Both the position numbers and the translations under genes were made by a program. DNA of 64,000 nt from the NCBI GenBank assembly GCA_900299145.1, contig OMIN01000098.1, positions 70,081-134,080 of the forward strand, given 5' to 3'. The notes beneath the pieces were generated by a model. The model was not told the DNA's origin, made no database searches, and saw only the letters and a list, made by a program, of their open reading frames with translations. How positions within the stretch are numbered: position 1 is the first letter of the stretch; the number at the start of each line of letters is the position of its first letter. Below are positions 1-64,000 of this stretch, piece by piece. Source of the stretch: Betaproteobacteria bacterium. GTDB taxonomy: Bacteria; Pseudomonadota; Gammaproteobacteria; Burkholderiales; SG8-41.

Positions 1-2
1 AC

Positions 3-461
3 CATCGGTGCGAAGACCGCACCGGCCATCGCGTGCTGGATATTTTTGAGGAGGAAGGCGTTGATCTGCGCGCGGTGACTGTCGGCCACTGCAACGATTC
101 CCTGGATCCGGATTACGTCATCGGGCTCGCCCGGCGCGGCGCGACCATAGGCCTTGACCGCTACAATCCGAACCGTACGCCGGCCGAGCTCGAACGGCGC
201 GCGCAACTGGCGCTGGACGTCATCAAGGCGGGCTACGCCAGCCACATGACGTTAAGTCATGATCGCGCTGCGTTTTCCATCAACGGCGGCCCGCCCACGG
301 GCGGACCACGGCCGGAAGACGCGGATTGCTATGTGCGCGTTTCGCAGCAGGAGATTCCCTGGCTGCTCGCGCACGGGGCAACCGAAGCGGATATTCAGGC
401 GTCGCTCGTTGGGGCGGTGCGCGCCATGTTTGAAGCGGCCAGCGCCATGAAACGCGGGTAA
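3..461 (+). CDS. phosphotriesterase-family metal hydrolase, C-terminal part (5' end outside window)
   Basis: The reading frame is open from the left edge of the window, so the gene starts upstream; 152 residues are visible. The stretch EDRTGHRVLDIFEEEGVDL, then VTVGHCNDSLDPDY and a late TLSHDRA, match the second half of the amidohydrolase-fold phosphotriesterase family: the GHxxD histidine is a metal ligand and the Asp of SHD is the catalytic and metal-binding aspartate. Members hydrolyse lactones or phosphotriesters. The substrate cannot be told from this fragment. The TAA at 459–461 ends the gene 42 bases before the end of the convergent cupin gene. Confidence 0.8.
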   Translation, partial: HRCEDRTGHRVLDIFEEEGVDLRAVTVGHCNDSLDPDYVIGLARRGATIGLDRYNPNRTPAELERRAQLALDVIKAGYASHMTLSHDRAAFSINGGPPTGGPRPEDADCYVRVSQQEIPWLLAHGATEADIQASLVGAVRAMFEAASAMKRG

Positions 462-503
462 GAGTGTGCCGCCAACATAGCCACTACCCGTTGGCCACAG
501 ACA

Positions 504-1427
504 TCAGGCTTCGAGCAATTCGAAACCGTCTTTGCCCGCCGCGCAGTCCGGACAAGTCCAGTCCTCCGGCACGTTTTCCCAATGCGTGCCGGGCGCGATG
601 CCATCTTCCGGCGCGCCCTTTTTTTCCTCATAGGCATACGCACACAGCAGGCATTGATAGGATCGCTCGCCTGGCTTTGCGCCTTTGGCAGCCGCGGTTG
701 ATTGTGTTACCGGGTTGGGGAATCTTACGATCAGTCCTTCCATGCCCTCGGCCCCAGCGCGCATCTCGTAGGCGCCTTCCTTGTGGGAGACGTACACCAG
801 CGACATCGCCCGGGCTTCCTTGCTGTCGTGGATCAGGCTGCCTTTTTGCACCACGACAAACAGGCCCTCGCCGATTGACGGGTCAGGCGTGAGCGCCGTT
901 GCGCCTGGCTTCATGCGCAACGTGTAGGTTGCGAGGCCATGTTGGTCTTGCAGTTCAGGCACCGCCTGCAGCAGGACCTTTTCCGCAGTGTCGCTGGGAA
1001 ACGTTACGTCATGCGTGACTTGCCACGGATTGCGGTCGGGCATCTGGTTCAACGCGGCAATCGCCTCGGCTTCGTGTATCGCACCGGTATCCGGCCGAGA
1101 GCGGATGATGAGGCAGGTCAGACTGCTGTCGTCGGCGGCGGTGAACGGCCCGTAAGGCGTGTTCGGACGCGAGAAATGCACGGTGTTGGTTTTGATGTCG
1201 CGCCGTCCCAGCCTGCCCCGGCCGCCGAGCATGATCTGGTACTGCGGCACGTCGTGGAAATGCGGCGTCGATAGCCGCCCGGGTGCAAACGTGACCAGCG
1301 AGGCCAGCGGCAAATCCGGGTTGCCGCGCTTGCCCAGCAACGGTGTCACTACGTTTTGTGAGCCATCGACGCCGGTCCGGGTGACCTGATTCACTTTCGC
1401 GTCGTCGTACGTAATCACGGTTGCCAT
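504..1427 (-). CDS. cupin protein fused to a C-terminal rubredoxin domain
   Basis: 307 residues. The ATG at 1427 is preferred over upstream codons because GGGAGAA sits seven bases before it. The first about 240 residues are a cupin-type protein with TPHFHDVPQYQI in the first barrel and a second barrel-like half, resembling the minus-strand cupin at 45257–46009. The last about 52 residues are a complete rubredoxin: YQCLLC near residue 257 and CPDC near 293, with the typical WENVPEDWTCP segment, so all four iron ligands are present. This would join a metal-dependent cupin (oxygenase or isomerase) to its own one-electron carrier. The fusion is seen directly; the reaction is not known. Confidence 0.85.
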   Translation of the reverse strand: MATVITYDDAKVNQVTRTGVDGSQNVVTPLLGKRGNPDLPLASLVTFAPGRLSTPHFHDVPQYQIMLGGRGRLGRRDIKTNTVHFSRPNTPYGPFTAADDSSLTCLIIRSRPDTGAIHEAEAIAALNQMPDRNPWQVTHDVTFPSDTAEKVLLQAVPELQDQHGLATYTLRMKPGATALTPDPSIGEGLFVVVQKGSLIHDSKEARAMSLVYVSHKEGAYEMRAGAEGMEGLIVRFPNPVTQSTAAAKGAKPGERSYQCLLCAYAYEEKKGAPEDGIAPGTHWENVPEDWTCPDCAAGKDGFELLEA

Positions 1428-1646
1428 AGCGTTCTCCCTGTCGGTCTTTCTGTATGTATGCGCCGCCCGGCCCAACGCCATCAAGGCTGAAGCCACGATG
1501 CATGACGAGCGGAAATCTCGTTTAGTATAGTCGCAGTTCAGCGCCCGGGCGCATAGCTGTACCGTGCGGAGTTTTCATCGCTGTGCCCTGTGCGGATTGC
1601 CATGATGAGGCAGGTTGCTTTCGGGTCATTCAGATCAGTGTTGATA

Positions 1647-1664
1647 TAAGTAATTGTTTTATAA
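1647..1664 (+). repeat. AT-rich boundary motif, copy 1
   Basis: TAAGTAATTGTTTTAT, followed at once by AAGGAAA and the amidase ATG at 1673. Matches the consensus TAAGTATTTGTTTTTATTGA in the sense orientation. The same leader layout recurs at 44367 and 57427. Confidence 0.7.
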
Positions 1665-1672
1665 GGAAATTT

Positions 1673-2845
1673 ATGAGTATTCTCGATCAAGACAAACTCG
1701 GCGCCTTTTGCCGTCACACCCATGTGGAAATGCAGGGCGCGGCCAGCGGCACGCTCGCGGGGCTCACGTTTGGGCTGAAAGACATTTTCGACGTGGCAGG
1801 CCACAAGACCGCATTCGGTTGCCCCGACTGGCTGCGTACGCATGAGGCTGCCAAAGTGCATTCAGTGGTCGCGAAAAAGCTGCTCGATGCCGGCGCGCAT
1901 CTCGTGGGCAAGACGCACACCGAGGAAATGGCGTTTAGCCTCACTGGCGAGAATGCTCATTACGGCACGCCGGTCAATGTGGCTGCGCCGGGGCGCGTGC
2001 CGGGCGGGTCGTCCAGCGGCTCGGCCGCGGCGGTGGCGGGCAAGCTGGTGGATTTCGCCATCGGCAGCGACACCGGCGGTTCGGTGCGCGGGCCGGCGAG
2101 TTTTTGCGGCATCTATGGCATAAGGCCCACACATGGGCGTATTTCGCTCGAAGGCGTGTGCCCGCTGGCGCCGGGGTTTGATACCTGCGGCTGGTTCGCA
2201 CGCGACGCGGATTTGATGGCGCGGGTGGGCGATGTGCTGCTCGGTGGCAAGGCAGCCACGCCGGGGCGCATTCTTCTGGCGCAGGACGCGTTTGCGCTTG
2301 CCACACCCGAAGCGCAGGCCGCGCTGCAACCCGCGCTGGCGCACGTCACCCAGGTGTTGGGCAAAGCGGAGCCGGTGACGGTTAGCGCGGAAGGCTTGAA
2401 CAACTGGTTTGAAGTGTTTCGCGTGCTGCAGTTCGCGGAAATCTGGGACACGCATCGTGAGTGGGTGATGCGCGAACGGCCGAATTTCGGCATCGCCATC
2501 GGCAAGCGCTTTGAAGCAGTGGCGAAAGTCACGGCGGCAGAGGTGGCGCAAATGAAACCCAAGCGCGAGGAAATCGCCGGGCGGATCGACAAGCTGCTCG
2601 CCAACAACGCGGTGCTGTTGTTGCCCAGCGTGCCGGATGTCGCGCCGCTGCTCAATTGTCCGCACGATCAGACCACGGCGTTTCGTGAACGCGCGATGGG
2701 CATGCTGTGCATTTCCGGCATCGGGCGGCTGCCGCAGGTAAGTTTGCCGCTCGCGAATGTCAACGGCCTGCCGCTGGGCTTGTCGATTGCAGCGGCGCGC
2801 GGCAACGATGAAATGCTGTTAGCGTTGGCGAAAAAAATAAATTAA
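1673..2845 (+). CDS. amidase-signature family hydrolase (GatA-like)
   Basis: 390 residues, shorter than GatA (about 480), so more likely a stand-alone amidase than the glutamyl-tRNA amidotransferase subunit; no gatB or gatC is nearby. The Ser-cisSer-Lys triad is visible: Lys in GLTFGLKDIFDVAG, the glycine/serine stretch GGSSSGSAAAVAGKLVDFAI, and SDTGGSVRGPASFCG. The start is the ATG at 1673, with AAGGAAA five bases upstream; an ORF extension to 1583 has no ribosome site. It probably hydrolyses a small amide. It is flanked by two inverted copies of the AT-rich motif (1647 and 2838), the second overlapping its stop codon. Confidence 0.88.
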   Translation: MSILDQDKLGAFCRHTHVEMQGAASGTLAGLTFGLKDIFDVAGHKTAFGCPDWLRTHEAAKVHSVVAKKLLDAGAHLVGKTHTEEMAFSLTGENAHYGTPVNVAAPGRVPGGSSSGSAAAVAGKLVDFAIGSDTGGSVRGPASFCGIYGIRPTHGRISLEGVCPLAPGFDTCGWFARDADLMARVGDVLLGGKAATPGRILLAQDAFALATPEAQAALQPALAHVTQVLGKAEPVTVSAEGLNNWFEVFRVLQFAEIWDTHREWVMRERPNFGIAIGKRFEAVAKVTAAEVAQMKPKREEIAGRIDKLLANNAVLLLPSVPDVAPLLNCPHDQTTAFRERAMGMLCISGIGRLPQVSLPLANVNGLPLGLSIAAARGNDEMLLALAKKIN

Positions 2846-2857
2846 AACAAATACTTA
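2838..2857 (-). repeat. AT-rich boundary motif, copy 2
   Basis: On the plus strand it ends AAAACAAATACTTA, the reverse complement of the consensus. It overlaps the amidase TAA at 2843–2845 and lies 15 bases before the PhzF-like ATG. Confidence 0.7.
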
Positions 2858-2872
2858 TGGAATAGATTTGCT

Positions 2873-3745
2873 ATGCCTCGCCACGCCTACCGCATTGTCA
2901 ACGTGTTTGCCGATGCCGCATCCCCGCAGCATCCGCTCACCGGCAACCCGCTGTGCGTATTTGAAAACGGTGCAGCCATCGACGACAAAACCCAGCAGGC
3001 GCTGGCGCAGCAATTCAATCTGTCGGAAAGTGTTTTTATTCTGCCGTCGAACAAAGCCACGGCGCGCATCCGCATTTACACCACCGCGTACGAGATGCCG
3101 TTTGCAGGCCATCCGACATTGGGCGCCGCGCATGTGGTGCGCGCGCTTCGTGGTGAGAGCGGCGCGGTCGACGCGCTGACGCTCGAAACGCTGGCGGGCG
3201 TTATTCCGGTGAACGCGCGCGGTGACGAGTGGACGCTCAAGGCCAACGCGCCGGTTGCGCGGCCGCTTGCCATGGATGACGCAGCGTTCGCTGAGCTGAT
3301 GGGGCTAAACATTGGTGATCTGGCACGGCCACCGGTTTGGGTCAGCACCGGTAACGAGCAACTCATCGCGCCTCTCGCCAGCGTTGAGGCCGTGCGCCGT
3401 TGCCGCCCCGATGCCGCGAGAATGGCAAAACTGAAAGAGCCCGCTGACGCCGGCAAAATTCTGGCGTGGGCAAACCTGCCCAACGGAGAAATCCTCGCAC
3501 GATTTTTTCTACTCAATCACGGCACCCTGCGCGAAGACTTCGGTACCGGCAGCGCCGCCGCCAATCTGTGCGGCTGGTTCGTCACGCAGCAAAATCCGCC
3601 GCTGCCGCTGCCGCTGCAACGCGTGATGTGGCAGGGCGAACCCATAGGCCGCCCGGCGAAACTTATGCTGAATGTGGACGCGCAAGGCGATATACGCATC
3701 GGCGGCCGCGTGGTGGAATTGGGCGCGGGGTCGGTCTCGCTGTAA
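2873..3745 (+). CDS. PhzF-family isomerase/epimerase-like protein
   Basis: 290 residues, the usual length of the PhzF fold (two diaminopimelate-epimerase-like halves). The N-terminal VNVFADAASPQHPLTGNPLCVF, the catalytic glutamate in NLSESVFI, the MPFAGHPTLGAAHV motif and the C-terminal DFGTGSAAANLCGW loop are all present. No phenazine genes surround it, so the phenazine reaction itself is unlikely; most homologues have unknown substrates. It follows the amidase by 27 bases, suggesting co-transcription. Confidence 0.87.
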   Translation: MPRHAYRIVNVFADAASPQHPLTGNPLCVFENGAAIDDKTQQALAQQFNLSESVFILPSNKATARIRIYTTAYEMPFAGHPTLGAAHVVRALRGESGAVDALTLETLAGVIPVNARGDEWTLKANAPVARPLAMDDAAFAELMGLNIGDLARPPVWVSTGNEQLIAPLASVEAVRRCRPDAARMAKLKEPADAGKILAWANLPNGEILARFFLLNHGTLREDFGTGSAAANLCGWFVTQQNPPLPLPLQRVMWQGEPIGRPAKLMLNVDAQGDIRIGGRVVELGAGSVSL

Positions 3746-3871
3746 CCGCTTTATGCGTATGGCGTACGGGCGCATCCGGGTGCACAATGCGGCGAGACGC
3801 ATTGCTTCAAATCTCCCTTGTCTGTTTCCGTTTTTCCATCATCTGTCACCCATCCCCGTGAGGAGAGCGCC

Positions 3872-5143
3872 ATGGACCACAACGCCAGCACCAATGCCCG
3901 CCGTGAATTTCTGAAGTTTCTGGCGGCAAGCCCCTGTTTGACCGCCACATCCGCCGGCGGCATTGCCGCACTGTTGCAACGGGAGAGTCTTGCACAGGAC
4001 ATTCGTTCCAGCAGTTTCACCAGCATCATGCGCGATCGCATGAGTGTGGTGGAAAATCCGAAGGACGCGCTGACAGTATTCGACATGGAAGCCACCGCGC
4101 GCACCAAGGTGCATCAGGGCCACTGGTCATACATGGCGAGCGGCACGGATGACGACACGACGCTATTCGCCAACCGCGAAGGTTTTCGGCAGTTGCAGTT
4201 GCGGCCGCGCCGCTTGCGGGACGCGACCAAAGTCGATACGCGCGCAGAGTGGTGGGGCAACACTTACAGCAGCCCGATTTTTACCTGCCCCACCGGCGGA
4301 CAAGGCTCGTTTCACCCGGAGGGCGAATTGGCGGTGGGCCGTGCCACGCGCGCGCGCAACAACGTGCAAATGCTCTCCACCTCGACCGGCATTTCCATCG
4401 AGGACGTCACCAAGGCGCATGGCCGGCCGGTGTGGCAGCAGTTTTACGCGCCGAATTCGTGGGATGCGAGTGTGCAGTTGATGAAGCGTTTTCAGGCCAA
4501 CGGCGTGACGGTGCTCGCGCTCACCTGCGACAATACCACCGGGCGCTTTAGTGAAACGTATTTGCGCACACGCCCCAAAGACATGAACCAGTGCGAGGCG
4601 TGCCACAAGGGCGGGCCGGAAGTAGGCCGCCACCGCCCGATGCGCGACGGTATTGACTACTCAAAGTTGCGTTCGTCCGACCCGGCGATGGACTGGAAAT
4701 TTGTCGCGCGCGTGCGCGACTACTGGAAGGGCAAATTCATCCTGAAGGGCATCGACACGCACGAAGACGCGAAGCTCTGTCTCGAACACGGGCTCGACGG
4801 CATACTGGTGTCGAACCATGGCGGGCGCTCCACCGAAACCGGGCGCGGCACGATTGAAGCATTGCCCGAAGTCGTTGCCGCGGTGGGCGGCAAGATACCG
4901 GTGTTTCTCGACGGCGGCGTGCGCCGAGGCACCGATGTGTTCAAGGCGTTGGCGTTGGGTGCCGCCGGCGTGGGCATCGGCCGCCCGACGCTGTGGGGGC
5001 TCGGCTCGTTCGGTGAAGCTGGCGTAACCCGCGTGCTGGAAATCCTTCAGGCGGAACTTAAGCTGGTGATGGGCAACTGCGGCACGCAACGCCTGGCTGA
5101 TATCAACAAAGACTACGTAACGTCGCGCAACTGGCGTTTGTAG
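3872..5143 (+). CDS. Tat-exported FMN-dependent alpha-hydroxyacid dehydrogenase with a CxxCH motif
   Basis: 423 residues, start at the ATG at 3872 with AGGAGAG just upstream. It begins with a twin-arginine signal (ARREFLKFLAAS, residues 9–20), unusual for the lactate/mandelate dehydrogenase family, which is normally cytoplasmic or membrane-associated. The FMN barrel is intact: WSYMASGTDDD near residue 88, ILKGIDTHEDA, LVSNHGGR with the catalytic histidine, and FLDGGVRRGTDVFKALALGA. In the variable loop there is CEACH at residues 241–245, a potential covalent haem c site. Oxidation of a 2-hydroxy acid in the periplasm, passing electrons to cytochrome c, is inferred from this and from the cytochrome gene about 1.4 kb downstream. 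Confidence 0.85.
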   Translation: MDHNASTNARREFLKFLAASPCLTATSAGGIAALLQRESLAQDIRSSSFTSIMRDRMSVVENPKDALTVFDMEATARTKVHQGHWSYMASGTDDDTTLFANREGFRQLQLRPRRLRDATKVDTRAEWWGNTYSSPIFTCPTGGQGSFHPEGELAVGRATRARNNVQMLSTSTGISIEDVTKAHGRPVWQQFYAPNSWDASVQLMKRFQANGVTVLALTCDNTTGRFSETYLRTRPKDMNQCEACHKGGPEVGRHRPMRDGIDYSKLRSSDPAMDWKFVARVRDYWKGKFILKGIDTHEDAKLCLEHGLDGILVSNHGGRSTETGRGTIEALPEVVAAVGGKIPVFLDGGVRRGTDVFKALALGAAGVGIGRPTLWGLGSFGEAGVTRVLEILQAELKLVMGNCGTQRLADINKDYVTSRNWRL

Positions 5144-5299
5144 AGCGTTCGTAGGGCGCTCGCAGGGCACTCATGGCCGGCGCACGGATTTTATTGACGA
5201 CGGCATGTTAAACTCGATTCCGCAATGCGCGACTATGGCACGGGGCGGGTGGTCCGCAGGCTAGCGGCCAAGAAATCATATTGAATCCAGGAAGACACC

Positions 5300-6553
5300 A
5301 TGATCAAGACAACTCGATTGCGTTTCTCCGCCAGATTGGCGCGAACCCTCAGCTTAGGCGCTGCCGCACTGCTGGCGCATAACGCCTGCGCGCAAGCGCC
5401 TGCCGCGCCTGCGGCGCCACCCTCGTGGCAACAGGGCCGCTCGGCGGATCAGGCCAGTTCCACGCTGCATCCGTTTGCACCGCATTTCACCGGGCGTGCG
5501 TCCAAGGATTTGCCGCTGGACAAGCTCAAGCTGCCACCCGGGTTCAAGGCCGAGGTTTGGGTGGAAGGCGTGCCAGAGGCGCGCTCGCTGGCGCTGGGTG
5601 ACAAGGGCACGGTGTTCGTCAGCAATCGCAACCTGACGGATGTTTACGCCATCGTTGATCGCGGCGGCTCGCGAGAAATCAAAAAAATCCTCAGCGGGAT
5701 GAAGTCACCGAACGGGGTCGCCTTTAACAAGGGGACACTGTATGTGGCCGAACGCCATCGCATTACGCGCTATGATGGTATCGAGGACGCACTCGACAAT
5801 CCGCCGGCGGCCAAGGTCGTGATCGACAACCTTGACCCGTCGCAGCAGGCCGGCCACTTCTGGAAATATCTGGCGATGGGGCCGGACGGCAAGTTGTATT
5901 TCAACGTCGGCTCGCCGGGCAATATCGTGATCCCGAATTATAATCAGGCCACCATGCAGCGTGTCGATCCGAATAGCGGCGTGCTGGAGACCGTGGCGCA
6001 CGGCGTGCGCAACTCGGTGGGCATGGATTGGCACCCGCGCACGAAAGAGTTGTGGTTCACCAACCACGCGCGCGACTGGATCAGCGACGATTTGCCCAAC
6101 GACACACTGCACCGTCTGTCGCGGCGAAACATGCACTTCGGCTATCCGTTCTGCCATCAGGGCGACTTGCAGGACCCCGATCTGGGCAAGGGGCGCTCGT
6201 GCAAGGAGTTCGATGCGCCTGCCGCCAAGCTGGGGCCGCACATCGCGCCGCTCGGTATGCGTTTTTATACCGGCAAAATGTTCCCGGCGGAATACCAGAA
6301 CAACATTTTCATCGCCATGCACGGCTCGTGGAATCGCAACACCAAGCACGGTTACAACGTGATGCGCGTGACGCTGGATGGCGCTGGCAAGGTCACCGGC
6401 ATGAAACCATTCCTCGAAGGCTTCCTCGAAAACGACAAAGGCGATCCGCCGATGTGGGGCCGCCCGGTCGACGTGCTGCAAGTGCGCGACGGCGCGCTGT
6501 TGGTGTCGGACGACTTCAACGGCATCATCTATCGCATCAGCTACAAGAAGTGA
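5300..6553 (+). CDS. PQQ-type sugar/sorbosone dehydrogenase-like beta-propeller, secreted
   Basis: 417 residues with a cleavable signal peptide (LSLGAAALLAHNACAQA, residues 18–34). The rest resembles the soluble glucose/L-sorbosone dehydrogenase beta-propeller family: LPPGFKAEVWVEGVPEARSL, MGPDGKLYFNVGS, GVRNSVGMDWHP and HGSWNRNTKHGYNVMRV. Such enzymes oxidise sugars or aldehydes in the periplasm using PQQ. The stop codon overlaps the GTG of a diheme cytochrome c gene, so the pair is translationally coupled and the cytochrome is the probable electron acceptor. Substrate unknown. Confidence 0.83.
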   Translation: MIKTTRLRFSARLARTLSLGAAALLAHNACAQAPAAPAAPPSWQQGRSADQASSTLHPFAPHFTGRASKDLPLDKLKLPPGFKAEVWVEGVPEARSLALGDKGTVFVSNRNLTDVYAIVDRGGSREIKKILSGMKSPNGVAFNKGTLYVAERHRITRYDGIEDALDNPPAAKVVIDNLDPSQQAGHFWKYLAMGPDGKLYFNVGSPGNIVIPNYNQATMQRVDPNSGVLETVAHGVRNSVGMDWHPRTKELWFTNHARDWISDDLPNDTLHRLSRRNMHFGYPFCHQGDLQDPDLGKGRSCKEFDAPAAKLGPHIAPLGMRFYTGKMFPAEYQNNIFIAMHGSWNRNTKHGYNVMRVTLDGAGKVTGMKPFLEGFLENDKGDPPMWGRPVDVLQVRDGALLVSDDFNGIIYRISYKK

Positions 6554-7143
6554 GACTCGCGGCAGTAACCAACACGGCGGCGGTCGTATTCGCCGCCGTG
6601 TTTTTGTTGAGCCCCGTGGCCACTGCCGCGGATGCGGCGGCGGGCGAGCAAAAAGCGCAGGTGTGCGTGGCCTGTCACGGGCCGCAGGGCAATTCGGCGC
6701 AACCGGCGGTTCCGTCGCTCGCCGGCCAGCCCGCGCAGTTCATTGCCACGCAGTTGCTGATGTTCCGCGAAGGCCGCCGCAAGGAAGCGCAAATGTCGGC
6801 GTTCGCGGCGGGGCTTTCCAATGCGGATTTGAACAACATCGCGGTGTATTTCGCGGTACAAAAGCTGGCGGCTCCCACGCGCGTGACTGAGCCTGCCGTT
6901 GCTGAAGCGGGCGCGCGCCTCGCCAAACAGTACAATTGCACGCAGTGCCACGGCGCGGCATTAAAAGGTCAGCAGCACATTCCGCGTCTGGCGGGGCAGC
7001 AGGCCGAGTATCTGAAAGTTCAGTTGCGTGGCTTCAAGGCGGGCGCCCGTTTTGACATGGACGGCCAGATGACCTCTGCCGCACAGGCATTGAGCGAGGC
7101 CGACATCACAGCGCTGGCCGATTACATGGCCGGGCTGGAATAG
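6550..7143 (+). CDS. diheme class I cytochrome c (c4-like)
   Basis: 197 residues. The start is a GTG at 6550 that shares four bases with the preceding stop (GTGA); a much longer ORF in this frame runs into the upstream gene and is not real at its 5' end. A signal peptide (AAVVFAAVFLLSPVATAADA) is followed by two haem c domains with CVACH and CTQCH and the usual distal-methionine region after each. The two-domain layout resembles cytochrome c4. Partner of the upstream PQQ-type dehydrogenase by coupling. Confidence 0.88.
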   Translation: MRLAAVTNTAAVVFAAVFLLSPVATAADAAAGEQKAQVCVACHGPQGNSAQPAVPSLAGQPAQFIATQLLMFREGRRKEAQMSAFAAGLSNADLNNIAVYFAVQKLAAPTRVTEPAVAEAGARLAKQYNCTQCHGAALKGQQHIPRLAGQQAEYLKVQLRGFKAGARFDMDGQMTSAAQALSEADITALADYMAGLE

Positions 7144-7177
7144 TTTCGCGTTGCGCCAAAGCGTAGTGGCCTGATTT

Positions 7178-7747
7178 GTGCTGATTTACATTCACGGATT
7201 CAACAGCGCGCCGGCGTCGTTCAAGGCGCGGCTGATCGGCGCGCGCATGCACGCGTTGGGGCGTGAACAGGAATATTTCGTGCCGGCGTTGCCGCATCGT
7301 CCCGCCGAAGCGATGGCACTTTTATGTGATTTGCTGGATAAACATTCGATCGCGGCGCTCATCGGCAGTTCATTGGGCGGCTTTTACGCGACTTATCTCG
7401 CCGAGCGATACGGTGCGCGAGCGGTACTGGTGAATCCCGCCGTCAAGCCCTATAAGCTGCTGCGCAATTATCTTGGGCCGCAGAAGAATCTTTTCACCGG
7501 CGCCGAATACGAACTCACGGTGCAACATGTGACCGAACTGGAGGCACTGGAAACTACTGCCATCACGCCCGAACGTTACTTGCTGCTTACGCGCACCGGC
7601 GACGAAGTGCTGGATTACCGCGACGGCGTGGAAAAATATCGCGGTGCGCGGCAGCACGTGATCGCGGGCGGCGACCACGGCTTTGATGACTTCGAAAACT
7701 ATCTCGATGAAACGCTCGCTTTTTGTGGTGTGCTGCCGGCGGTTTGA
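7178..7747 (+). CDS. yqiA: YqiA-family alpha/beta hydrolase (esterase)
   Basis: 189 residues from a GTG at 7178. It shows the short alpha/beta hydrolase pattern of the YqiA/UPF0227 family: IYIHGFNSAPASFKA at the N-terminus, nucleophile elbow GSSLGGFYATYLAE, the acid in RTGDEVLDY and the histidine in GGDHGFDDFE. E. coli YqiA hydrolyses acyl-CoA and short esters. Cytoplasmic, no signal peptide. Confidence 0.85.
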   Translation: MLIYIHGFNSAPASFKARLIGARMHALGREQEYFVPALPHRPAEAMALLCDLLDKHSIAALIGSSLGGFYATYLAERYGARAVLVNPAVKPYKLLRNYLGPQKNLFTGAEYELTVQHVTELEALETTAITPERYLLLTRTGDEVLDYRDGVEKYRGARQHVIAGGDHGFDDFENYLDETLAFCGVLPAV

Positions 7748-7823
7748 GGTGCACGGGCTATGGCGTAGGATAGGCAGCAGGCGTTGTTGCCAGGCCGTTA
7801 TTCAGTGACGAAAGGTTTTAAAA

Positions 7824-8879
7824 ATGTTTAATAAAAACAAATACTTACAAAACACCTGCCGATTGATTGCCGTTATTCTGTTGCTCGCCAGCGGATTAGC
7901 GGGCGCGCAGAAACTATCGCGCGCAGCGCCTTTCCCCGAAGCCTCCGAAGAACTGTACGGCATTGGCTCTGGCGGCAAACTGTATGTGTTCGGCGGCTTG
8001 GCGCCCGGCTGGAAGCCCAAGGGCCTGGTCTACGAATACGATCCGGCGAAAGATGCATGGACCAAAAAGAAAAACATGCCGATTGCCTCGCACCATCTCG
8101 CGCTGGCCGAGATGAATGGCAAGATTTATGTATTCGGCGGTTTTAAATATCCCGATAGCGGCCCGGCGGCGTGGCAGCCGATGGACAACGTGTTTGAGTA
8201 CGACCCGGCTGCGGATACATGGAAGCCGCTCGCGCCGCTGCCCACCAGACGTGGCTCGCCCAATGCGGTGGTGGCGAACGGCAAAATTCATGTGATCGGC
8301 GGCGCGGGCTTTCATCCGAACTCAAAAGAAACCGCCGTGCATCCGGCGCGCCCGCATCGCTCGCTTGGGACGCATGAAGTTTACGACCCGGCGAGTAACT
8401 CGTGGGAGACCAAACAGGCGATGCCTACCGCGCGCAATCACGCGGCAGCAGGCTTTGTCGCCGGCAAAATTTATGTGATCGGCGGGCGCATTGGCTCGGC
8501 CTTCATCACACGCGCGAGTAACACCGATATCGTCGAGGTGTATGACGTGGCCGCGGATCAATGGGGCGACTTGAAAGCGCCGATGCCAACACCGCGCAGC
8601 GCCTCGGCATGGGGCGTGCACAAGGGATTGATTTACGTCGCGGGCGGCGAGCAGCGCACCAGCGAGTTTCAGCGCACCTTCCGTGCGGTTGAGGCTTACA
8701 ACCCGGCGAACAACCGTTGGACCGCGTTGCCGCCAATGGAATTCCCGCGTCACGGCTTGGCCGGCGACATCATCAACGGCAAATTTCACCTGGTCAGCGG
8801 CGATGCGGCCTCCGGCGGCGCGCCAGGCACGCATATCGATTCGGACGTGCACGAGGTGATTGATCTGGAAGCCAAGTAG
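7824..8879 (+). CDS. secreted kelch-repeat beta-propeller protein
   Basis: 351 residues. A signal peptide (LIAVILLLASGLAGAQ) is followed by about six kelch repeats, recognisable by GGKLYVFGG, GKIYVFGGF, GKIHVIGGAG, GKIYVIGGR and LIYVAGGEQ blades, each with a downstream YDPA..W element. The first residues, MFNKNKYLQN, are encoded by a copy of the dispersed AT-rich motif (7830–7847); AAAGG lies eight bases before the ATG. Function unknown; such propellers bind sugars or proteins in the periplasm. A strong terminator follows. Confidence 0.85.
   Translation: MFNKNKYLQNTCRLIAVILLLASGLAGAQKLSRAAPFPEASEELYGIGSGGKLYVFGGLAPGWKPKGLVYEYDPAKDAWTKKKNMPIASHHLALAEMNGKIYVFGGFKYPDSGPAAWQPMDNVFEYDPAADTWKPLAPLPTRRGSPNAVVANGKIHVIGGAGFHPNSKETAVHPARPHRSLGTHEVYDPASNSWETKQAMPTARNHAAAGFVAGKIYVIGGRIGSAFITRASNTDIVEVYDVAADQWGDLKAPMPTPRSASAWGVHKGLIYVAGGEQRTSEFQRTFRAVEAYNPANNRWTALPPMEFPRHGLAGDIINGKFHLVSGDAASGGAPGTHIDSDVHEVIDLEAK
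7830..7847 (-). repeat. AT-rich boundary motif, copy 3 (inside a start region)
   Basis: AATAAAAACAAATACTTA, the reverse complement of the consensus, begins six bases after the first base of the kelch-gene ATG and codes for NKNKYL. Confidence 0.7.
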
Positions 8880-8902
8880 CAGCGGGCACGCTATAATCGA
8901 AG

Positions 8903-8935
8903 CGCGGCCCTCCAATCCGGGGCCGCGTTTTTTTT
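8903..8935 (+). terminator. rho-independent terminator after the kelch gene
   Basis: Perfect eight-base stem CGCGGCCC / GGGCCGCG with a nine-base loop, followed by eight T residues. It separates the kelch gene from the rnb-tonB-aroE-mtgA run. Confidence 0.9.
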
Positions 8936-8964
8936 GGGCGGATGGATAAACCAAGTCAGGTGTG

Positions 8965-10818
8965 ATGAACGTTTTTTACGAAGAAGACGGCGGTTTCAAG
9001 GTCGGCGCGATACTCGCCGACAACGACACGTCGCTACAGGTTGAAGCCCCGCACGGCAAACGTTCGAAGGTGAAAGCCTCGGCGGTGCTGCTGCGTTTTG
9101 ACAAGCCCGCGCTCGCCGATTTCCTGGAGGGCGCGCATCGCGCGGCGGACGAGATCGACATCGATTTTCTGTGGCAATGCTGCGGCGAAGCGGAGTTCGA
9201 TTATGCGGCGCTCGCGCGCGAGTATTTCGGGCACGAACCTGGCGCGCTGGAATCGGCGGCGGCATTGCTGCGGCTGCACGGCGCGCCGATGTATTTTTAC
9301 AAAAAAGGCCGTGGCCGCTACAAGGCCGCGCCCGAAGCGTCGCTCAAGGCGGCGCTCGCCGGTATCGAACGCAAGAAGCAGCAGGCGCTGCAGCAGGCGC
9401 GTTATGTCGAACAACTTAACGCGCACCAAACGCCGCCGGAATTCACGCCCCTGTTGCACAAGCTGCTCTACGCACCAGACAAAAACACCATTGAATTCAA
9501 AGCGTTGGATGAGGCCGCCACGGGCCAGCATTTGTCTCCCGCGCATTTGCTCGCCCGCTGTGGCGCGATTCCGTCAACCCATGATTTTCACCTGAACCGC
9601 TTTTTGTTCGAGCACTTTCCGCGCGGCGCGTCGCACGCGGCGCTGGACGTGGCGGCTGCGCCGGACGATCTACCGCTGGCGGATATCGCGGCCTACAGCA
9701 TTGATGACGCCGCCACCACCGAAATCGATGATGCCTTTTCCGTATCGCCACGCGCGGCGGGCGGCGTGCGCATCGGCGTGCACATTGCAGCGCCAGCGCT
9801 GGGCGTGCTGCCTGGTACGCCCGCCGAGGCCGTCGCGCGCGAGCGTTTGTCCACGGTGTATCACCCGGCCGGCAAGATCACCATGCTGCCAGATGCGATG
9901 GTTGCGCGTTATACGCTGGCCGAGGGCCGCGATTGTCCGGCGCTGTCTTTGTACACCGATGTCAATTCATCCGGGGAAATTGTCGGCACGGAAACGCGGC
10001 TGGAAAGCGTGCGCGTGGCCGCGAACCTGCGTCACGATACGTTGGAGCCGGTGTTTCACGAAGCGGCGCTGGCGAGCGGCGTGGTCGATCACGCGCAAGG
10101 CGTTGAACTCAAAACCCTGTCGGAATTTGCGGCGCGGCTCGCGCAGGCGCGGCTGGGCGGGCCGCAGCCGCCGCAGCGCGCAGAGTACACGTTTACTGTC
10201 GAGCATGATCGCGTCACCATCGGCCGTCGCGCGCGCGGTTCGGCCATCGACAATCTGGTGTCGGAGCTGATGATTTACGTCAACAGCACATGGGGCCGCG
10301 AGTTGGCCAACAAGAACGTTGCCGCGATTTACCGCGTGCAAAGCGCGGGCAAGGTGCGCATGAGCACTGCGCCCGCACCGCACGAGGGGCTCAACGTCGC
10401 GCAGTACCTGTGGGCCAGTTCGCCGCTGCGGCGTTACGTTGATCTAATCAACCAGCGGCAACTCATCGCGGCAACGCGCGGCGAGACGCCGCTGTACCCC
10501 GCGCGGGACGCCACGCTGCTGGCGGCCATGCGCGACTTTGAAGTGACTTATGATGCGTACGCCGAGTTCCAGCGCGGCATGGAGCGCTACTGGTGCCTGC
10601 GCTGGCTGCAACAGGAATCCCGCGACAAAGTCACCGCTACGGTGATCCGTGAAAACCTGTTCCGTTTCGACGAATTGCCGCTGGTGGTGCGCGTGGCTTC
10701 CGCGCCAGAACTGCCGCCCGACACCACGGTGGAGCTTACCGTCAGCAGCATTGATCTGCTGGATCTAAGCCTGCATTGCGAGTTCGTGCGGCAAGTCGGC
10801 GGCGCGGGTCGATGCTAG
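8965..10818 (+). CDS. RNB-domain exoribonuclease (RNase II family)
   Basis: 617 residues from the ATG at 8965 (a GTG immediately before it is also possible; AGG lies just upstream). The catalytic RNB signature is clear near residue 250: YSIDDAATTEIDDAFSV, with the aspartates that bind magnesium, followed by GVHIAAP and, later, ASSPLRRYVDLINQRQL. It degrades RNA 3' to 5'. Compared with E. coli RNase II, the N-terminal cold-shock domains are diverged, and the C-terminal S1 part is short. In many betaproteobacteria this gene precedes tonB, aroE and mtgA, as here. Confidence 0.9.
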   Translation: MNVFYEEDGGFKVGAILADNDTSLQVEAPHGKRSKVKASAVLLRFDKPALADFLEGAHRAADEIDIDFLWQCCGEAEFDYAALAREYFGHEPGALESAAALLRLHGAPMYFYKKGRGRYKAAPEASLKAALAGIERKKQQALQQARYVEQLNAHQTPPEFTPLLHKLLYAPDKNTIEFKALDEAATGQHLSPAHLLARCGAIPSTHDFHLNRFLFEHFPRGASHAALDVAAAPDDLPLADIAAYSIDDAATTEIDDAFSVSPRAAGGVRIGVHIAAPALGVLPGTPAEAVARERLSTVYHPAGKITMLPDAMVARYTLAEGRDCPALSLYTDVNSSGEIVGTETRLESVRVAANLRHDTLEPVFHEAALASGVVDHAQGVELKTLSEFAARLAQARLGGPQPPQRAEYTFTVEHDRVTIGRRARGSAIDNLVSELMIYVNSTWGRELANKNVAAIYRVQSAGKVRMSTAPAPHEGLNVAQYLWASSPLRRYVDLINQRQLIAATRGETPLYPARDATLLAAMRDFEVTYDAYAEFQRGMERYWCLRWLQQESRDKVTATVIRENLFRFDELPLVVRVASAPELPPDTTVELTVSSIDLLDLSLHCEFVRQVGGAGRC

Positions 10819-10868
10819 CGGCCACTGACTTTCACGGTAATGTCGCATTTCACTTGAAATAATGATTG

Positions 10869-10886
10869 TAAGCATCAGTTTTAAAA
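10869..10886 (+). repeat. AT-rich boundary motif, copy 4
   Basis: TAAGCATCAGTTTTAAAA, about 46 bases upstream of the tonB-like ATG; a weaker match to the consensus. Confidence 0.5.
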
Positions 10887-10932
10887 CACTTTTCTTGCCA
10901 AGTGCATGGGTTTCCCGGCAAACTCTCACGCC

Positions 10933-11997
10933 ATGAGCAAGCAGCCTACCGCCAAAGTTATTTCGCTGGCGAAATCCCCTTCACTGCCCGCTTCGATGGC
11001 CGCCCCCACCGCACCCGCGCGCCGAGCCAAGCGCGGGCATCAGGTGGCGCGCAACAGCACGCTGTCAGCGCTGGACGCGCGGGTGGCGCAACTGGAAAGC
11101 CTCGTTGCCACGCTCGACCGGCGCATGGCGCGCGGCGCGTTCAACCGGCCTTTTCAGGTGGCGCTGTCGGGTTCGATCCTGTTGCATCTCATCGTGATCA
11201 GCCTAGTGACGTTTACGTTGCCTGACAAAAAGCCCGCCAGCAACGACAAGCCGCTGGACGTGATTCTCGTCAACGCCAAAAGCAAGGCGAAGCCGCTCAA
11301 GGCGCAGGCGCTGGCGCAGCACAATCTCGATGGCGGCGGCAATACCGACGCTGACCGCCGCATGAAAAGCCCGCTGCCGGCGGTGCGTAACGACGTCACA
11401 TCAAACGACGTGACGGTCGCGCAAAAACGCGTCGAGCAGCTGGAACAGGAAGTGCGCCAGTTGATGACGCGGCAGAAATCCACGTATAGCGCCGCGTCCG
11501 GGCCGGCGCAACCAGCCAAACCGGAGCAACAAAAGCCCGACGCGCCCATCGCACCCAATCCGGTCGAGGCACAGCAACGGCTTAATATCCAGCGGCTGGA
11601 AGCGGAAATCGCGCGGAATTGGGAGGCTTATCAAAAACGTCCGCGCAGGCAATCCATCGGCGCTTCTGCCGCCGAGTATCGCTTTGCGCGATACGTCGAA
11701 GACTGGCGCGTCAAGGTGGAGCGTCTGGGCGAGGCCAACTATCCGCAGGCCGCGCGTGAGCAGAAAATCTACGGCAGCCTGCTGTTGATCGTGTCAATTC
11801 GCTCGAACGGCACAGTCGAGAATATCGAACTGCGGCGCTCGTCCGGCAGCAAAATTCTGGACGAAGCCGCAATTCGCATTGTGCGGCTCGGCGAGCCGTA
11901 TCCGGCGTTCCCGGCCAACATCGCCAGGGACACCGACATTCTGGATATCAGCCGCACCTGGCGTTTCACCACCGCCGATCGCATCGAAACCGAGTAG
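10933..11997 (+). CDS. tonB: TonB-like energy transducer
   Basis: 354 residues. The ATG at 10933 (MSKQPTAKV) is preferred; an in-frame ATG at 10906 is possible. An unusually long cytoplasmic N-terminus (about 75 residues) with a short coiled coil precedes one membrane segment (VALSGSILLHLIVISLVTFTL). The periplasmic part has a charged, coiled-coil linker (VEQLEQEVRQLMTRQ) rather than a long proline-rich spacer. The C-terminal TonB fold runs through YPQAAREQKIYGSLLLIVSI and IELRRSSGSKILDEAAIRIV. It passes proton-motive energy to outer-membrane receptors; no exbBD is adjacent. Confidence 0.85.
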   Translation: MSKQPTAKVISLAKSPSLPASMAAPTAPARRAKRGHQVARNSTLSALDARVAQLESLVATLDRRMARGAFNRPFQVALSGSILLHLIVISLVTFTLPDKKPASNDKPLDVILVNAKSKAKPLKAQALAQHNLDGGGNTDADRRMKSPLPAVRNDVTSNDVTVAQKRVEQLEQEVRQLMTRQKSTYSAASGPAQPAKPEQQKPDAPIAPNPVEAQQRLNIQRLEAEIARNWEAYQKRPRRQSIGASAAEYRFARYVEDWRVKVERLGEANYPQAAREQKIYGSLLLIVSIRSNGTVENIELRRSSGSKILDEAAIRIVRLGEPYPAFPANIARDTDILDISRTWRFTTADRIETE

Positions 11998-12034
11998 GCG
12001 CGCCGCTGCTTTTGTCCTGCACTACAATCGCCGC

Positions 12035-12868
12035 ATGACTGATACGTACGCCGTCATCGGCAACCCCATCGCTCACAGCAAGTCCCCGGAAATTCATGCC
12101 GCGTTCGCGCGCGCGACGTCACACGACATCGTTTACAAACGCATTTTCTGCGAGCTGGGCCAGTTCGCCGAAACCGTGCGCGCGTTTCAGGCCGAAGGCG
12201 GCAAGGGCCTGAACGTCACGGTTCCGTTCAAGCACGAGGCATTTGAATTCGCCACGCGTACCAGCGAACGCGCGCGCGAGGCTGGCGCAGTGAACGTGCT
12301 GAAGTTCGGCGGTGCGGCGCGCGGCGCTGAAGTGCTGGGTGACAATACCGACGGGGTGGGACTTACGCGCGATATCACCGTGAATCTGGGCCGGGAATTG
12401 CGCGGCAAAAGCATTCTGCTGTTGGGCGCGGGCGGGGCGTCATTCGGTGTGGTGGGGCCGCTTCTGGATGAAGTGCCGCGCACAATGGTGATTGCCAACC
12501 GCACGCTGAGCAAGGCCGAGGCGCTGGCGCAGCGTTTCGCGGCCCGCTACGGGCCCTGTGCGCTGTCCGCGTGCGGTTATGACGCGCTCAGCGGCTCGGC
12601 ATTCGACGTGGTGATCAATGCCACTTCTGCTGGCTTGAGCGGTGGTATGCCGGCGTTGCCCGAGGCGATTTTTGCGCCCGGCGCGCTCGCCTACGACATG
12701 GTTTACGACAAAGCCACGCCGTTCATGCAATACGCGCAAGCGCGCGGCGCCACGGTGGCCGACGGGCTGGGCATGCTGGTGGAGCAGGCGGCGGAATCGT
12801 TTTTGATCTGGCGCGGCGTGCGGCCCGCCACCGCGCCGGTGATGGCGGCACTGCGTGGCGCGCGGTAA
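12035..12868 (+). CDS. aroE: shikimate dehydrogenase
   Basis: 277 residues, start at the ATG at 12035. Reduces 3-dehydroshikimate with NADPH in aromatic amino acid synthesis. Hallmarks: VIGNPIAHSKSPEIH with the substrate-binding serines, NVTVPFKHEAF with the catalytic lysine, GDNTDGVGL with the catalytic aspartate region, and the Rossmann loop LLLGAGGASFGVVGP. The glycine-rich loop normally reads GAGGAxRG; here it is GAGGASFG. The stop overlaps the mtgA start by 14 bases. Confidence 0.93.
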   Translation: MTDTYAVIGNPIAHSKSPEIHAAFARATSHDIVYKRIFCELGQFAETVRAFQAEGGKGLNVTVPFKHEAFEFATRTSERAREAGAVNVLKFGGAARGAEVLGDNTDGVGLTRDITVNLGRELRGKSILLLGAGGASFGVVGPLLDEVPRTMVIANRTLSKAEALAQRFAARYGPCALSACGYDALSGSAFDVVINATSAGLSGGMPALPEAIFAPGALAYDMVYDKATPFMQYAQARGATVADGLGMLVEQAAESFLIWRGVRPATAPVMAALRGAR

Positions 12869-13598
12869 ATCCCCCGCCCCGCCGCACGGTGCGAGGGGTG
12901 TCTTTAAGTATTTGTTTTTATTGACTTTTCGGGTTGTGCTGCTGGCGGTCTTTGGCTTGATCGCGCTGCAATTCTGGTTCTTTGCGCACGTCGCCTACTG
13001 GGTGAAATTTGATCCCGGCTCCACTGCCTTCATGCGCGCGCGGCTGGAAATTTTGCGCGAAGACAATCCCAACGCGAAGCTGCGCCACCAATGGGTGCCT
13101 TATCAAAAAATCTCGCCACATCTGAAACGCGCGCTGATAGCCGCCGAAGACGCAAAATTCCTGCAGCACCACGGCTTCGACTGGGATGGTATCAAGCAGG
13201 CGTGGGAGCGCAACCGGCGCGAGGGTGACATCGTCGCGGGGGGCTCCACCATCACGCAGCAGTTGGCGAAGAACCTGTTTTTTTCGGGCAAGCGCACGTG
13301 GTGGCGAAAGGCGCAGGAAACGGTGATTACCGCGATGCTCGAAGCGCTGATGTCCAAGCAGCGCATATTCGAGATCTATCTGAATGTGATCGAGTGGGGC
13401 GACGGCGTGTTCGGCGCCGAAGCTGCCGCGCGTTATCACTACGGCGGCACGGCAGCGGGCTTATCCGCCGAGCAGGCGGCGCGGCTGGCGGCCATGACAC
13501 CCAGCCCGCGCCGTTATGGTCCGGGCGCAAACACGGCGTATCTGCGGCAGCGCACGGCGATGATTTATGCGCGCGCGCAAGGCGTGCGCGTGCCGTAG
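12855..13598 (+). CDS. mtgA: monofunctional biosynthetic peptidoglycan transglycosylase
   Basis: 247 residues from a GTG at 12855 overlapping aroE. One N-terminal membrane anchor (LTFRVVLLAVFGLIALQFWFF) precedes the GT51 domain: the catalytic glutamate in AAEDAKFLQHHGFDWDG, GGSTITQQLAKNLFF, and IYLNVIEWGDGVFGAEAAA. It polymerises lipid II into glycan strands at the inner membrane. The segment just before the anchor (FKYLFLL) is encoded by a copy of the AT-rich motif (12905–12924); a TTG at 12921 would make a shorter protein, but no ribosome site decides between them. Confidence 0.92.
   Translation: MARGKSPAPPHGARGVFKYLFLLTFRVVLLAVFGLIALQFWFFAHVAYWVKFDPGSTAFMRARLEILREDNPNAKLRHQWVPYQKISPHLKRALIAAEDAKFLQHHGFDWDGIKQAWERNRREGDIVAGGSTITQQLAKNLFFSGKRTWWRKAQETVITAMLEALMSKQRIFEIYLNVIEWGDGVFGAEAAARYHYGGTAAGLSAEQAARLAAMTPSPRRYGPGANTAYLRQRTAMIYARAQGVRVP
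12905..12924 (+). repeat. AT-rich boundary motif, copy 5 (inside mtgA 5' end)
   Basis: An exact match to the consensus TAAGTATTTGTTTTTATTGA. If the GTG at 12855 is the true start it is translated as part of the N-terminus; if the TTG at 12921 is used, it is leader sequence. Confidence 0.75.
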
Positions 13599-13615
13599 CC
13601 GGTTGTCTTTGCACG

Positions 13616-15025
13616 CTAGGCCGTATCCAGCGTGGCCTCAGGGGCTTCAAACAAGCGCTCCAGCGCGGCGGCATCGACCGGTTTGCTGTAAATATAGCCT
13701 TGGTAGGTTTCGCAATTCAGGCGGCGCAGGTAGGCGAGTTGTGCCGCCGTTTCCACGCCCTCTGCCACCACATCCAGATGCAACTCCTTGGCGATCGCCA
13801 CGATGGCGCCGACTATGGCGCAGGCGCGCGCGCTATCGGCCGGGTTGTCGATTGCGGCGACAAAACTGCGGTCGATTTTCAGCGTGTCAATCGGCAGACG
13901 TTGCAGCACGCTCAATGATGAATAGCCGGTACCGAAATCGTCCATCGCAATGCGCACGCCCTGTTTCCGGATGTGTTGCAGGATGGCAATGGCTTCCTCC
14001 ACGCGTTGCATGAGCATGGTTTCGGTGATTTCGAGCATCAGCCAGCCCGGTTCAATACTGCTGTCGGCGATGGCCTGGCGCACCGTGTCGACGAGGCTTT
14101 CGCTCAGTTGCACAGCTGATACGTTCACCACCACGTATGGCACCTGCACGCCGCGCGCGCGCCACGATTTTATGGTGCGGCAGGCCTCGTTCAGTATCCA
14201 GACGCCCATCGGCACAATTAGGCCGGTTTCTTCCGCCAGTGTGATGAATTCGCCCGGCGCCAGCAAGCCGCGCCGTGGGTGGCGCCAGCGTATGAGGGAT
14301 TCCGTGCCCTGTATCGCGCCGCTGGCAACAGAGACTTGCGGCTGGAAATGCAGCACGAATTCCTGGTTTTCGAGCGCCGCACGTAATTCACGTTCGAGCT
14401 GCGCGCGCCGCACCATGCGCTGGTTCATTTCCTCGGCGAAGAACTGATAATTATTGCGGCCAAGCTCCTTGGCGTCGTACATCGCGATATCGGCGTTTTT
14501 CATCAGTGCGATGACGTCTTTGCCGTCGCCGGGGAAAAAGCAGATGCCGATGCTGGCCGACGTGAAGGCATCGTGCCCGGATAGCCGGTAGGGCGCTGTC
14601 AGCAGTTTGAGCATGCGATCGGCAACGGTGGCGACGGTGGCCGCATTGGGCGCGTCGTTTAACAACACCATGAACTCATCGCCGCCCAACCGTGCCACCA
14701 CGTCCACTTCGCGCACGCAGGAAGTCAGGCCCTGCGCGCACTCGCGCAGCAGGGTGTCGCCCGCCGCGTGTCCCAGCGTGTCGTTGACCGCCTTGAATTT
14801 ATCCAGATCAATGAACATCACCGCGAGCTGGCCGCGCGTGCGTGCCGCACGCGCCACCGCATCTGCCATTTTTTGCAGCAGCGCGTTGCGGTTGGCCAGA
14901 CCGGTGAGCGTGTCGGTGGTCGCGAGGTGCTCGATATGGCGCTCTGCGCGCAGCTTCTCGGTGACATCGCGCATGATGCACGATACGAACGCCACCCCTC
15001 CCTGCGCGTCGCGTACCGCGGACAT
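13616..15025 (-). CDS. downstream half of the split gene: GGDEF-EAL
   Basis: 469 residues from the ATG at 15025, the first in-frame ATG after the stop; reading could also begin nearer 15223. GGDEF is intact (LGGDEFMVLL, diguanylate cyclase signature). The EAL motif reads ESL in GTESLIRWRHP, with the catalytic glutamate kept and LEITE, DDFGTGYSSL and KIDRSFV also present, so phosphodiesterase activity is plausible. Confidence 0.6.
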   Translation of the reverse strand: MSAVRDAQGGVAFVSCIMRDVTEKLRAERHIEHLATTDTLTGLANRNALLQKMADAVARAARTRGQLAVMFIDLDKFKAVNDTLGHAAGDTLLRECAQGLTSCVREVDVVARLGGDEFMVLLNDAPNAATVATVADRMLKLLTAPYRLSGHDAFTSASIGICFFPGDGKDVIALMKNADIAMYDAKELGRNNYQFFAEEMNQRMVRRAQLERELRAALENQEFVLHFQPQVSVASGAIQGTESLIRWRHPRRGLLAPGEFITLAEETGLIVPMGVWILNEACRTIKSWRARGVQVPYVVVNVSAVQLSESLVDTVRQAIADSSIEPGWLMLEITETMLMQRVEEAIAILQHIRKQGVRIAMDDFGTGYSSLSVLQRLPIDTLKIDRSFVAAIDNPADSARACAIVGAIVAIAKELHLDVVAEGVETAAQLAYLRRLNCETYQGYIYSKPVDAAALERLFEAPEATLDTA

Positions 15026-15223
15026 GGTGGTTTCGACGTGGATGGTCGAGCCGTCCTTGCGGCGGCGGATGTCCTCGCGTGGTACCGGCGCCGGTTCGCC
15101 GCTAAGCAGCTTTTCAAAACGGGCGTGTACCGGTGCGTCGGGCGACGTCGACAGCAGCCTGCGGAATGATTGGCCCAGCGCTTCCTGTTCGCTCCAGCCA
15201 AAAAGCCTTTCTGCCGCGGCATT

Positions 15224-16570
15224 TCAGCTGATGATTCTGTCGTCGGGCGCACGGCCGACAATGGCGTCATTGCTGGTTTCAACGATTGCAGCGAGCTGTG
15301 CCTGCATTTGCGCTGATCGCCAGCGCTCGGTGATGTCCTCCGCCACGAGGATGAAATATAACGGGTTCCCCACCGTGTCGCGTACCAGCGAAATCGTACG
15401 GTTCACCCACAGTGTGCCACCGTCCCTGCGCACGTAAACACATTCGGAGGCCTGCGTGCCGGCTTCGCTGCCGGGCATGGAGTCACGCAAATCACCGGAT
15501 TCGGTGAAATCGTAACCGCGATGCAGGAGATTCGAAGTTGTCATACACAGCAATTCGTTGGGTGTGTAGCCCAGCATTTCGCACAACTTGCGATTGACGT
15601 GCAGAATGCGTCGCTCTTTCACGCTGGCCTGCAAGATGCCGACCGGCGCGTGATCGAAAGTCGCGCGAAACCGCATCTCACTTTCCTGCAACGATTGATT
15701 CGCCTGCGACAGATCCCGCGTGCGCGCCTCGACCAACGCCCGCAGGTTGTCGCGGTGATGGGCGAGCTCGGCCTCAACCCGGCGCCGCTGTTCTATCTCG
15801 TCGGTGAGCGCAAGGTTTTGCTCGCTGAGGGCTTGTGTCATCAGCTGGCTTTGCAGGGACACCGCGAGTGCCATGCCCATGATCAATAGCGTAATTACGG
15901 TAATCGCCAAAGCCATCAGCTTGGGATCGAGCGCGGCACCGGTCGCAAAGCCCTGCCCGCTTGCCACACAGACCGTGGCGTACATGCCGGTATAGTGCAT
16001 CCCGGCAATGGCCACCCCCATGACGGCTGCCGCGAGTATTTTTCGCGAAGTTTCGGTGTGCGTGCGTCGCGATACAAACCACAGGGCAATGGTTGAACAC
16101 ACCGCCGCGTTGACCACCGACAGGACAAACGGCCCTGCGTAATACATCAATTGCGCGTCCATGCGCATGGCCGCCATGCCCATGTAGTGCATAATGCCAA
16201 TTCCCGTGCCCATCACCGCGCCGCCGATCAGGCGCCGCGAAACGGAAAAGCGGTGACGCGTGATGATGAACAGGGCAAACCCCGAAGTGGCTATCGCCAC
16301 TGCCATCGAGGCCAGCGTGGTTCGCAACTCATACTGCACGGGAATCGGAAGGCGGTAAGCGAGCATGCCCACGAAATGCATGGCCCACACCCCGGCGCCC
16401 ATGGCCAAGGCTCCACCGGCAAGCCAGGCCATGGCTTTGCGCCGCTCCTCGCGAAACTCAGTGACACGACCTGCAAGGTCGATGGCGGTATAAGACGCCA
16501 AAACCGCCACGATGTACGACAACGCCGCCAGCCAGCCATCATATCCGGTGGGCAATACGCGTCCCGGCAA
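15224..16570 (-). CDS. upstream half of the split gene: MHYT sensor with PAS domain
   Basis: 448 residues up to the in-frame TGA. It begins at a TTG (16570), the first possible start after a stop; a second TTG at 16555 is possible. The product would be a seven-helix membrane sensor, thought to bind metal ions or gases through its three MHYT motifs, plus one complete PAS domain, but without any output domain. Confidence 0.6.
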   Translation of the reverse strand: MPGRVLPTGYDGWLAALSYIVAVLASYTAIDLAGRVTEFREERRKAMAWLAGGALAMGAGVWAMHFVGMLAYRLPIPVQYELRTTLASMAVAIATSGFALFIITRHRFSVSRRLIGGAVMGTGIGIMHYMGMAAMRMDAQLMYYAGPFVLSVVNAAVCSTIALWFVSRRTHTETSRKILAAAVMGVAIAGMHYTGMYATVCVASGQGFATGAALDPKLMALAITVITLLIMGMALAVSLQSQLMTQALSEQNLALTDEIEQRRRVEAELAHHRDNLRALVEARTRDLSQANQSLQESEMRFRATFDHAPVGILQASVKERRILHVNRKLCEMLGYTPNELLCMTTSNLLHRGYDFTESGDLRDSMPGSEAGTQASECVYVRRDGGTLWVNRTISLVRDTVGNPLYFILVAEDITERWRSAQMQAQLAAIVETSNDAIVGRAPDDRIIS

Positions 16571-16818
16571 AGGTCACGAAACGAATTGCAGAAAATCGTT
16601 CACGTAGAAATGAGTCGCCGTAGTTTGGGTGAGAAAGCTGATACACCAATTCTGGCAACTACTATACCGTAAAGCCGGTAATTCGCGAGTGTGGCGCTGG
16701 GTGGAAGTGTCTAATATCTCCGAGAGTTGTAATGCGCTCGACTGACGGTTGACGACGCGCCGAGTAATCGGCCGCCGCAATATGCTGCGGCGCAGCAGTG
16801 CGCCCGAACCGAATCTAC

Positions 16819-17787
16819 TTAATCTATCTTGGTTCCCGAATCCTTCACCGCTTTAACCCATTTGGCGAGTTCCGTGACCATGTAGCGGCGGAATTCCTCG
16901 CGCGATTCGCCCGCCGCCTGAAAGGCGAGGGAATTGAAAAGGTCTCTTACGTCCGGCTTTTTGAGCACGGCAATTAATTCGTTGTTGAGCCTGTCAAGAA
17001 TAGAGTCGGGCGTTTTCGCCGGAGCGAGTATGCCGGTCCAGCCCGCCACTTCAAATCCGGCGTAGCCGGATTCGGCGACAGTCGGCAATTCCGGCAAAAA
17101 CGGCGAACGCGCCGAGGTGGATACCGCCAACCCGCGTAATTTGCCCGACTTGATATGTGGCAACACGGAAGTCATCGAGTCGAACATCATCGGCAACTCG
17201 CCGCTCATCACCTGAATGTTGGAATCGCCGCTGCCGCGAAACGACACATTGTTGCCGAGCTTGATGCCGGCGGCGTTTTGCAACATCACGGTCGTCAGGT
17301 GATTCACCGACCCCGCGCCGAACGTGCCGTAGTTCAGTTCGCCGGGGCGTGCCTTGGCGATGGCGACCATGGCTTTCACGGTTTTCGCGGCGAACGAAGG
17401 GTTGACCACCAGCGTTTGCGAGACCGACACCAGCCGCGTGACCGGCGCGAAATCACGTATCGGATCATAGGGCAGCTTCGGATACAGCCCGGGGTTAATC
17501 GCCAGCGCGCCGGTACCGTTGACCGACAACGTATAGCCGTCGGGCACGGCCTTTGCGGCGAGTTCAGTGCCGATGATTGCGCCAGCGCCTGGCCGATTTT
17601 CAATCACCACCTGCTGGCTCCAGGCTTCCGTCAGTTTCTGCCCGACGAGCCGCCCCAGCACGTCGCTCTGCGTACCCGCGCCGAAGGGCACGATGATGCG
17701 TATGGGTTTGACGGGGTAGGTTTGCGCGGCGGCAACGGTTGAAAAGAAAAACGGCACTATGGCGAGAAATAAATTCCGGATATTCAT
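16819..17787 (-). CDS. Bug/TctC-type tripartite tricarboxylate transporter receptor
   Basis: 322 residues; start at the ATG at 17787, which begins a signal peptide (FLAIVPFFFSTVAAAQ). Mature features of the family: YPVKPIRIIVPFGAGTQSD near the start, VVIENRPGAGAIIG, AVPDGYTLSVNGTGALAIN, PYDPIRDFAPVT and the two-lobed periplasmic binding protein pattern. It should bind a carboxylate-like ligand. No TctA or TctB membrane gene is present in the window. It lies 49 bases downstream of the MBL-fold gene on the same strand. Confidence 0.9.
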   Translation of the reverse strand: MNIRNLFLAIVPFFFSTVAAAQTYPVKPIRIIVPFGAGTQSDVLGRLVGQKLTEAWSQQVVIENRPGAGAIIGTELAAKAVPDGYTLSVNGTGALAINPGLYPKLPYDPIRDFAPVTRLVSVSQTLVVNPSFAAKTVKAMVAIAKARPGELNYGTFGAGSVNHLTTVMLQNAAGIKLGNNVSFRGSGDSNIQVMSGELPMMFDSMTSVLPHIKSGKLRGLAVSTSARSPFLPELPTVAESGYAGFEVAGWTGILAPAKTPDSILDRLNNELIAVLKKPDVRDLFNSLAFQAAGESREEFRRYMVTELAKWVKAVKDSGTKID

Positions 17788-17836
17788 GGCTGTGACCTTG
17801 GATGCAAACGTAGGGAAGGTAACGCAGTGCGTGGCT

Positions 17837-18718
17837 TCAGGCCGCCACGCCGGCAAGCTCCGCCAGTTCATTGGTCGTGCCGTAGCGGCTGCCATCACGC
17901 GTGATTGACGCCATCGCGCACACCGGATCGTGGGTGAAGAAGAGACGCACGCCGCGTGTGAGCTTGTCGTCGAGAAAGCGCGTCTTTTCGTCGATCAGCA
18001 TTTCGGGGTAACGGTCGTAGCCCATGGTGATGGGTACGTGCACCCAGGGCCGGCCGGGAATCATGTCGCTGCAGAACGAGACGCCGCCGCCGTCGGTCAG
18101 GATGGTGGCGACCAGCAGGCCCGGCGTGTGGCCGTGGCTGTATTCAAAGCGCACCTGTGAGCCCAACTTTGGCGAAGTGCCGCCGTCGACAATTTCCAGA
18201 CGCCCCGTGGCGCGCAGCAAATCCGGCAGTTCGGGAATGAACGAGGCGCGGTCGCGCGGATGCGGCTTTAACGCGCGCTCCCAGCACTCGCGGCCCACAA
18301 TGATCTTGGCGTTGGGAAACAGCAATGAGGGCGCAGCCCCCGCCTGCCACGGCGCCAGCAGCCCGCCGGCGTGATCGAAATGCAAATGCGACAGCACCAC
18401 GGCGTCAATGTCTTCGTGCGTGAAACCGGCTTTTGCCAGAGAATCGAGCAGCACGTGCTCGCTTTCCACCACGCCGTAGCGTTCTTTCAGCTTGGGTTCA
18501 AAGAAAGCGCCGATGCCGGTTTCAAACAGCACGCGTTTATCACCGCCGTCACCAAGGCCCGTGGCAAGCAGCGCGCGGCAGGCGAGCGGTACGCGATTCT
18601 GTTCGTCCGGCTTGATCCAGCGCGACCAAAGCGCGCGTGGCGCGTTGCCGAACATCGCACCGCCGTCGAGCTTTTGCGAATTGCCGAGTATTGACCAGAG
18701 CTTTACCGGATGTGGCAT
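17837..18718 (-). CDS. MBL-fold metallo-hydrolase
   Basis: 293 residues, ATG at 18718 with AGGA upstream. The metallo-beta-lactamase motif HLHFDHAGG is near residue 110, with the later metal ligands in EYSHGHTPG and FTHDPVC. Related to the quorum-quenching lactonase/arylsulfatase-like group, but no signal identifies the substrate. Cytoplasmic. Probably an operon with the downstream receptor gene. Confidence 0.87.
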
Positions 18719-18738
18719 GGCTATGTCCTATGTTATCG

Positions 18739-18758
18739 TAACTATTTGTTTTTATTGA
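18739..18758 (+). repeat. AT-rich boundary motif, copy 6
   Basis: TAACTATTTGTTTTTATTGA, one mismatch from the consensus, in the divergent gap before the methyltransferase-soxXYZA block. An inverted copy closes the block at 21526. Confidence 0.75.
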
Positions 18759-18814
18759 ATTTATTTTTGCCGGTGCTGAGGCATAATATGCGCGCTATTT
18801 TAGCGGAGGCGATG

Positions 18815-19369
18815 ATGCAACGCAGACAATTCCTGAGCGCGCTGGGGTCGCTAGGCGGGGCCGGCCTGACGGCGCGCTCTGCCGGCGTGTTCGCCCAGCG
18901 CACGGACCGCACGCCCGATGTGATTTTCGTGCCGACCGATTTTCAGGTGGTCACGCAAATGTTGAAGCTCGCCGAGGTGACGAGCAAGGATATCGTCTAT
19001 GACTTGGGCTGCGGCGATGGGCGTTTCGTGGTCACTGCCGCGCGGCAATTCGGCGCGCGCGGGGTGGGCGTCGACATCGACCCGCAGCGCATACAGGAAG
19101 CCAACGAACTCGCCAAACGCACCGGCGCAGACAAACAGGTGCGTTTCATTCAGGGCGATCTGTTCGAGACCGACATCAGCGAAGCCACCGTGGTCACGCT
19201 GTATCTGTTGACGCGATTGAATCTCAAACTGCGGCCCAAGCTGATGAAAGAGTTAAAGCCCGGCACGCGCATCGTGTCGCACGCTTTCGACATGGGCGAC
19301 TGGCAGCCGGAAAAAACCGAATCGGTGGTATCGACCACGATTTACTTGTGGCGCATTCCACCCGCGTAG
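18815..19369 (+). CDS. class I SAM-dependent methyltransferase with a twin-arginine-like leader
   Basis: 184 residues; the second of two adjacent ATGs (18815) is favoured by CGGAGG five bases upstream. The N-terminus (MQRRQFLSALGSLGGAGL) looks like a Tat signal, odd because SAM is cytoplasmic. The catalytic domain has the SAM loop VYDLGCGDGRFVVTAA, GVDIDPQRIQEA and a motif IV-like FIQGDLFETDI, with no obvious substrate domain. It lies eight bases before soxX and is likely the first gene of the sox operon. A role in sulfur oxidation is only suggested by position. Confidence 0.8.
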   Translation: MQRRQFLSALGSLGGAGLTARSAGVFAQRTDRTPDVIFVPTDFQVVTQMLKLAEVTSKDIVYDLGCGDGRFVVTAARQFGARGVGVDIDPQRIQEANELAKRTGADKQVRFIQGDLFETDISEATVVTLYLLTRLNLKLRPKLMKELKPGTRIVSHAFDMGDWQPEKTESVVSTTIYLWRIPPA

Positions 19370-19377
19370 AGGCTGCA

Positions 19378-19857
19378 ATGATGGCAAGACTACCGCTCGG
19401 GGCGCGCGTAACGCCGGCTACACGGGTGTGCATGGCGTTGGCGGCGGCAACATTGGCGGCGGCGGCCGGCTGCGTGGCGACGGGCGGCGTCAGCTATACG
19501 CTGGCTGATGGCGAAATTCGCGAACCGTTGACTGCGGGCAATCCCGACGCCGAGCGCGGCCGCAAAGTGCTGGTGAGCCGCGAGGCCAATTGCATCCTGT
19601 GCCACGCGGTGCCGGAAACCGGCGAGCGCTTTTTCGGCAATCTTGCGCCGCCGCTGTCGGGTATCGGCCGGCGCCTGACGGCGGCGCAGATGCGCGCACG
19701 CATCGCGGACCCGCTGGCGTTTAACCGCGAATCCATCATGCCGGCCTATTACCGTGTGGAAGGGCTGAATCGCGTCGCCGAAAACCTGCGCGGCAAGCCG
19801 GTGTTGAGCGCGGCGCAGATTGAAGATGTGATAGCCTATTTGCAGACACTGCAATGA
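19378..19857 (+). CDS. soxX: SoxX, monohaem cytochrome c of the SoxAX complex
   Basis: 159 residues from the ATG at 19378 (an ATG at 19381 also fits; GAGG lies upstream). A signal peptide/lipoprotein-like leader (LAAATLAAAAGCVATG) precedes one haem site, CILCH near residue 79, with NLAPPLSGIGRR and SIMPAYYRV supplying the distal methionine. SoxX and SoxA together attach thiosulfate to the SoxY carrier. Gene order soxX-soxY-soxZ-soxA supports the call. Confidence 0.9.
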   Translation: MMARLPLGARVTPATRVCMALAAATLAAAAGCVATGGVSYTLADGEIREPLTAGNPDAERGRKVLVSREANCILCHAVPETGERFFGNLAPPLSGIGRRLTAAQMRARIADPLAFNRESIMPAYYRVEGLNRVAENLRGKPVLSAAQIEDVIAYLQTLQ

Positions 19858-19864
19858 CAAGGCG

Positions 19865-20350
19865 ATGAAAACCTCAGATCAAAACCGGCAACGGCGGCGC
19901 GTGCTTAAACGCCTCGCGGGCGGCGCGTTGCTGCCGCTGGCCGCGCCGGCGCTTGCGCAATTGCCCACCGTGCGTCCGCCGCTGGCGGAGCTGGTACCGG
20001 TGCTGAAAGAGATCACCCAGGGCGCGCAGGTGCGCGAAGCGCGGGTAAAGCTTGAGATTCCTCATCTGGCGGAAAACGGTCATCTGGTGCCGCTGACCGT
20101 CGAGGTGGAAAGCCCGATGACGCCCGCTGATTATGTGCGAACACTGTATCTGCTGTCGGAAAAGAACCCGCGGCCGGTGATCGCCAAAATCGGCTTTTCA
20201 CCCGGCACCGGTCGCGCCGTGCTGACCACGCGCATACGGCTGGCGACGGCGCAAAACGTGGTGGCGCTGGCGCAGATGTCGGACGGCGGATTCTGGGCAG
20301 CGTCGACCGAAGTGATTGTCACTGAAACCGCCTGTCTGGACGCGACCTGA
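19865..20350 (+). CDS. soxY: SoxY-type sulfur carrier with an atypical C-terminus
   Basis: 161 residues. A Tat signal (RQRRRVLKRLAGGALLPLAAPALA) precedes the SoxY immunoglobulin-like domain. SoxY carries sulfur intermediates on the cysteine of a C-terminal GGCGG arm. Here the protein ends TETACLDAT: the cysteine is kept, but four residues follow it and the glycines are gone. DNA around 20320–20350 shows no obvious frameshift that would restore GGCGG. It sits between soxX and soxZ, so the family call is firm even though the arm is unusual. Confidence 0.85.
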   Translation: MKTSDQNRQRRRVLKRLAGGALLPLAAPALAQLPTVRPPLAELVPVLKEITQGAQVREARVKLEIPHLAENGHLVPLTVEVESPMTPADYVRTLYLLSEKNPRPVIAKIGFSPGTGRAVLTTRIRLATAQNVVALAQMSDGGFWAASTEVIVTETACLDAT

Positions 20351-20383
20351 CACAACAGACGTGATGCGACGGAAAATGCAAGT

Positions 20384-20707
20384 ATGAGCCTCGCCCGAAT
20401 TCTGGTGCCGCCGACTGCCAAACGCGGTGAGCTGGTGGAGTTGCGCATCGCGATTCAGCACCCGATGGAAACCGGCTTTCGCATGGACAACAACGGCCGG
20501 GTCATTCCCAAGAACACGGTCAACACGCTCATCTGCCGCTATAACGGCGCGGAAGTGTTTCGTGCGGAGATGGGTTCAGGCATCGCCGCCAATCCGTACT
20601 TGCAGTTCTACATCGTCGCGCGCGAAAGCGGCAATGTTGAATTCAACTGGGTGGATGACCTCGGCGAGAAAGGCGCGGCAAGTGCGCCGCTTCAGGTTAC
20701 GTCGTGA
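20384..20707 (+). CDS. soxZ: SoxZ, partner of the sulfur carrier SoxY
   Basis: 107 residues, the family's usual length. Begins RILVPPTAKRGELVELRIAI and contains HPMETGFRMDNNG, both characteristic of SoxZ. It forms the SoxYZ heterodimer in the periplasm and has no signal peptide of its own, so it is exported with Tat-carrying SoxY. Its TGA overlaps the soxA GTG. Confidence 0.92.
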   Translation: MSLARILVPPTAKRGELVELRIAIQHPMETGFRMDNNGRVIPKNTVNTLICRYNGAEVFRAEMGSGIAANPYLQFYIVARESGNVEFNWVDDLGEKGAASAPLQVTS

Positions 20708-21480
20708 TTCTGCGTTTTGCTTTTGCGCTGCCGTGGCTGGCGGCGATGGCGGCGTATGCCGCCCAACCCTTCCGCCCCGAGCCGCTAAAATCCGGCCTCG
20801 AATTCTCCGGTGCCGAAGTGCGTGCGTTGTACCAGGACGATTTTTCCAGCCCGGCGATGCTGTGGACCACGCGTGGCGAAAAACTGTGGAACGAACCGGC
20901 AGGCGCCGCCGGTAAATCCTGTGCCAGTTGCCATCAGGATGCGCGCACCGGCATGAAAGGCGTGTCGGTGAAGTATCCAAAGGTGGATCCGGGCACGGCA
21001 CGGCTGACCAACATCGAAGGCCGCATCAACCAGTGCCGCACGCAGCACCAGCAGACCGAGCCGCTGCGTTATGAATCCGATGAGTTGCTGGCGCTGACGG
21101 CGTACGTGGGTTTGCAATCGCGCGGGCAGACAGTGAGCGCCGTCATCGACGCGCAGAATCGCCGCAATTTCGAGCGCGGCCGCGATATTTTTTACACGCG
21201 GCAGGGCCAGATGAATCTGGCGTGCACGCATTGTCATGACCGCAACTTTGGCAGGAAGCTTTTGAACGACACCATCAGCCAGGGCCACGGCAATCCATAC
21301 CCCGCGTATCGGCTCGAATGGCAGACCATGGGCTCGCTGCACCGGCGGCTGCGCGCGTGTTTCTTCGGCGTGCGCGCCGAGATGCCGCCAGCGGGGTCGC
21401 AGGAGTTGCTCGATCTGGAACTGTTCCTTGCGTGGCGCTCGCAGGGGCTTAAAGTCGAGACGCCCGGTGTGCGCAAATAA
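20704..21480 (+). CDS. soxA: SoxA, diheme cytochrome c of the SoxAX complex
   Basis: 258 residues from a GTG at 20704 overlapping soxZ by four bases. Signal peptide (FALPWLAAMAAYAAQ), haem sites CASCH (near residue 79) and CTHCH (near 177), the intervening CRTQHQ, and the active-site cysteine in RACFFGVRAEMPP. With SoxX it catalyses oxidative conjugation of thiosulfate to SoxY. Complete length, no sign of damage. Confidence 0.92.
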   Translation: MILRFAFALPWLAAMAAYAAQPFRPEPLKSGLEFSGAEVRALYQDDFSSPAMLWTTRGEKLWNEPAGAAGKSCASCHQDARTGMKGVSVKYPKVDPGTARLTNIEGRINQCRTQHQQTEPLRYESDELLALTAYVGLQSRGQTVSAVIDAQNRRNFERGRDIFYTRQGQMNLACTHCHDRNFGRKLLNDTISQGHGNPYPAYRLEWQTMGSLHRRLRACFFGVRAEMPPAGSQELLDLELFLAWRSQGLKVETPGVRK

Positions 21481-21525
21481 TTTTTGCTGGCTGGCGTTTT
21501 TGGAATGCCGCTGCCAAATAAAATA

Positions 21526-21545
21526 TCAATAAAAACAAATACTTA
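21526..21545 (-). repeat. AT-rich boundary motif, copy 7
   Basis: On the plus strand TCAATAAAAACAAATACTTA, an exact reverse complement of the consensus, 45 bases after the soxA stop and followed by AGAAAGG and the ATG at 21560. Confidence 0.78.
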
Positions 21546-21559
21546 TAGAAAGGTCTGTT

Positions 21560-22213
21560 ATGGCGCAATCCATGGGTGCTATGGGTATTATGGCTGCCGG
21601 ATTTAATTTTTCCGCCGCTGCCGAAGATGAATTCCACGATTGGTACGACACTGAGCACGTTCCGCAGCGCCTGCGCGTGCCGGGTTTCATCAATGCCGAG
21701 CGCTGGATCGGTGTTGATGATCCGAAGGTGGCATTCGCTACTTATGATCTCGACACCATCGGCGTATTGCAAAGCGCGCCGTACTGCGCGTTCACCGGCA
21801 TCAATCAATCGCCGTGGACAAAGCGCATTGAACATCAGATGAAAAAGCTGGGTCGCTTCGTTGGCGAGCAACTCACGCCGGGCCGCGTGGCTGCACCGCC
21901 GAGCGCGGGCGGGCTGCTGTTTTTTGCGATGAACGTTGACCCGGCGGCCGAAGCTGAATTCAACCAATGGTACGACACCGAGCATCTGCCGGCGCTGGCG
22001 GCGGTGCCGGGCTGCTTGTGCGCGCGGCGTTTTAAGTCATCGGACGACGCAACACAAAAATACTTCGCGATTTATCATCTGGATACGCCGGAGGTCGCCA
22101 CCAGCAAGGCGTGGAAGCACGCAGTGGCTACGCCGTGGACGGGAAAAATCCTCAAGCACACCAGTGCGCATTTAAGCGCGCGCCTGCGGCGCTATGTGCG
22201 CACGGCAGCGTAG
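21560..22213 (+). CDS. tandem dimeric alpha/beta barrel protein of unknown function
   Basis: 217 residues made of two similar halves: FHDWYDTEHVPQRLRVPGF near residue 28 and FNQWYDTEHLPALAAVPGC near 136. The WYDTEHxP element is typical of ferredoxin-like dimeric alpha/beta barrel (DABB) proteins, so one chain could fold as a pseudodimer. No catalytic residues can be assigned. No signal peptide. Start supported by AAAGG upstream of the ATG. Confidence 0.8.
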   Translation: MAQSMGAMGIMAAGFNFSAAAEDEFHDWYDTEHVPQRLRVPGFINAERWIGVDDPKVAFATYDLDTIGVLQSAPYCAFTGINQSPWTKRIEHQMKKLGRFVGEQLTPGRVAAPPSAGGLLFFAMNVDPAAEAEFNQWYDTEHLPALAAVPGCLCARRFKSSDDATQKYFAIYHLDTPEVATSKAWKHAVATPWTGKILKHTSAHLSARLRRYVRTAA

Positions 22214-22240
22214 CAGGCGCACGCGGCGAGGGTAAGCCGA

Positions 22241-23200
22241 TCAGTCGAGCTTGAGCCCCAGCTCGGCGGCGAGCTTGCCATATTTCTCGCCGTCCTCGCG
22301 AATTTGCGCTGCGAACGCTGCAGGCAAGTTACCTGCCGGTTCCGCTCCCGCGCCGGACAACCGTTCACGCACGTCGGGCAGATTCAGCACGCGTGTGAAT
22401 TCAGAATGCAGTTTTGCGAGTATCACGGCCGGTGTGCCGCGCGGTGCGAGCAGGCCCACCCACTGCGTCGATTCGTAGCCGGGAAAGCCCTGTTCCGCTA
22501 CCGTGGGCAATTCCGGCATCGCGGGTGAACGCCGTGCGGTGGACATCGCCAGCGCGTTAAGGCGCCCGGCCTGCACGTGCGGCTTAACGCTGGCGGTGGT
22601 CATGCACACAAAATTCACCTGATTTGCCAGCACGGCGTTTAGCGCCAGGCCGCCACCCTTGAACGGAACGTGGGTAAAACTCACGCCCGCGCGGCGCCCG
22701 ATGAGTTCAGCGGCCAGATGGGTCATGCTGCCGGTGCCGGCCGAGGCATAGCGGATATCGGCTTTGCTTTTCGCCGCGGCGATCAAATCTTTCAGCGTCA
22801 CGGTGCGCAGCGCCGGGTGGGCCGCGCAGGTGAGCGGATTGTCGGCAATCTTGGTGATGGCATGAAAATCGCGCGCCGGATCGTACGGCAGCTTGGCAAA
22901 AATAAATGGGTTGATGCTCAGCGTGCCGACATCACCGAACAACAACGTATGGCCGTCGGGTGCGGCGCGCGCAGCGAGTTCCACGCCGATAATGCCGGAG
23001 CCGCCGCCACGATTGTCGACGATGATCGACTGGCCCCAGCGTTCGGTGATGCGCGGGCCGATCACGCGCGCGAGAAAATCCGCGCCGCCGCCGGGTGGAA
23101 AAGGCACGATCAGGCGCAGCGGGCGTGACGGATAGTCTTGGGCCTGTGCTGCTGCACCAGACAGCATGAACAACGCAATGGCGGCACGAAACTGGGTCAC
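22241..23200 (-). CDS. Bug/TctC-type periplasmic receptor
   Basis: About 319 residues if the GTG at 23200 is the start; the frame extends to a TTG at 23245 that would overlap the upstream gene, and no clear ribosome site decides. Signal peptide ALFMLSGAAAQAQ, then YPSRPLRLIVPFPPGGGAD, IIVDNRGGGSGIIG, AAPDGHTLLFGDVGTLSIN and PYDPARDFHAITK. Likely carboxylate-binding. Downstream of a DABB-like gene on the same strand; no transporter membrane genes nearby. Confidence 0.87.
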   Translation of the reverse strand: MTQFRAAIALFMLSGAAAQAQDYPSRPLRLIVPFPPGGGADFLARVIGPRITERWGQSIIVDNRGGGSGIIGVELAARAAPDGHTLLFGDVGTLSINPFIFAKLPYDPARDFHAITKIADNPLTCAAHPALRTVTLKDLIAAAKSKADIRYASAGTGSMTHLAAELIGRRAGVSFTHVPFKGGGLALNAVLANQVNFVCMTTASVKPHVQAGRLNALAMSTARRSPAMPELPTVAEQGFPGYESTQWVGLLAPRGTPAVILAKLHSEFTRVLNLPDVRERLSGAGAEPAGNLPAAFAAQIREDGEKYGKLAAELGLKLD

Positions 23201-23226
23201 GCGAGCGCGTGTTGCGAGCGGGGTAA

Positions 23227-23973
23227 CTATTCGAGCGGCGGCCAAATGCGCTCCCCGATAAACGGTGAGCCGGGCGCGTGCACGGTGCCCGCGATCACCT
23301 GTGATTCCCAGCGCGTGCGATCCAGCGCCAGCGCTTCGTGCGGCTCTTCAAAATGCTTGAGACGCGCTTCAAGCGAGGTAAATTCATACAGCACGCTGTG
23401 CTTGGCCCAGCCCGCGACACCGGCGAGTTTGCGCGTGGCGATGCAGCCGGTGAGTTGTGCCATGAACGGCAGCCGGTATTGCGCGTACCAACGGCCGAGA
23501 TCAAATTCCTCTTCGGGCGTGCGCATGCGAAAGCTGCCCATCTGGATGGCCGGCCCCGGCCCAGTGCCAGGCCCATGTTCGCGTGGCGCCGGGCCGTTGA
23601 CACTGGCCTCCACCGTGAACACCGCCGTGCGCAAGCCCGTTCTTTGCGACAACCTGGCATCGAAGCCTTCGTGTAGCACGGCATCCTTGATCGAGGGCTT
23701 GAAAAAGTTGTGCGCTGAAAGCCCACCCACCAGCAGCAGATAATCGTTGCCGCTACCGATGGCGTCCTGCGTGCGGCCGACGGCGGTGGTTTTGACTTTC
23801 TCCATTTGCGGGCCGCCGCCAGTATGCCGGTAGTGCGCCACCCACGTGTAGCCCGGCTGCGCGCGCAGATAGGGGCAGTAGACCTCGTGCGTCCAGTCGA
23901 GAAATTGCTGGCGCGCCTCGCTTGTTACGCCCTGTGCGAGGTCATACCAGGTGGCCCAGATGCCTTCCGCCAT
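23227..23973 (-). CDS. DABB-like protein, distant relative of the 21560 gene
   Basis: 248 residues, ATG at 23973. WTHEVYCPYLRAQPGYTW and WYAQYRLPFMAQLTGC mark two alpha/beta barrel-like halves, weakly similar to the WYDTEHxP protein at 21560–22213. Function unknown. It is upstream of a tctC gene on the same strand and preceded by a copy of the AT-rich motif. Confidence 0.7.
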   Translation of the reverse strand: MAEGIWATWYDLAQGVTSEARQQFLDWTHEVYCPYLRAQPGYTWVAHYRHTGGGPQMEKVKTTAVGRTQDAIGSGNDYLLLVGGLSAHNFFKPSIKDAVLHEGFDARLSQRTGLRTAVFTVEASVNGPAPREHGPGTGPGPAIQMGSFRMRTPEEEFDLGRWYAQYRLPFMAQLTGCIATRKLAGVAGWAKHSVLYEFTSLEARLKHFEEPHEALALDRTRWESQVIAGTVHAPGSPFIGERIWPPLE

Positions 23974-23994
23974 GGCGTTTGTATGATAAAAATA

Positions 23995-24014
23995 TCAATA
24001 AAAACAGATGCTTA
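23995..24014 (-). repeat. AT-rich boundary motif, copy 8
   Basis: Plus strand TCAATAAAAACAGATGCTTA, two changes from the consensus complement, between two minus-strand genes and 22 bases upstream of the 23973 start. Confidence 0.72.
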
Positions 24015-24022
24015 TATACACG

Positions 24023-25006
24023 CTAATCAGCGACGATACCCGCCGTGCGAATCACGCGCGCGTATTTGGCGGTCTCCGCTTTGATGAATGCGGTGAATTC
24101 CTTCGGGCCGCTGCCGACGGGCTCCGCGCCCTGCTTGATGAGCGCATCCTGCATGTCTTTCGACTTGGTGCCCTTGATGACCTCGGCGGCCAGTTTGTCG
24201 AGTACTGGTGCTGGAATGCCGGCAGGCGCCACCAGCCCGTACCACGCGATCGATTCGTAGCCCGGCACGCCGCCTTCAGCAATGGTGGGAATCTCCGGCA
24301 GCATCGGGCTGCGCTTGGCGGTGGCGATGCCCAGAGCGCGCAGCTTGCCCGCGCGGCTGTGCGGCGTGACCGACAAAATGCTGGTAATCATCATCTGCAC
24401 CTGCCCGGCAAGCAGATCGACGATGCCCGGCGCGCCCCCTTTGTAAGGAACATGGATGAGTTTGATCTTCGCCATGGTGTTCAACAACTCAGTGGCCAGA
24501 TGTTGCGACGAACCGACGCCGCCGGACGCGTAGGACATGGGTTTGGCGCTGTCGCGGGCAAGTGCAATCAGCTCTTTCGTGGAGTTGGCCTTGACTGACG
24601 GATGCACAGCCAGCAGCAGTGGCAGCATCGCCGTCATGCTCACCGGCTGGAAATCGCGCTCGGTGTCATAGGGCAATTTTTTTTGCAGCAGCGGATTCAA
24701 CGCATGACCGATTGCCACCATCAGCAGCGTGTGGCCGTCCGGGTTGGCCTTGGCGGCAAGCTCCGCCGCGATCACGCCATTGGCGCCACTGCGATTGTCG
24801 ATCACCACCTGCTGGCCCCAGGCATCAGACAGCTGCTTGCCAATCATGCGCGCAAGAATATCGGTGCCGCCGCCAGCAGTGAACGGCACAATGATGCGCA
24901 GCGGGCGGATGGGGTAGTCGGCGGCAGTGGCGGTGTTAATCTGCGCGGCGGCAGCGATGACAGCGGTGCCCATGGTAATTGCGCCCGCCCTGGCGAATGT
25001 GTTCAT
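24023..25006 (-). CDS. Bug/TctC-type periplasmic receptor next to tauD and soxCD
   Basis: 327 residues; the ATG at 25006 has AGGGTGGA upstream. Signal peptide (MGTAVIAAAAQINTATAA), then YPIRPLRIIVPFTAGGGTD, VVIDNRSGANGVIA and PYDTERDFQPVS. It starts 10 bases after the tauD-like stop, so it belongs to the soxC-soxD-tauD-tctC transcription unit. By position it may bind a sulfonate or carboxylate that feeds the dioxygenase; this is inference. Confidence 0.88.
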   Translation of the reverse strand: MNTFARAGAITMGTAVIAAAAQINTATAADYPIRPLRIIVPFTAGGGTDILARMIGKQLSDAWGQQVVIDNRSGANGVIAAELAAKANPDGHTLLMVAIGHALNPLLQKKLPYDTERDFQPVSMTAMLPLLLAVHPSVKANSTKELIALARDSAKPMSYASGGVGSSQHLATELLNTMAKIKLIHVPYKGGAPGIVDLLAGQVQMMITSILSVTPHSRAGKLRALGIATAKRSPMLPEIPTIAEGGVPGYESIAWYGLVAPAGIPAPVLDKLAAEVIKGTKSKDMQDALIKQGAEPVGSGPKEFTAFIKAETAKYARVIRTAGIVAD

Positions 25007-25016
25007 GTCCACCCTT

Positions 25017-25883
25017 TTACCCTTCAGCGACAACGTAGCCCGACGGCGTGCCTAGCACCGTGGTGCGTTCCATGTGCCGCCGCTGCGTTTCGTCGAAATC
25101 GCCGAGCGCCTGATGCATGGTGCAGCGGTTGTCCCACACCAGTATGTCGTTCTTGCGCCACTGATGGCGGTACAAAAACTCCGGGCGCGTGGCGTGGGCG
25201 TTGAGGAATTTGATCAGCGGCTGACTTTCTTCTTCGGTCATGCCGTCAAAGCGCTTGACCTTGTCGCCAAGGTAAAGCGCCTTCCTGCCGGTTTCAGGAT
25301 GCGTGCGCACCACCGGTTGCGCAATCGGCGGATTGAGTTTCTTCTGTTCCGCCAGACGTTCCAGACCGCTGGGTGCATGGTTGATTTTGCGTGTGCCGGC
25401 CAACTGGATGCCGTGCAGACCGGCGATGAGTTTCTTCATGCCGTCGGACAACGTATCGTAGGCAAGGGTCATGTTGGCGAAGAGCGTATCGCCGCCAACC
25501 TCGGGCACTGTCCAGCTTTTCAGCAACGACCCGAGTGACGGCACCGGCGTGAACGACATGTCCGAATGCCACGAACGGCCGGTGTAGCGCGAGTTGGACG
25601 GCGTGCCGTCGGCGTTCGGTTCATTGGTGACCAGCAGCAACTCCGGGTAGTTGGGATGCCGGTCGCGCGGCAGCGAGTCGTGTTTGTCGAGCTCGCCGAA
25701 GCGGCGGCTGAACTCGATATGCTGCTCGCGCGTGATGTCCTGATCGCGGAACAGCAGGATGCCGTTATCCAGAAACGCCTGATAGATTTCGCCGAATTGC
25801 GCCTCGCTCATCGGCGCCGCGACGTTGAAGTCGCAGACCTCGGCGCCCAGCGCATACGACAGCTTGCGAAGTTTCAGCGCCAT
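25017..25883 (-). CDS. TauD/TfdA-family 2-oxoglutarate-dependent dioxygenase
   Basis: 288 residues, ATG at 25883 with AGGAAGAG upstream. Iron ligands HxD in GRSWHSDMSF (near residue 115) and the distal histidine in WDNRCTMHQALGDF, with the oxoglutarate-binding arginine in QRRHMERTTV. The family hydroxylates taurine, sulfonates or aryloxyacetates. Its position 16 bases after a soxD-like gene suggests a sulfonate whose released sulfite could be handled by SoxCD, but the substrate is not proven. A second member lies at 43392–44348. Confidence 0.88.
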   Translation of the reverse strand: MALKLRKLSYALGAEVCDFNVAAPMSEAQFGEIYQAFLDNGILLFRDQDITREQHIEFSRRFGELDKHDSLPRDRHPNYPELLLVTNEPNADGTPSNSRYTGRSWHSDMSFTPVPSLGSLLKSWTVPEVGGDTLFANMTLAYDTLSDGMKKLIAGLHGIQLAGTRKINHAPSGLERLAEQKKLNPPIAQPVVRTHPETGRKALYLGDKVKRFDGMTEEESQPLIKFLNAHATRPEFLYRHQWRKNDILVWDNRCTMHQALGDFDETQRRHMERTTVLGTPSGYVVAEG

Positions 25884-25899
25884 GGTCTCTTCCTAGAGA

Positions 25900-26454
25900 C
25901 TACTTTTTCGAGTAGTCTATAAACCCGTCGCGATTGGGCATTTTCACCTGCGGCAGCGTTTGCGCATTCCTCACCGCCGATTCGGGAACAATGCCGTTGA
26001 GATTCAACACGTAAGCCGTCACCGCATAAACTTCGTCGTTAGACAGCGTTTGCGGCGCGTTGGTGGGCATGGCGCGGCGCACGTAATCAAAGAACGTGGT
26101 GGCGTAAGGCCAATAGCTGCCGACGGTGCGCACGGGCTTGCCGGAGGCGAGCGAGCCGATGCCGCCCACCAGTGCATCCGCCGGTTTGCCCACGCCCTTG
26201 GGGCCGTGGCAAGTCTCGCACTTGGCGGCGTAAACCTTCGCGCCCTGCGCCACCGTGCCGCTGCCCGCGGGCAGGCCAGCGCCGTTGGGCGTAATGCTGG
26301 TATCCATGGCGGCAAGCTGGGCGGCGCTTGGCGTTGCGCCGAGATTAGGCCCGCGTGTAGGGGCGCTGGGTGCTGTGTTGTCGGGCGTGGCGCAGCCGGC
26401 AACCAGCATTACCGTCACCAGGCTGGCCGAGATGGATTTTTTAGGCAAAGACAT
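25900..26454 (-). CDS. soxD: SoxD-like monohaem cytochrome c
   Basis: 184 residues with a lipoprotein-type leader (VTVMLVAGCATPDN). One haem site, CETCH near residue 80, in GAKVYAAKCETCHGPKG, preceded by ITPNGAGLPAGSGTVAQG, which matches the SoxD N-terminal region; the distal methionine is in RRAMPTNAP. Paracoccus SoxD is twice as long with two haems, so this is the short form. It overlaps soxC by 14 bases and is its expected electron acceptor. A seven-base inverted repeat spans its stop codon. Confidence 0.85.
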   Translation of the reverse strand: MSLPKKSISASLVTVMLVAGCATPDNTAPSAPTRGPNLGATPSAAQLAAMDTSITPNGAGLPAGSGTVAQGAKVYAAKCETCHGPKGVGKPADALVGGIGSLASGKPVRTVGSYWPYATTFFDYVRRAMPTNAPQTLSNDEVYAVTAYVLNLNGIVPESAVRNAQTLPQVKMPNRDGFIDYSKK

Positions 26455-27742
26455 TGCTGATGCTCCCGTCGGCGGCGATGGCCCATGATTGAATGTAGTG
26501 ATTGTGATAGTTCATGCCCGCGACGTACTGCGAAACGAACGCGGCCCGAGTAGGTTGCACGTTGCCTTTTTCGTCAATGGCGCGGCTTTGCAGCACCACG
26601 GCGTTCCCGTTCCATTCCCACGGCAATCTGAAACGCGTAAAGCTCTTCGAATAAATTGGTCCCTGCAGATTGGCGTCGCGCCAGGTTTTGCCCGCATCTT
26701 CGGAAATCTCAACGCGGCTGATGCGGCCCGCGCCCGACCACGCGATGCCGGTGAGTTCATAAAGGCCCCGGCGATCCAGTTTTGTACCAAACGACGGGAA
26801 GGTGATGATGGATTTCACGCCCAGTTCAAAGGTGAACTGGCGCGCCTTGCCATCGGGCTGCAGGTCGGTGTATTTCGACGTTTCGTCCTTGGAATGCGCG
26901 GGGCCGTCGGCGACTTTCAGGCGGCGCAGCCATTTCACGTTCATGTTGCCTTCCCAACCGGGCAACAGCAGGCGCATCGGGTAGCCCTGCTCCGGCCGCA
27001 CCCGTTCGCCGTTTTGATACAGCGCCACCATCGCATCGTCCATGCACTTGCTGAGCGGCACGCTTCGCACCATGGCGGCCGAATCCGCACCTTCGGCAAT
27101 CACCCATTGCGCGCCGCCGGCCAGCCCCGCTTCATTGAGCAGCAACGACAGTGGCACGCCCGTCCATTCGCTGACTGAAGCCAGACCGTGTATCGCACCC
27201 GCCGTGCCTTGCGGTGGCTTGGCGGCCGAGTTTCCGCCGCTATTGCCCGCGCACTCAACGAAATGTGTGCGTGAAACCATAGGGTAACGCGATAGCGTAG
27301 CCAGATTAAACATCAAAGGCCGGTTGACCAGCCCGTGAATCAGCAATTCGTGTTTCGACGGGTCGATATCCGGCACGCCATTGTGGTGGCGCTCGAAATG
27401 CAGGCCGCTCGGTGTGATCGTGCCTTCGAGCGACTGATGCGGTGTGCGCGAACTGCCGGTGGCAGGCGATACCGAGGCGTACCCCGAGGCGGATGGCCGC
27501 TGAACGGACTTCTCGTAACTTGATGGAGTACCGTAAGCACGCATTGGCGTGCCGGGCGCTTTCATCCATGCGGGCACTTCCTGCGCGGCGGCCGTAGCAG
27601 CACCGGCGGCAACACCCGCCGTGGCGAGTGTGCCCGCGACGGATGCGCTGCGCGTCAGGAAATGACGTCGTTGGTTGTCCGCCAGTGCTGGTGGAACCTC
27701 TGTTTTCGCAACGAGATCGTGCGACGCTTTTGTCTTGCTCAT
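26441..27742 (-). CDS. soxC: SoxC, molybdopterin sulfur/sulfite dehydrogenase subunit
   Basis: 433 residues from the ATG at 27742 (GGGAGG upstream). Tat signal RRHFLTRSASVAGTLATAG, then SLEGTITPSGLHFERHHNG, the molybdenum-ligating cysteine in HFVECAGNSGGN, and RPEQGYPMRLLLPGWEGN with VKWLRRLK, all diagnostic of SoxC within the sulfite oxidase family. With SoxD it oxidises SoxY-bound sulfane sulfur. No soxB is adjacent. Upstream lie a perfect palindrome and a copy of the AT-rich motif. Confidence 0.93.
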   Translation of the reverse strand: MSKTKASHDLVAKTEVPPALADNQRRHFLTRSASVAGTLATAGVAAGAATAAAQEVPAWMKAPGTPMRAYGTPSSYEKSVQRPSASGYASVSPATGSSRTPHQSLEGTITPSGLHFERHHNGVPDIDPSKHELLIHGLVNRPLMFNLATLSRYPMVSRTHFVECAGNSGGNSAAKPPQGTAGAIHGLASVSEWTGVPLSLLLNEAGLAGGAQWVIAEGADSAAMVRSVPLSKCMDDAMVALYQNGERVRPEQGYPMRLLLPGWEGNMNVKWLRRLKVADGPAHSKDETSKYTDLQPDGKARQFTFELGVKSIITFPSFGTKLDRRGLYELTGIAWSGAGRISRVEISEDAGKTWRDANLQGPIYSKSFTRFRLPWEWNGNAVVLQSRAIDEKGNVQPTRAAFVSQYVAGMNYHNHYIQSWAIAADGSISNVFA

Positions 27743-27825
27743 GATTGCCTCCCCTGTTGAACCAACGACCTGACGCGTTGAGATTACACTGAACGCGAGG
27801 TACTGCAAAGTGGCACATTCAAACC

Positions 27826-27851
27826 ATAATCCCGGCATGCGCCGGGATTAT
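27826..27851. repeat. perfect palindrome upstream of soxC
   Basis: Eleven-base inverted repeat ATAATCCCGGC / GCCGGGATTAT around ATGC. The same core (AATCCCGGC..GCCGGGATT) recurs at 30347–30367, in both places beside an AT-rich motif. It can form a hairpin on either strand; it may act as a leader hairpin, a terminator or a protein site. Confidence 0.8.
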
Positions 27852-27856
27852 TTGCC

Positions 27857-27873
27857 ATTAAAACAGATGCTTA
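27857..27873 (-). repeat. AT-rich boundary motif, copy 9
   Basis: Plus strand ATTAAAACAGATGCTTA, complement of the consensus with the C-variants TAAGCATCTG, five bases from the palindrome upstream of soxC. Confidence 0.65.
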
Positions 27874-27904
27874 TCGTAGCGTGCTGCTGGCGCAGTCCTG
27901 CGGC

Positions 27905-28411
27905 TTATCCGCCGTAGAACACTTTCTCACCCAGATCCTTCATCCACAGAATTGCATCATCCGCGCGTCCGGCGGGCTGTGTTTTCACGTTGGCTTCCAC
28001 CACTTCGGCGACGAACACAGTGTGATCACCGCGCTTGACCACGTCGGTTACCCTGCATTCCAGGTGCGCCGGGCAGCTTTCGAGTACCGGTGCCTTGACC
28101 ACTGCACCCTCGATGAACGGCTCGCCCGACAGTTTGTTACCTTCGACCACGGTGGGCTTGAAAAACGCGAACGCGGCGCCCTTGCCGTCCTTGCCGAGAT
28201 TGTTCAGCACAAACTCTTTGGTGGTTTCGATAATGGCGTGCGCGCCCGAATCCGCCTTGACGCCGATGGCGATCAGCGGGGGCTTGAAAGACATTTGTGT
28301 TACCCAGTTGATGTAGGCGGCTGCGATCTGGCCATCTGCGCCTTTCGCGGTGAGCACGTAGAGGCCGTAGGGGATCATGCGCAATGCGGTTTTCTTGGCG
28401 TCGTCATTCAT
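27905..28411 (-). CDS. flavin-reductase-like FMN-binding split-barrel protein
   Basis: 168 residues, ATG at 28411 preceded by AAGGAAAA. The split-barrel flavin reductase pattern is seen: GLYVLTAKGADGQIAAAYINWVTQMSFKPPLIAIGV, FVLNNLGKDG, and the late CPAHLECRVTDVV. It would bind FMN or reduce flavin with NAD(P)H, supplying a partner oxygenase, or act as a flavin-dependent oxidase. No partner is evident beside it. Confidence 0.85.
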   Translation of the reverse strand: MNDDAKKTALRMIPYGLYVLTAKGADGQIAAAYINWVTQMSFKPPLIAIGVKADSGAHAIIETTKEFVLNNLGKDGKGAAFAFFKPTVVEGNKLSGEPFIEGAVVKAPVLESCPAHLECRVTDVVKRGDHTVFVAEVVEANVKTQPAGRADDAILWMKDLGEKVFYGG

Positions 28412-28533
28412 GGAAAATTTTCCTTTTTAGTCAATGTTGGAAAAATAAAAGGGGCTGAAGCGGACATCGCGCGGTATGCCCACGCGTGCAATACACGCGC
28501 AACATGCGGGGAACATCATACACGTCTCCAGTA

Positions 28534-30321
28534 TCAGGCAGTGGCAGGGTTAGTCGGCAAGTCTTGGCCGTTGCCAAGCATCGATGCCCTGAACACGCGG
28601 TTGCGGCCCTCGGCCTTGGCGCGATAGAGCGCCTGATCCGCCAGGCGGGTAAATGCGTTGATGTCGGTGACGTCAGCGGCAGTGGCCGCAGCCACGCCGA
28701 AGCTTGCCGTAACGCGGAACGCCGCGCCGTCCGCGCCCGTGAACGAAGCGGCTTCGATGGCTGCGCGCACCCGGTTGCTGAAAGCTTCGGCGTCGGCTTC
28801 GCCGCAATTGACCAGCAAGGCGATGAATTCCTCGCCGCCGTGGCGCGCCAAGGTATCAGCCGCGCGGAAGAGCTTGCTGGCGATGACCGCGACTTCGGTC
28901 AGTACGGTGTCGCCCACGGCGTGCCCATGAAGATCATTAACCTGCTTGAAGTGATCCAGATCGAACATAATGAGCGCCACCGGCCAATTGTTCCGCTGCG
29001 CGATCGCGAGCTGTTGCGTGACGCGTTCGGTAAAGGCACGCCGATTCAGCAAATTGGTCAGGAAGTCCGTATTTGAATGCAGTTGCAGTTTTTCGATCAA
29101 CTGTTCGCGCTCGCGTTCGAGCCGCCGCTTGTCGGCGCTGGTGTGTCGTAGATCGGAAATCGCCCGCTGCATGTCGCCGATTTCGTCGGTGCGCGTGGTG
29201 ACACGCAGCGGCGTATCGAGCTTGCCGGCGGCGATGGCGACCACCGCGCTGGTGCTGGTCAACAGCGGCTTCAGAACCCGCCAGCGTATCAGCAGAAACA
29301 CCGAGATTTCAATCAACAGCACGAGGACGCCGACAGCCGCATTGATGTGCAGATTGCGCCGGGCCTTGGCAATACTCGCGGCGGCGCCCGTGCGCGCGGT
29401 GTCGAACATGGTGTCGCGCAGTTTGACGATGGAGGCCATTTCCGGCACATAGCGGGCGACAAATTCCGGCAGATTCATGCCATAGTCGCCGCCCGCTTCG
29501 CCCGCCGCGGTCAGACTGTTGATAAAGGGCAGCCCGGTACCAAAGTAGCGTGTTTTCATGTCACTGATGGCCGCCGCCACGCGGGCGTCCGCAGCCCTGA
29601 CGCGGGCCTGCACCTCGATCAAGTGGCGCAACTCTTCGATGCGCCCGATGATCCTCGGGATGTCGCGCCGCTCCTCGGCGCCCAGGGGTTGGCGCGCGCC
29701 AATCGGGGTGGTGAATTGCGAACCCAGCCGGCCCGCGTATTCGCGCAATTCGGCGGCGAGCCGCGCGCCCACCAGCGGTTGCGTGAGATCCGGATACACG
29801 CGTTCGGCGTCGGCCGACAAAATCGTGACGGCTTCCAGCGCGATATCGATTACGCCGAACATCTGGTCGATGGGCTCGCGCGTAATGCGCGATGAAGGAG
29901 CTGTGCGTTCGGCGTGGGGTAGCGCGATGATGCGGGAGACCTTTTCTCTCGCCTGCGCCAGTTCGGCCTGGGCTTTCTCAATTTGCGCGATGGCGGCGCG
30001 GTGCTCATCGCGCGATGAATTTGCCAGCGCCTTTAAGGTGGCATCGAATGCGGCGTCGCTGACGGCGCGCGCTTTGGCGAGGCGTTCCTGCACAGCTGGC
30101 GTGGGCGTGTCAGCATCGCCCATGGCCGCGATGGTGGGGCCGCGCTCGAACGAGGCCTTTTCCGCGATGGTCATGGCGAGCGCGGTGAGTTCCATGGCCC
30201 GCAAGCCGCGCAGTGCAGCACTGACGGTGTTCCATTCCTGCATTACCGACCGCGCGAGCATGATCGATACCAGCGTCAGCAAGACGCAGGTGGTCAGCAA
30301 AAACAACCGGGTAAGGCGCAA
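28534..30321 (-). CDS. membrane diguanylate cyclase with periplasmic sensor, HAMP and GGDEF
   Basis: 595 residues if the TTG at 30321 is used; GGAGAA lies six bases before it, and the longer frame from a TTG at 30357 would start inside a palindrome. Membrane segment 1 near residues 5–25, a helical periplasmic region of about 280 residues (AEKASFERGPTIAAMGD resembles the nitrate-sensing NIT type), membrane segment 2 (AAVGVLVLLIEISVFLLI), a HAMP region, then GGDEF: FDLDHFKQVNDLHGHAVGD and the active site RHGGEEFIALL. It makes cyclic di-GMP from GTP. Confidence 0.87.
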   Translation of the reverse strand: MRLTRLFLLTTCVLLTLVSIMLARSVMQEWNTVSAALRGLRAMELTALAMTIAEKASFERGPTIAAMGDADTPTPAVQERLAKARAVSDAAFDATLKALANSSRDEHRAAIAQIEKAQAELAQAREKVSRIIALPHAERTAPSSRITREPIDQMFGVIDIALEAVTILSADAERVYPDLTQPLVGARLAAELREYAGRLGSQFTTPIGARQPLGAEERRDIPRIIGRIEELRHLIEVQARVRAADARVAAAISDMKTRYFGTGLPFINSLTAAGEAGGDYGMNLPEFVARYVPEMASIVKLRDTMFDTARTGAAASIAKARRNLHINAAVGVLVLLIEISVFLLIRWRVLKPLLTSTSAVVAIAAGKLDTPLRVTTRTDEIGDMQRAISDLRHTSADKRRLEREREQLIEKLQLHSNTDFLTNLLNRRAFTERVTQQLAIAQRNNWPVALIMFDLDHFKQVNDLHGHAVGDTVLTEVAVIASKLFRAADTLARHGGEEFIALLVNCGEADAEAFSNRVRAAIEAASFTGADGAAFRVTASFGVAAATAADVTDINAFTRLADQALYRAKAEGRNRVFRASMLGNGQDLPTNPATA

Positions 30322-30346
30322 GCGGCGTTCTCCAGCCCCAGACGAC

Positions 30347-30367
30347 AATCCCGGCAATGCCGGGATT
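30347..30367. repeat. palindrome upstream of the diguanylate cyclase
   Basis: AATCCCGGCA and TGCCGGGATT arms around a single A, the same core as the soxC palindrome at 27826–27851, again next to an AT-rich motif. Confidence 0.78.
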
Positions 30368-30370
30368 ATC

Positions 30371-30388
30371 TTTTAAAACAAAGAGTTA
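30371..30388 (-). repeat. AT-rich boundary motif, copy 10
   Basis: Plus strand TTTTAAAACAAAGAGTTA, a diverged complement of the consensus, three bases after the palindrome and between the diguanylate cyclase and korB. Confidence 0.5.
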
Positions 30389-30399
30389 CGATGTTACTG

Positions 30400-31455
30400 C
30401 TAACGCAGGCTCGCGTTAATTTTGGCCAACGCCGCCGAACCGGGGCACAACTCTTTCGCGGTCAATTGGTTGAGCGGCGTTTCGACCGTGTTCATGTGTT
30501 CATGCAGATCCACCGCCTTCGGGTCAACATACAACAGGCCGGTGACGACTTCGCCTTTCGCGGCATGCTCCTGCACAAAGTTCATGGTCTTCACGCGGTC
30601 CGTCGGGTCGTGGTCGGCGGCGAGCTTGCGCAACCGCAGGAACGTGCCATCGTGCTGCTCGACGGTAATGGTTTCACCAGGCGCGTAATCAGCGGTGATC
30701 TCATCGCGGCCTTCGATAAAGTCGAGACGGTTCACCGCTTCATTGTGCTGGCGCACGTATTCGTAGCTCTTGGTCGAGCCGGCATGGTTGTTGAACGCCA
30801 CGCATGGCGACACCACATCGATGAACGCCGCGCCCTTGTGTTCAATCGCGCCCTTGATAAGCGGCACGAGCTGCTTTTTGTCGCCGGAGAAGCTGCGCGC
30901 GACATAGGTGGCGCCGAGCAGCAGCGCCATGCCGATCATGTCGAGTGGCTCATCGGAGTTGACCACGCCGCGCTTGGACTTGGAACCCTTGTCCGCGGTG
31001 GCGGAGAACTGGCCTTTGGTGAGGCCATACACGCCATTGTTCTCGACGATATAAACCATGTTGATGCCGCGACGCATGGCGTGCGCGAACTGGCCGATGC
31101 CGATGGAGGCTGAATCGCCGTCACCCGACACGCCCATGTAAATCAGCTCGCGGTTGGCAAGGTTGGCGCCCGTCAGCACCGATGGCATGCGGCCATGCAC
31201 GCTGTTAAAGCCGTGCGAATTGCCGAGGAAATAGTCCGGGGTCTTGGAGGAACAACCGATGCCGGAGAGCTTGGCCACGCGGTGCGGCTCGATGTCGAGC
31301 TCCCAGCAAGCCTGCACGATCGACGCGGAAATCGAATCATGCCCGCAGCCCGCGCACAGCGTGGAGATTTTGCCCTCGTAGTCGCGGCGGGGGTAGCCCA
31401 CCGTGTTCTTGGTGAGCGCGGGGGGGTGCAGTTTGGGTTTGGCGAGATAGGTCAT
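30400..31455 (-). CDS. korB: 2-oxoacid oxidoreductase, beta subunit (KorB-like)
   Basis: 351 residues; ATG at 31455 overlaps the alpha-subunit stop by four bases. Thiamine diphosphate-binding half: the CAGCGHDSISASIVQA start, GDGDSASIGIGQFAHAMRRG with the metal-binding GDGD, and IVENNGVYGLTKGQ. Oxidatively decarboxylates a 2-oxoacid to the acyl-CoA together with KorA. Gene order and sizes fit the Azoarcus-type 2-oxoglutarate:NADP oxidoreductase. Confidence 0.88.
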   Translation of the reverse strand: MTYLAKPKLHPPALTKNTVGYPRRDYEGKISTLCAGCGHDSISASIVQACWELDIEPHRVAKLSGIGCSSKTPDYFLGNSHGFNSVHGRMPSVLTGANLANRELIYMGVSGDGDSASIGIGQFAHAMRRGINMVYIVENNGVYGLTKGQFSATADKGSKSKRGVVNSDEPLDMIGMALLLGATYVARSFSGDKKQLVPLIKGAIEHKGAAFIDVVSPCVAFNNHAGSTKSYEYVRQHNEAVNRLDFIEGRDEITADYAPGETITVEQHDGTFLRLRKLAADHDPTDRVKTMNFVQEHAAKGEVVTGLLYVDPKAVDLHEHMNTVETPLNQLTAKELCPGSAALAKINASLR

Positions 31456-33290
31456 GATGCAGCCTTTTTCATTGGCACCACTGTGTGTGCCGCAATGTGA
31501 TTGGCAATCTGGTCGGCGATGAATCGCGCAGTGATCGGCGTGCCGTCGTAGTGCAGCACGGAGATCAAACGATCTACGTTGATCTGCTCTTCGGTCACCA
31601 GCATGGTTTTCAATTGCGCATCGCGGTTCTGCTCGATGATGAAGGTGCCGGGATGCGACATCACGAACTCCTTCACCTCCTGCGCAAACGGGAAGCCGCG
31701 CACGCGCATGGCGTCAACATGGATGCCTTGCGCGGCAAGCACATCCAGCGCTTCGGTCATGGCCGGGCTGGTGGAGCCGTAATACAACGCGCCGAACCGG
31801 GCCTCGCCCTTGGCCTTGGTCAGCACCGGTTGCGGCACCAGCTTTTTCGCGGTGTCGAATTTCTTCAAGAGCCGCGTGACGTTCTCGATGTAATCAGGCC
31901 CAGCCTCGCTGTAGCGCGCGTAGGTGTCTTTGGTGGTCCCGCGAGTAAAGTAGGCGCCCAACTGCGGGTGCGTGCCAGGATAGGTGCGATACGGAATACC
32001 GTCACCGTCGACGTCCTTGTAGCGGCCGAAATCCGCACCGCCTTCAAGCATGTCGTAAGTCATGACCTTGCCGCGGTCGTATTGCGCCTTATCGTCCCAC
32101 GAGAATGGGCGGCACAGGCGTGTGTTCATGCCAATATCGAGGTCGGTCATCACGAACACCGGCGTTTGCAGTCGCTCGGCGAGCTCAAGCGCCTGCGCGG
32201 TCATCTCGAAACACTCGGTCGGGTCTTCCGGGAACAGCAGCACATGCTTGGTATCGCCGTGCGAGGCGTAGGCGCAAGCCAGCAAATCCGACTGCTGTGT
32301 GCGTGTTGGCATGCCAGTGGACGGCCCACCGCGCTGTACATCGACCAGCACCACGGGTATTTCCGCAAAATAGGCGAGGCCAATGAACTCCGTCATCAGC
32401 GAAATGCCGGGGCCGGACGTCGCGGTAAACGAACGCGCGCCATTCCAGCCCGCGCCGATCGCCATGCCGATGGAAGCCAGCTCGTCCTCGGCCTGAATGA
32501 TGGCGTAGCGCGACTTGCCGGTTTCTGGCTCGGCCCGCATCTTGCGGCAATAGGCAATAAAGGCCTCCGCCAACGACGAGGATGGCGTGATGGGGTACCA
32601 CGCGCACACCGAAGCACCGCCGTATACCGCGCCCAGCGCGGCCGCGCTGTTGCCATCGATAAAGATTTTATCGCCCACGTTATTGGCAGCCTTCACGGTG
32701 AGGCCGCTGGGGCATTGCAGGTTTTTCAGCGCGTAGTCGCGGCCCAGGTGCAGAGCCTTGATGTTGGATTGCAGCAGCGCTTCCTTGCCCTTGTATTGCT
32801 CGGCAAAGAGTTTTTCGATCACGGCAGGGTCGATTTGCAGCAGCGCTGACAACGCGCCGACATAAATGATGTTCTTGAACAACTGCCGCTGGCGCGGATC
32901 GCTATACGTCGCGTTGCAGATTTCCGTCAGCGGCATGCCGATCACGTTGACGTCGTCGCGGAATTTCGACTTCGGCATCGGCTTGGAGTTGTCGTAAAAA
33001 AGATAGCCGCCGGGAGAAATCTCCTTGATGTCCTTGTCCCACGTTTGCGGGTTCATGGCCACCATCATGTCCACGCCGCCGCGCCGGCCAAGATAGCCCG
33101 CCTCGGTCACGCGCACTTCGTACCACGTGGGCAGGCCCTGGATGTTCGACGGGAAGATGTTGCGCGGGCTCACCGGTACGCCCATGCGCAGGATCGAGCG
33201 CGCGAACAGTTCGTTCGCCGATGCCGAGCCGGAGCCGTTGACGTTGGCGAACTTAACGACGAAGTCGTTAACTGCTGAGATTTGTTTCAT
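31452..33290 (-). CDS. korA: 2-oxoacid oxidoreductase, fused gamma-alpha subunit (KorA-like)
   Basis: 612 residues. Residues 1–190 are the gamma domain (NVNGSGSASANELFARSILRMG); from about 210 the alpha domain begins (GNSAAALGAVYGGASVCAWYPITPSSSLAEA) with IIQAEDELASIGMAIGAGWNGARSFTATSGPG. The ATG at 33290 follows directly on a copy of the AT-rich motif, with no clear Shine-Dalgarno sequence. The fusion and size (about 66 kDa) resemble the gamma-alpha subunit described for Azoarcus evansii. Confidence 0.9.
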   Translation of the reverse strand: MKQISAVNDFVVKFANVNGSGSASANELFARSILRMGVPVSPRNIFPSNIQGLPTWYEVRVTEAGYLGRRGGVDMMVAMNPQTWDKDIKEISPGGYLFYDNSKPMPKSKFRDDVNVIGMPLTEICNATYSDPRQRQLFKNIIYVGALSALLQIDPAVIEKLFAEQYKGKEALLQSNIKALHLGRDYALKNLQCPSGLTVKAANNVGDKIFIDGNSAAALGAVYGGASVCAWYPITPSSSLAEAFIAYCRKMRAEPETGKSRYAIIQAEDELASIGMAIGAGWNGARSFTATSGPGISLMTEFIGLAYFAEIPVVLVDVQRGGPSTGMPTRTQQSDLLACAYASHGDTKHVLLFPEDPTECFEMTAQALELAERLQTPVFVMTDLDIGMNTRLCRPFSWDDKAQYDRGKVMTYDMLEGGADFGRYKDVDGDGIPYRTYPGTHPQLGAYFTRGTTKDTYARYSEAGPDYIENVTRLLKKFDTAKKLVPQPVLTKAKGEARFGALYYGSTSPAMTEALDVLAAQGIHVDAMRVRGFPFAQEVKEFVMSHPGTFIIEQNRDAQLKTMLVTEEQINVDRLISVLHYDGTPITARFIADQIANHIAAHTVVPMKKAAS

Positions 33291-33309
33291 AACTATTTGA
33301 TTTAATTTA
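33290..33309 (+). repeat. AT-rich boundary motif, copy 11 (touches korA start)
   Basis: TAACTATTTGATTTAATTTA; the complement of its first base is the A of the korA ATG. It fills the gap between korA and the upstream FAD gene. Confidence 0.68.
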
Positions 33310-33314
33310 ATATT

Positions 33315-35192
33315 TTAGGCTGCCTTGCGCTGCGTTGATTTCCCGCCGGTACGGCAAGCCGGCCCGGCATGCGTCATCTGGATCAGGTATTTCTGCATAT
33401 CCCACGCGCCCGTCGGGCAACGCTCGGCGCACAGGCCGCAGTGCAGGCACACGTCCTCGTCCTTGGCCATGATGCGCCCGGTCATTTTTAGTAGCGGCGA
33501 GACGTAGAGGTCCTGCGTCTTCGGGTGCAACGAAGGTGCGTTGAGTGACTCGCGCAGTTCCTTTTCCTCGGCATCCGGCGTGAACGTGATGCAGTCCATC
33601 GGGCAGATGTCCACGCACGCATCGCATTCGATGCACAGCTTTTCGGAAAACACGGTCTGCACGTCGCAATTCAGGCAGCGTTGCGCTTCGGCAAAGCCTG
33701 ACTTCTGGTCAAAACCCAACTCCACTTCAACCTTGATGTCCTTCAGCGTGAGCTTCTTGTCCTTCCAGGGCACGCGATTGCGCAGATGTTCGGAGATATC
33801 GTTGTCGTAGCTCCACTCGTGGATGCCCATCTTCTGCGACACGATATTCATCATCGGGTCGGGGCGCTCGCTCACATCCTCGCCCTGCAAAAATTTGTCG
33901 ATGGACACCGCGGCATCGTGGCCATGTGCCACCGCCCAGATGATGTTCTTCGGGCCGAACGCCGCGTCGCCGCCGAAGAACAGCGTCGGCACGTTTGATT
34001 GCATGGTGACGGTGTCGACCTTCGGCATGCCCCATTTGTCCCACTCAAGACCCACGTCCTTCTCGATCCACGGAAAGGCGTTTTCCTGGCCGATGGCCAC
34101 CAGCACATCGTCGCAGGGGTAAAAATGATCCGGCTCGCCGGTGGGCACCAGGTTGCGGCGGCCCTTGGCGTCGTACTCCGCCTTCACTTTCTCGAAGGTC
34201 ATGCCGACCAGTTTGCCGTTCTCGAGCTTGAACTCTTTCGGCACCAGAAAGTTGAGGATGGGAATGCCTTCTTCCACCGCGTCTTCCTTCTCCCACGGCG
34301 AGGCTTTCATTTCCTCGTAGCCGGAGCGCACGATCACTTTCACATCCTCGCCGCCGAGGCGCTTGCTGGAGCGGCAGCAGTCCATCGCCGTGTTGCCACC
34401 GCCAAGCACAATGACTTTCTTGCCGATTTTGTCGACGTGGCCGAACGACACGCTGTTCAGCCAATCAATGCCGATGTGGATATTGGCGGCGGCTTCCTTG
34501 CGGCCGGGGATTTCGAGATCCCGCCCGCGCGGCGCGCCGGTGCCGACGAAAATCGCGTCGTAGCCATCCTTCATCAACTGCTTCATGCTGTCGATGCGGT
34601 GGCCGCCTTTGTAATCGATGTTGCCGATGTCGAGGATGAAGCTGCATTCTTCGTCGATCACTTCCTCCGGCAGACGGAAGCGCGGCACCTGCGTGCGCAT
34701 GAAGCCGCCCGGCTTGGGGTCGGCTTCGAACACGGTAATGTGATAACCCAGCGGCGCGAGATCGCGCGCCACGGTGAGCGACGCGGGGCCCGCGCCGACG
34801 CAGGCGATTTTCTTGCTATTGGTTTTTGCCGGCGCTTTGGGCATGCGCGGCTTTACGTTTGCCGCGGATTTGTTGTCCGCCGTGACGCGCTTCAGGCGGC
34901 AAATCGCCACCGGCTCTGCCTTGGGCTCACCGTGCTCCGTGGGCTTGCGCATCTCGACATTGCCTTCTTCCACGCGGCCGCGGCGGCAGGCGGGCTCGCA
35001 CGGGCGGTCGCAGGTGCGGCCCAAAATTCCGGGGAACACATTTGATTTCCAGTTGACCATGTAGGCGTCGTCATAGCGGCCTTGCGCGATCAAGCGGATG
35101 TATTCAGGGACGGGCGTGTGAGCGGGGCACGCGTACTGGCAATCAACAACTTTGTGAAAGTACTCGGGATGCGAAATATCGGTGGGCTTCAA
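33315..35192 (-). CDS. FAD/NAD(P)-binding iron-sulfur oxidoreductase (GltD-like, third Kor subunit)
   Basis: 625 residues from a TTG at 35192, with GGAG six bases upstream. N-terminal cysteine region (CQYACPAHTPVPEYI, TCDRPCEPACRRG) as in glutamate synthase small subunit, FAD loop VGAGPASLTVARDL near residue 133, NAD(P) loop VLGGGNTAMDCCRSS, then two 4Fe-4S motifs at the C-terminus: CIECDACVDICPMDC and CLHCGLCAERCPTGA. With korA and korB it would pass electrons from the 2-oxoacid to NADP, as the delta subunit of the Azoarcus enzyme does. Confidence 0.88.
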   Translation of the reverse strand: MKPTDISHPEYFHKVVDCQYACPAHTPVPEYIRLIAQGRYDDAYMVNWKSNVFPGILGRTCDRPCEPACRRGRVEEGNVEMRKPTEHGEPKAEPVAICRLKRVTADNKSAANVKPRMPKAPAKTNSKKIACVGAGPASLTVARDLAPLGYHITVFEADPKPGGFMRTQVPRFRLPEEVIDEECSFILDIGNIDYKGGHRIDSMKQLMKDGYDAIFVGTGAPRGRDLEIPGRKEAAANIHIGIDWLNSVSFGHVDKIGKKVIVLGGGNTAMDCCRSSKRLGGEDVKVIVRSGYEEMKASPWEKEDAVEEGIPILNFLVPKEFKLENGKLVGMTFEKVKAEYDAKGRRNLVPTGEPDHFYPCDDVLVAIGQENAFPWIEKDVGLEWDKWGMPKVDTVTMQSNVPTLFFGGDAAFGPKNIIWAVAHGHDAAVSIDKFLQGEDVSERPDPMMNIVSQKMGIHEWSYDNDISEHLRNRVPWKDKKLTLKDIKVEVELGFDQKSGFAEAQRCLNCDVQTVFSEKLCIECDACVDICPMDCITFTPDAEEKELRESLNAPSLHPKTQDLYVSPLLKMTGRIMAKDEDVCLHCGLCAERCPTGAWDMQKYLIQMTHAGPACRTGGKSTQRKAA

Positions 35193-35221
35193 TCACTACT
35201 CCGGGTAGGGGGATTCTTATG

Positions 35222-35241
35222 CAACTAATTGTTTTTATTGA
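35222..35241 (+). repeat. AT-rich boundary motif, copy 12
   Basis: CAACTAATTGTTTTTATTGA, 30 bases upstream of the TTG start of the minus-strand FAD gene. The gap 35193–35400 to the next plus-strand gene holds this motif and otherwise no recognised element. Confidence 0.68.
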
Positions 35242-35400
35242 ATAATTTGTTGCAGCAAGCGCGAGATGGGACATTAAAGTGGCGGTAATACTACCGCTTT
35301 GTGACGGCGCTGAGAAGTACGGTTAAAACAGGGCAGAAAGCAGCGCTACACCCGCTGCTCACGCGCGGCTAAACTGCGCATTCATTAACGTGGAGAACTC

Positions 35401-36378
35401 ATGAAACAAGTCGTATTTCGCGCCACGGTAGGCGCACTGATGTGCGCGGGAATGCTGCGGCTACCCGAGGCGCACGCGCAATCATTTCCCTCACAGCCGC
35501 TGGAGCTGGTGGCGCACACCGCGCCCGGCGGCGGCACCGATCAGTTCGTGCGGCTGGTGGGCGAGATCCTTTTGCGTGAAAAAATGGTAACGCAGGCTCC
35601 GGTGATTTCCAATCGCGTGGGCGGCGGCGGGGCGATTGCGTATAACTACGCCAAGGGCAAGAAAGGTGATCCGCATGTGCTGCTCGCGGTGGCCACGGGC
35701 ACGTTTATGTCCGCGTTGGTGCGGCCCGATCTGGGGTTTTCGCTGAATGACTTCACGCCGGTGGCGTTTCTGGCGATGGACCCGCAAGTGGTTGCGGTGA
35801 CGGGCGACAGCAAGTACACCCACATCAAGGAGCTGATCGAGGCCGCGAAGCGCGAACCCAACAGCATCGTCAGCGCCATCGCCTCGGCCACCGGCTCCGG
35901 GCGGCTGTTTCAATACATGCTCGAAAAGCAGACCGGTGCGAAGTTCAACTACGTGTCGTTCAAGAGCGGTTCTGAGGCGGGCACCGCAGTGGCTGGCGGC
36001 CACGTGCATCTGACAACGGAAAACCACAGCGAAGTCGCGGCACATCTGGAATCGAAAAAGGTGCGCGTGCTGGCGGTGACCGGCGAAAAGCGCATGGCGG
36101 CGCTGCCCAACGTGCCAACCATGAAGGAATTGGGCTTCCCCATCGTGGTGGGCACGGGCCGCGGGATCGTGATGCCGGCAGGCGTGCCGCGCGAACCGGT
36201 TGTTGCGGTGGAAAACATGCTCCGGCGCATGATGGCGTCAAAGCAGTGGAAGGATTATTCGGCGGGCAACAACTTCGAGGAGAACTTTCTCGACGGCGCG
36301 CAGTTTCGCAAGTATCTCGAATCGCGACGCGACGAGTTCCGCGATTTTCTGACACACGTGGGCTTGTTGAAGAAATAG
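35401..36378 (+). CDS. Bug/TctC-type receptor (first of three in tandem)
   Basis: 325 residues, ATG at 35401 with GGAG upstream. Signal peptide (GALMCAGMLRLPEAHAQ), then FPSQPLELVAHTAPGGGTD, VISNRVGGGGAIAYNYAKG and the usual VRVLAVTGEKRMAALPNVPTM segment. First of three consecutive receptor genes on the same strand; the three differ from each other, so they are not recent duplicates. Confidence 0.87.
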   Translation: MKQVVFRATVGALMCAGMLRLPEAHAQSFPSQPLELVAHTAPGGGTDQFVRLVGEILLREKMVTQAPVISNRVGGGGAIAYNYAKGKKGDPHVLLAVATGTFMSALVRPDLGFSLNDFTPVAFLAMDPQVVAVTGDSKYTHIKELIEAAKREPNSIVSAIASATGSGRLFQYMLEKQTGAKFNYVSFKSGSEAGTAVAGGHVHLTTENHSEVAAHLESKKVRVLAVTGEKRMAALPNVPTMKELGFPIVVGTGRGIVMPAGVPREPVVAVENMLRRMMASKQWKDYSAGNNFEENFLDGAQFRKYLESRRDEFRDFLTHVGLLKK

Positions 36379-36434
36379 CGAATGTTTGTTCGCTACGTTC
36401 TTCAGGCTTCGCGCCGCGCCCGGGCGGAGCGTTA

Positions 36435-36453
36435 TAACTATCTGATTTAATTA
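36435..36453 (+). repeat. AT-rich boundary motif, copy 13
   Basis: TAACTATCTGATTTAATTA, 16 bases before the ATG of the second tandem receptor gene. An inverted copy lies at 37529, so this gene is bracketed. Confidence 0.65.
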
Positions 36454-36469
36454 CTTTTGGGTGGCTGAC

Positions 36470-37477
36470 ATGAGCCGGCAACAAAAGCAGAGGTCGCACG
36501 TTGATGCGATATTAAGCGTGGCGCTGATTGCGCTGGCAACGCTTGCCGTGAACGCGGGCGCACAGGGCTGGAAGCCCGAAAACCCGATAGAAGTCATCGT
36601 CAATTGCGCGCCGGGCTGCGGGCCGGATCGCGTAGGGCGGCTGATGGCGGGTGTGTTTCAGACGCAAAAGTTTGTCGATACCCCGGTGTCAGTGCAGAAC
36701 CGGCCCGGTGGCGGCGGTGCGGTGGCGCAAACCTATCTCAATCAGTTTTCCGGCAACGGACATTACATTTTTCACACCGGCAAAGGGGTGCTGACCAACC
36801 ACGCGATGGGCCGCGTTGTGGCCCCGTATACCGAGTTGACACCCATTGCCAATCTCTTCGGCGAGTACATCGGCGTGGCGGTGAAGCCGGATTCAAATAT
36901 CAAATCGGGACGCGATCTCATCGAGCGGTTGCGCAAAGACCCGGCGGCGGTGAGTTTTGGCATTGCCACCAGCCTTGGCAATACCAATCATCAGGGGTTC
37001 GCCGGCGCATTGAAAGCCGCCGGCGTGGATGTACGCAAGACGCGCAATGTCATATTTCAGTCGGGCGCGCTGGCGATTACCGCCATGCTCGGTGGGCACA
37101 TCGATGTGGTTCCGGTGTCGGTGGGCAGTTGGGTGCCGCACCTGAAAAACAATGCTGTGCGCGTGATCGCGGTGTCGTCGGCGCAACGACTACCGGGATT
37201 TTTTTCAGGCATCCCGACGTGGCGCGAGCAGGGCGCGAATTCGGTGGTCTCCAACTGGCGCGGCGTGTTTGGCCCGCGCGGCATGACCGCGGCACAAGTG
37301 GCGTTCTGGGAATCGGCATTTCAGAAACTCATGGAGACGCCGGAATGGAAAAATGAAATGGTCACGTTAAATGGTTTGTCGGAATTCATGGGCGCCGCGC
37401 GGTTGAAAAAATACATGGAAGAAGACTACGCCGAGATCAAGGCCTTCCTGGTGGAGCTGGAGCTGGCGAAAAAGTAG
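36470..37477 (+). CDS. Bug/TctC-type receptor, divergent (second in tandem)
   Basis: 335 residues; the ATG at 36470 is chosen, with a GTG at 36461 as alternative. Signal peptide ALIALATLAVNAGAQ. The N-terminal glycine loop reads VNCAPGCGPDRVG instead of the common PxxxGGxxD pattern, so its ligand pocket may differ. VQNRPGGGGAVAQTYL and YTELTPIANLFGE keep the family pattern. Confidence 0.82.
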   Translation: MSRQQKQRSHVDAILSVALIALATLAVNAGAQGWKPENPIEVIVNCAPGCGPDRVGRLMAGVFQTQKFVDTPVSVQNRPGGGGAVAQTYLNQFSGNGHYIFHTGKGVLTNHAMGRVVAPYTELTPIANLFGEYIGVAVKPDSNIKSGRDLIERLRKDPAAVSFGIATSLGNTNHQGFAGALKAAGVDVRKTRNVIFQSGALAITAMLGGHIDVVPVSVGSWVPHLKNNAVRVIAVSSAQRLPGFFSGIPTWREQGANSVVSNWRGVFGPRGMTAAQVAFWESAFQKLMETPEWKNEMVTLNGLSEFMGAARLKKYMEEDYAEIKAFLVELELAKK

Positions 37478-37528
37478 TAGTGATTGCGTTGATGGCCGTG
37501 CCAACGGATATTCAACCTTCTTAAAATA

Positions 37529-37548
37529 TTAATAAAAACAAATACTTA
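37529..37548 (-). repeat. AT-rich boundary motif, copy 14 (touches tctC start)
   Basis: Plus strand TTAATAAAAACAAATACTTA; its last A is the first base of the ATG at 37548. Confidence 0.75.
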
Positions 37549-38543
37549 TGAAATTCACTTGGTGCGCGGCAATCAGTGATTTGGGCGTCATGATGCTGTG
37601 CTGTGCGTCGATCATCGCCGTCAATGCAACCGCACTTGCTGCAGACAACTGGCCCAGCAAACCCGTGCGCATCGTCAACCCGTACACCGCGGGCGGCGGC
37701 GTCGACGTCGTGGGCCGTGCCATTGCGCAGCAGTTGTCGGAGCTGTGGGGCCAGCCGGTGGTGACGGACAATCGTCCCGGCGCGGGCACCACGCTCGGCA
37801 TGGAAATCGTCGCCCACGCGCCGGCCGATGGCTACACGCTGCTGGTGAGCAACGGCGCAGTGGCAACTGCACCAGCGCTGTATCCAAAGTTGAATTACAA
37901 CGTGAGCAAAGACCTTGCGCCCATCGTGCTGGCGGTGCAATCGCCGTACGTTCTGACCGTGCATCCCTCGGTTAAAGCCCAATCGGTGCAGGCGTTGTTG
38001 AGCCTTGCGCGCGCGCAGCCTGGCAAGCTCACCTACGGCTCGGTCGGCATGGGCTCACCCGCGCATCTGATGACGGAACTCTTGCGCGCGATGACCGGTA
38101 CCGACATGGTGCACGTGCCATACAAAGGCGGCGCGCCGTCTACCACCGGGCTGCTGTCCGGCGAAATTCAGGTGCTGTTCAGTCCCATCTCCACCATGCT
38201 GCCGCACGCCAGGGCAGGCCGCGCGCGCGTGCTGGCGGTATCCAGCGCCAAACGCGTGGAACTTGCGCCGGATTTACCGTCAGTGGCCGAAGCCGGCGTG
38301 CCGGGTTTCGATGGTACCAGTTGGTATCCGTTCTTCGCGCCCGCGCGCACGCCAATGGCGCTGATTCAGAAAATCAACACCGACATCAACCGCATTCTGC
38401 AAAAACCGGACGTGCGCAGCCGCTTTCTCGCCATGGGCATGATTCCGGCGGGTGGCGCGCCGGAGGTGTTGCGCGATTATCTGGCGGTGGAAATCAAACG
38501 CTGGGGGAAGGTGATTGCGGATACCGGCGTTAGGGCGGAGTAG
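37548..38543 (+). CDS. Bug/TctC-type receptor (third in tandem)
   Basis: 331 residues. Signal peptide (MLCCASIIAVNATALAA), then WPSKPVRIVNPYTAGGGVD, VVTDNRPGAGTTLG, HAPADGYTLLVSNGAV and DMVHVPYKGGAPSTTGLL. The ATG lies inside a copy of the AT-rich motif and no Shine-Dalgarno sequence precedes it. Its 3' end overlaps the convergent TetR remnant by about 67 bases. Confidence 0.88.
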   Translation: MKFTWCAAISDLGVMMLCCASIIAVNATALAADNWPSKPVRIVNPYTAGGGVDVVGRAIAQQLSELWGQPVVTDNRPGAGTTLGMEIVAHAPADGYTLLVSNGAVATAPALYPKLNYNVSKDLAPIVLAVQSPYVLTVHPSVKAQSVQALLSLARAQPGKLTYGSVGMGSPAHLMTELLRAMTGTDMVHVPYKGGAPSTTGLLSGEIQVLFSPISTMLPHARAGRARVLAVSSAKRVELAPDLPSVAEAGVPGFDGTSWYPFFAPARTPMALIQKINTDINRILQKPDVRSRFLAMGMIPAGGAPEVLRDYLAVEIKRWGKVIADTGVRAE

Positions 38544-39168
38544 CTGATTTTTTCTATACTTAGGATTCGCCGCTTGCCGCTTTGACTTTTAGTCTCCGAG
38601 AGTGCCTGGCAAACCAGCGCGCGAGCGACCCAGGCAATGACTTCCAGCGTTTCGTCACCGCTGGTACGGCCGATATCACGGACGGCTATCAGGGCTTCCG
38701 TACCCATCACCATGTTGAGCGCCTGTTTCAGACGTGTTCGTGCGGCGAGCGTTAGCTGCTTGTCCAGCAAGTCGACGACGGGGTCGATGTAGCTCATGCG
38801 CCGGCCCGGCCGCAACGGCGCCTTTTCCGCCGTGTTTTCCAGCCAGACCGTCAGAAATGAACGCCCCGTGGCGTGCAGGCCGATCACTTCGCTGATCAAA
38901 AGGCTGGTCCACTCGGAAGCGGCCCGACTGGTACCTTCGCCCGGGTCGTTGTCTCACGGACTAGCGCGGCTATCGACGGAAAGTAGCGATAGGCCGTGGC
39001 GCGCGACACCATGGCTTGCTCTGCCACTTCATCGAGCGTCGGATTGCGTCCTTCCTCGCGCAAGGCTAGGGCGGCGTCGATCAGCGCCTGGCGCGTGCGG
39101 CGCTTTGGGTTGACGTGGCCTGCCGCTTCAAGAGGGCGTGGCGGCGGGCTTGACTTATTTTTTTACAT
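38477..39168 (-). pseudogene. TetR-family repressor gene, frameshifted and without an open start
   Basis: The minus strand encodes a TetR helix-turn-helix (KRRTRQALIDAAL, then TLDEVAEQAMVSRATAYRYF) from about 39105 to 38975, but the frame stops about 17 codons past LVRETT. The ligand-binding half (RAASEWTSLLISEVIGLHA) continues in another frame to 38477, so one base appears to be missing near 38963. The only ATG in frame with the first half (39168) is followed at once by TAA. Either the gene is dead or the sequence has errors. It faces a cupin gene across twin palindromes, the usual TetR arrangement. Confidence 0.78.
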
Positions 39169-39178
39169 GAACAATAAT

Positions 39179-39210
39179 GAGATAAATATCTCATAAAGAG
39201 ATTAAAATCT
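39179..39210. promoter_or_regulatory. twin palindromes, probable TetR operator pair
   Basis: GAGATAAATATCTC (39179–39192, perfect six-base arms) and AGATTAAAATCT (39199–39210, perfect five-base arms) are centred 19 bases apart, near two helical turns, in the gap between the TetR remnant and the cupin gene. They share the pattern AGATnAAnATCT. Confidence 0.7.
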
Positions 39211-39280
39211 TATTGTGGCACAGAGTCCGGAGCCTTCCGAAGCCTTACCCCTGCGACTACGTTACAGGAGACCCCCCATC

Positions 39281-39724
39281 ATGAGCAGCCAGGCGTTAGT
39301 ACTGACCCCCGATCAACAGGCTCGCGCCCTTAATGTTGTTGGTATGCAGATCAAGGTGCTTGCGTCCAATGTGGACACCCAAAGCTTTGGCATTACCCTG
39401 CAAGAGGGCCCTGAAGGCGCCGGCCCGCCGCTGCACCGGCATGGCTGGGACGAGGCGTTCTATGTGCTCAAGGGCGCGGTGAATTTCCAGTGTGACGGCG
39501 ACCGAATTGTTTGCGCTGCAGGCACGCTCGTCCATGTGCCGTGCGGCACTTTCCATGGCTTTAGCTTCGGACAAGGCGGTGGGTCGATGCTAGAAATCTC
39601 CGGCGCGGGCGCGAACGCGGCCCCCTTTTTTACGGCCATCCACAACGAAATTCCCGCCGGGCCGCCGAATATTCCAAAGCTGCTTGAGTTGGCGCGACAA
39701 CACGGCGTCGAGTTCGCGGTGTAG
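39281..39724 (+). CDS. small cupin-domain protein
   Basis: 147 residues, ATG at 39281 with CAGGAG upstream. One cupin barrel: GPPLHRHGWDEAFYVLKGAV near residue 48 gives motif 1 (two histidines and a glutamate), and VHVPCGTFHGFSFG gives motif 2. Divergent from the TetR remnant and behind its likely operators, so it is probably the regulated gene. Function unknown; many such proteins bind metal or small ligands. Confidence 0.85.
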   Translation: MSSQALVLTPDQQARALNVVGMQIKVLASNVDTQSFGITLQEGPEGAGPPLHRHGWDEAFYVLKGAVNFQCDGDRIVCAAGTLVHVPCGTFHGFSFGQGGGSMLEISGAGANAAPFFTAIHNEIPAGPPNIPKLLELARQHGVEFAV

Positions 39725-39773
39725 CCCGTTTTTCGACAAGCCATGGGTCACCCGTCCTGCCCGCCATCGCATC

Positions 39774-40136
39774 ATGAATATCCCTGCAGCCACCACGCCG
39801 GCGCTTGTACTCGCGTCCACACGCGCACTACTTGCCGGCTTGTGCCTGTTCGTCGGCTTGAAGTGGATGGGGAAGGACGCGTTTCTCGCTGCGGCCTGGT
39901 ACGCAATCCCGGCCCTTTTTGTCGCCCTGGGGCAGCGGTGGGCCCTTTGGCTCACGCTAGCCATGAACGGGATAACGGTCGCGCTGGGGCTATTGGTGCT
40001 GCCGGACTTTGGCCGCCTCCATGGCGGCGAAATATTCGCCTATGCCAGCGTGCCGGCGATCCTTGAGATTCTGTTGGCAATCCACATGATCCGGGTCCGT
40101 GCGAAACCCTGTAACAGCAACAATAAGCACCGATGA
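39774..40136 (+). CDS. small membrane protein of unknown function
   Basis: 120 residues starting at the ATG at 39774. Four hydrophobic segments (TRALLAGLCLFVGLKWMG, FLAAAWYAIPALFVALG, LWLTLAMNGITVALGLLVL, YASVPAILEILLAIHMI) suggest a four-helix inner-membrane protein. I do not recognise a family. It follows the cupin gene by 49 bases and is probably in the same unit. Confidence 0.65.
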   Translation: MNIPAATTPALVLASTRALLAGLCLFVGLKWMGKDAFLAAAWYAIPALFVALGQRWALWLTLAMNGITVALGLLVLPDFGRLHGGEIFAYASVPAILEILLAIHMIRVRAKPCNSNNKHR

Positions 40137-40138
40137 AT

Positions 40139-40158
40139 TAAGTATTTGTTTTAATTAA
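40139..40158 (+). repeat. AT-rich boundary motif, copy 15 (convergent gap)
   Basis: TAAGTATTTGTTTTAATTAA starts two bases after the stop of the small membrane protein and about 85 bases before the end of the convergent MFS gene. It is upstream of no gene. Confidence 0.72.
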
Positions 40159-40242
40159 ATTATTTTTGGATGCTATAGAGGAATCGCCCGCTGGGGCAAG
40201 GCGGTGAAGCACACCGGCGAAACCGCAGAGTAACGAACGGCG

Positions 40243-41415
40243 CTATGCAGCTTTCGGTCCCCGCCCCTGCATCGCATACCACAACACGGCAACGCCGGTG
40301 ATGCCGATGGGAATCAGCGAAATGTAATTGAGCAGCGTCCAGCCGCCGGTGGTAACCAGCGCGCCGGACGAAAACGAGGTAACCATCATCACCGCGAATA
40401 CGCAAAAGTTGATGGCGCCTTGCGCCTTGTCTTTTTCTTCGGGCCGGTAGGCTTGGAGCGACAGGGCAGTGCCTGCGGTGAACAGGAAATTCCAGCCCAC
40501 GCCGACGAGGAACATCGAGATCAGGAAGTGCATCACGTCGACACCCGACAACGCGACCGCGATACAGATCAGGTTCAGTACCACGCCCACGGCGAGAATG
40601 GTGACCGCGCCGTAACGCTTGATGAGTTGCCCGGTGAAAAATCCCGGCGCAAACATCCCGATGACGTGCCATTCCAGCACCAGTGCCGCGTCACTGAACG
40701 GGTGGCCGCACACCTGCATGGCAATGGGGGAGGCTGACATGGTGATATTCATCACACCGTAGCCTAGCGCCGCTGCTGCCGTGCTGACGATGAACACGGG
40801 TTGGCGCATGATTTCCGACAACGGGCGGCCACCACCAGCGCCGGGCTTTTTGGCGGGCACTGGCGGAAATGTCACCAGCGAGATTACCACCATGGCAATC
40901 AGCGCCACACCCGCCAGTGCGACGTACGCCGCCGCGAACGGCGTGGTCCACAAATGCTGCGTCCACTTCGCCAGATTGGGGCCGATCACGCCGCCGATGA
41001 TGCCGCCGGCCAGCACCATCGAGACCGCGCGTTCGCGGTATTCGGGCTTGGCGAGTTCCGCTGCCGCAAAACGGTACAATTGCCCGTTAGCGCTGTAATA
41101 GCCGGAGATCACCGTGGCCGTCACCAGCAGCCAGAAATTCTTGTTGATGACCGCGTAGGCTGCCAGCAGCGTCGAGAAAAACGCCACCGCCAGCCCAATC
41201 TGAAACGACGCCTTGCGCCCCCAGCGCGCCTGCGATGCCGCCACTGGCCCGGTGGAAATCGCGCCGCCGACGACGTAGCCCAATATCGGCAGCGTCGCCA
41301 TCCAGCTCAATGGCGCAAGCGAATACCCCACCAGCCCGTTGACCGCGACGAAGAGTACGTTATTGGTGAGAAACAGGCCCTGCGCGGCGGCCATCAGCCA
41401 GAGGTTGCGGTTCAT
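40243..41415 (-). CDS. major facilitator superfamily transporter
   Basis: 390 residues with about 12 hydrophobic segments and a basic central loop (PPVPAKKPGAGGGRPL). QARWGRKASFQIGLA matches the MFS loop 2–3 signature. The family moves small solutes with protons; the substrate is not apparent. It is alone on its strand, 165 bases from the gamma-glutamyltransferase-like gene; that gap shows nothing recognisable. Confidence 0.85.
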   Translation of the reverse strand: MNRNLWLMAAAQGLFLTNNVLFVAVNGLVGYSLAPLSWMATLPILGYVVGGAISTGPVAASQARWGRKASFQIGLAVAFFSTLLAAYAVINKNFWLLVTATVISGYYSANGQLYRFAAAELAKPEYRERAVSMVLAGGIIGGVIGPNLAKWTQHLWTTPFAAAYVALAGVALIAMVVISLVTFPPVPAKKPGAGGGRPLSEIMRQPVFIVSTAAAALGYGVMNITMSASPIAMQVCGHPFSDAALVLEWHVIGMFAPGFFTGQLIKRYGAVTILAVGVVLNLICIAVALSGVDVMHFLISMFLVGVGWNFLFTAGTALSLQAYRPEEKDKAQGAINFCVFAVMMVTSFSSGALVTTGGWTLLNYISLIPIGITGVAVLWYAMQGRGPKAA

Positions 41416-41579
41416 TGAGCGTGGGGTGTCTCGACGCGTGCTCGCATAACACGCTACGCGCGAGAAATACTGGATTGAAAGAAACGTGCCGAGTCTAGCG
41501 GTTTAGGCGGGGCACGTCACGCGAGAAAACCTGCAGATAAAAGTTATCTATTGTGTGCAAATAGGCGCAAATCACAGCA

Positions 41580-43238
41580 TCAAAAGCCGAGCGCCAATCC
41601 ACCCGGCCGCGGATCAGTGGCGCCGCGCAGCACGCCGTTTTTCCGATCGAGTTGAATCAACTGTACCGCGCCGCCGCCCGACCAAGGGCCGAGCGCTTCG
41701 ACATTGTGCCCCATGGCATTGAGCGCATCGCGTGTCGCCTGCGGCATGCGGCTCTCGGCGCGCAGTTGCGGCGTTTTGCCGAGGCTGCCCGGGTCGGTGC
41801 CGGGGAAGCTATACCAGCGCGGCGCGTCAATCGCATCCTGCAGCGACATGCCGTGATCGATGAGGTTGGTGATGACCTGCGTGTTCACCTGCGTCTGCTG
41901 ATCGCCGCCCGGCGTGCCGCCGACAAGCCACGGCGCGCCGTCCTTGCACACCATATAAGCGTTTAGCGTGTGCATGGTGCGGCGGCCCGGCGCGATGACG
42001 TTGGGGTGATTCGGGTCGAGGCTGAAGCCGCGGCCTGCGCGGTTGTTCAGCGTGATGCCGGTTTCGCCCGCGACAAAACATGAGCCGAACGAATTCGACA
42101 GGCTGTGGATGAACGACAACGCATTGCCGTTGCCATCCGCCACCGCGAAGTAACTCGTATCACCGTCGTGCTCGGGAATGACCGCGCCCGCCGGCCAGCG
42201 CGCCTGCTTCGGGTCAATCTCCGCGCGGCGTTTTGCCGCATGCGCTTTCGACATCAACGCTTCCAGCGGCCACTTCACAAACGCCGGATCGCCGGCGTAA
42301 CGGTTGCGATCGGCGAAGGCGAGCTTCTTGGCTTCGGTGAGCAGATGCACGCGCTCTGCGCTCATCGCGTTGAGCGATTTCAGATCGAAGCCTTCGATGA
42401 TGTTGAGCTGCTCCAGCAGTAGAAAGCCCTGCGACGGCGGCGCGGTTTCGTGCACTGTGTAACCGCGATAGTCGGTGCTGATCGGCGCGTAGGTCACCGC
42501 CTGCTGGCGCGCGAAGTCGTCCAGTTCAAACAAGCCCCCCTGCGCCCTGCAATAGGCGACGATTTTCTCGGCGATTTCGCCGCGGTAAAAGGCTTCCGCG
42601 CCGCCTTTGGCCACCGCCCGTAGTGAACGCGCCAGCATCGGCGCGGCCCAGCGCTCGCCCATCGCCGGCGCGCGGCCATGGGGCAAATATTGCTTCCTGG
42701 AAAATTCGTATTGCGACAGCCGGTCGGCGCGCTCTTCGTAGCGGCGGCTGATGTAATCCGTGATGGCGATACCTTCCTCGGCGAGCTTGATCGCGGGTTC
42801 CCACAACTCCGCCCACGGCATCGTGCCGTAGCGCTTCCAGATCGCTTCGTAAACGCTCACGCCACCCGGCACACTTGCCGCATGCACGCCGTCGAGCGGC
42901 ATGTCCTTGTGACCGTGGCTGCGGTAATAATCGGCGGTGGCGCCGGCGGCGGCAACACCGCTGCCGTTGTACGCCACCACTTCCTTTTTCTTCGCGTCGT
43001 GCAGCACCACGAACGCGTCGCCGCCCAAGCCGCATTTCATCGGCAGCAGCACGCCTTCCGCAGCCGCGATCGCAATTGCCGCATCAAACGCGTTGCCGCC
43101 TCGCTGCATGATCGACAGTCCGATAAACGCCGCCGCCGGGTGCGCGGACCCGACCATGCCGCGCGTGCCAACCGCTTCCGGCCGCTGCACCGCGCGTTTA
43201 CCCTCTGCCACGCTCAATCCCCACGATCCGTCGTCCAT
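41580..43238 (-). CDS. gamma-glutamyltransferase-family Ntn hydrolase
   Basis: 552 residues, ATG at 43238 with GGAGTG upstream. Self-cleaving family: the nucleophile threonine is probably in EHDGDTSYFAVADGNGNALS near residue 360, followed by NNRAGRGFSLDPNHPN and the substrate loop PWLVGGTPGGDQQ. No signal peptide, unlike periplasmic GGT, so a cytoplasmic acylase or gamma-glutamyl hydrolase is more likely than glutathione breakdown. Confidence 0.88.
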   Translation of the reverse strand: MDDGSWGLSVAEGKRAVQRPEAVGTRGMVGSAHPAAAFIGLSIMQRGGNAFDAAIAIAAAEGVLLPMKCGLGGDAFVVLHDAKKKEVVAYNGSGVAAAGATADYYRSHGHKDMPLDGVHAASVPGGVSVYEAIWKRYGTMPWAELWEPAIKLAEEGIAITDYISRRYEERADRLSQYEFSRKQYLPHGRAPAMGERWAAPMLARSLRAVAKGGAEAFYRGEIAEKIVAYCRAQGGLFELDDFARQQAVTYAPISTDYRGYTVHETAPPSQGFLLLEQLNIIEGFDLKSLNAMSAERVHLLTEAKKLAFADRNRYAGDPAFVKWPLEALMSKAHAAKRRAEIDPKQARWPAGAVIPEHDGDTSYFAVADGNGNALSFIHSLSNSFGSCFVAGETGITLNNRAGRGFSLDPNHPNVIAPGRRTMHTLNAYMVCKDGAPWLVGGTPGGDQQTQVNTQVITNLIDHGMSLQDAIDAPRWYSFPGTDPGSLGKTPQLRAESRMPQATRDALNAMGHNVEALGPWSGGGAVQLIQLDRKNGVLRGATDPRPGGLALGF

Positions 43239-43391
43239 ATTGTTTCACTCCGGTGAGTTCAAGCGCGTGAAGATAGGCCCGGTGACACGCAGTGGTCAAG
43301 CACGGGCGCGAAGAGACTTCTTGCGATGGGTTGCGCCGGTGGGCAGATTGGGCGGAGAATCCCTAGCCTATCCATTCGAGGGGAGATTGCC

Positions 43392-44348
43392 ATGACAGTG
43401 CAAGCGGTGGAATCGGTACGGGAAGCCAAGACTCAGCCACAGGCAGGCGCGGTAGAAGTGTCGCCCATGGCCATACATTGCGGCGCTGAGATTCGCGGCG
43501 TCGATTTGTCAAAGCCGCTGCCACCGGCTCATGTGAAAGCCGTGCGCGACGCGCTGCTTAAATGGAAAGTCGTATTTTTCCACGGGCAAACGCTGGATCA
43601 CCGATCGCACATCGCCGCCGCGCGCCAATTTGGTGACACCACCGCCGGCCACGTGGTGTATGGCAGCGACGGCGAGTTTCCGCAGATTTACTCCGTGGCG
43701 AAAAACCGCAAGGCCAACCGCTTCCAGGGCCAAGTGCTGTTTCGCCCGTGGTCCGGCTGGCATACCGACATCACAGCCGCGGTGAATCCGCCGGCGGCAT
43801 CGATGTTGCGTGGAGATGTGGTTCCGCCCTATGGTGGTGACACGCAATTCACCAATCTGGTGGCGGCGTACAACGCGTTGTCGCCGACCATGCAGAAAAT
43901 CGTCGACGGCCTGCGCGGCGTACATCGCTTCGCGCCGCCGCCGGGCGTGGCCGAAACGCCGGAGTACCGCGAGCTGATGAAAAAGCGCACGCTGGTCACC
44001 GAGCACCCGATCGTGCGCGTGCATCCGGAAACCGGCGAGCGGGCGCTCTTTGTCAGTCCGTCGTTTCTGAAATCCATCGTCGGCATGTCTGCGCGCGAGA
44101 GCCAGGTGATGCTGGAGTTTTTGTGGGAGCACATCGTGCGCTCCGAATTCACCGTGCGGTTCCGCTGGTCGCCGGGTTGCGTCGCGTTCTGGGATAACCG
44201 CTCCACCGCACACCTTGCTCCGCGCGATATTTTCGATTCGGATTTCGAGCGGCAGTTTTATCGCGTGACGCTGGTGGGCGATGTGCCGGTGGGTGTCGAT
44301 GGCAAGCCGTCGACTGCGCTGGAAGGCGTGCCGATTACCGCAGTATAG
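43392..44348 (+). CDS. TauD/TfdA-family 2-oxoglutarate-dependent dioxygenase
   Basis: 318 residues; ATG at 43392 with GGGGAGA upstream. Iron ligands in SGWHTDITAAVNPP (near residue 123) and WDNRSTAHLAPRDI, with the oxoglutarate arginine in FERQFYRVTLVG. Only distantly similar to the member at 25017–25883. Followed after 46 bases by an FAH-family gene, which suggests a degradation pathway in which a hydroxylated intermediate is later cleaved. Confidence 0.87.
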   Translation: MTVQAVESVREAKTQPQAGAVEVSPMAIHCGAEIRGVDLSKPLPPAHVKAVRDALLKWKVVFFHGQTLDHRSHIAAARQFGDTTAGHVVYGSDGEFPQIYSVAKNRKANRFQGQVLFRPWSGWHTDITAAVNPPAASMLRGDVVPPYGGDTQFTNLVAAYNALSPTMQKIVDGLRGVHRFAPPPGVAETPEYRELMKKRTLVTEHPIVRVHPETGERALFVSPSFLKSIVGMSARESQVMLEFLWEHIVRSEFTVRFRWSPGCVAFWDNRSTAHLAPRDIFDSDFERQFYRVTLVGDVPVGVDGKPSTALEGVPITAV

Positions 44349-44366
44349 TATTGCGCAGATATATTG

Positions 44367-44386
44367 TAAGTATCTGTTTTATAAAG
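44367..44386 (+). repeat. AT-rich boundary motif, copy 16
   Basis: TAAGTATCTGTTTTATAAAG, running into AAAGGAAA and the ATG at 44395; nearly the same leader as at 1647 and 57427. Confidence 0.72.
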
Positions 44387-44394
44387 GAAATATT

Positions 44395-45183
44395 ATGAGC
44401 GAAAAATGGTGCCGATTTCAGGCTGGTGGTAAAGTTTCATTCGGCCGTATCGACGGCGACAGCGTGACGGCCATCGACGGTGAGCCGTGGGGCGCGCACA
44501 CCGTGACGTCCAACAAACACGCGCTGTCGTCGGTAAAGCTGCTGATTCCGACCGTGCCGTCGACGTTTTACTGCGTCGGTATTAACTACCGCGAGCACAT
44601 TATTCAGGCTGCAAAGCGCCGCGGCGTAGAGCCACAATTTCCGCAGCGGCCCGACATCGGCTACCGCGCCAACAACGCGTTGTGCGCGCATGAAGATCCG
44701 ATTATCAAGCCGAAAGACGCTGGCGACATTTTCCAGTACGAAGGCGAACTCGTCGCCATTATCGGCAAGCAGGGCAAAAAAATCCCCAAGGAAAAGGCGC
44801 TGGATTACGTGTTCGGCTGGACCATCGGCAACGATGTGTCCGAGCGCACCTGGCAACGCGGCGACCGCACGCTATGGCGCGGCAAAAACGCGGATACATT
44901 CAAACCGATGGGTCCGTGGATTGTCACCGGTCTGGATTACCGCAAGATGACCACGGTGGTGCGCCTGAACGGGCAGGAAGTCGACCGCTTCAACACCTGG
45001 GACATGATTCACGACGTCGAAACCTACATCGAGGAAGTCAGCAAGTACTGCACACTGTATCCGGGCGATGTGATGTGGATGGGCACCGATGGCTCGCCGC
45101 GCAACATGAAGCCGGGCGACGTGTGCGAGGTGGATATCACCGGCATTGGTACGTTGCGTAACAAGGTGGTGCTGGAAAGCTAG
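44395..45183 (+). CDS. fumarylacetoacetate hydrolase family protein
   Basis: 262 residues; ATG at 44395 with AAAGGAAA upstream. FAH-fold motifs: FYCVGINYREHI, metal ligands in FQYEGELVAIIGKQG, then FGWTIGNDVSERTWQRGD and KPMGPWIVTG, and GDVMWMGTDGSP. The family hydrolyses or decarboxylates beta-dicarbonyl acids in aromatic catabolism. The exact substrate is not predictable. Confidence 0.88.
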   Translation: MSEKWCRFQAGGKVSFGRIDGDSVTAIDGEPWGAHTVTSNKHALSSVKLLIPTVPSTFYCVGINYREHIIQAAKRRGVEPQFPQRPDIGYRANNALCAHEDPIIKPKDAGDIFQYEGELVAIIGKQGKKIPKEKALDYVFGWTIGNDVSERTWQRGDRTLWRGKNADTFKPMGPWIVTGLDYRKMTTVVRLNGQEVDRFNTWDMIHDVETYIEEVSKYCTLYPGDVMWMGTDGSPRNMKPGDVCEVDITGIGTLRNKVVLES

Positions 45184-45256
45184 GCGGTGTGCCGCCAGCG
45201 GGGCGGCGGCGCGTTCAACTCAACCGCGTCCTAATCATCGGTTCCAATCGTTAGTT

Positions 45257-46009
45257 CTAATCGTCATTCACCGGAAAGCGCATCACCAGTGCTTCCAGCC
45301 CGACTGGCCCGGCGGTGATGTCGAACGCCGCTTCGTCAGGCTCGATGTATACCATCGACCATTCGGGCAGCGCCCGTCCGTCAAGTTGCATGTTGCCGTT
45401 AGCTACGAATAGATATTGCCCGGAACCGATGCGGGTGTCCGGCACCGGCACGGACATGCCCGCGCCCAGGCGCAGCAGCTGTGCCGACATTTCGTCCTTG
45501 ATTTCCTGCTCGAAAATCGGTTCCCACGCGGCTTCCTTGCGGTACTGCAGCACCGGCCGGGTAGAAAGTGCAATATGCGGCGAAATCCAGTTGCGCCGCT
45601 TGCTGGGCTTTAGTTTTTCGCGATAGCCGGGCTTGGACAAATACACTGGCGCGGAATCGCCGATGCGGTTGCGAAGGGCGATGAACGTCAGCCCGTGCGG
45701 CCCGGCGACGAGCGGACCATAGGCCGAGTGATGATCCTTGTATTGCAGCATCAGCGGACGCACTTCTGTCTTGCCCATTACGCCCGCGCCCGACGGGAAA
45801 ATCTGGAACTGCGCCACGCCGTGAAAATGCGGCAGGATGGTTTCGTTTGCCGACATTTGCGTCATCAAGGCTTGCGGTCCGGATGAAACTTCAGCCGTGC
45901 TGTAGCGCGGCCCGAAGTAGGATGAGCCCCAATGTTCGATGCCGGTGCCGGGTGAGTTGACCGGCTTCAGATTGTCGAGCACTTCGGCGCCGTTTTTTGT
46001 ATGAATCAC
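45257..46009 (-). CDS. cupin protein related to the cupin-rubredoxin fusion
   Basis: 250 residues from a GTG at 46009, with GGGAG six bases upstream. LPHFHGVAQFQIFPSGAG and the YGPLVAGPHGLTFIALRNR stretch align with TPHFHDVPQYQIMLGGRG and its continuation in the fusion protein at 504–1427, so the two are homologous over the cupin part. This one has no rubredoxin domain. Function unknown. Confidence 0.8.
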   Translation of the reverse strand: MIHTKNGAEVLDNLKPVNSPGTGIEHWGSSYFGPRYSTAEVSSGPQALMTQMSANETILPHFHGVAQFQIFPSGAGVMGKTEVRPLMLQYKDHHSAYGPLVAGPHGLTFIALRNRIGDSAPVYLSKPGYREKLKPSKRRNWISPHIALSTRPVLQYRKEAAWEPIFEQEIKDEMSAQLLRLGAGMSVPVPDTRIGSGQYLFVANGNMQLDGRALPEWSMVYIEPDEAAFDITAGPVGLEALVMRFPVNDD

Positions 46010-46060
46010 GATGACTCCCTGCGGATGGATGGGCTGACGTTGTAACGTTAAGGCGGGCGG

Positions 46061-46843
46061 TTACATGCCCTTGAAAACCGGTTTGCGTTTTTCCTTGAAC
46101 GCAGCCACTGCTTCACGGTGATCCTCGGTCTGCGAGCAGCGCGCCTGATTGTAGGCTTCGTGGTCCAGGCAATCCGCGAAGCTGCCGGTCTCTGCAGCGA
46201 ACAAATTGCGCTTCACAGCGGCCACCGCCACCTGCGGCATGTCGGCGATGCGGCGTGCGATTTCCATGGTGGTGTTGCGCAAGTCAGCATCTTCCGCCAC
46301 GCGATTGACGATGCCGAGTTTCAGCGCCTCGTCTGCACCCACCATGTCGGGCATCAGGAACAATTCGCGCGCCTTGGCTGTGCCCACCAGTCGCGTTAGC
46401 GTCCACGTACCGCCCCAATCGCCCGATAAACCGATTTTCAGAAACGCCGTGGTAAAGCGCGCCGATTTGCCCGCAATACGCAAGTCGCACGCAAGAGACA
46501 TACTCATGCCCGCGCCGGCGGCAACACCATTCACCATGGCGATAATCACCTTCGGGTGCTTGCGCATTGCCATTGGAATCGAGTTCGAGAACTGAATGCC
46601 GCGCGCCCGTGATTCATAACCGCGTGCCGCGCGCTCTCCCATGCCCTTCACGTCGCCGCCTGAGCTGAAGGCGCGTCCAGCGCCGGTAATGACAATGCAG
46701 CGCACGTTGCTGTCGTCAGCGTAACGCTCCATCGCCGAAAGCAAACCGTTGCGAATGTCCATCGACAGCGCGTTCAGCGCCTCGGGACGGTTAAGGGTAA
46801 GGACGGCGACGCCGTCTTCGATTGACTCCAGAAGATCTGCCAT
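46061..46843 (-). CDS. enoyl-CoA hydratase/isomerase family protein
   Basis: 260 residues; ATG at 46843 with GGAG six bases upstream (a TTG at 46876 is a weaker option). Crotonase fold: ITGAGRAFSSGGDVKGMG for the first oxyanion-hole region, AMVNGVAAGAGMSMSLACDLRIA and the FLKIGLSGDWGGTWTLTRLVG region. The usual first catalytic glutamate position reads SGDWGGTW, so a simple hydratase is not certain; a ring-opening or isomerase role is possible. Confidence 0.88.
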   Translation of the reverse strand: MADLLESIEDGVAVLTLNRPEALNALSMDIRNGLLSAMERYADDSNVRCIVITGAGRAFSSGGDVKGMGERAARGYESRARGIQFSNSIPMAMRKHPKVIIAMVNGVAAGAGMSMSLACDLRIAGKSARFTTAFLKIGLSGDWGGTWTLTRLVGTAKARELFLMPDMVGADEALKLGIVNRVAEDADLRNTTMEIARRIADMPQVAVAAVKRNLFAAETGSFADCLDHEAYNQARCSQTEDHREAVAAFKEKRKPVFKGM

Positions 46844-46963
46844 GGGTGCTCCTAACGTAGTTGACTTTCGTTGCAATCTTAACTCTAAACAATGTAGCCG
46901 CCGCAGTTGCTGCAGTCAAACCTGTCACATGCAAGTTTTTCACGGAGTCCGGAACATGATTCT

Positions 46964-48613
46964 TTACTTGTCGAATGTATTCGTCCGCCTTGCCCGTCGC
47001 ACCGCAATCGGCGACACCGGCGACTGCCGCTCAAAGTACGCCACCAGTGCATCCAGATTCAGCACGCCCGCCACGCGGTTGCGGCCTAGGCGCAGGATGG
47101 GCAAGTTGTCGCCGCCGTCGGCAAGATAATTGTTGACGGTGATGCGGTAATCGCGATCCAGTTGCAGGGGCTCACCGTTGATCACCACGCTGTTGCGAAT
47201 GATGTGCGAGCCTTCCGGCAAATCGGGGTTCCACGCGAAGCCGGAACCTTTGGAAATCTGCAGGCGGCGCAGGCCGTTGATGCTCCATTGCTGTTCGAGG
47301 AGTTGCAGCACTTCCTTGCCAGCAAGCGTCATGGTGACCAGATGGTTGCCGAAGGGTTGCACGGCGTAGAGCGCGGAGTAGGTTACCGTGCCGTCGCCCG
47401 TGTAATCCACCGGCACACGGATGCCACCAGGGTTCATGAACGCGACTTCGGCGCCCACGTCACGCGTGGCTTCCAGTTGCGCGTCGGCAATGAGTTGTCC
47501 GAGCGGCGATTCGCCATCGCCGTTCTGCACGTTGGAGATCGATTGCGTGACGCGGCCCACTGGGCGGTCCAGCCTTTTCAGCAGTTGCGCCTGGCGCACG
47601 GCGAGTGCCGCAAGCAGCGGGTTTTCCGGCAGGTCGGAGCGTACCACGTGGTTGACGGCATGGGCTGACACCACGTCGCGCGTGGCGCGGTCGAGCTTCA
47701 GCTCAATGGCGGTGAGCGCGCGGCCAAACGAGCCCGCGCTGGTCAGGAGCCGCCCCTCTATGCGGCACACGTAAGCCTGATGCGTGTGGCCGCTGACGAC
47801 GACATCGACCGCACGATCAAAGCGCTTGACGAGATCGATGATCGGCCCGCGAAATTCAATGCAGTCGTTGGGCCCGCCGCGCTGGAATCCGCCCTGATGA
47901 ATCAGCACCACGATGGCTTCAACGCCCGCCTGCTGTAGTTCGGGCACCAGTTTGTTCACGGTGTCGGCTTCATCGTGAAAATCCAGCCCGGCCACCGCCT
48001 TGGGTGAGAGAATCGCAGGCGTGCTTCTGAGCGTGACGCCAATGAACGCCACCCTGACGCCGCCGAATTCGCGCAGGGCGTAGGGCGCAAACAGCGTCTT
48101 GCCGGTATCGCGCACGGTGACATTGGCCGCGAGAAACTGAAACTTCGCACCTGCGAACGGCTGCCCGGATTTGCAGCCCTCGCGCGGGCAACCGCCGGAT
48201 TGCAGGCGCCGCAGCTCGGCCACGCCGCGGTCAAATTCGTGATTGCCCACGCCGTTCAAATCAAGACCGAGGTTGTTCATGGCGTCAATCGCCGGTTCAT
48301 CGTCAAAATAGCCGGAGGCAAGCGGCGACGCGCCCACCAGATCGCCCGCCGACACAAATGCGAAGTGTTTGTGTTGCGCACGCAAGCCTTCAAGCACGGT
48401 GGCCATGCGTGCCACGCCACCCGAGGGGGTGCGCGTGAGTTCGCGCGTGACGGCATTGATTTCTGGTAGCCCACCGGCGGGCAGTTCGAGATTGCCGTGG
48501 AAATCGTTGATTGCGGCGAGCATTACAATTACCGGGCCGCGCTCGGGGCCATGCGTGGCGCACGTGGCGAGTGCCAGCGCGAGTAGCGGCAGAATGAAGC
48601 GGGATGCAACCAT
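46964..48613 (-). CDS. 5'-nucleotidase/cyclic phosphodiesterase-like metallophosphatase
   Basis: 549 residues, ATG at 48613. Hydrophobic leader with a possible lipobox (LALATCATHG). Metallophosphatase motifs: INDFHGNLE, SAGDLVGASPL, GVGNHEFDRG, VLIHQGG and VVSGHTHQAYV; the C-terminal nucleotide-binding domain has FMNPGGIRVPV and YSALYAVQPFGN. Periplasmic dephosphorylation of nucleotides fits a window rich in purine breakdown. It is not the related SoxB, whose motif 2 differs. Confidence 0.87.
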   Translation of the reverse strand: MVASRFILPLLALALATCATHGPERGPVIVMLAAINDFHGNLELPAGGLPEINAVTRELTRTPSGGVARMATVLEGLRAQHKHFAFVSAGDLVGASPLASGYFDDEPAIDAMNNLGLDLNGVGNHEFDRGVAELRRLQSGGCPREGCKSGQPFAGAKFQFLAANVTVRDTGKTLFAPYALREFGGVRVAFIGVTLRSTPAILSPKAVAGLDFHDEADTVNKLVPELQQAGVEAIVVLIHQGGFQRGGPNDCIEFRGPIIDLVKRFDRAVDVVVSGHTHQAYVCRIEGRLLTSAGSFGRALTAIELKLDRATRDVVSAHAVNHVVRSDLPENPLLAALAVRQAQLLKRLDRPVGRVTQSISNVQNGDGESPLGQLIADAQLEATRDVGAEVAFMNPGGIRVPVDYTGDGTVTYSALYAVQPFGNHLVTMTLAGKEVLQLLEQQWSINGLRRLQISKGSGFAWNPDLPEGSHIIRNSVVINGEPLQLDRDYRITVNNYLADGGDNLPILRLGRNRVAGVLNLDALVAYFERQSPVSPIAVRRARRTNTFDK

Positions 48614-48704
48614 GGGGAAACTCTACCGCAAAAAACAATCCATGGCGCTCGCTCGTGTTAGAAGCACGCGGTAAACTTCGCGCACCTATTCTTGGCCTAG
48701 CCCC

Positions 48705-49697
48705 ATGCAACTCACCATCACCGAAGCCACTGATCTTGCCGTGCGCGCCCTCGTCCGTGCGGGCATGAGCATGGAAAGCGCCGGCATCACCGCCAATCAT
48801 CTGGTCGATGCCGCGCTGTGCGGGCACGAATTTTCCAGTCTGCCGCGCGTGCTGGCTTTGGCCGAAGCGCTGCGCGACAAATCGCCCGCGCGCGCCACAC
48901 GCGTGATTCGCGAGAATCACTGCTCGGCGCTGTTGGACGGTGGCGACAATGTGGCCTACGTGGTTTCGCTACTCGCCATCGACAAAGCCATCGACATCGC
49001 GCGCAAAAATGGTGTTGCGGTGGTGTGCGCCAACAACACGTGGTTTAGCGGGCGGCTTGCGTATTACGTCGAACGCGCGGCGCGGCAGGGCTTTATTGCC
49101 ATGCACACCACTAACACCACCGCTCGGGTCGCGCCGTACGGCGGGGTCGACCGGCTGATGGGCACCAACCCATTTGCGATCGCGTTTCCGAGTGATGATG
49201 ATCCCATCATTATCGACATCGGCACGTCGGCCACGACATGGGGCGACGTGGTGCTGGCGCGTACCAAGGGCGAACCGTTGGCCGAAGGCGTGGCGGTAAA
49301 CCCCGCCGGGCAGGCAACGCGCGATCCGCAGGAAGCGCTCGACGGCGCGATTCTGCCGTGGGGGGGCGCGCGCGGCAGTGGCCTTGCGCTGGCGGTGCAG
49401 TTGCTGGGCATACTCGCCGGCAGCGAACTGGTGATCGACGACATCAGCAACTATGGGCTGTTCTTCGTGGTGATTGATCCAAAGCTTTTCATGCCGAGCG
49501 ATCAATTCCCTGCCCGCGTGTCGGTGTTCCGGCAGGTGGTCACGTCGAACCGCGCTCAAACAGGCGCAGGTGCTGTGCGCATGCCGGGCGACAGCAGCCA
49601 GCAAAAACGCCGCGACAATCTGGCCAAGGGCACAATTTCGCTCGACGACACGGTGTATGCTCGGCTGCGCGAGTTGGCAGGCAATCTGCCGGGATAA
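48705..49697 (+). CDS. Ldh/malate dehydrogenase-2 family NAD(P)-dependent oxidoreductase
   Basis: 330 residues, ATG at 48705. Type 2 malate/L-lactate dehydrogenase family (also ureidoglycolate dehydrogenase and delta-1-piperideine-2-carboxylate reductase): the catalytic histidine lies in DAALCGHEFSSLPR, with NNTWFSGRLAYYVERAARQG, TNTTARVAPYGGVDRLMGTNPFAI and GARGSGLALAVQLLG. Members include AllD, so a link to the purine pathway 2–8 kb downstream is conceivable, but it is not in that operon. Confidence 0.85.
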   Translation: MQLTITEATDLAVRALVRAGMSMESAGITANHLVDAALCGHEFSSLPRVLALAEALRDKSPARATRVIRENHCSALLDGGDNVAYVVSLLAIDKAIDIARKNGVAVVCANNTWFSGRLAYYVERAARQGFIAMHTTNTTARVAPYGGVDRLMGTNPFAIAFPSDDDPIIIDIGTSATTWGDVVLARTKGEPLAEGVAVNPAGQATRDPQEALDGAILPWGGARGSGLALAVQLLGILAGSELVIDDISNYGLFFVVIDPKLFMPSDQFPARVSVFRQVVTSNRAQTGAGAVRMPGDSSQQKRRDNLAKGTISLDDTVYARLRELAGNLPG

Positions 49698-49700
49698 TTG

Positions 49701-49720
49701 TAACTATATGTTTTTATTGA
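49701..49720 (+). repeat. AT-rich boundary motif, copy 17
   Basis: TAACTATATGTTTTTATTGA, three bases after the Ldh-like stop codon and about 120 bases before the NIPSNAP gene. Confidence 0.72.
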
Positions 49721-49839
49721 ATTTTATCCCGACTTTTAATCTGGGCGCCGCGCAGCGCAGGCGTGTTACCCGCCGGCCGCAAGGTGTTCCAACTAAACTG
49801 CGTTCAACCTGACCCAAAAACTCACACACGGAGGTTTCC

Positions 49840-50262
49840 ATGAAGCACTTGCCGTTTTCCACCAACGCCGTTGCCCTGCTCACCGCAGCCGTTATAGCCA
49901 TCAGCCTGACCATGGCGCCCGCCGCACAAGCGCAAAACACGCGCGTTTTTGAACTGCGCACCTACTATGCACACGAAGGCAAGCTCGATGATTTGATGGC
50001 GCGCTTTCGCAATCACACGACGAAATTGTTTGAGAAACACGGCATGACCAACATCGGCTACTGGGTGCCACGCGAGCAACCGAATACGCTGACCTACGTG
50101 CTGGCGTACCCCAGCCGCGAAGCCGCCACCAAAAGCTGGGATGCTTTCCGCAAGGATCCGGACTGGATCGCCGCGCGCACGGCCTCGGAGGCCAAAGGCC
50201 CGCTGGTGGTGAAAGTGGTGTCCGTGTTTATGGACCCGGCGGATTTCTCGGCACTGAAATAA
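49840..50262 (+). CDS. exported NIPSNAP-family protein
   Basis: 140 residues; ATG at 49840 with CGGAGG upstream. Signal peptide (LLTAAVIAISLTMAPAAQAQ), then one NIPSNAP (dimeric alpha/beta barrel) domain: VFELRTYYAHEGKLDDLMARF and WVPREQPNTLTYVLAYPSREA. Function unknown. Confidence 0.85.
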   Translation: MKHLPFSTNAVALLTAAVIAISLTMAPAAQAQNTRVFELRTYYAHEGKLDDLMARFRNHTTKLFEKHGMTNIGYWVPREQPNTLTYVLAYPSREAATKSWDAFRKDPDWIAARTASEAKGPLVVKVVSVFMDPADFSALK

Positions 50263-50303
50263 CGAAAATCACGATGGGCAGTGAGCGCCGCGCGATCCCA
50301 GGA

Positions 50304-51086
50304 TTACTCGCAGCGCGCGCGGAAGGTCTCGCCGGGTTTTAACGATTCGGCGCAGCGCAGGATTTTTTCCAGATGCGTGTGTTTGTTTTTGAGCGCGAAC
50401 TCCAGCGCCGTCATGCCGTTTTGCACGCGCACGCTGGCATTGGCCCCGGCACGCAGCAGTTGTAACGCGGCATTGCGGTGGCCCTGCATCGCCGCCATCA
50501 TCAACGGTGTGTTGACGTAACTCACGCGGCCCTGCGCCGGGCCGTTGGCATTGGCGCCTTTCTTCAGCAAATACGCCAGCGCTTCCTCACGCCCGGCATA
50601 AGCCGCATAGGCGAGCGGTGTGTAGGCATTGATCTCGGCATTCTCGAGATTCGCGCCCGCTTCGGCCAGCAAACGCACTGCCTGGTCGTAGCGCAGTATC
50701 GCCGCGCCGCCGCGGTCACGATCATCGTCACTGAACAGCGCTGCCAGCATGAGCGCCGTGTCGCGATCCGGTGTGCGCGCATTGAGATCGGCCTTTTCCG
50801 CGATCAGATAGCGCAACACGTTAAGCGACGCATTGCGTGCGGCCGCCGTAACCATCGGCGCCGCCGCGTAGCCAATGCCCGACGCGCTGTCGTTCACCGA
50901 TAGCGCCTTTGCTTCCACCCGGGCACGCACGTAGCTGGCATCATCGATGGCGATCGCACCGCCAAGCGCCTGCGGATCGATTGGTCCGGCAGGCGGGCTA
51001 GTCGCACAGCCTGCCGCAACTGCCACGGTAGCGAACGCCACGGCCCATCGCGAGAAATTATCTAAGCATTTGTTTTTAAATAACAT
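50304..51086 (-). CDS. ankyrin-repeat lipoprotein
   Basis: 260 residues, ATG at 51086. Lipoprotein signal with lipobox (VAFATVAVAAGCATSP), then about four ankyrin repeats, e.g. NAYTPLAYAAYAGREEALAYLLKKGAN and VNTPLMMAAMQGHRNAALQLLRAGAN. Its first residues, MLFKNKCLDN, are encoded by a copy of the AT-rich motif, as in the kelch gene (MFNKNKYLQN), and no Shine-Dalgarno sequence precedes the ATG. Probably a periplasmic protein-binding scaffold. Confidence 0.85.
   Translation of the reverse strand: MLFKNKCLDNFSRWAVAFATVAVAAGCATSPPAGPIDPQALGGAIAIDDASYVRARVEAKALSVNDSASGIGYAAAPMVTAAARNASLNVLRYLIAEKADLNARTPDRDTALMLAALFSDDDRDRGGAAILRYDQAVRLLAEAGANLENAEINAYTPLAYAAYAGREEALAYLLKKGANANGPAQGRVSYVNTPLMMAAMQGHRNAALQLLRAGANASVRVQNGMTALEFALKNKHTHLEKILRCAESLKPGETFRARCE
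51063..51082 (+). repeat. AT-rich boundary motif, copy 18 (inside a start region)
   Basis: TAAGCATTTGTTTTTAAATA on the plus strand; read on the minus strand it codes for codons 2–8 of the ankyrin lipoprotein. Confidence 0.7.
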
Positions 51087-51137
51087 TTTTACAATGGCTA
51101 TTTCAAGGTCAACGCAGTATAGCCAAAATCGAAACAC

Positions 51138-52322
51138 CTATTTCGCCGGCAGCCCGGCCGCCCATTGAGCGATCAGCGCGCGTTCCTCGGCACTCATTTT
51201 AGTCAGGTTACCGGGCGGCATCACGCGCGTGGTTACACTCTGCTGCACGATCAGCGCCGCTTGCGTACGAATTTGCGCTTCAGTTTCCAACAGCACGCCC
51301 TTGGGTGCTGCAGCAATGCCCGGCTGTACGGGAGTTTGCGCGTGACATACCGCGCATCGAACCTGTACCACTGACTGCACCTGCCGAAATTCCACGGTAC
51401 CGCCCGTGATTTGCGCTTGGGGAATAGCAACCCAAAACACACCGGCCAGCATAGCGCCCGCAACGATCAAGGTCACGGGCGATTGCTGGCCTTTGTGCCG
51501 GTCCACAAACCACACGCGAATCAGGGCGCCCGCCAGCGACAGTGCAATCAGCAGCACCCAGTTGTAGCGGTGGCCATGGGTGAATGCATAGTGGTTGCTC
51601 ATCATCACGAACAGCACTGGCAGCGTGAAGTAGGTGTTGTGCACGGAACGCTGCTTGCCGGAAACGCCCAGTTTCGGGTCGGGGTCACGCCCTTCCGTCG
51701 CCGCGTGCACCATGGCGCGTTGTGCCGGCATGATGACCATGGCCACATTGGCCACCATGATGGTGCCCAGCATCGCACCAAAGTGCATATAAGCGCCACG
51801 CCCGCCAAAGCAATGTGTCAGCGCCCACGCCGCCGCGCACAGCAGTACGAACAACACAGCGCTCAGCAGCTTGTCGTTGCGAGCCAGAGGTGACTTGCAG
51901 AGCAGGTCGTAGACCAGCCACCCACCAATGATGAAGGTCAGTCCGATCGCGATGGCCGCGCCGCGCGAAAGATCGGCCACTGAGCGGTCGATCAGGTTCA
52001 GGTCCGCGCCGGCGTAATACACCAGTATCAGCAGCGCAAAGCCGGACAGCCACGTCCAGTAAGCCTCCCATTTGAACCAGTGCAGGCGTTCTGGAATGGC
52101 GGGCGGACGGGCGCGGAATTTCTCTGCGTGATAAAAACCACCGCCATGCACAGCCCACAGTTCCCCCCCGACGCCGCGATCAATATCACCTGCCTTCGTC
52201 GGCGCCTCGAGCGAATTGTCGAGCCAGATGAAGTAAAACGATGCGCCGATCCACGCGATGCCGGTGATGATGTGCAGCCAGCGCAGCAGCAGGTTGAGCC
52301 AGTCGAGGGTGTAGGCGTCCAT
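51138..52322 (-). CDS. puuD: PuuD, membrane urate hydroxylase with cytochrome c domain
   Basis: 394 residues; ATG at 52322, one base from the puuE stop. About eight membrane helices (LLLRWLHIITGIAWIGASFYFIWLDNSL first) and a C-terminal cytochrome c domain with CAVCH and VMPPGNLTKMSAEER. PuuD converts urate to 5-hydroxyisourate and passes electrons through its haem. It is last in the gntR-allC-M20-puuE-puuD operon. Confidence 0.9.
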   Translation of the reverse strand: MDAYTLDWLNLLLRWLHIITGIAWIGASFYFIWLDNSLEAPTKAGDIDRGVGGELWAVHGGGFYHAEKFRARPPAIPERLHWFKWEAYWTWLSGFALLILVYYAGADLNLIDRSVADLSRGAAIAIGLTFIIGGWLVYDLLCKSPLARNDKLLSAVLFVLLCAAAWALTHCFGGRGAYMHFGAMLGTIMVANVAMVIMPAQRAMVHAATEGRDPDPKLGVSGKQRSVHNTYFTLPVLFVMMSNHYAFTHGHRYNWVLLIALSLAGALIRVWFVDRHKGQQSPVTLIVAGAMLAGVFWVAIPQAQITGGTVEFRQVQSVVQVRCAVCHAQTPVQPGIAAAPKGVLLETEAQIRTQAALIVQQSVTTRVMPPGNLTKMSAEERALIAQWAAGLPAK

Positions 52323-52323
52323 T

Positions 52324-53241
52324 TCAAGCGTGATACGGATGCACCGCCAGCCAATGCCGGGCAATGTCGATACGCCGCGCGTACCACACGCGGCTCTTGC
52401 GTTGCGTGTACTTGATGAACTTCTCCAGTGCTGCAAAGCGTCCGGGGCGCCCGATCAGCCGGCAGTGCAAGCCCACCGACATCATGCGTGGCGTGGTATT
52501 GCCCTCGGCATAGAGCGTGTCAAAGGTGTCCTTGAGGTAGGTGTAGAACTGGTTCGCGTTGTGAAAGCCCTGTGCCGTGGCAAAGCGCATGTCGTTGGCG
52601 TCGAGCGTGTAAGGCACGATGAGCTGCGGCTTGCGGGGATCACCATAGCGCGTGTCATACCATGGCAGGTCGTCGTTATAGTCGTCAGCGTCGTAGACAA
52701 AGCCGCCATCCTCCACCACCAGCTTGCGCGTGTGGGGGCTGGTGCGTCCGGTGTACCAGCCCAGCGGGCGCTCGCCGGTGACACGCGTATGGATGTCGAT
52801 GGCTTTTTGCATATGCTCACGCTCGACCTCGATGGGCGCATCTTGATAGCTGATCCAGCGCCAGCCATGGCTGGCGATTTCGTGCCCGCTTTTCAGAAAC
52901 GCCTCCACCACGGCGGGGTGGCGTTCGAGTGCCATAGCAATGCCATACACCGTCAGCGGCACCTGGTGCCGGCGAAACAGATCGAGGATGCGCCATACGC
53001 CCACGCGTGAGCCGTATTCGTAAATGGACTCCATCGACATATGCCGCGCCGGGAAAGACGTCGCACCGATAATCTCCGACAGAAAGGCTTCGGAGCCCGC
53101 GTCCCCGTGCAGCACCGAGTTCTCGCCGCCCTCTTCATAGTTCAGCACGAACTGCAATGCGACACGCGCACCATCGGGCCACTGCGCCTGCGGCGGGGTG
53201 GCGCCGTAACCAACGAGGTCACGTGGGTAGCTGTCGTTCAT
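52324..53241 (-). CDS. puuE: PuuE-type allantoinase
   Basis: 305 residues, ATG at 53241 overlapping the upstream stop by four bases. Polysaccharide-deacetylase-fold allantoinase: YPRDLVGYGATPPQAQWPDGA, FVLNYEEGGENSVLHGD, EIASHGWRWISYQ and LGWYTGRTSPHTRKLV are characteristic of PuuE. It hydrolyses allantoin to allantoate without needing the metal centre of classical allantoinase. Confidence 0.92.
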   Translation of the reverse strand: MNDSYPRDLVGYGATPPQAQWPDGARVALQFVLNYEEGGENSVLHGDAGSEAFLSEIIGATSFPARHMSMESIYEYGSRVGVWRILDLFRRHQVPLTVYGIAMALERHPAVVEAFLKSGHEIASHGWRWISYQDAPIEVEREHMQKAIDIHTRVTGERPLGWYTGRTSPHTRKLVVEDGGFVYDADDYNDDLPWYDTRYGDPRKPQLIVPYTLDANDMRFATAQGFHNANQFYTYLKDTFDTLYAEGNTTPRMMSVGLHCRLIGRPGRFAALEKFIKYTQRKSRVWYARRIDIARHWLAVHPYHA

Positions 53242-54455
53242 GACAGCAAATCCATCAGCGTCAGTGCCACGACCTCGGTGGCCTTGTAAAGATCATCGAG
53301 CACCAGCTTCTCATCGGCACGGTGCCCGTTGGCTTCCTGCAACGTACGTGGCCCCGCGCCATACAACACGGTAGGCACGCCAGCTTCGCTGTAGTGACGC
53401 GCGTCGGTGTAGATCGGGACACCGTGCGCCGGGGCGTCCACCTGCATGACAGACTTCACATGGCGCTGCAGGGCAGTCACCCACTTTTCCTGGCCCGGCA
53501 GTGGCACAAAGGGTAGTGCCAGCAAGATGCGCCTGACGTTGACGGTGATGCCGGGCCAGCGTTTGGCGGCTGCGTGGATGCACGCGCCCAATGCGCGCTC
53601 AGCCTCGGCCGGGTTCTCTTCGGGAATCACCCGCCGGTCTATGCGAAAAGTCACCCGATCAGGCACCACATTGGTGTTGATACCGCCCGAGATAAGGCCC
53701 ACCACCATTGTGGGATGGGCGATGCCGGTGATCCGTGATCGCGTTGAAGCCAGCGATTTGCGATACGTATAGAGATCGTTCAGGATGCCTGTGGCCGCCT
53801 CCAGTGCGTCCACTCCCTTTTCGGGCATCGCGGCATGGCCAGACACGCCACGCACTTCGACTTCCACATGCAGGCAGCCGTTATGTGCCGTGGTGATGCC
53901 GTAGGCAAAGCCTGCGCACATCGCAAAATCGGGCTTGCTGATGTCCTGTTTCAGCAACCATTGCGGGCCGATGGCGCCACCTGCTTCCTCGTCATAGGTG
54001 AAATGCAGTTCCACCGTACCGTTGAGTGGCAACCCGCTTTGCTTCAGCGCCAGCAACGCCCACGTGTAGGTGGCAAAGTCGGACTTGGATACCGCAACCC
54101 CACGGCCGTACATGATGCCGTCACGCACCTCGGCCCCGTACGGGTCGGCACTCCAGCCTTCACCCGGCGGTACCACGTCGCCATGGGCATTGAGAGCAAC
54201 GACTGGCCCATCATTGCCAAAACGCTGTCGCACGACGAGATTGGTGCAACTGATCATGCCATTGGCTCTGACCACATCGTCAGGCACGCGATGTTCCTCC
54301 ACTTCAAAGCCCAATTCGCGCAGCAATGTGGCGGTACGATCCGCGTGGCGCTGGCAATCACCCGGAGGATTGTCGGAGGGAACCTTCACCAGTTCGGCGA
54401 GAAAGCGTGTCTGCGGCTCGCGCTGGCTTTGCAGGAAATTTCGAATATCGGTCAT
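53238..54455 (-). CDS. M20-family metallohydrolase (ArgE/DapE-like) inside the purine operon
   Basis: 405 residues; ATG at 54455. Zinc ligands in LNAHGDVVPPGEGW, then TYDEEAGGAIGP with the catalytic glutamate, and the dimerisation domain EVRGVSGHAAMPEKG. Related to acetylornithine deacetylases. Set eight bases after allC and overlapping puuE, it is clearly part of the purine operon, where it may cleave an N-acyl or ureido intermediate; that substrate is inferred only from position. Confidence 0.85.
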   Translation of the reverse strand: MTDIRNFLQSQREPQTRFLAELVKVPSDNPPGDCQRHADRTATLLRELGFEVEEHRVPDDVVRANGMISCTNLVVRQRFGNDGPVVALNAHGDVVPPGEGWSADPYGAEVRDGIMYGRGVAVSKSDFATYTWALLALKQSGLPLNGTVELHFTYDEEAGGAIGPQWLLKQDISKPDFAMCAGFAYGITTAHNGCLHVEVEVRGVSGHAAMPEKGVDALEAATGILNDLYTYRKSLASTRSRITGIAHPTMVVGLISGGINTNVVPDRVTFRIDRRVIPEENPAEAERALGACIHAAAKRWPGITVNVRRILLALPFVPLPGQEKWVTALQRHVKSVMQVDAPAHGVPIYTDARHYSEAGVPTVLYGAGPRTLQEANGHRADEKLVLDDLYKATEVVALTLMDLLS

Positions 54456-54462
54456 TGCACTG

Positions 54463-55692
54463 TTATGGACAAGGTTGGAAGTTTTCGATGAAGCCGAGCA
54501 GCACACGTGCACCGGCTTCGACGTCGTGTGGCGTCACCGACTCTGCCGGGTTGTGGCTGATGCCTCTCAGGCAGCGAACAAACAGCATGCCAATGTCGCA
54601 AAGCGCTTGCATCGCCATGCCATCGTGGCCCGCGCCACTGGGCAGGCGATGCACTTTGATGCCTTCCCGCGTAACTGCTGCATCGAGTTGTTGCATCAAC
54701 CATGGTGCGCAGCCGGCAATCCGGTTTTCGTGCAACACCGTCATGGCAAGCGTAACCCCGCGGCTCGCGCATATGGCCGACAGCGCATCGGTCATGTCCT
54801 GCGCTGCGCGCTGTCGCTGCGCATCCACCGGCGCGCGCACGTCGAGCGTGAAGCGCACCTTGCCGGGAATGACATTGATCGCACCTGGCAAAGCCTCCAG
54901 TTTGCCCACCGTGGCGACGAGATCGGGCTCCGAACTGGCTCGACCCTCGATGGCCAGCACGCATTCAGCAGCAGCGGCGAGCGCGTCGCGGCGCAGATGC
55001 ATGGGCACAGTGCCGGAATGCCCGGCCATGCCCTCGATTTCGATCTGGTAGCGCGTGGCGCCATTGATTGCCGTGACCACGCCCACTGGCAGATGCAGTG
55101 ACTCCAGCACCGGGCCTTGCTCGATATGTAACTCGACATAGGCCAGAATGGCCTTGCGGTCGCGAGCGGCCTCGTGCACGCGCGCTGAATCAAGGCCATA
55201 GTCACGCAACGCATCGCGTAGCGTGATGCCGCCGGCGTCGACGGTATCGAGTGTCTCCCGCTTGAAGGTGCCGGCTACGGCGCGGCTGCCAATCAGCGTG
55301 GAGCCGAAGCGCACGCCTTCCTCATCAGCAAACCCCAGGACTTCAACCGCAAATGGCAGCCGTTTGCCGCGTGCATGCAGCGCGGCCACGCATTCGATGG
55401 CACTGATCACACCCAGCATGCCGTCGTAGCGCCCCGCATCGCGCACGGTGTCGAGGTGCGAGCCCATCAGCAGGGCGGGGGCATCGGGACCCATCGCTTC
55501 GTAACGCCCGCATACATTGCCGATGGCGTCAATACGCGCCGTCATGCCAGCTTCCTGCATCCAGGCCAGCACCAGATCGTTGGCCGCGCGCATTTGTGGT
55601 GTCAGGTAGCGGCGCGTGAGCGCACCCGGTGTTTCCGAGCAGCGTGCCAGCGCATCGCAGCGCGCCAGTATGCGTTGTGCGGAGACCATCAT
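54463..55692 (-). CDS. allC: allantoate amidohydrolase
   Basis: 409 residues; overlaps the gntR stop by four bases (ATGA). M20-type hydrolase of the AllC/hydantoinase group: LLMGSHLDTVRDAGRYDG with the metal-binding histidine and aspartate, GFADEEGVRFGSTLIGSRA, YVELHIEQGPVLES, and GMAGHSGTVPM in the lid domain. Turns allantoate into ureidoglycine and ammonia. N-carbamoyl amino acid hydrolases are close relatives, but the neighbours favour allantoate. Confidence 0.88.
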   Translation of the reverse strand: MMVSAQRILARCDALARCSETPGALTRRYLTPQMRAANDLVLAWMQEAGMTARIDAIGNVCGRYEAMGPDAPALLMGSHLDTVRDAGRYDGMLGVISAIECVAALHARGKRLPFAVEVLGFADEEGVRFGSTLIGSRAVAGTFKRETLDTVDAGGITLRDALRDYGLDSARVHEAARDRKAILAYVELHIEQGPVLESLHLPVGVVTAINGATRYQIEIEGMAGHSGTVPMHLRRDALAAAAECVLAIEGRASSEPDLVATVGKLEALPGAINVIPGKVRFTLDVRAPVDAQRQRAAQDMTDALSAICASRGVTLAMTVLHENRIAGCAPWLMQQLDAAVTREGIKVHRLPSGAGHDGMAMQALCDIGMLFVRCLRGISHNPAESVTPHDVEAGARVLLGFIENFQPCP

Positions 55693-56426
55693 GTCCGCGC
55701 CGGCAACAGGGCTGCGCGCAGGTCGAGTGGCTCGCCCCCCCGCCCCCCGGCCTTCAGATCACGCTCGACATGCGCCAGATGCTCGTCCATGAGGCGCACG
55801 GCCAGTATGGCATCGCGCTTTCTGACGGCATCCACCAGCGCCGCGTATTCATCTGACGAACAGGCAGCGGAGCGCGACGTCTGAAACAGCAGGGTTGCCA
55901 GTGACGAGCGGCGCACCAACTCCCCCAGCATGTCAGCCATCACCTGATTGCCGGCCATGCGCGCGATGCGCACATGAAACTCTCCGAGCAGGCGATTACG
56001 CCTGGCGGTGTCTTGGCCGCGAATCGCGGCCTGCTCCTCCCGCATGTGATCACGCAGGGCCGACAGATGCTCGCGCGTGGCACTGGCGGCAAAGCGCTCG
56101 ATCAGCACCCGTTCCATGATCCGGCGCGCATCGAACAACTCGCGGGCCTCGCGGGCGTCTGGCTTGGCCACGAAAGCTCCGCGTGCCGGCTGCAGGGTGA
56201 CAAGCTTTTCCTGTGCAAGGCGTATCAGTGCCTGGCGAACCTTGGTACGCGATACACCGAACACCTCCGCCAGTGCCTCCTCGCCCAGCTTGGCGCCGGG
56301 CAACAGGCGATGCTCGATAACCGCGTCCGTGATGCGCGAGGCTATAGCTTCCGTGGTCGATGCGCTTCCATTGCGCGGGCGAGCCGGGGCGGGGCGGGAA
56401 GCGCGCGTGGTTGCAAGGCCGATCAT
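55689..56426 (-). CDS. GntR-family (FCD) regulator of the purine genes
   Basis: 245 residues, ATG at 56426. N-terminal winged helix (LGEEALAEVFGVSRTKVRQALIRLAQEKLVTLQPARGAFVA) and a C-terminal helical FCD ligand domain with REARELFDARRIMERVLIERFA and GEFHVRIARMAGN metal-site residues. First gene of the minus-strand operon and divergent from uraD; two TGTATACA sites lie in the gap. Confidence 0.9.
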   Translation of the reverse strand: MIGLATTRASRPAPARPRNGSASTTEAIASRITDAVIEHRLLPGAKLGEEALAEVFGVSRTKVRQALIRLAQEKLVTLQPARGAFVAKPDAREARELFDARRIMERVLIERFAASATREHLSALRDHMREEQAAIRGQDTARRNRLLGEFHVRIARMAGNQVMADMLGELVRRSSLATLLFQTSRSAACSSDEYAALVDAVRKRDAILAVRLMDEHLAHVERDLKAGGRGGEPLDLRAALLPART

Positions 56427-56434
56427 CTAGATAT

Positions 56435-56442
56435 TGTATACA
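56435..56442. promoter_or_regulatory. TGTATACA palindrome, probable GntR operator (site 1)
   Basis: A perfect eight-base palindrome nine bases upstream of the gntR ATG, embedded in ATTGTATACACG. The same eight bases recur at 56525. GntR/FCD repressors often bind short palindromes of this kind. Confidence 0.65.
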
Positions 56443-56524
56443 CGTTGTTTGCGCACTTCAACGAGGCATCAGAGGAAAATGTGCACCAATAGCGGGAACA
56501 CTTGGACAGATCAGAGCAATTGAC

Positions 56525-56532
56525 TGTATACA
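56525..56532. promoter_or_regulatory. TGTATACA palindrome, probable GntR operator (site 2)
   Basis: Second copy, in CTGTATACAATT, 23 bases before the uraD ATG and 90 bases from site 1. The pair would let one regulator control both divergent operons. Confidence 0.65.
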
Positions 56533-56554
56533 ATTTTGCGGCTAATGTTCCTGC

Positions 56555-57067
56555 ATGAATCGGCTAGACGAGATCAACGGTGCTGACCTGCCACGCTGCA
56601 TCCAGTTGCTTGGGGGGGTTTTCGAACATTCACCCTGGGTTGCCGAACATGCCGCCACGGCGCGACCGTTCGCGTCGGGCGAGCATCTGCATCGGACGAT
56701 GTTGCAGGCCGTCATGCAGGCCGGCGTGGACAAGCGACTGGCACTGATACGGGCTCACCCTGAACTGGCGGGACGTGAGGCGGTGGAAGGGGGAATGACC
56801 CCAGACTCCACCAGTGAGCAGGGACGTTTGGGGCTGACCGCGTTGCCCAAGGCTGAGTTCGATCGCATTACGCAATTGAACCGGGCTTATCGCGAGAAAT
56901 TCGGTTTCCCCTGCATTGTGGCACTCAAATTGCATGACACGCGTGACACCGTATTGGCGCAGATGGCGCAGCGGCTCGCAAACGATCGTGACACCGAGAT
57001 CGCCAACGCACTGGAGCAAATTGGCCACATAACGCGCGCGCGCGTGGATAGACTGCTGGAGACTTGA
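56555..57067 (+). CDS. uraD: OHCU decarboxylase
   Basis: 170 residues. 2-oxo-4-hydroxy-4-carboxy-5-ureidoimidazoline decarboxylase: the catalytic histidine in [22 protein letters not shown] and [13 protein letters not shown] are the family signatures. Produces S-allantoin, the PuuE substrate. Its stop is one base before the uraH ATG. Confidence 0.92.
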
Positions 57068-57068
57068 C

Positions 57069-57422
57069 ATGGGACGACTGACAACGCATGTGCTCGACAC
57101 TGCGCATGGCAAACCGGCCGCCGGCATGCACATCGAGTTTTCCGCGCGCGACGGGGCGGGATGGAAGCTCATCAAACGCATCGCGACCAACGCCGATGGC
57201 CGCACTGATGAGCCACTGCTGTCTGGCGATGCAATGCAGGCAGGGGAATATCAGTTGCTGTTTCATGCCGGAGACTACTTTCGCCAGCTCGGCGCCGCAC
57301 TGCCGCAGCCTGCGTTTCTGGATCGCGTGCCGCTCATCTTCGGCATTGCTGATGCGAGCGCGCATTACCACGTGCCCTTGCTTTGCAGTCCATGGTCGTA
57401 TTCCACCTATCGTGGCAGTTAA
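57069..57422 (+). CDS. uraH: 5-hydroxyisourate hydrolase
   Basis: 117 residues, transthyretin-related. N-terminal [17 protein letters not shown] with the catalytic histidine, an arginine in the middle strand, [19 protein letters not shown] at the C-terminus with the family's YRGS end. Acts between PuuD and UraD. Confidence 0.93.
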
Positions 57423-57426
57423 CCCA

Positions 57427-57444
57427 TAAGATATTGTTTTTAAA
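57427..57444 (+). repeat. AT-rich boundary motif, copy 19
   Basis: TAAGATATTGTTTTTAAA, running into AAAGGAAAA and the ATG at 57453. Confidence 0.62.
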
Positions 57445-57452
57445 GGAAAAAT

Positions 57453-58427
57453 ATGCGCTCACAAAAGTCAGCTGCAAGTATCCTTGGAGGCATTTTGCTG
57501 TCGGTGCCGATCGTGACATGGTCACAAGCCTGGCCTACCAAGCCGGTACGCGTCATTGTGACGTTTGCGCCAGGCGGTTCCAGCGACGTGGTGGCCCGGC
57601 TGTTGTCGGGCCCACTGCAACAGAAGCTGGGGCAAACCGTGGTGGTCGATAACAAAGGCGGCGCCGGTGGCACCATCGGCGCAGCAGAGGCAGCACGTGC
57701 GCCGGCGGATGGCTACACCTTCCTGCTGTCGAACAGCGCGCCCATTTCGATCTCGCCGTTCATGCTCGACAAGCCGCCCTATGATCCTGTAAAGAGCTTC
57801 AATCACATTGCCTATATCGGCTCGGTGGCCCATGTGTTTGTGCTGCATCCTTCCGTGCCCGCAAAAAGCGTGAAGGAGCTGGTGGCGTGGCTCAAGGTAC
57901 AGAAGGACCCCGTCAATTACGGCTCCGGCGGCATCGGCTCCATCGGACACATCATCGGCGAAGTGTTCAAGGGTGAGCACAAGCTTGCCATCGAGCACGT
58001 GGGTTACAAGGGCTCATCCCCGATGCATACTGACTTGATCGGCGGACGGCTGAAATTCGCCATCGATACCCTGCCGCAGAACGTGCCCTACATGCAGGAT
58101 GGCCGCCTGCGTGCGGTGGCCGTGACGTCGCCCACGCGCGCGGGTATTTCGCCTGACGTGCCGACGGTTATCGAGGCGGGACAACCCAGGCTGGTTGCTG
58201 AAAACTTCCTCGGCATATCATCACCGGCGGGTATCGACGCGGGTATTGCCAATCGGTTTCACGGCGTGATGCAGGAAGTACTGGCCGACCCGACGATCAT
58301 CAAGCGGCTCGAAGACCTTGGTGTATATGGCCGCAAAATGAGCGTGGCCGAGTTCAACGCCTTTGTCGCGAAGCAGGTCAAAGAGTGGGCGCCGTTGGTC
58401 AAGGCATCTGGTGCAAAACTGAACTGA
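57453..58427 (+). CDS. Bug/TctC-type receptor inside the purine cluster
   Basis: 324 residues; ATG at 57453 with AAAGGAAAA upstream. Signal peptide (ILGGILLSVPIVTWSQA), then WPTKPVRVIVTFAPGGSSD, VVDNKGGAGGTIG, ADGYTFLLSNSAPISIS and EHVGYKGSSPM. Its TGA overlaps the next ATG by one base. Lodged between uraH and a second transthyretin-like gene, it may bind a purine-derived carboxylate such as allantoate; inference from position only. Confidence 0.87.
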   Translation: MRSQKSAASILGGILLSVPIVTWSQAWPTKPVRVIVTFAPGGSSDVVARLLSGPLQQKLGQTVVVDNKGGAGGTIGAAEAARAPADGYTFLLSNSAPISISPFMLDKPPYDPVKSFNHIAYIGSVAHVFVLHPSVPAKSVKELVAWLKVQKDPVNYGSGGIGSIGHIIGEVFKGEHKLAIEHVGYKGSSPMHTDLIGGRLKFAIDTLPQNVPYMQDGRLRAVAVTSPTRAGISPDVPTVIEAGQPRLVAENFLGISSPAGIDAGIANRFHGVMQEVLADPTIIKRLEDLGVYGRKMSVAEFNAFVAKQVKEWAPLVKASGAKLN

Positions 58428-58777
58428 TGCCCGGCGTATCGATACACGTTGTAGATGTCTCGCGCGGCGTGGTCGCAGCTGGCATGCGCGTGGCGCTCTA
58501 TAAGTTGGCACCGGAGCGTACGCTGATTGCCGAAGGCGTGCTAGCCGTCAACGGGCAGCTCAACGCCAGTGCGCTTGGTGCGACCATGGCAATAGGCGAG
58601 TACGAGGCGGTGTTTCACATCGCCCAGTGGTATCGCGAGCAGAGTGTCGCACTGCCAACCATGCCGTTTCTGGACGTGGTGTATTATCGTTTTGGGATCG
58701 ACAATCCGGAGCAGCACTACCACTTGCCGTTCAAGTGCACGCCTTGGGGATATTCGTGTTTTCGGGGTGGAGCGTAG
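58427..58777 (+). CDS. transthyretin-like paralogue with altered C-terminus
   Basis: 116 residues, same fold and length as UraH: SIHVVDVSRGVVAAGMRVALY with the N-terminal histidine, and HYHLPFKCTPWGYSCFRGGA at the end. The terminal YRGS of true hydroxyisourate hydrolases has become FRGGA. It may be a hydrolase with changed specificity or a ligand-binding relative. Coupled to the upstream tctC gene. Confidence 0.82.
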   Translation: MPGVSIHVVDVSRGVVAAGMRVALYKLAPERTLIAEGVLAVNGQLNASALGATMAIGEYEAVFHIAQWYREQSVALPTMPFLDVVYYRFGIDNPEQHYHLPFKCTPWGYSCFRGGA

Positions 58778-59335
58778 TCAGGACGACTTGCCCGGCGCGG
58801 CGAGTTTGAGTTCCATCTGTGGCCTGTCCTTGATGGGCGTCGAGAATTGATACTCGATATCCCACGGGAAGTGTATCCACTTGTTTTGCTTGAATTCCTT
58901 GACGAACGTGTCCACCGTGGGCCGGCCTGCGGGCTTGGCGTAAAGCGTAGCAAAGTGCGCCTTGGGGATCATCTTGCGCACGGCTTGCGCGGTTTTGCCG
59001 GTATCAACAAGGTCATCAATCAGCAGCCAGCCCTCACCACTGTTATCGTCGCCTCCATTGTTACCAAAACCCTTGAGCACCTGCAGGTCACCGATGACAT
59101 TCTCCGCACCGCCTGCAGTAGCCGAGCCGTAGCTCACCACGCACACGGTGTCGATCAGGCGGATGTCGAGTTCGCGCGCCACCAGCGCCGCCGGTATCAG
59201 CCCGCCGCGAGTGATGGCGATGATGCCTTTCCAGCGCGTGGCCTGCTCGTGCAACAGCAGCGACAGAAACCGGGCATCGCGGTGCAATTCGGGCCAGGAA
59301 ATAACAATATCGTCTTCATACGGGTTTCGAATCAT
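58778..59335 (-). CDS. gpt: xanthine-guanine phosphoribosyltransferase
   Basis: 185 residues, ATG at 59335. Gpt signatures: WPELHRDARFLSLLL, KGIIAITRGGLIPAALVAREL, and the PRPP loop WLLIDDLVDTGKTAQAVRKM; ending VDTFVKEFKQNKWIHFPWD. Salvages xanthine and guanine with PRPP. It is nine bases downstream of an ABC permease gene on the same strand, so transport and salvage look co-expressed. Confidence 0.9.
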   Translation of the reverse strand: MIRNPYEDDIVISWPELHRDARFLSLLLHEQATRWKGIIAITRGGLIPAALVARELDIRLIDTVCVVSYGSATAGGAENVIGDLQVLKGFGNNGGDDNSGEGWLLIDDLVDTGKTAQAVRKMIPKAHFATLYAKPAGRPTVDTFVKEFKQNKWIHFPWDIEYQFSTPIKDRPQMELKLAAPGKSS

Positions 59336-59344
59336 CCGCGCACC

Positions 59345-60115
59345 CTATCTGTTCTGCCCACGGAATGCCCAGCCGGTAAAACGCTGTTCAATGATGACGG
59401 TCAGGCCATAGAGCACAATACCCAGAAACGCCAGCACCAGCAGCCCGGCAAACACAATGGGCACCTGAAAGCCGGCTTGTGCATCGAGCATCAACTTGCC
59501 GATGCCCTTGTTGGCGCCAACGGTTTCTGAAACGACCGCCCCCACGAACGCCAGCGTGATGGCGACTTTCAGCGAGCCAAAAAAGTATGGCATGGAGCGC
59601 GGAACGCCGACTTTGCGCATGATGTCCATTTTGGAAGCTCCCAGCGCGCGCAGCACGTCCTCCAGCTCGGGCTCGGTGGTTGCCAGCCCCGTGGCCACAT
59701 TGACCACGATGGGGAAGAATGAAATCAGAAACGCCGTGATCACCGCCGGCACTTCACCAAGGCCAAACCACAGGATCAGCACCGGCACCACCGCCACTTT
59801 GGGCACTGAATTGAAGCCCACCAACACGGGGTAGACACCGGCGTAGATGGCGCGATGCCAACCAACCGCAATGCCGAGCAGCAGACCAAATACCGTGGCG
59901 ATGGCGAAGCCCGCCAGCGTCGTCCACAACGTCACCCAGGAATTTTCGACGATGGGCGTGCGGAATTTCCATAACGCAGCGAAAATTTCAGAGGGCGCGG
60001 GCAGAATGGTCGGCGGTATCTTGATCAGGTGGCAGGCGAGCTCCCACAGAAAAAATAGAGCCAGGGTGAAGGCGAGCGGCGGCAGTACACGGGTGGTGAG
60101 ATATTCGCGGTTCAT
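59345..60115 (-). CDS. ABC transporter permease (SsuC/TauC type)
   Basis: 256 residues, about six membrane helices, with the ATPase-contact loop EPELEDVLRALGASKMDIMRKVGVPRSMPYF. Its ATG shares one base with the ATPase stop. Member of the nitrate/taurine/pyrimidine importer class. Confidence 0.9.
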   Translation of the reverse strand: MNREYLTTRVLPPLAFTLALFFLWELACHLIKIPPTILPAPSEIFAALWKFRTPIVENSWVTLWTTLAGFAIATVFGLLLGIAVGWHRAIYAGVYPVLVGFNSVPKVAVVPVLILWFGLGEVPAVITAFLISFFPIVVNVATGLATTEPELEDVLRALGASKMDIMRKVGVPRSMPYFFGSLKVAITLAFVGAVVSETVGANKGIGKLMLDAQAGFQVPIVFAGLLVLAFLGIVLYGLTVIIEQRFTGWAFRGQNR

Positions 60116-60897
60116 CAGTGCCGCCCCCCAATCAACGACCTAAGTTCATGTACAATGTCCTGAAACGGCTGCGTGTAGGTGACCTCCAGATCGCGCGGGC
60201 GCGGGATGTTGACCTCGCAGCGCTTGACGATGCGTCCCGGCCGGTTGGACATGACATACACCGTGTCGGCGAGAAACACCGCTTCGCGCAGATCGTGGGT
60301 TACCAGCATCACCGTCACATGACGTTCGGCCTGGATGTCTCGCAGCGCACACCAAAGCTCCTCGCGCGTGAAGGCGTCGAGTGCACCGAACGGTTCGTCA
60401 AGCATGAGGATGTCCGGCTCATGGATCAACGCGCGGCAAATGGACGTGCGCTGCTGCATGCCCCCGGAGAGCTCCCACGGGTGCTTCTCGGTGAAGCCGG
60501 TGAGACCCACCGAATTCAACAATTTGATGGCTTTCTCGCGATACTGCGCGCGTTCACGTCCCATGCGCGAGCGATGAGGTTCGACGATCTCCAGCGGCAG
60601 CAGCACATTGTCCACGGCATTGCGCCACGGCAGCAGGTTGCTGTTCTGAAATGCCATGCCCACCGAGGGTAACGGCCCTTTCACCGGCTTGCCTTCCACC
60701 GTGAGCGTGCCTGATGCCGGCGGATGCAGGCCGGAAATCAGCTTCATCAACGAACTTTTGCCGCAGCCGGACGGGCCGACTACGGCGATGAATTCGCCCT
60801 TGCTGACTGTCAAGGTTACGTCCTCGATGGCGCGCACTGCGTGCGCACCACGGCCATAGGCCATGGAGACGTTCGTGAGTTCAACAAGAGCAGGCAT
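60115..60897 (-). CDS. ABC transporter ATPase (SsuB/TauB type)
   Basis: 260 residues with Walker A VVGPSGCGKSSLMKLI near residue 39, Q-loop GMAFQNSNLLPWRN, signature LSGGMQQRTSICRALI, Walker B DILMLDEPFGALD and the H-loop in VTHDLREAV. Powers uptake with the adjacent permease and binding protein. Confidence 0.93.
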   Translation of the reverse strand: MPALVELTNVSMAYGRGAHAVRAIEDVTLTVSKGEFIAVVGPSGCGKSSLMKLISGLHPPASGTLTVEGKPVKGPLPSVGMAFQNSNLLPWRNAVDNVLLPLEIVEPHRSRMGRERAQYREKAIKLLNSVGLTGFTEKHPWELSGGMQQRTSICRALIHEPDILMLDEPFGALDAFTREELWCALRDIQAERHVTVMLVTHDLREAVFLADTVYVMSNRPGRIVKRCEVNIPRPRDLEVTYTQPFQDIVHELRSLIGGRH

Positions 60898-60904
60898 GGC
60901 TAAA

Positions 60905-60936
60905 TAAGCCCTTCCCCCATATTGGTGAAGGGCTTA
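60905..60936 (-). promoter_or_regulatory. intercistronic hairpin between binding-protein and ATPase genes
   Basis: Perfect ten-base inverted repeat TAAGCCCTTC / GAAGGGCTTA around a 12-base loop, without a T run on the minus strand. Such hairpins often stabilise the binding-protein part of an ABC operon transcript. Confidence 0.7.
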
Positions 60937-60941
60937 GTGAG

Positions 60942-61940
60942 CTATTTCGCCAACCGCTGATCCCGAGGCGGCAGATGCTGTTCCGTGAAGATGTCCGTTG
61001 CCTTGGGTTTATTAGTGTAGCTGAAGGTAAACCCGATCTGGTCGATGGAACGCTCCAGCCGTTTGATATCCACGCCGCCCAAGCCCGCCTTCAGAACGTC
61101 AGGAGACACGAAGTTTCGTTCGATGGACAGCTTGAGACGCTCCAGCTCCACATCGCGGTTCGCAATGGCATTGCGCTTCATCAGCGAATCAATCGCGGCT
61201 TCCGGGCTCCGGATAGTGTCCTGTATGCCTTTGATGGTGGCTCGAACGAAGCCCGCTACGGCCTTGGGATTGGTCTTGGCGAAATCGGGGTTGACCATGA
61301 TGACATTACCGTAAAGGTCCACGCCGAAGTCGCGCATCATCAGCACGGTGATGTCCTCGCCCTTGACGCCGTTGGCCTTAAGGTTCATGAACGACGAAAA
61401 CCAGAAGCCCGTAATCGCATCCACCTTGCCTTGCGCCAACATGGGCTCGCGCACGGGAAAGCCGACATTTTCGATCTTCACCTTCGACGTATCGATCTTG
61501 TTGGCATTCACAAAAATCGGCCATTGCGCAAAGGCGCCATCGGCGGCCGGTGCGCCCAGTGTCTTGCCTTCCAGATCCCTGGGTTTGGCAATGCCGGATT
61601 TCTTCAGCGCGACGATGGAAAACGCCGGTGTGTCATACACCATCATCACCGCCTGGATGGCGGCGTTCTTGGGGTTGTCGCGATACTTGATCAAAGAATT
61701 AATATCGGCGAAACCAAATGCGTAGTTGCCTGACGCGACGCGATTGATCCCTTCCACCGAGCCGGAGCCTGGGTCAATGCTCACGTCCAGCCCTTCCGCC
61801 TTGTAGTAGCCCTTGTCGATGGCCACAAAATAGGGCGCAGCGGGGCCCTCAAAGCGCCAATCCAGTGCAAATTTGACGGCAGTTTGCGCATGTGCGCTGG
61901 CGATTAGGAAGGTAGCTAGCAATACGGCAATAAGGCGCAT
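60942..61940 (-). CDS. ABC transporter substrate-binding protein (NMT1/THI5-like)
   Basis: 332 residues, ATG at 61940. Signal peptide (LIAVLLATFLIASAHAQ), then VKFALDWRFEGPAAPYFVAIDKGYYKAEGLDVSI, typical of the THI5/SsuA-like binding proteins, and FGFADINSLIKYRD. The family binds pyrimidine, nitrate, taurine or related compounds; the gpt gene in the same unit hints at a nucleobase-like ligand. Confidence 0.87.
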   Translation of the reverse strand: MRLIAVLLATFLIASAHAQTAVKFALDWRFEGPAAPYFVAIDKGYYKAEGLDVSIDPGSGSVEGINRVASGNYAFGFADINSLIKYRDNPKNAAIQAVMMVYDTPAFSIVALKKSGIAKPRDLEGKTLGAPAADGAFAQWPIFVNANKIDTSKVKIENVGFPVREPMLAQGKVDAITGFWFSSFMNLKANGVKGEDITVLMMRDFGVDLYGNVIMVNPDFAKTNPKAVAGFVRATIKGIQDTIRSPEAAIDSLMKRNAIANRDVELERLKLSIERNFVSPDVLKAGLGGVDIKRLERSIDQIGFTFSYTNKPKATDIFTEQHLPPRDQRLAK

Positions 61941-62081
61941 AACTTTCTCCGTGAATGGCAGGTGAGGGTCAGTTGTCCGTTTATATCCGCTACAACTGGG
62001 TGGCTTTCTGAAGGGCAGAGATTAGCAAAGTTTGGGCCAACGGCGAACCGTTAGGGCACGGGTATACAACAGGTAACCGCT

Positions 62082-63176
62082 TCAGACGTTAAACCGGAAG
62101 TGCATCACGTCACCATCCTTGACGACGTAGTCCTTGCCTTCGAGGCGCATTTTGCCGGCTTCCTTTGCGCCCTGTTCGCCCTTGCCGGCGATGTATTCGT
62201 TGAAGGCGATTACCTCAGCACGGATAAAGCCCTTTTCAAAATCGGTATGAATCACGCCGGCGGCGCGGGGTGCAGTGTCGCCTTTGCGGATGGTCCACGC
62301 GCGCACCTCCTTCGGCCCGGCGGTGAAATACGTTTGCAGGCCCAGCAGCGCGTAGCCCGCGTTAATCACGCGATTCAGGCCCGGCTCGCTCATGCCGAGA
62401 TCGGCGAGAAACACCTGCTTGTCTTCGTCGCTCATATCGGCGATTTCGGCCTCGATGGCGGCGCATACCGCCACCACTGGCGCATGCTCGGCTTCGGCAT
62501 ATTTGCGCACGGCATCCAGATGTGGATTGTTTTCAAAGCCATTTTCCTTGACGTTGGCGACGAACATCGCCGGCTTGGCGGTTATAAGGCACAACGGTTT
62601 CAGGATGACTTTTTCTTCTTCGTACCAATCCAGCGAACGCACCGGCTTCGCTTCATTCAACACCTTCTGGCATTTTTCGAGTACGGCCATGATGCGCTGC
62701 GCTTCTTTGTCGCCGCCCGCCTTGGCCACCTTGGCGTATTTGGCGATCTGCTTTTCCACGGCGGATAAATCAGCGAGCGCGAGCTCCGTATTGATGGTTT
62801 CGATGTCCGACACGGGGTCAATCTTCCCCGACACATGCACCACGTTTTCATCGTCGAAGCAGCGCACCACGTGCGCGACAGCGTCGGTTTCGCGGATGTT
62901 GGCGAGAAACTGATTGCCTAGTCCTTCGCCTTTCGATGCGCCGGCCACCAGCCCGGCAATATCGACAAACTCCACCACCGCCGGAATCAGCTTTTCGGGC
63001 TTGGCCAGCGCCGCCAGTTGCGCAAGCCGCGCATCGGGCACCTCGACAATGCCGACATTGGGCTCAATGGTGCAGAACGGATAATTTTCCGCCGCGATGC
63101 CTGCCTTGGTCAGCGCGTTAAAAAGCGTGGATTTGCCGACGTTGGGCAGGCCGACGATGCCGCATTTGAGGGACAT
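62082..63176 (-). CDS. ychF: YchF (Obg-family P-loop ATPase)
   Basis: 364 residues; ATG at 63176. P-loop [15 protein letters not shown] at residue 8, [21 protein letters not shown] in switch 2, and the C-terminal TGS domain ending [16 protein letters not shown]. YchF prefers ATP and interacts with ribosomes and the redox response. Classic neighbour of pth. Confidence 0.95.
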
Positions 63177-63206
63177 GATTTCTTGTAAAACGTGAGGAGT
63201 GAGGTG

Positions 63207-63238
63207 TGAGGCGTAACCCCGCATTGGGTCACGCCTCA
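63207..63238. repeat. hairpin in the ychF–pth gap
   Basis: TGAGGCGT / ACGCCTCA arms with an inner ACCC / GGGT pairing around CGCATT. It sits in GTGAGG-type repeats (63192–63238) and lacks a T run, so it is not a standard terminator. Confidence 0.65.
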
Positions 63239-63256
63239 AACCTGACGCCTCTCACC

Positions 63257-63838
63257 TTACGCTTTGGTATGAAGTTTTAACATGGCTTCTTCCATCTTGC
63301 CTGTCACGATTTGCGGCCAGACGTCCAACGCGCGCACCATCGCTTCATCAATCGCCCGCTGTTCTTCCATACGCGGCGCATGCAGCACGTAATCGACCAC
63401 TTCCCGCCCGGCTTCGGAGGTGTCACGCGGATGACCGATGCCAATGCGCAGCCGCCAGAAATCCTGTGTGCCAAGGCACTGCGCGATACTCTTCAACCCG
63501 TTGTGCCCACCCAGCCCGCCGCCGAATTTGAGTTTGACGCCGCCCGCGGGTAGGTCAAGCTCATCGTGCGCAACGAGAATTTCTTTGGGCGCGATCTTGT
63601 AGTAACTCGCCAACGCGGCCACCGCCTGCCCGGACAGGTTCATGAAGGTTTCCGGTTTGAGCAGCCACACATCGTCGCTGCCGGCGGCAATCTTGGCATA
63701 CGCGCCCTGAAACCGTGATTCGCGTTTGTATATGGCACGCTCGCGGCTGGCGAGCAAATCCAGCCACCAGAAGCCCGCGTTGTGGCGCGTCTTTTCGTAT
63801 TTGGCGCCGGGATTGCCGAGGCCGGCCACGAGTTTCAT
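63257..63838 (-). CDS. pth: peptidyl-tRNA hydrolase
   Basis: 193 residues, ATG at 63838. Active-site histidine in KTRHNAGFWWLD, plus LVAGLGNPGAKY at the start, PETFMNLSGQAV, LVAHDELDLPAG with the catalytic aspartate, and GGLGGHNGLKSI. Releases peptides from stalled peptidyl-tRNA. Confidence 0.96.
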   Translation of the reverse strand: MKLVAGLGNPGAKYEKTRHNAGFWWLDLLASRERAIYKRESRFQGAYAKIAAGSDDVWLLKPETFMNLSGQAVAALASYYKIAPKEILVAHDELDLPAGGVKLKFGGGLGGHNGLKSIAQCLGTQDFWRLRIGIGHPRDTSEAGREVVDYVLHAPRMEEQRAIDEAMVRALDVWPQIVTGKMEEAMLKLHTKA

Positions 63839-63865
63839 GGTGCGCTAAGTGAGGTGTGCTTGCGA

Positions 63866-63904
63866 TAAAAAAAGCCCGCCGTATCGATTCGATAAGGCGG
63901 GCTT
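63866..63904 (-). terminator. rho-independent terminator of rplY
   Basis: Read on the minus strand: a nine-base stem AAGCCCGCC / GGCGGGCTT around a 15-base loop, followed by a run of T residues. It closes the rplY transcript before pth. Confidence 0.9.
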
Positions 63905-63921
63905 GCGCTGAAAAAACGCGG

Positions 63922-64000
63922 CTACTTGCCGCCTTCTTTCTTGGGTGCGGCTTCTTTCTTGGCGCCATCCTTGGCAGCGCCGGCAGCCGCGGCTTCTTCG
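63922..64000 (-). CDS. rplY: ribosomal protein L25 (Ctc form), C-terminal tail, cut by window edge
   Basis: The minus-strand frame gives a lysine- and alanine-rich tail (EEAAAAGAAKDGAKKEAA, then PKKEGGK) ending at TAG 63922–63924. Such tails end the long Ctc-type L25 proteins, and rplY precedes pth and ychF in betaproteobacteria. The rest of the gene is outside the window. Confidence 0.7.
   Translation of the reverse strand, partial: EEAAAAGAAKDGAKKEAAPKKEGGK

Follow-up and report, generated by a model that had tools for sequence, protein, structure and literature searches.

We asked what a short motif, repeated in both orientations at gene edges, is doing in the window, that is, the whole 64,000-nt stretch of betaproteobacterial DNA that was analysed. 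Judging from sequence features and genome comparisons, each copy is probably a strong predicted IHF site, read on the other strand, and part of a lattice that covers the genome of a lineage in which HU was not detected. We rank this probable reading above a DNA uptake sequence, the main alternative, which we consider unlikely.

A copy was present at all 19 places listed in the initial annotation, and a matrix scan of the window (score of at least 20) returned the same 19 sites (Table 1); for minus-strand copies, the coordinate listed there is the left end of the reverse complement. Placement at gene edges held in general, but the midpoint fell inside a called gene in three copies. The convergent gap around one copy was confirmed, copies that include or touch a start codon were seen as described, and the 58–64 kb segment, reported as free of the motif, held no site scoring at least 15 in the matrix scan. 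The proposed length of 20 bases was too short: positions above background run from about −7 to +28, and the alignment profile (96 copies with no more than one mismatch, one of which lacked full flanks) gives a repeat unit of ~28–31 bp. The information in this profile tapers at both ends, positions 4–6 are strongly fixed in the own genus, and no palindrome is present. Searches of the window for Rfam families and tRNA genes gave no match. The core, allowing up to two mismatches, had 20 matches in the window against 0.78 ± 0.80 in 100 shuffles (largest 3). Among these, 18 were copies already listed and the copy at 57427 was missing; weak extra matches off the list lay at 58874 and 61711.

Table 1. 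Copies of the motif in the window, with matrix score, gene context and presence in congeners.
Feature	Coordinates	Strand	Score	Gene context	Congeners and remarks
Motif copy	1647..1674	+	37.5	runs into start of gene 1673-2845 +	
Motif copy	2830..2857	-	47.3	over stop of gene 1673-2845 +; midpoint inside gene	
Motif copy	7820..7847	-	49.8	over start of gene 7824-8879 +; midpoint inside gene	
Motif copy	10869..10896	+	30.5	tandem gap	
Motif copy	12905..12932	+	38.0	tandem gap	absent in G010, sole congener compared there
Motif copy	18739..18766	+	50.1	divergent gap	kept, same orientation, in G010
Motif copy	21518..21545	-	50.4	tandem gap	
Motif copy	23987..24014	-	47.8	tandem gap	
Weak motif copy	27846..27873	-	24.3	tandem gap	inverted repeat adjoins
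Weak motif copy	30361..30388	-	24.5	tandem gap	inverted repeat adjoins
Motif copy	33290..33317	+	48.3	touches start of gene 31452-33290 -	strict match to IHF consensus (position 10 is A); kept in 6/9 (gene-pair comparison)
Motif copy	35222..35249	+	41.1	divergent gap	kept in 4/4 (gene-pair comparison)
Motif copy	36435..36462	+	29.0	tandem gap	kept in G007, sole congener compared there
Motif copy	37521..37548	-	50.1	reaches start codon of gene 37548-38543 +	missing from G006, sole congener compared there
Motif copy	40139..40166	+	46.9	convergent gap	
Motif copy	44367..44394	+	33.6	immediately 5' of gene 44395-45183 +	
Motif copy	49701..49728	+	45.3	tandem gap	
Motif copy	51063..51090	+	36.4	over start of gene 50304-51086 -; midpoint inside gene	
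Weak motif copy	57427..57454	+	21.5	runs into start of gene 57453-58427 +	

The 5.5 Mb genome to which the window belongs contained 784 exact cores (379 on the plus and 405 on the minus strand; reversed-pattern control, 0), so the motif is not confined to the window. The matrix found 122 sites in 459 kb of this genome, which extrapolates to roughly 1,400–1,500 sites, or one per 3.6–3.8 kb, mostly at gene edges. Among gaps of at least 20 bases, the 43 convergent gaps contained the midpoints of 13 sites, the 54 divergent gaps those of 17 and the 198 tandem gaps those of 58; with a tolerance of 5 bases, the numbers of occupied gaps were 14, 17 and 58. Occupancy per gap is thus similar in the three classes, while per base the divergent gaps were the poorest. 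Sites in tandem gaps showed no bias of orientation (30 same, 28 opposite). The spacing was even, with a coefficient of variation of 0.62 against 0.85 ± 0.07 for random placements (0 of 2000 equally even). A stricter shuffle gave 0.73 against 0.87 ± 0.09 (P 0.029); intervals shorter than 1 kb numbered 1, where 8.0 ± 2.4 were expected (P 0.001).

Some copies lie just 5' of start codons, as a promoter, operator or leader element would. The similar rates in all gap classes, the even spacing, the conserved place and the lack of orientation bias speak against such an element, which has a preferred upstream place and orientation that we did not find; moreover, promoters are expected in divergent gaps, and these are the poorest per base. 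We therefore regard this explanation as very improbable: the leader element suggested in the initial annotation was not supported, and its doubt about a promoter of fixed geometry was borne out by the orientations and the occupied convergent gaps. A crude-filter scan for sigma-54 promoters near the sites found none. An association with terminators or hairpins was rejected, as hairpins occurred in 8 of the 244 flanks of sites and in 21 of 316 control flanks, and so was strand polarity (the local GC skew was matched by 52 of 122 sites, and 59 of 115 neighbours had a common orientation).

In reversed form the motif reads YAANNNNYTG(A/T)TW with a T-tract, and it stands above background over ~35 bp. 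Extracts of the IHF literature describe a consensus WATCARNNNNTTR, an A-tract upstream in strong sites and a wrapped site of 35 bp (PMC8421141, PMC9519438, PMC9820253). Read on the other strand, the motif conforms to the 13-bp consensus and is like the strong A-tract sites in the ~35-bp extent and, judged by side, in the upstream place of its A-tract. The two-fold degenerate position 7 (T/C) also agrees with the IHF consensus. YAAN4YTGWTW was matched by 110 of the 122 own sites, and 114 had five or six A/T letters among the six tract positions 21–26, counts that are partly circular because the sites were picked by the same matrix.

Features of the motif itself argue against IHF. Position 10, an A in the published consensus, is mostly T in the own genome, where 24 of 122 sites matched the strict form; it is also T in 44 of 50 sites of G020, from another genus, while congener G006 had the strict YAAN4YTGATW in 35 of 43. 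Furthermore, positions 4–6, free in the IHF consensus, are fixed in the own genus beyond what that consensus demands. In G020, searched with positions 4–7 free, positions 4–6 varied and position 7 was T or C in 45 of 50 sites, which is what IHF predicts. The fixed positions, together with the restriction of motif-rich genomes to four genera among 49 family genomes, could instead point to another family-specific DNA-organising or global regulatory protein whose site resembles that of IHF by chance. The consensus, the footprint and the position of the tract agree with IHF, and we consider this other protein improbable.

The array also departs from known IHF sites. An extract of the IHF paper gives around 300 consensus sites for E. 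coli, whereas here the exact cores, and the more than 1,000 near-identical sites extrapolated from the matrix, are evenly spread and occur in every gap class. The RIB/BIME-1 elements of E. coli, as summarised in PMC2817692, are extragenic repeats in which IHF is bound between REP palindromes. Our motif would share with them the binding of IHF to extragenic repeats, but it has neither palindrome nor hairpin enrichment, does not lie between REP palindromes and is not confined to the 3' ends of transcription units.

Our search for DNABII proteins in the own genome yielded IhfA and IhfB alone and no HU gene. Among the 49 family genomes (completeness of at least 90%; motif-rich, at least 20 matches of TAASNNNNTGWTTTWAT), an HU-like protein was found in none of the 30 motif-rich genomes and in 11 of the 19 motif-poor ones. 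The absence of HU is less certain in three of the motif-rich genomes, since G010 gave no DNABII match and G026 and G086 one each; two others, G093 and G096, had a third, distant DNABII protein. Absence of HU is not sufficient for the motif, as 8 of the 19 motif-poor genomes likewise had no detected HU and a further 8 genomes from beyond the family, in which no HU-like match turned up, had only 0–4 pattern matches; the two traits may reflect one shared inheritance. We rejected the idea that an additional DNABII paralog drives the motif, given that motif-rich genomes mostly had two such proteins and motif-poor ones often three or more.

Under the IHF reading, this lineage would rely on IHF as its main DNABII protein, and IHF would bend the DNA sharply at each site; the sites, in either orientation, would hold the tips of supercoils or the ends of domains at gene boundaries, and loss of HU would have driven their spread. 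Of the meanings proposed in the initial annotation, a binding site for a chromosome-organising protein is thus the best supported, by the IHF consensus, the A-tract and the even, orientation-free arrangement, with the binding itself predicted. Nucleoid proteins usually bind loosely, and for that reason we judge the extent to which chromosome folding is encoded in sequence to be an open question. Folding may perhaps be written into the sequence here. More specifically, we put forward, tentatively and as somewhat less than an even chance, that folding is sequence-encoded in an HU-less Burkholderiales clade, through a lattice of almost perfect IHF sites that lie at gene edges roughly 3.6 kb apart, stay in place from one species to another and perhaps change their letters with the genus's altered IHF arms. 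The altered arm residue also occurs in motif-free G009, and few genomes entered the comparison of arms and dialects (the IhfB comparison left out G030 and G045, and the IHF-arm comparison the protein from L253, in G093). Such a lineage, with even, near-identical IHF-type sites and no detected HU, would make the folding question testable, as predicted contact borders could be checked site by site.

In conserved gene pairs with a site in both species, orientation agreed in 12 of 12 cases. The relative lacked the site at 5 of 17 own sites. In the 16 comparisons in which the own gap, usually a short one, had no site, none of the relatives had one either. The high copy number, and a 1-base gap in G003 where the own genome has a 24-base gap with a site, would be accounted for by a small mobile or copied repeat or, as initially suggested, by the junction of shuffled gene blocks. 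The constant orientation speaks against shuffled blocks, and the tapering profile, the lack of relative-only sites and a siteless gap in G001 that holds sequence of the same length below scoring all weigh against mobility; we give this explanation hardly any credence.

An uptake sequence would be a short tag that a minor pilin recognises in natural transformation, that has dialects of its own and that accumulates through preferential uptake of DNA from kin. The USS of Pasteurellaceae and DUS of Neisseriaceae are described, in extracts of PMC1626085 and PMC3630211, as lacking orientation bias, spaced more regularly than at random, preferring non-coding DNA, very strong in consensus and varied in dialect, and the USS as having two AT-rich segments 3' of its core. 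Our motif is similar in all of these, including dialects among congeners (position 10 being T or A), and so strong a consensus is, in the same part of PMC1626085, typical of uptake sequences and not of regulator sites, which counts against IHF. The own genome has ComEC and GspH-domain proteins, and G009, a congener with almost no motif, gave a match to neither, but G009 differs in GC as well. These proteins do not appear to track the motif, since ComEC was found in 54 and GspH in 55 of 60 family genomes, including motif-free ones, and motif-rich G083 had no ComEC match. The core differs from those of USS and DUS, the motif is roughly four times sparser than the one per kb cited in PMC1626085, and the close, oppositely oriented pairs formed by some uptake-sequence copies in that extract are missing (115 intervals, the smallest 199 bases, 3 under 1 kb). 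An uptake sequence would also leave the IHF consensus fit, tract position and footprint to chance, and no receptor was identified. If the motif were nonetheless one, it would lie outside both families in which, according to that 2006 paper, uptake sequences were known. Among the open-licence papers listed, no title or abstract opening mentioned such a site array or an uptake sequence in this group, which is weak evidence of absence.

Finally, we surveyed the order with an IHF-plus-tract pattern, which had 281 matches in the own genome (control 0). Of the 288 genomes that lie outside the family, 287 had 0–13 matches. The remaining one, AT-rich G209, had 43 matches (control 4). Independent amplification there was rejected, with a GC of about 0.4 and 2 pattern matches in 112 kb; its commonest 10-mers form what we take to be a DUS-like word.

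The initial annotation had placed copies of an AT-rich repeat at 19 positions, and inspection of the sequence at each of them recovered a copy in all 19 cases. The core of the motif gave 20 matches with at most two mismatches in the window (0.78 ± 0.80 in shuffles). The complete assembly, 5,508,723 bases in 158 contigs, contains 784 exact cores, 379 on the plus and 405 on the minus strand, and the reversed-core control gave no match. A detailed sample of 459 kb, comprising the window and 395 kb of the same genome beside it, contained 122 cores when two mismatches were allowed (61 exact, 35 carrying one and 26 carrying two), and a matrix scan at a score of at least 20 likewise returned 122 sites; by extrapolation, the whole genome holds about 1,460. 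Third-order Markov random DNA derived from the sample (three sets, 1.38 Mb) yielded two matrix matches above 12 and none at or above 18, and ten sets from an intergenic model yielded none.

Gene edges are approximate, because genes were called with a simple purpose-made codon model. Tandem gaps held 58 of the 122 sites (30 along the genes, 28 against), divergent gaps 17 and convergent gaps 13; three sites had a called gene on one side only, and the midpoint of the other 31 fell inside a called gene. Of these 31, 12 lay no more than 30 bases from the start, 5 no more than 11 from the stop, and 14 were deeper. Counting gaps 20 bases or longer, the 459 kb has 198 tandem, 54 divergent and 43 convergent ones, and about 30% of each class is occupied; divergent gaps are longer and thus poorer in sites per base. 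Neighbouring sites showed no link in orientation (59 of 115 alike), nor was orientation tied to GC skew (52 of 122 in agreement).

The 115 intervals between sites averaged 3,645 bases, with a coefficient of variation (CV) of 0.62. Random placement in gaps gave a CV of 0.85 ± 0.07, none of 2,000 placements being as even as observed, and 15.5 ± 3.2 intervals below 1 kb against the 3 observed. When occupancy was permuted only among gaps of equal class and length, the observed CV was 0.73 versus 0.87 ± 0.09 (P 0.029), with one interval below 1 kb versus 8.0 ± 2.4 (P 0.001). That the sites avoid each other and ignore orientation fits a part in chromosome architecture better than one in regulation.

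Of the 96 copies that differ from the core by no more than one base, 95 entered a profile, RTAASTATYTGTTTTWATTGAWWTTTTTT, which exceeds background between about -7 and +28 and comprises two T-rich stretches with about one helical turn between them. Its likeness to the site of integration host factor (IHF) was recognised only after the motif had been built. Excerpts of PMC8421141, PMC9519438 and PMC9820253 give the IHF consensus as WATCARNNNNTTR and describe 35 bp of wrapped DNA and, in the strongest sites, an upstream A-tract. On the opposite strand this reads YAANNNNYTGATW and then a T-tract, and the motif agrees at all fixed and two-fold positions save position 10, which is T in 86% of 95 copies. 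The strict consensus (A at position 10) fits 24 of 122 sites here and 35 of 43 in the congener G006, 91% of whose 43 sites carry A at that position; these figures are partly circular, because the matrices choosing the sites already contain the motif. The motif dialect differs between the two genomes, and G006 has 16 exact cores but 664 looser-pattern matches. The free position in another genome, G020, is a fairer test: among 50 matches to a pattern that did not constrain positions 4-7, positions 4-6 varied, position 7 was T or C in 45, and position 10 was T in 44. Judged from sequence, the copies are predicted IHF sites, a reading that we favour with moderate confidence.

That the motif is instead a DNA uptake sequence seems unlikely to us. 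The sections of PMC1626085 consulted describe a similar kind of distribution, a strong consensus and, for the uptake signal sequences (USS), AT-rich segments on the 3' side, as in the motif, but close inverted site pairs are absent here, and the fit to the IHF consensus would be a coincidence. The nearly motif-free congener G009 has no ComEC or GspH match; otherwise, however, these proteins do not track the motif, and the motif-rich G083 also lacks a ComEC match. Separately, an AT-rich genome of the same order outside the family (G209; L274-L285) contains highly repeated 10-mers such as GGCAGCCTGA, which we take to resemble an uptake sequence dialect.

Exact-core counts ranged from 0 to 515 across 13 congeners and from 0 to 238 across 34 genomes of other genera of the family SG8-41, and none of 32 genomes outside it had more than one. 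Among 33 conserved gene pairs compared between the window and nine relatives, a site was present in both species in 12 (orientation identical in all 12), in our genome only in 5, in neither in 16, where our gaps were mostly short, and in the relative only in none.

Window coordinates of a motif site compared with relatives and of two long reading frames
Feature	Position	Strand	Observation
Motif site	33290		Genome G001: sequence of equal length, no score; genome G003: gap of one base
Long reading frame	22241-23245	-	No NCBIfam match at E 0.001
Long reading frame	57453-58427	+	No NCBIfam match at E 0.001

Our search for proteins of the IHF/HU family (DNABII) in this genome found two, IhfB (E 3e-32 to PDB chain 1ihf_B) and IhfA (E 2e-38 to 1ihf_A). 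With an HU of the family as query and at least 70% identity as threshold, in 49 family genomes at least 90% complete, an HU-like protein was found in none of the 30 motif-rich genomes (at least 20 looser-pattern matches) and in 11 of the 19 motif-poor ones, including one partial match in G085; the other eight were G009, G014, G016, G021, G024, G032, G037 and G039. In the motif-rich G010 no DNABII protein at all was found, and in G026 and G086, also motif-rich, only one each. In a survey of 299 genomes of the order, all 11 family members sampled and 8 of the 288 others lacked an HU-like match, their best E being above 1e-16, and those eight had 0-4 matches to the IHF-plus-tract pattern. HU absence accompanies the motif array but is not sufficient for it, because genomes with few motifs and no HU-like match exist inside and outside the family; the two may share one common inheritance.

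Parts of the IHF literature report a bend of about 160 degrees, and simulations in the portion of PMC9519438 consulted suggest that IHF pins plectoneme positions. If the copies are IHF sites, the protein would bend DNA sharply at each of them and the bent sites would fix plectoneme positions, resulting in boundaries between genes every few kilobases in a cell without HU.

G009 (L168, L169, L249; GC 0.51) has a third DNABII protein, which is IhfB-like. G021, G032 and G037, of genus g9, have four each with no HU-like match; the two extra proteins read from G021 resemble divergent IhfA forms. Among the IhfA sequences read, which include L234, L236, L238 and even-numbered L254-L268, all six from other genera keep D or N at the third residue of the arm motif LR(D/N)K, and all 11 of the window's genus, motif-free G009 included, have I, L or V there.
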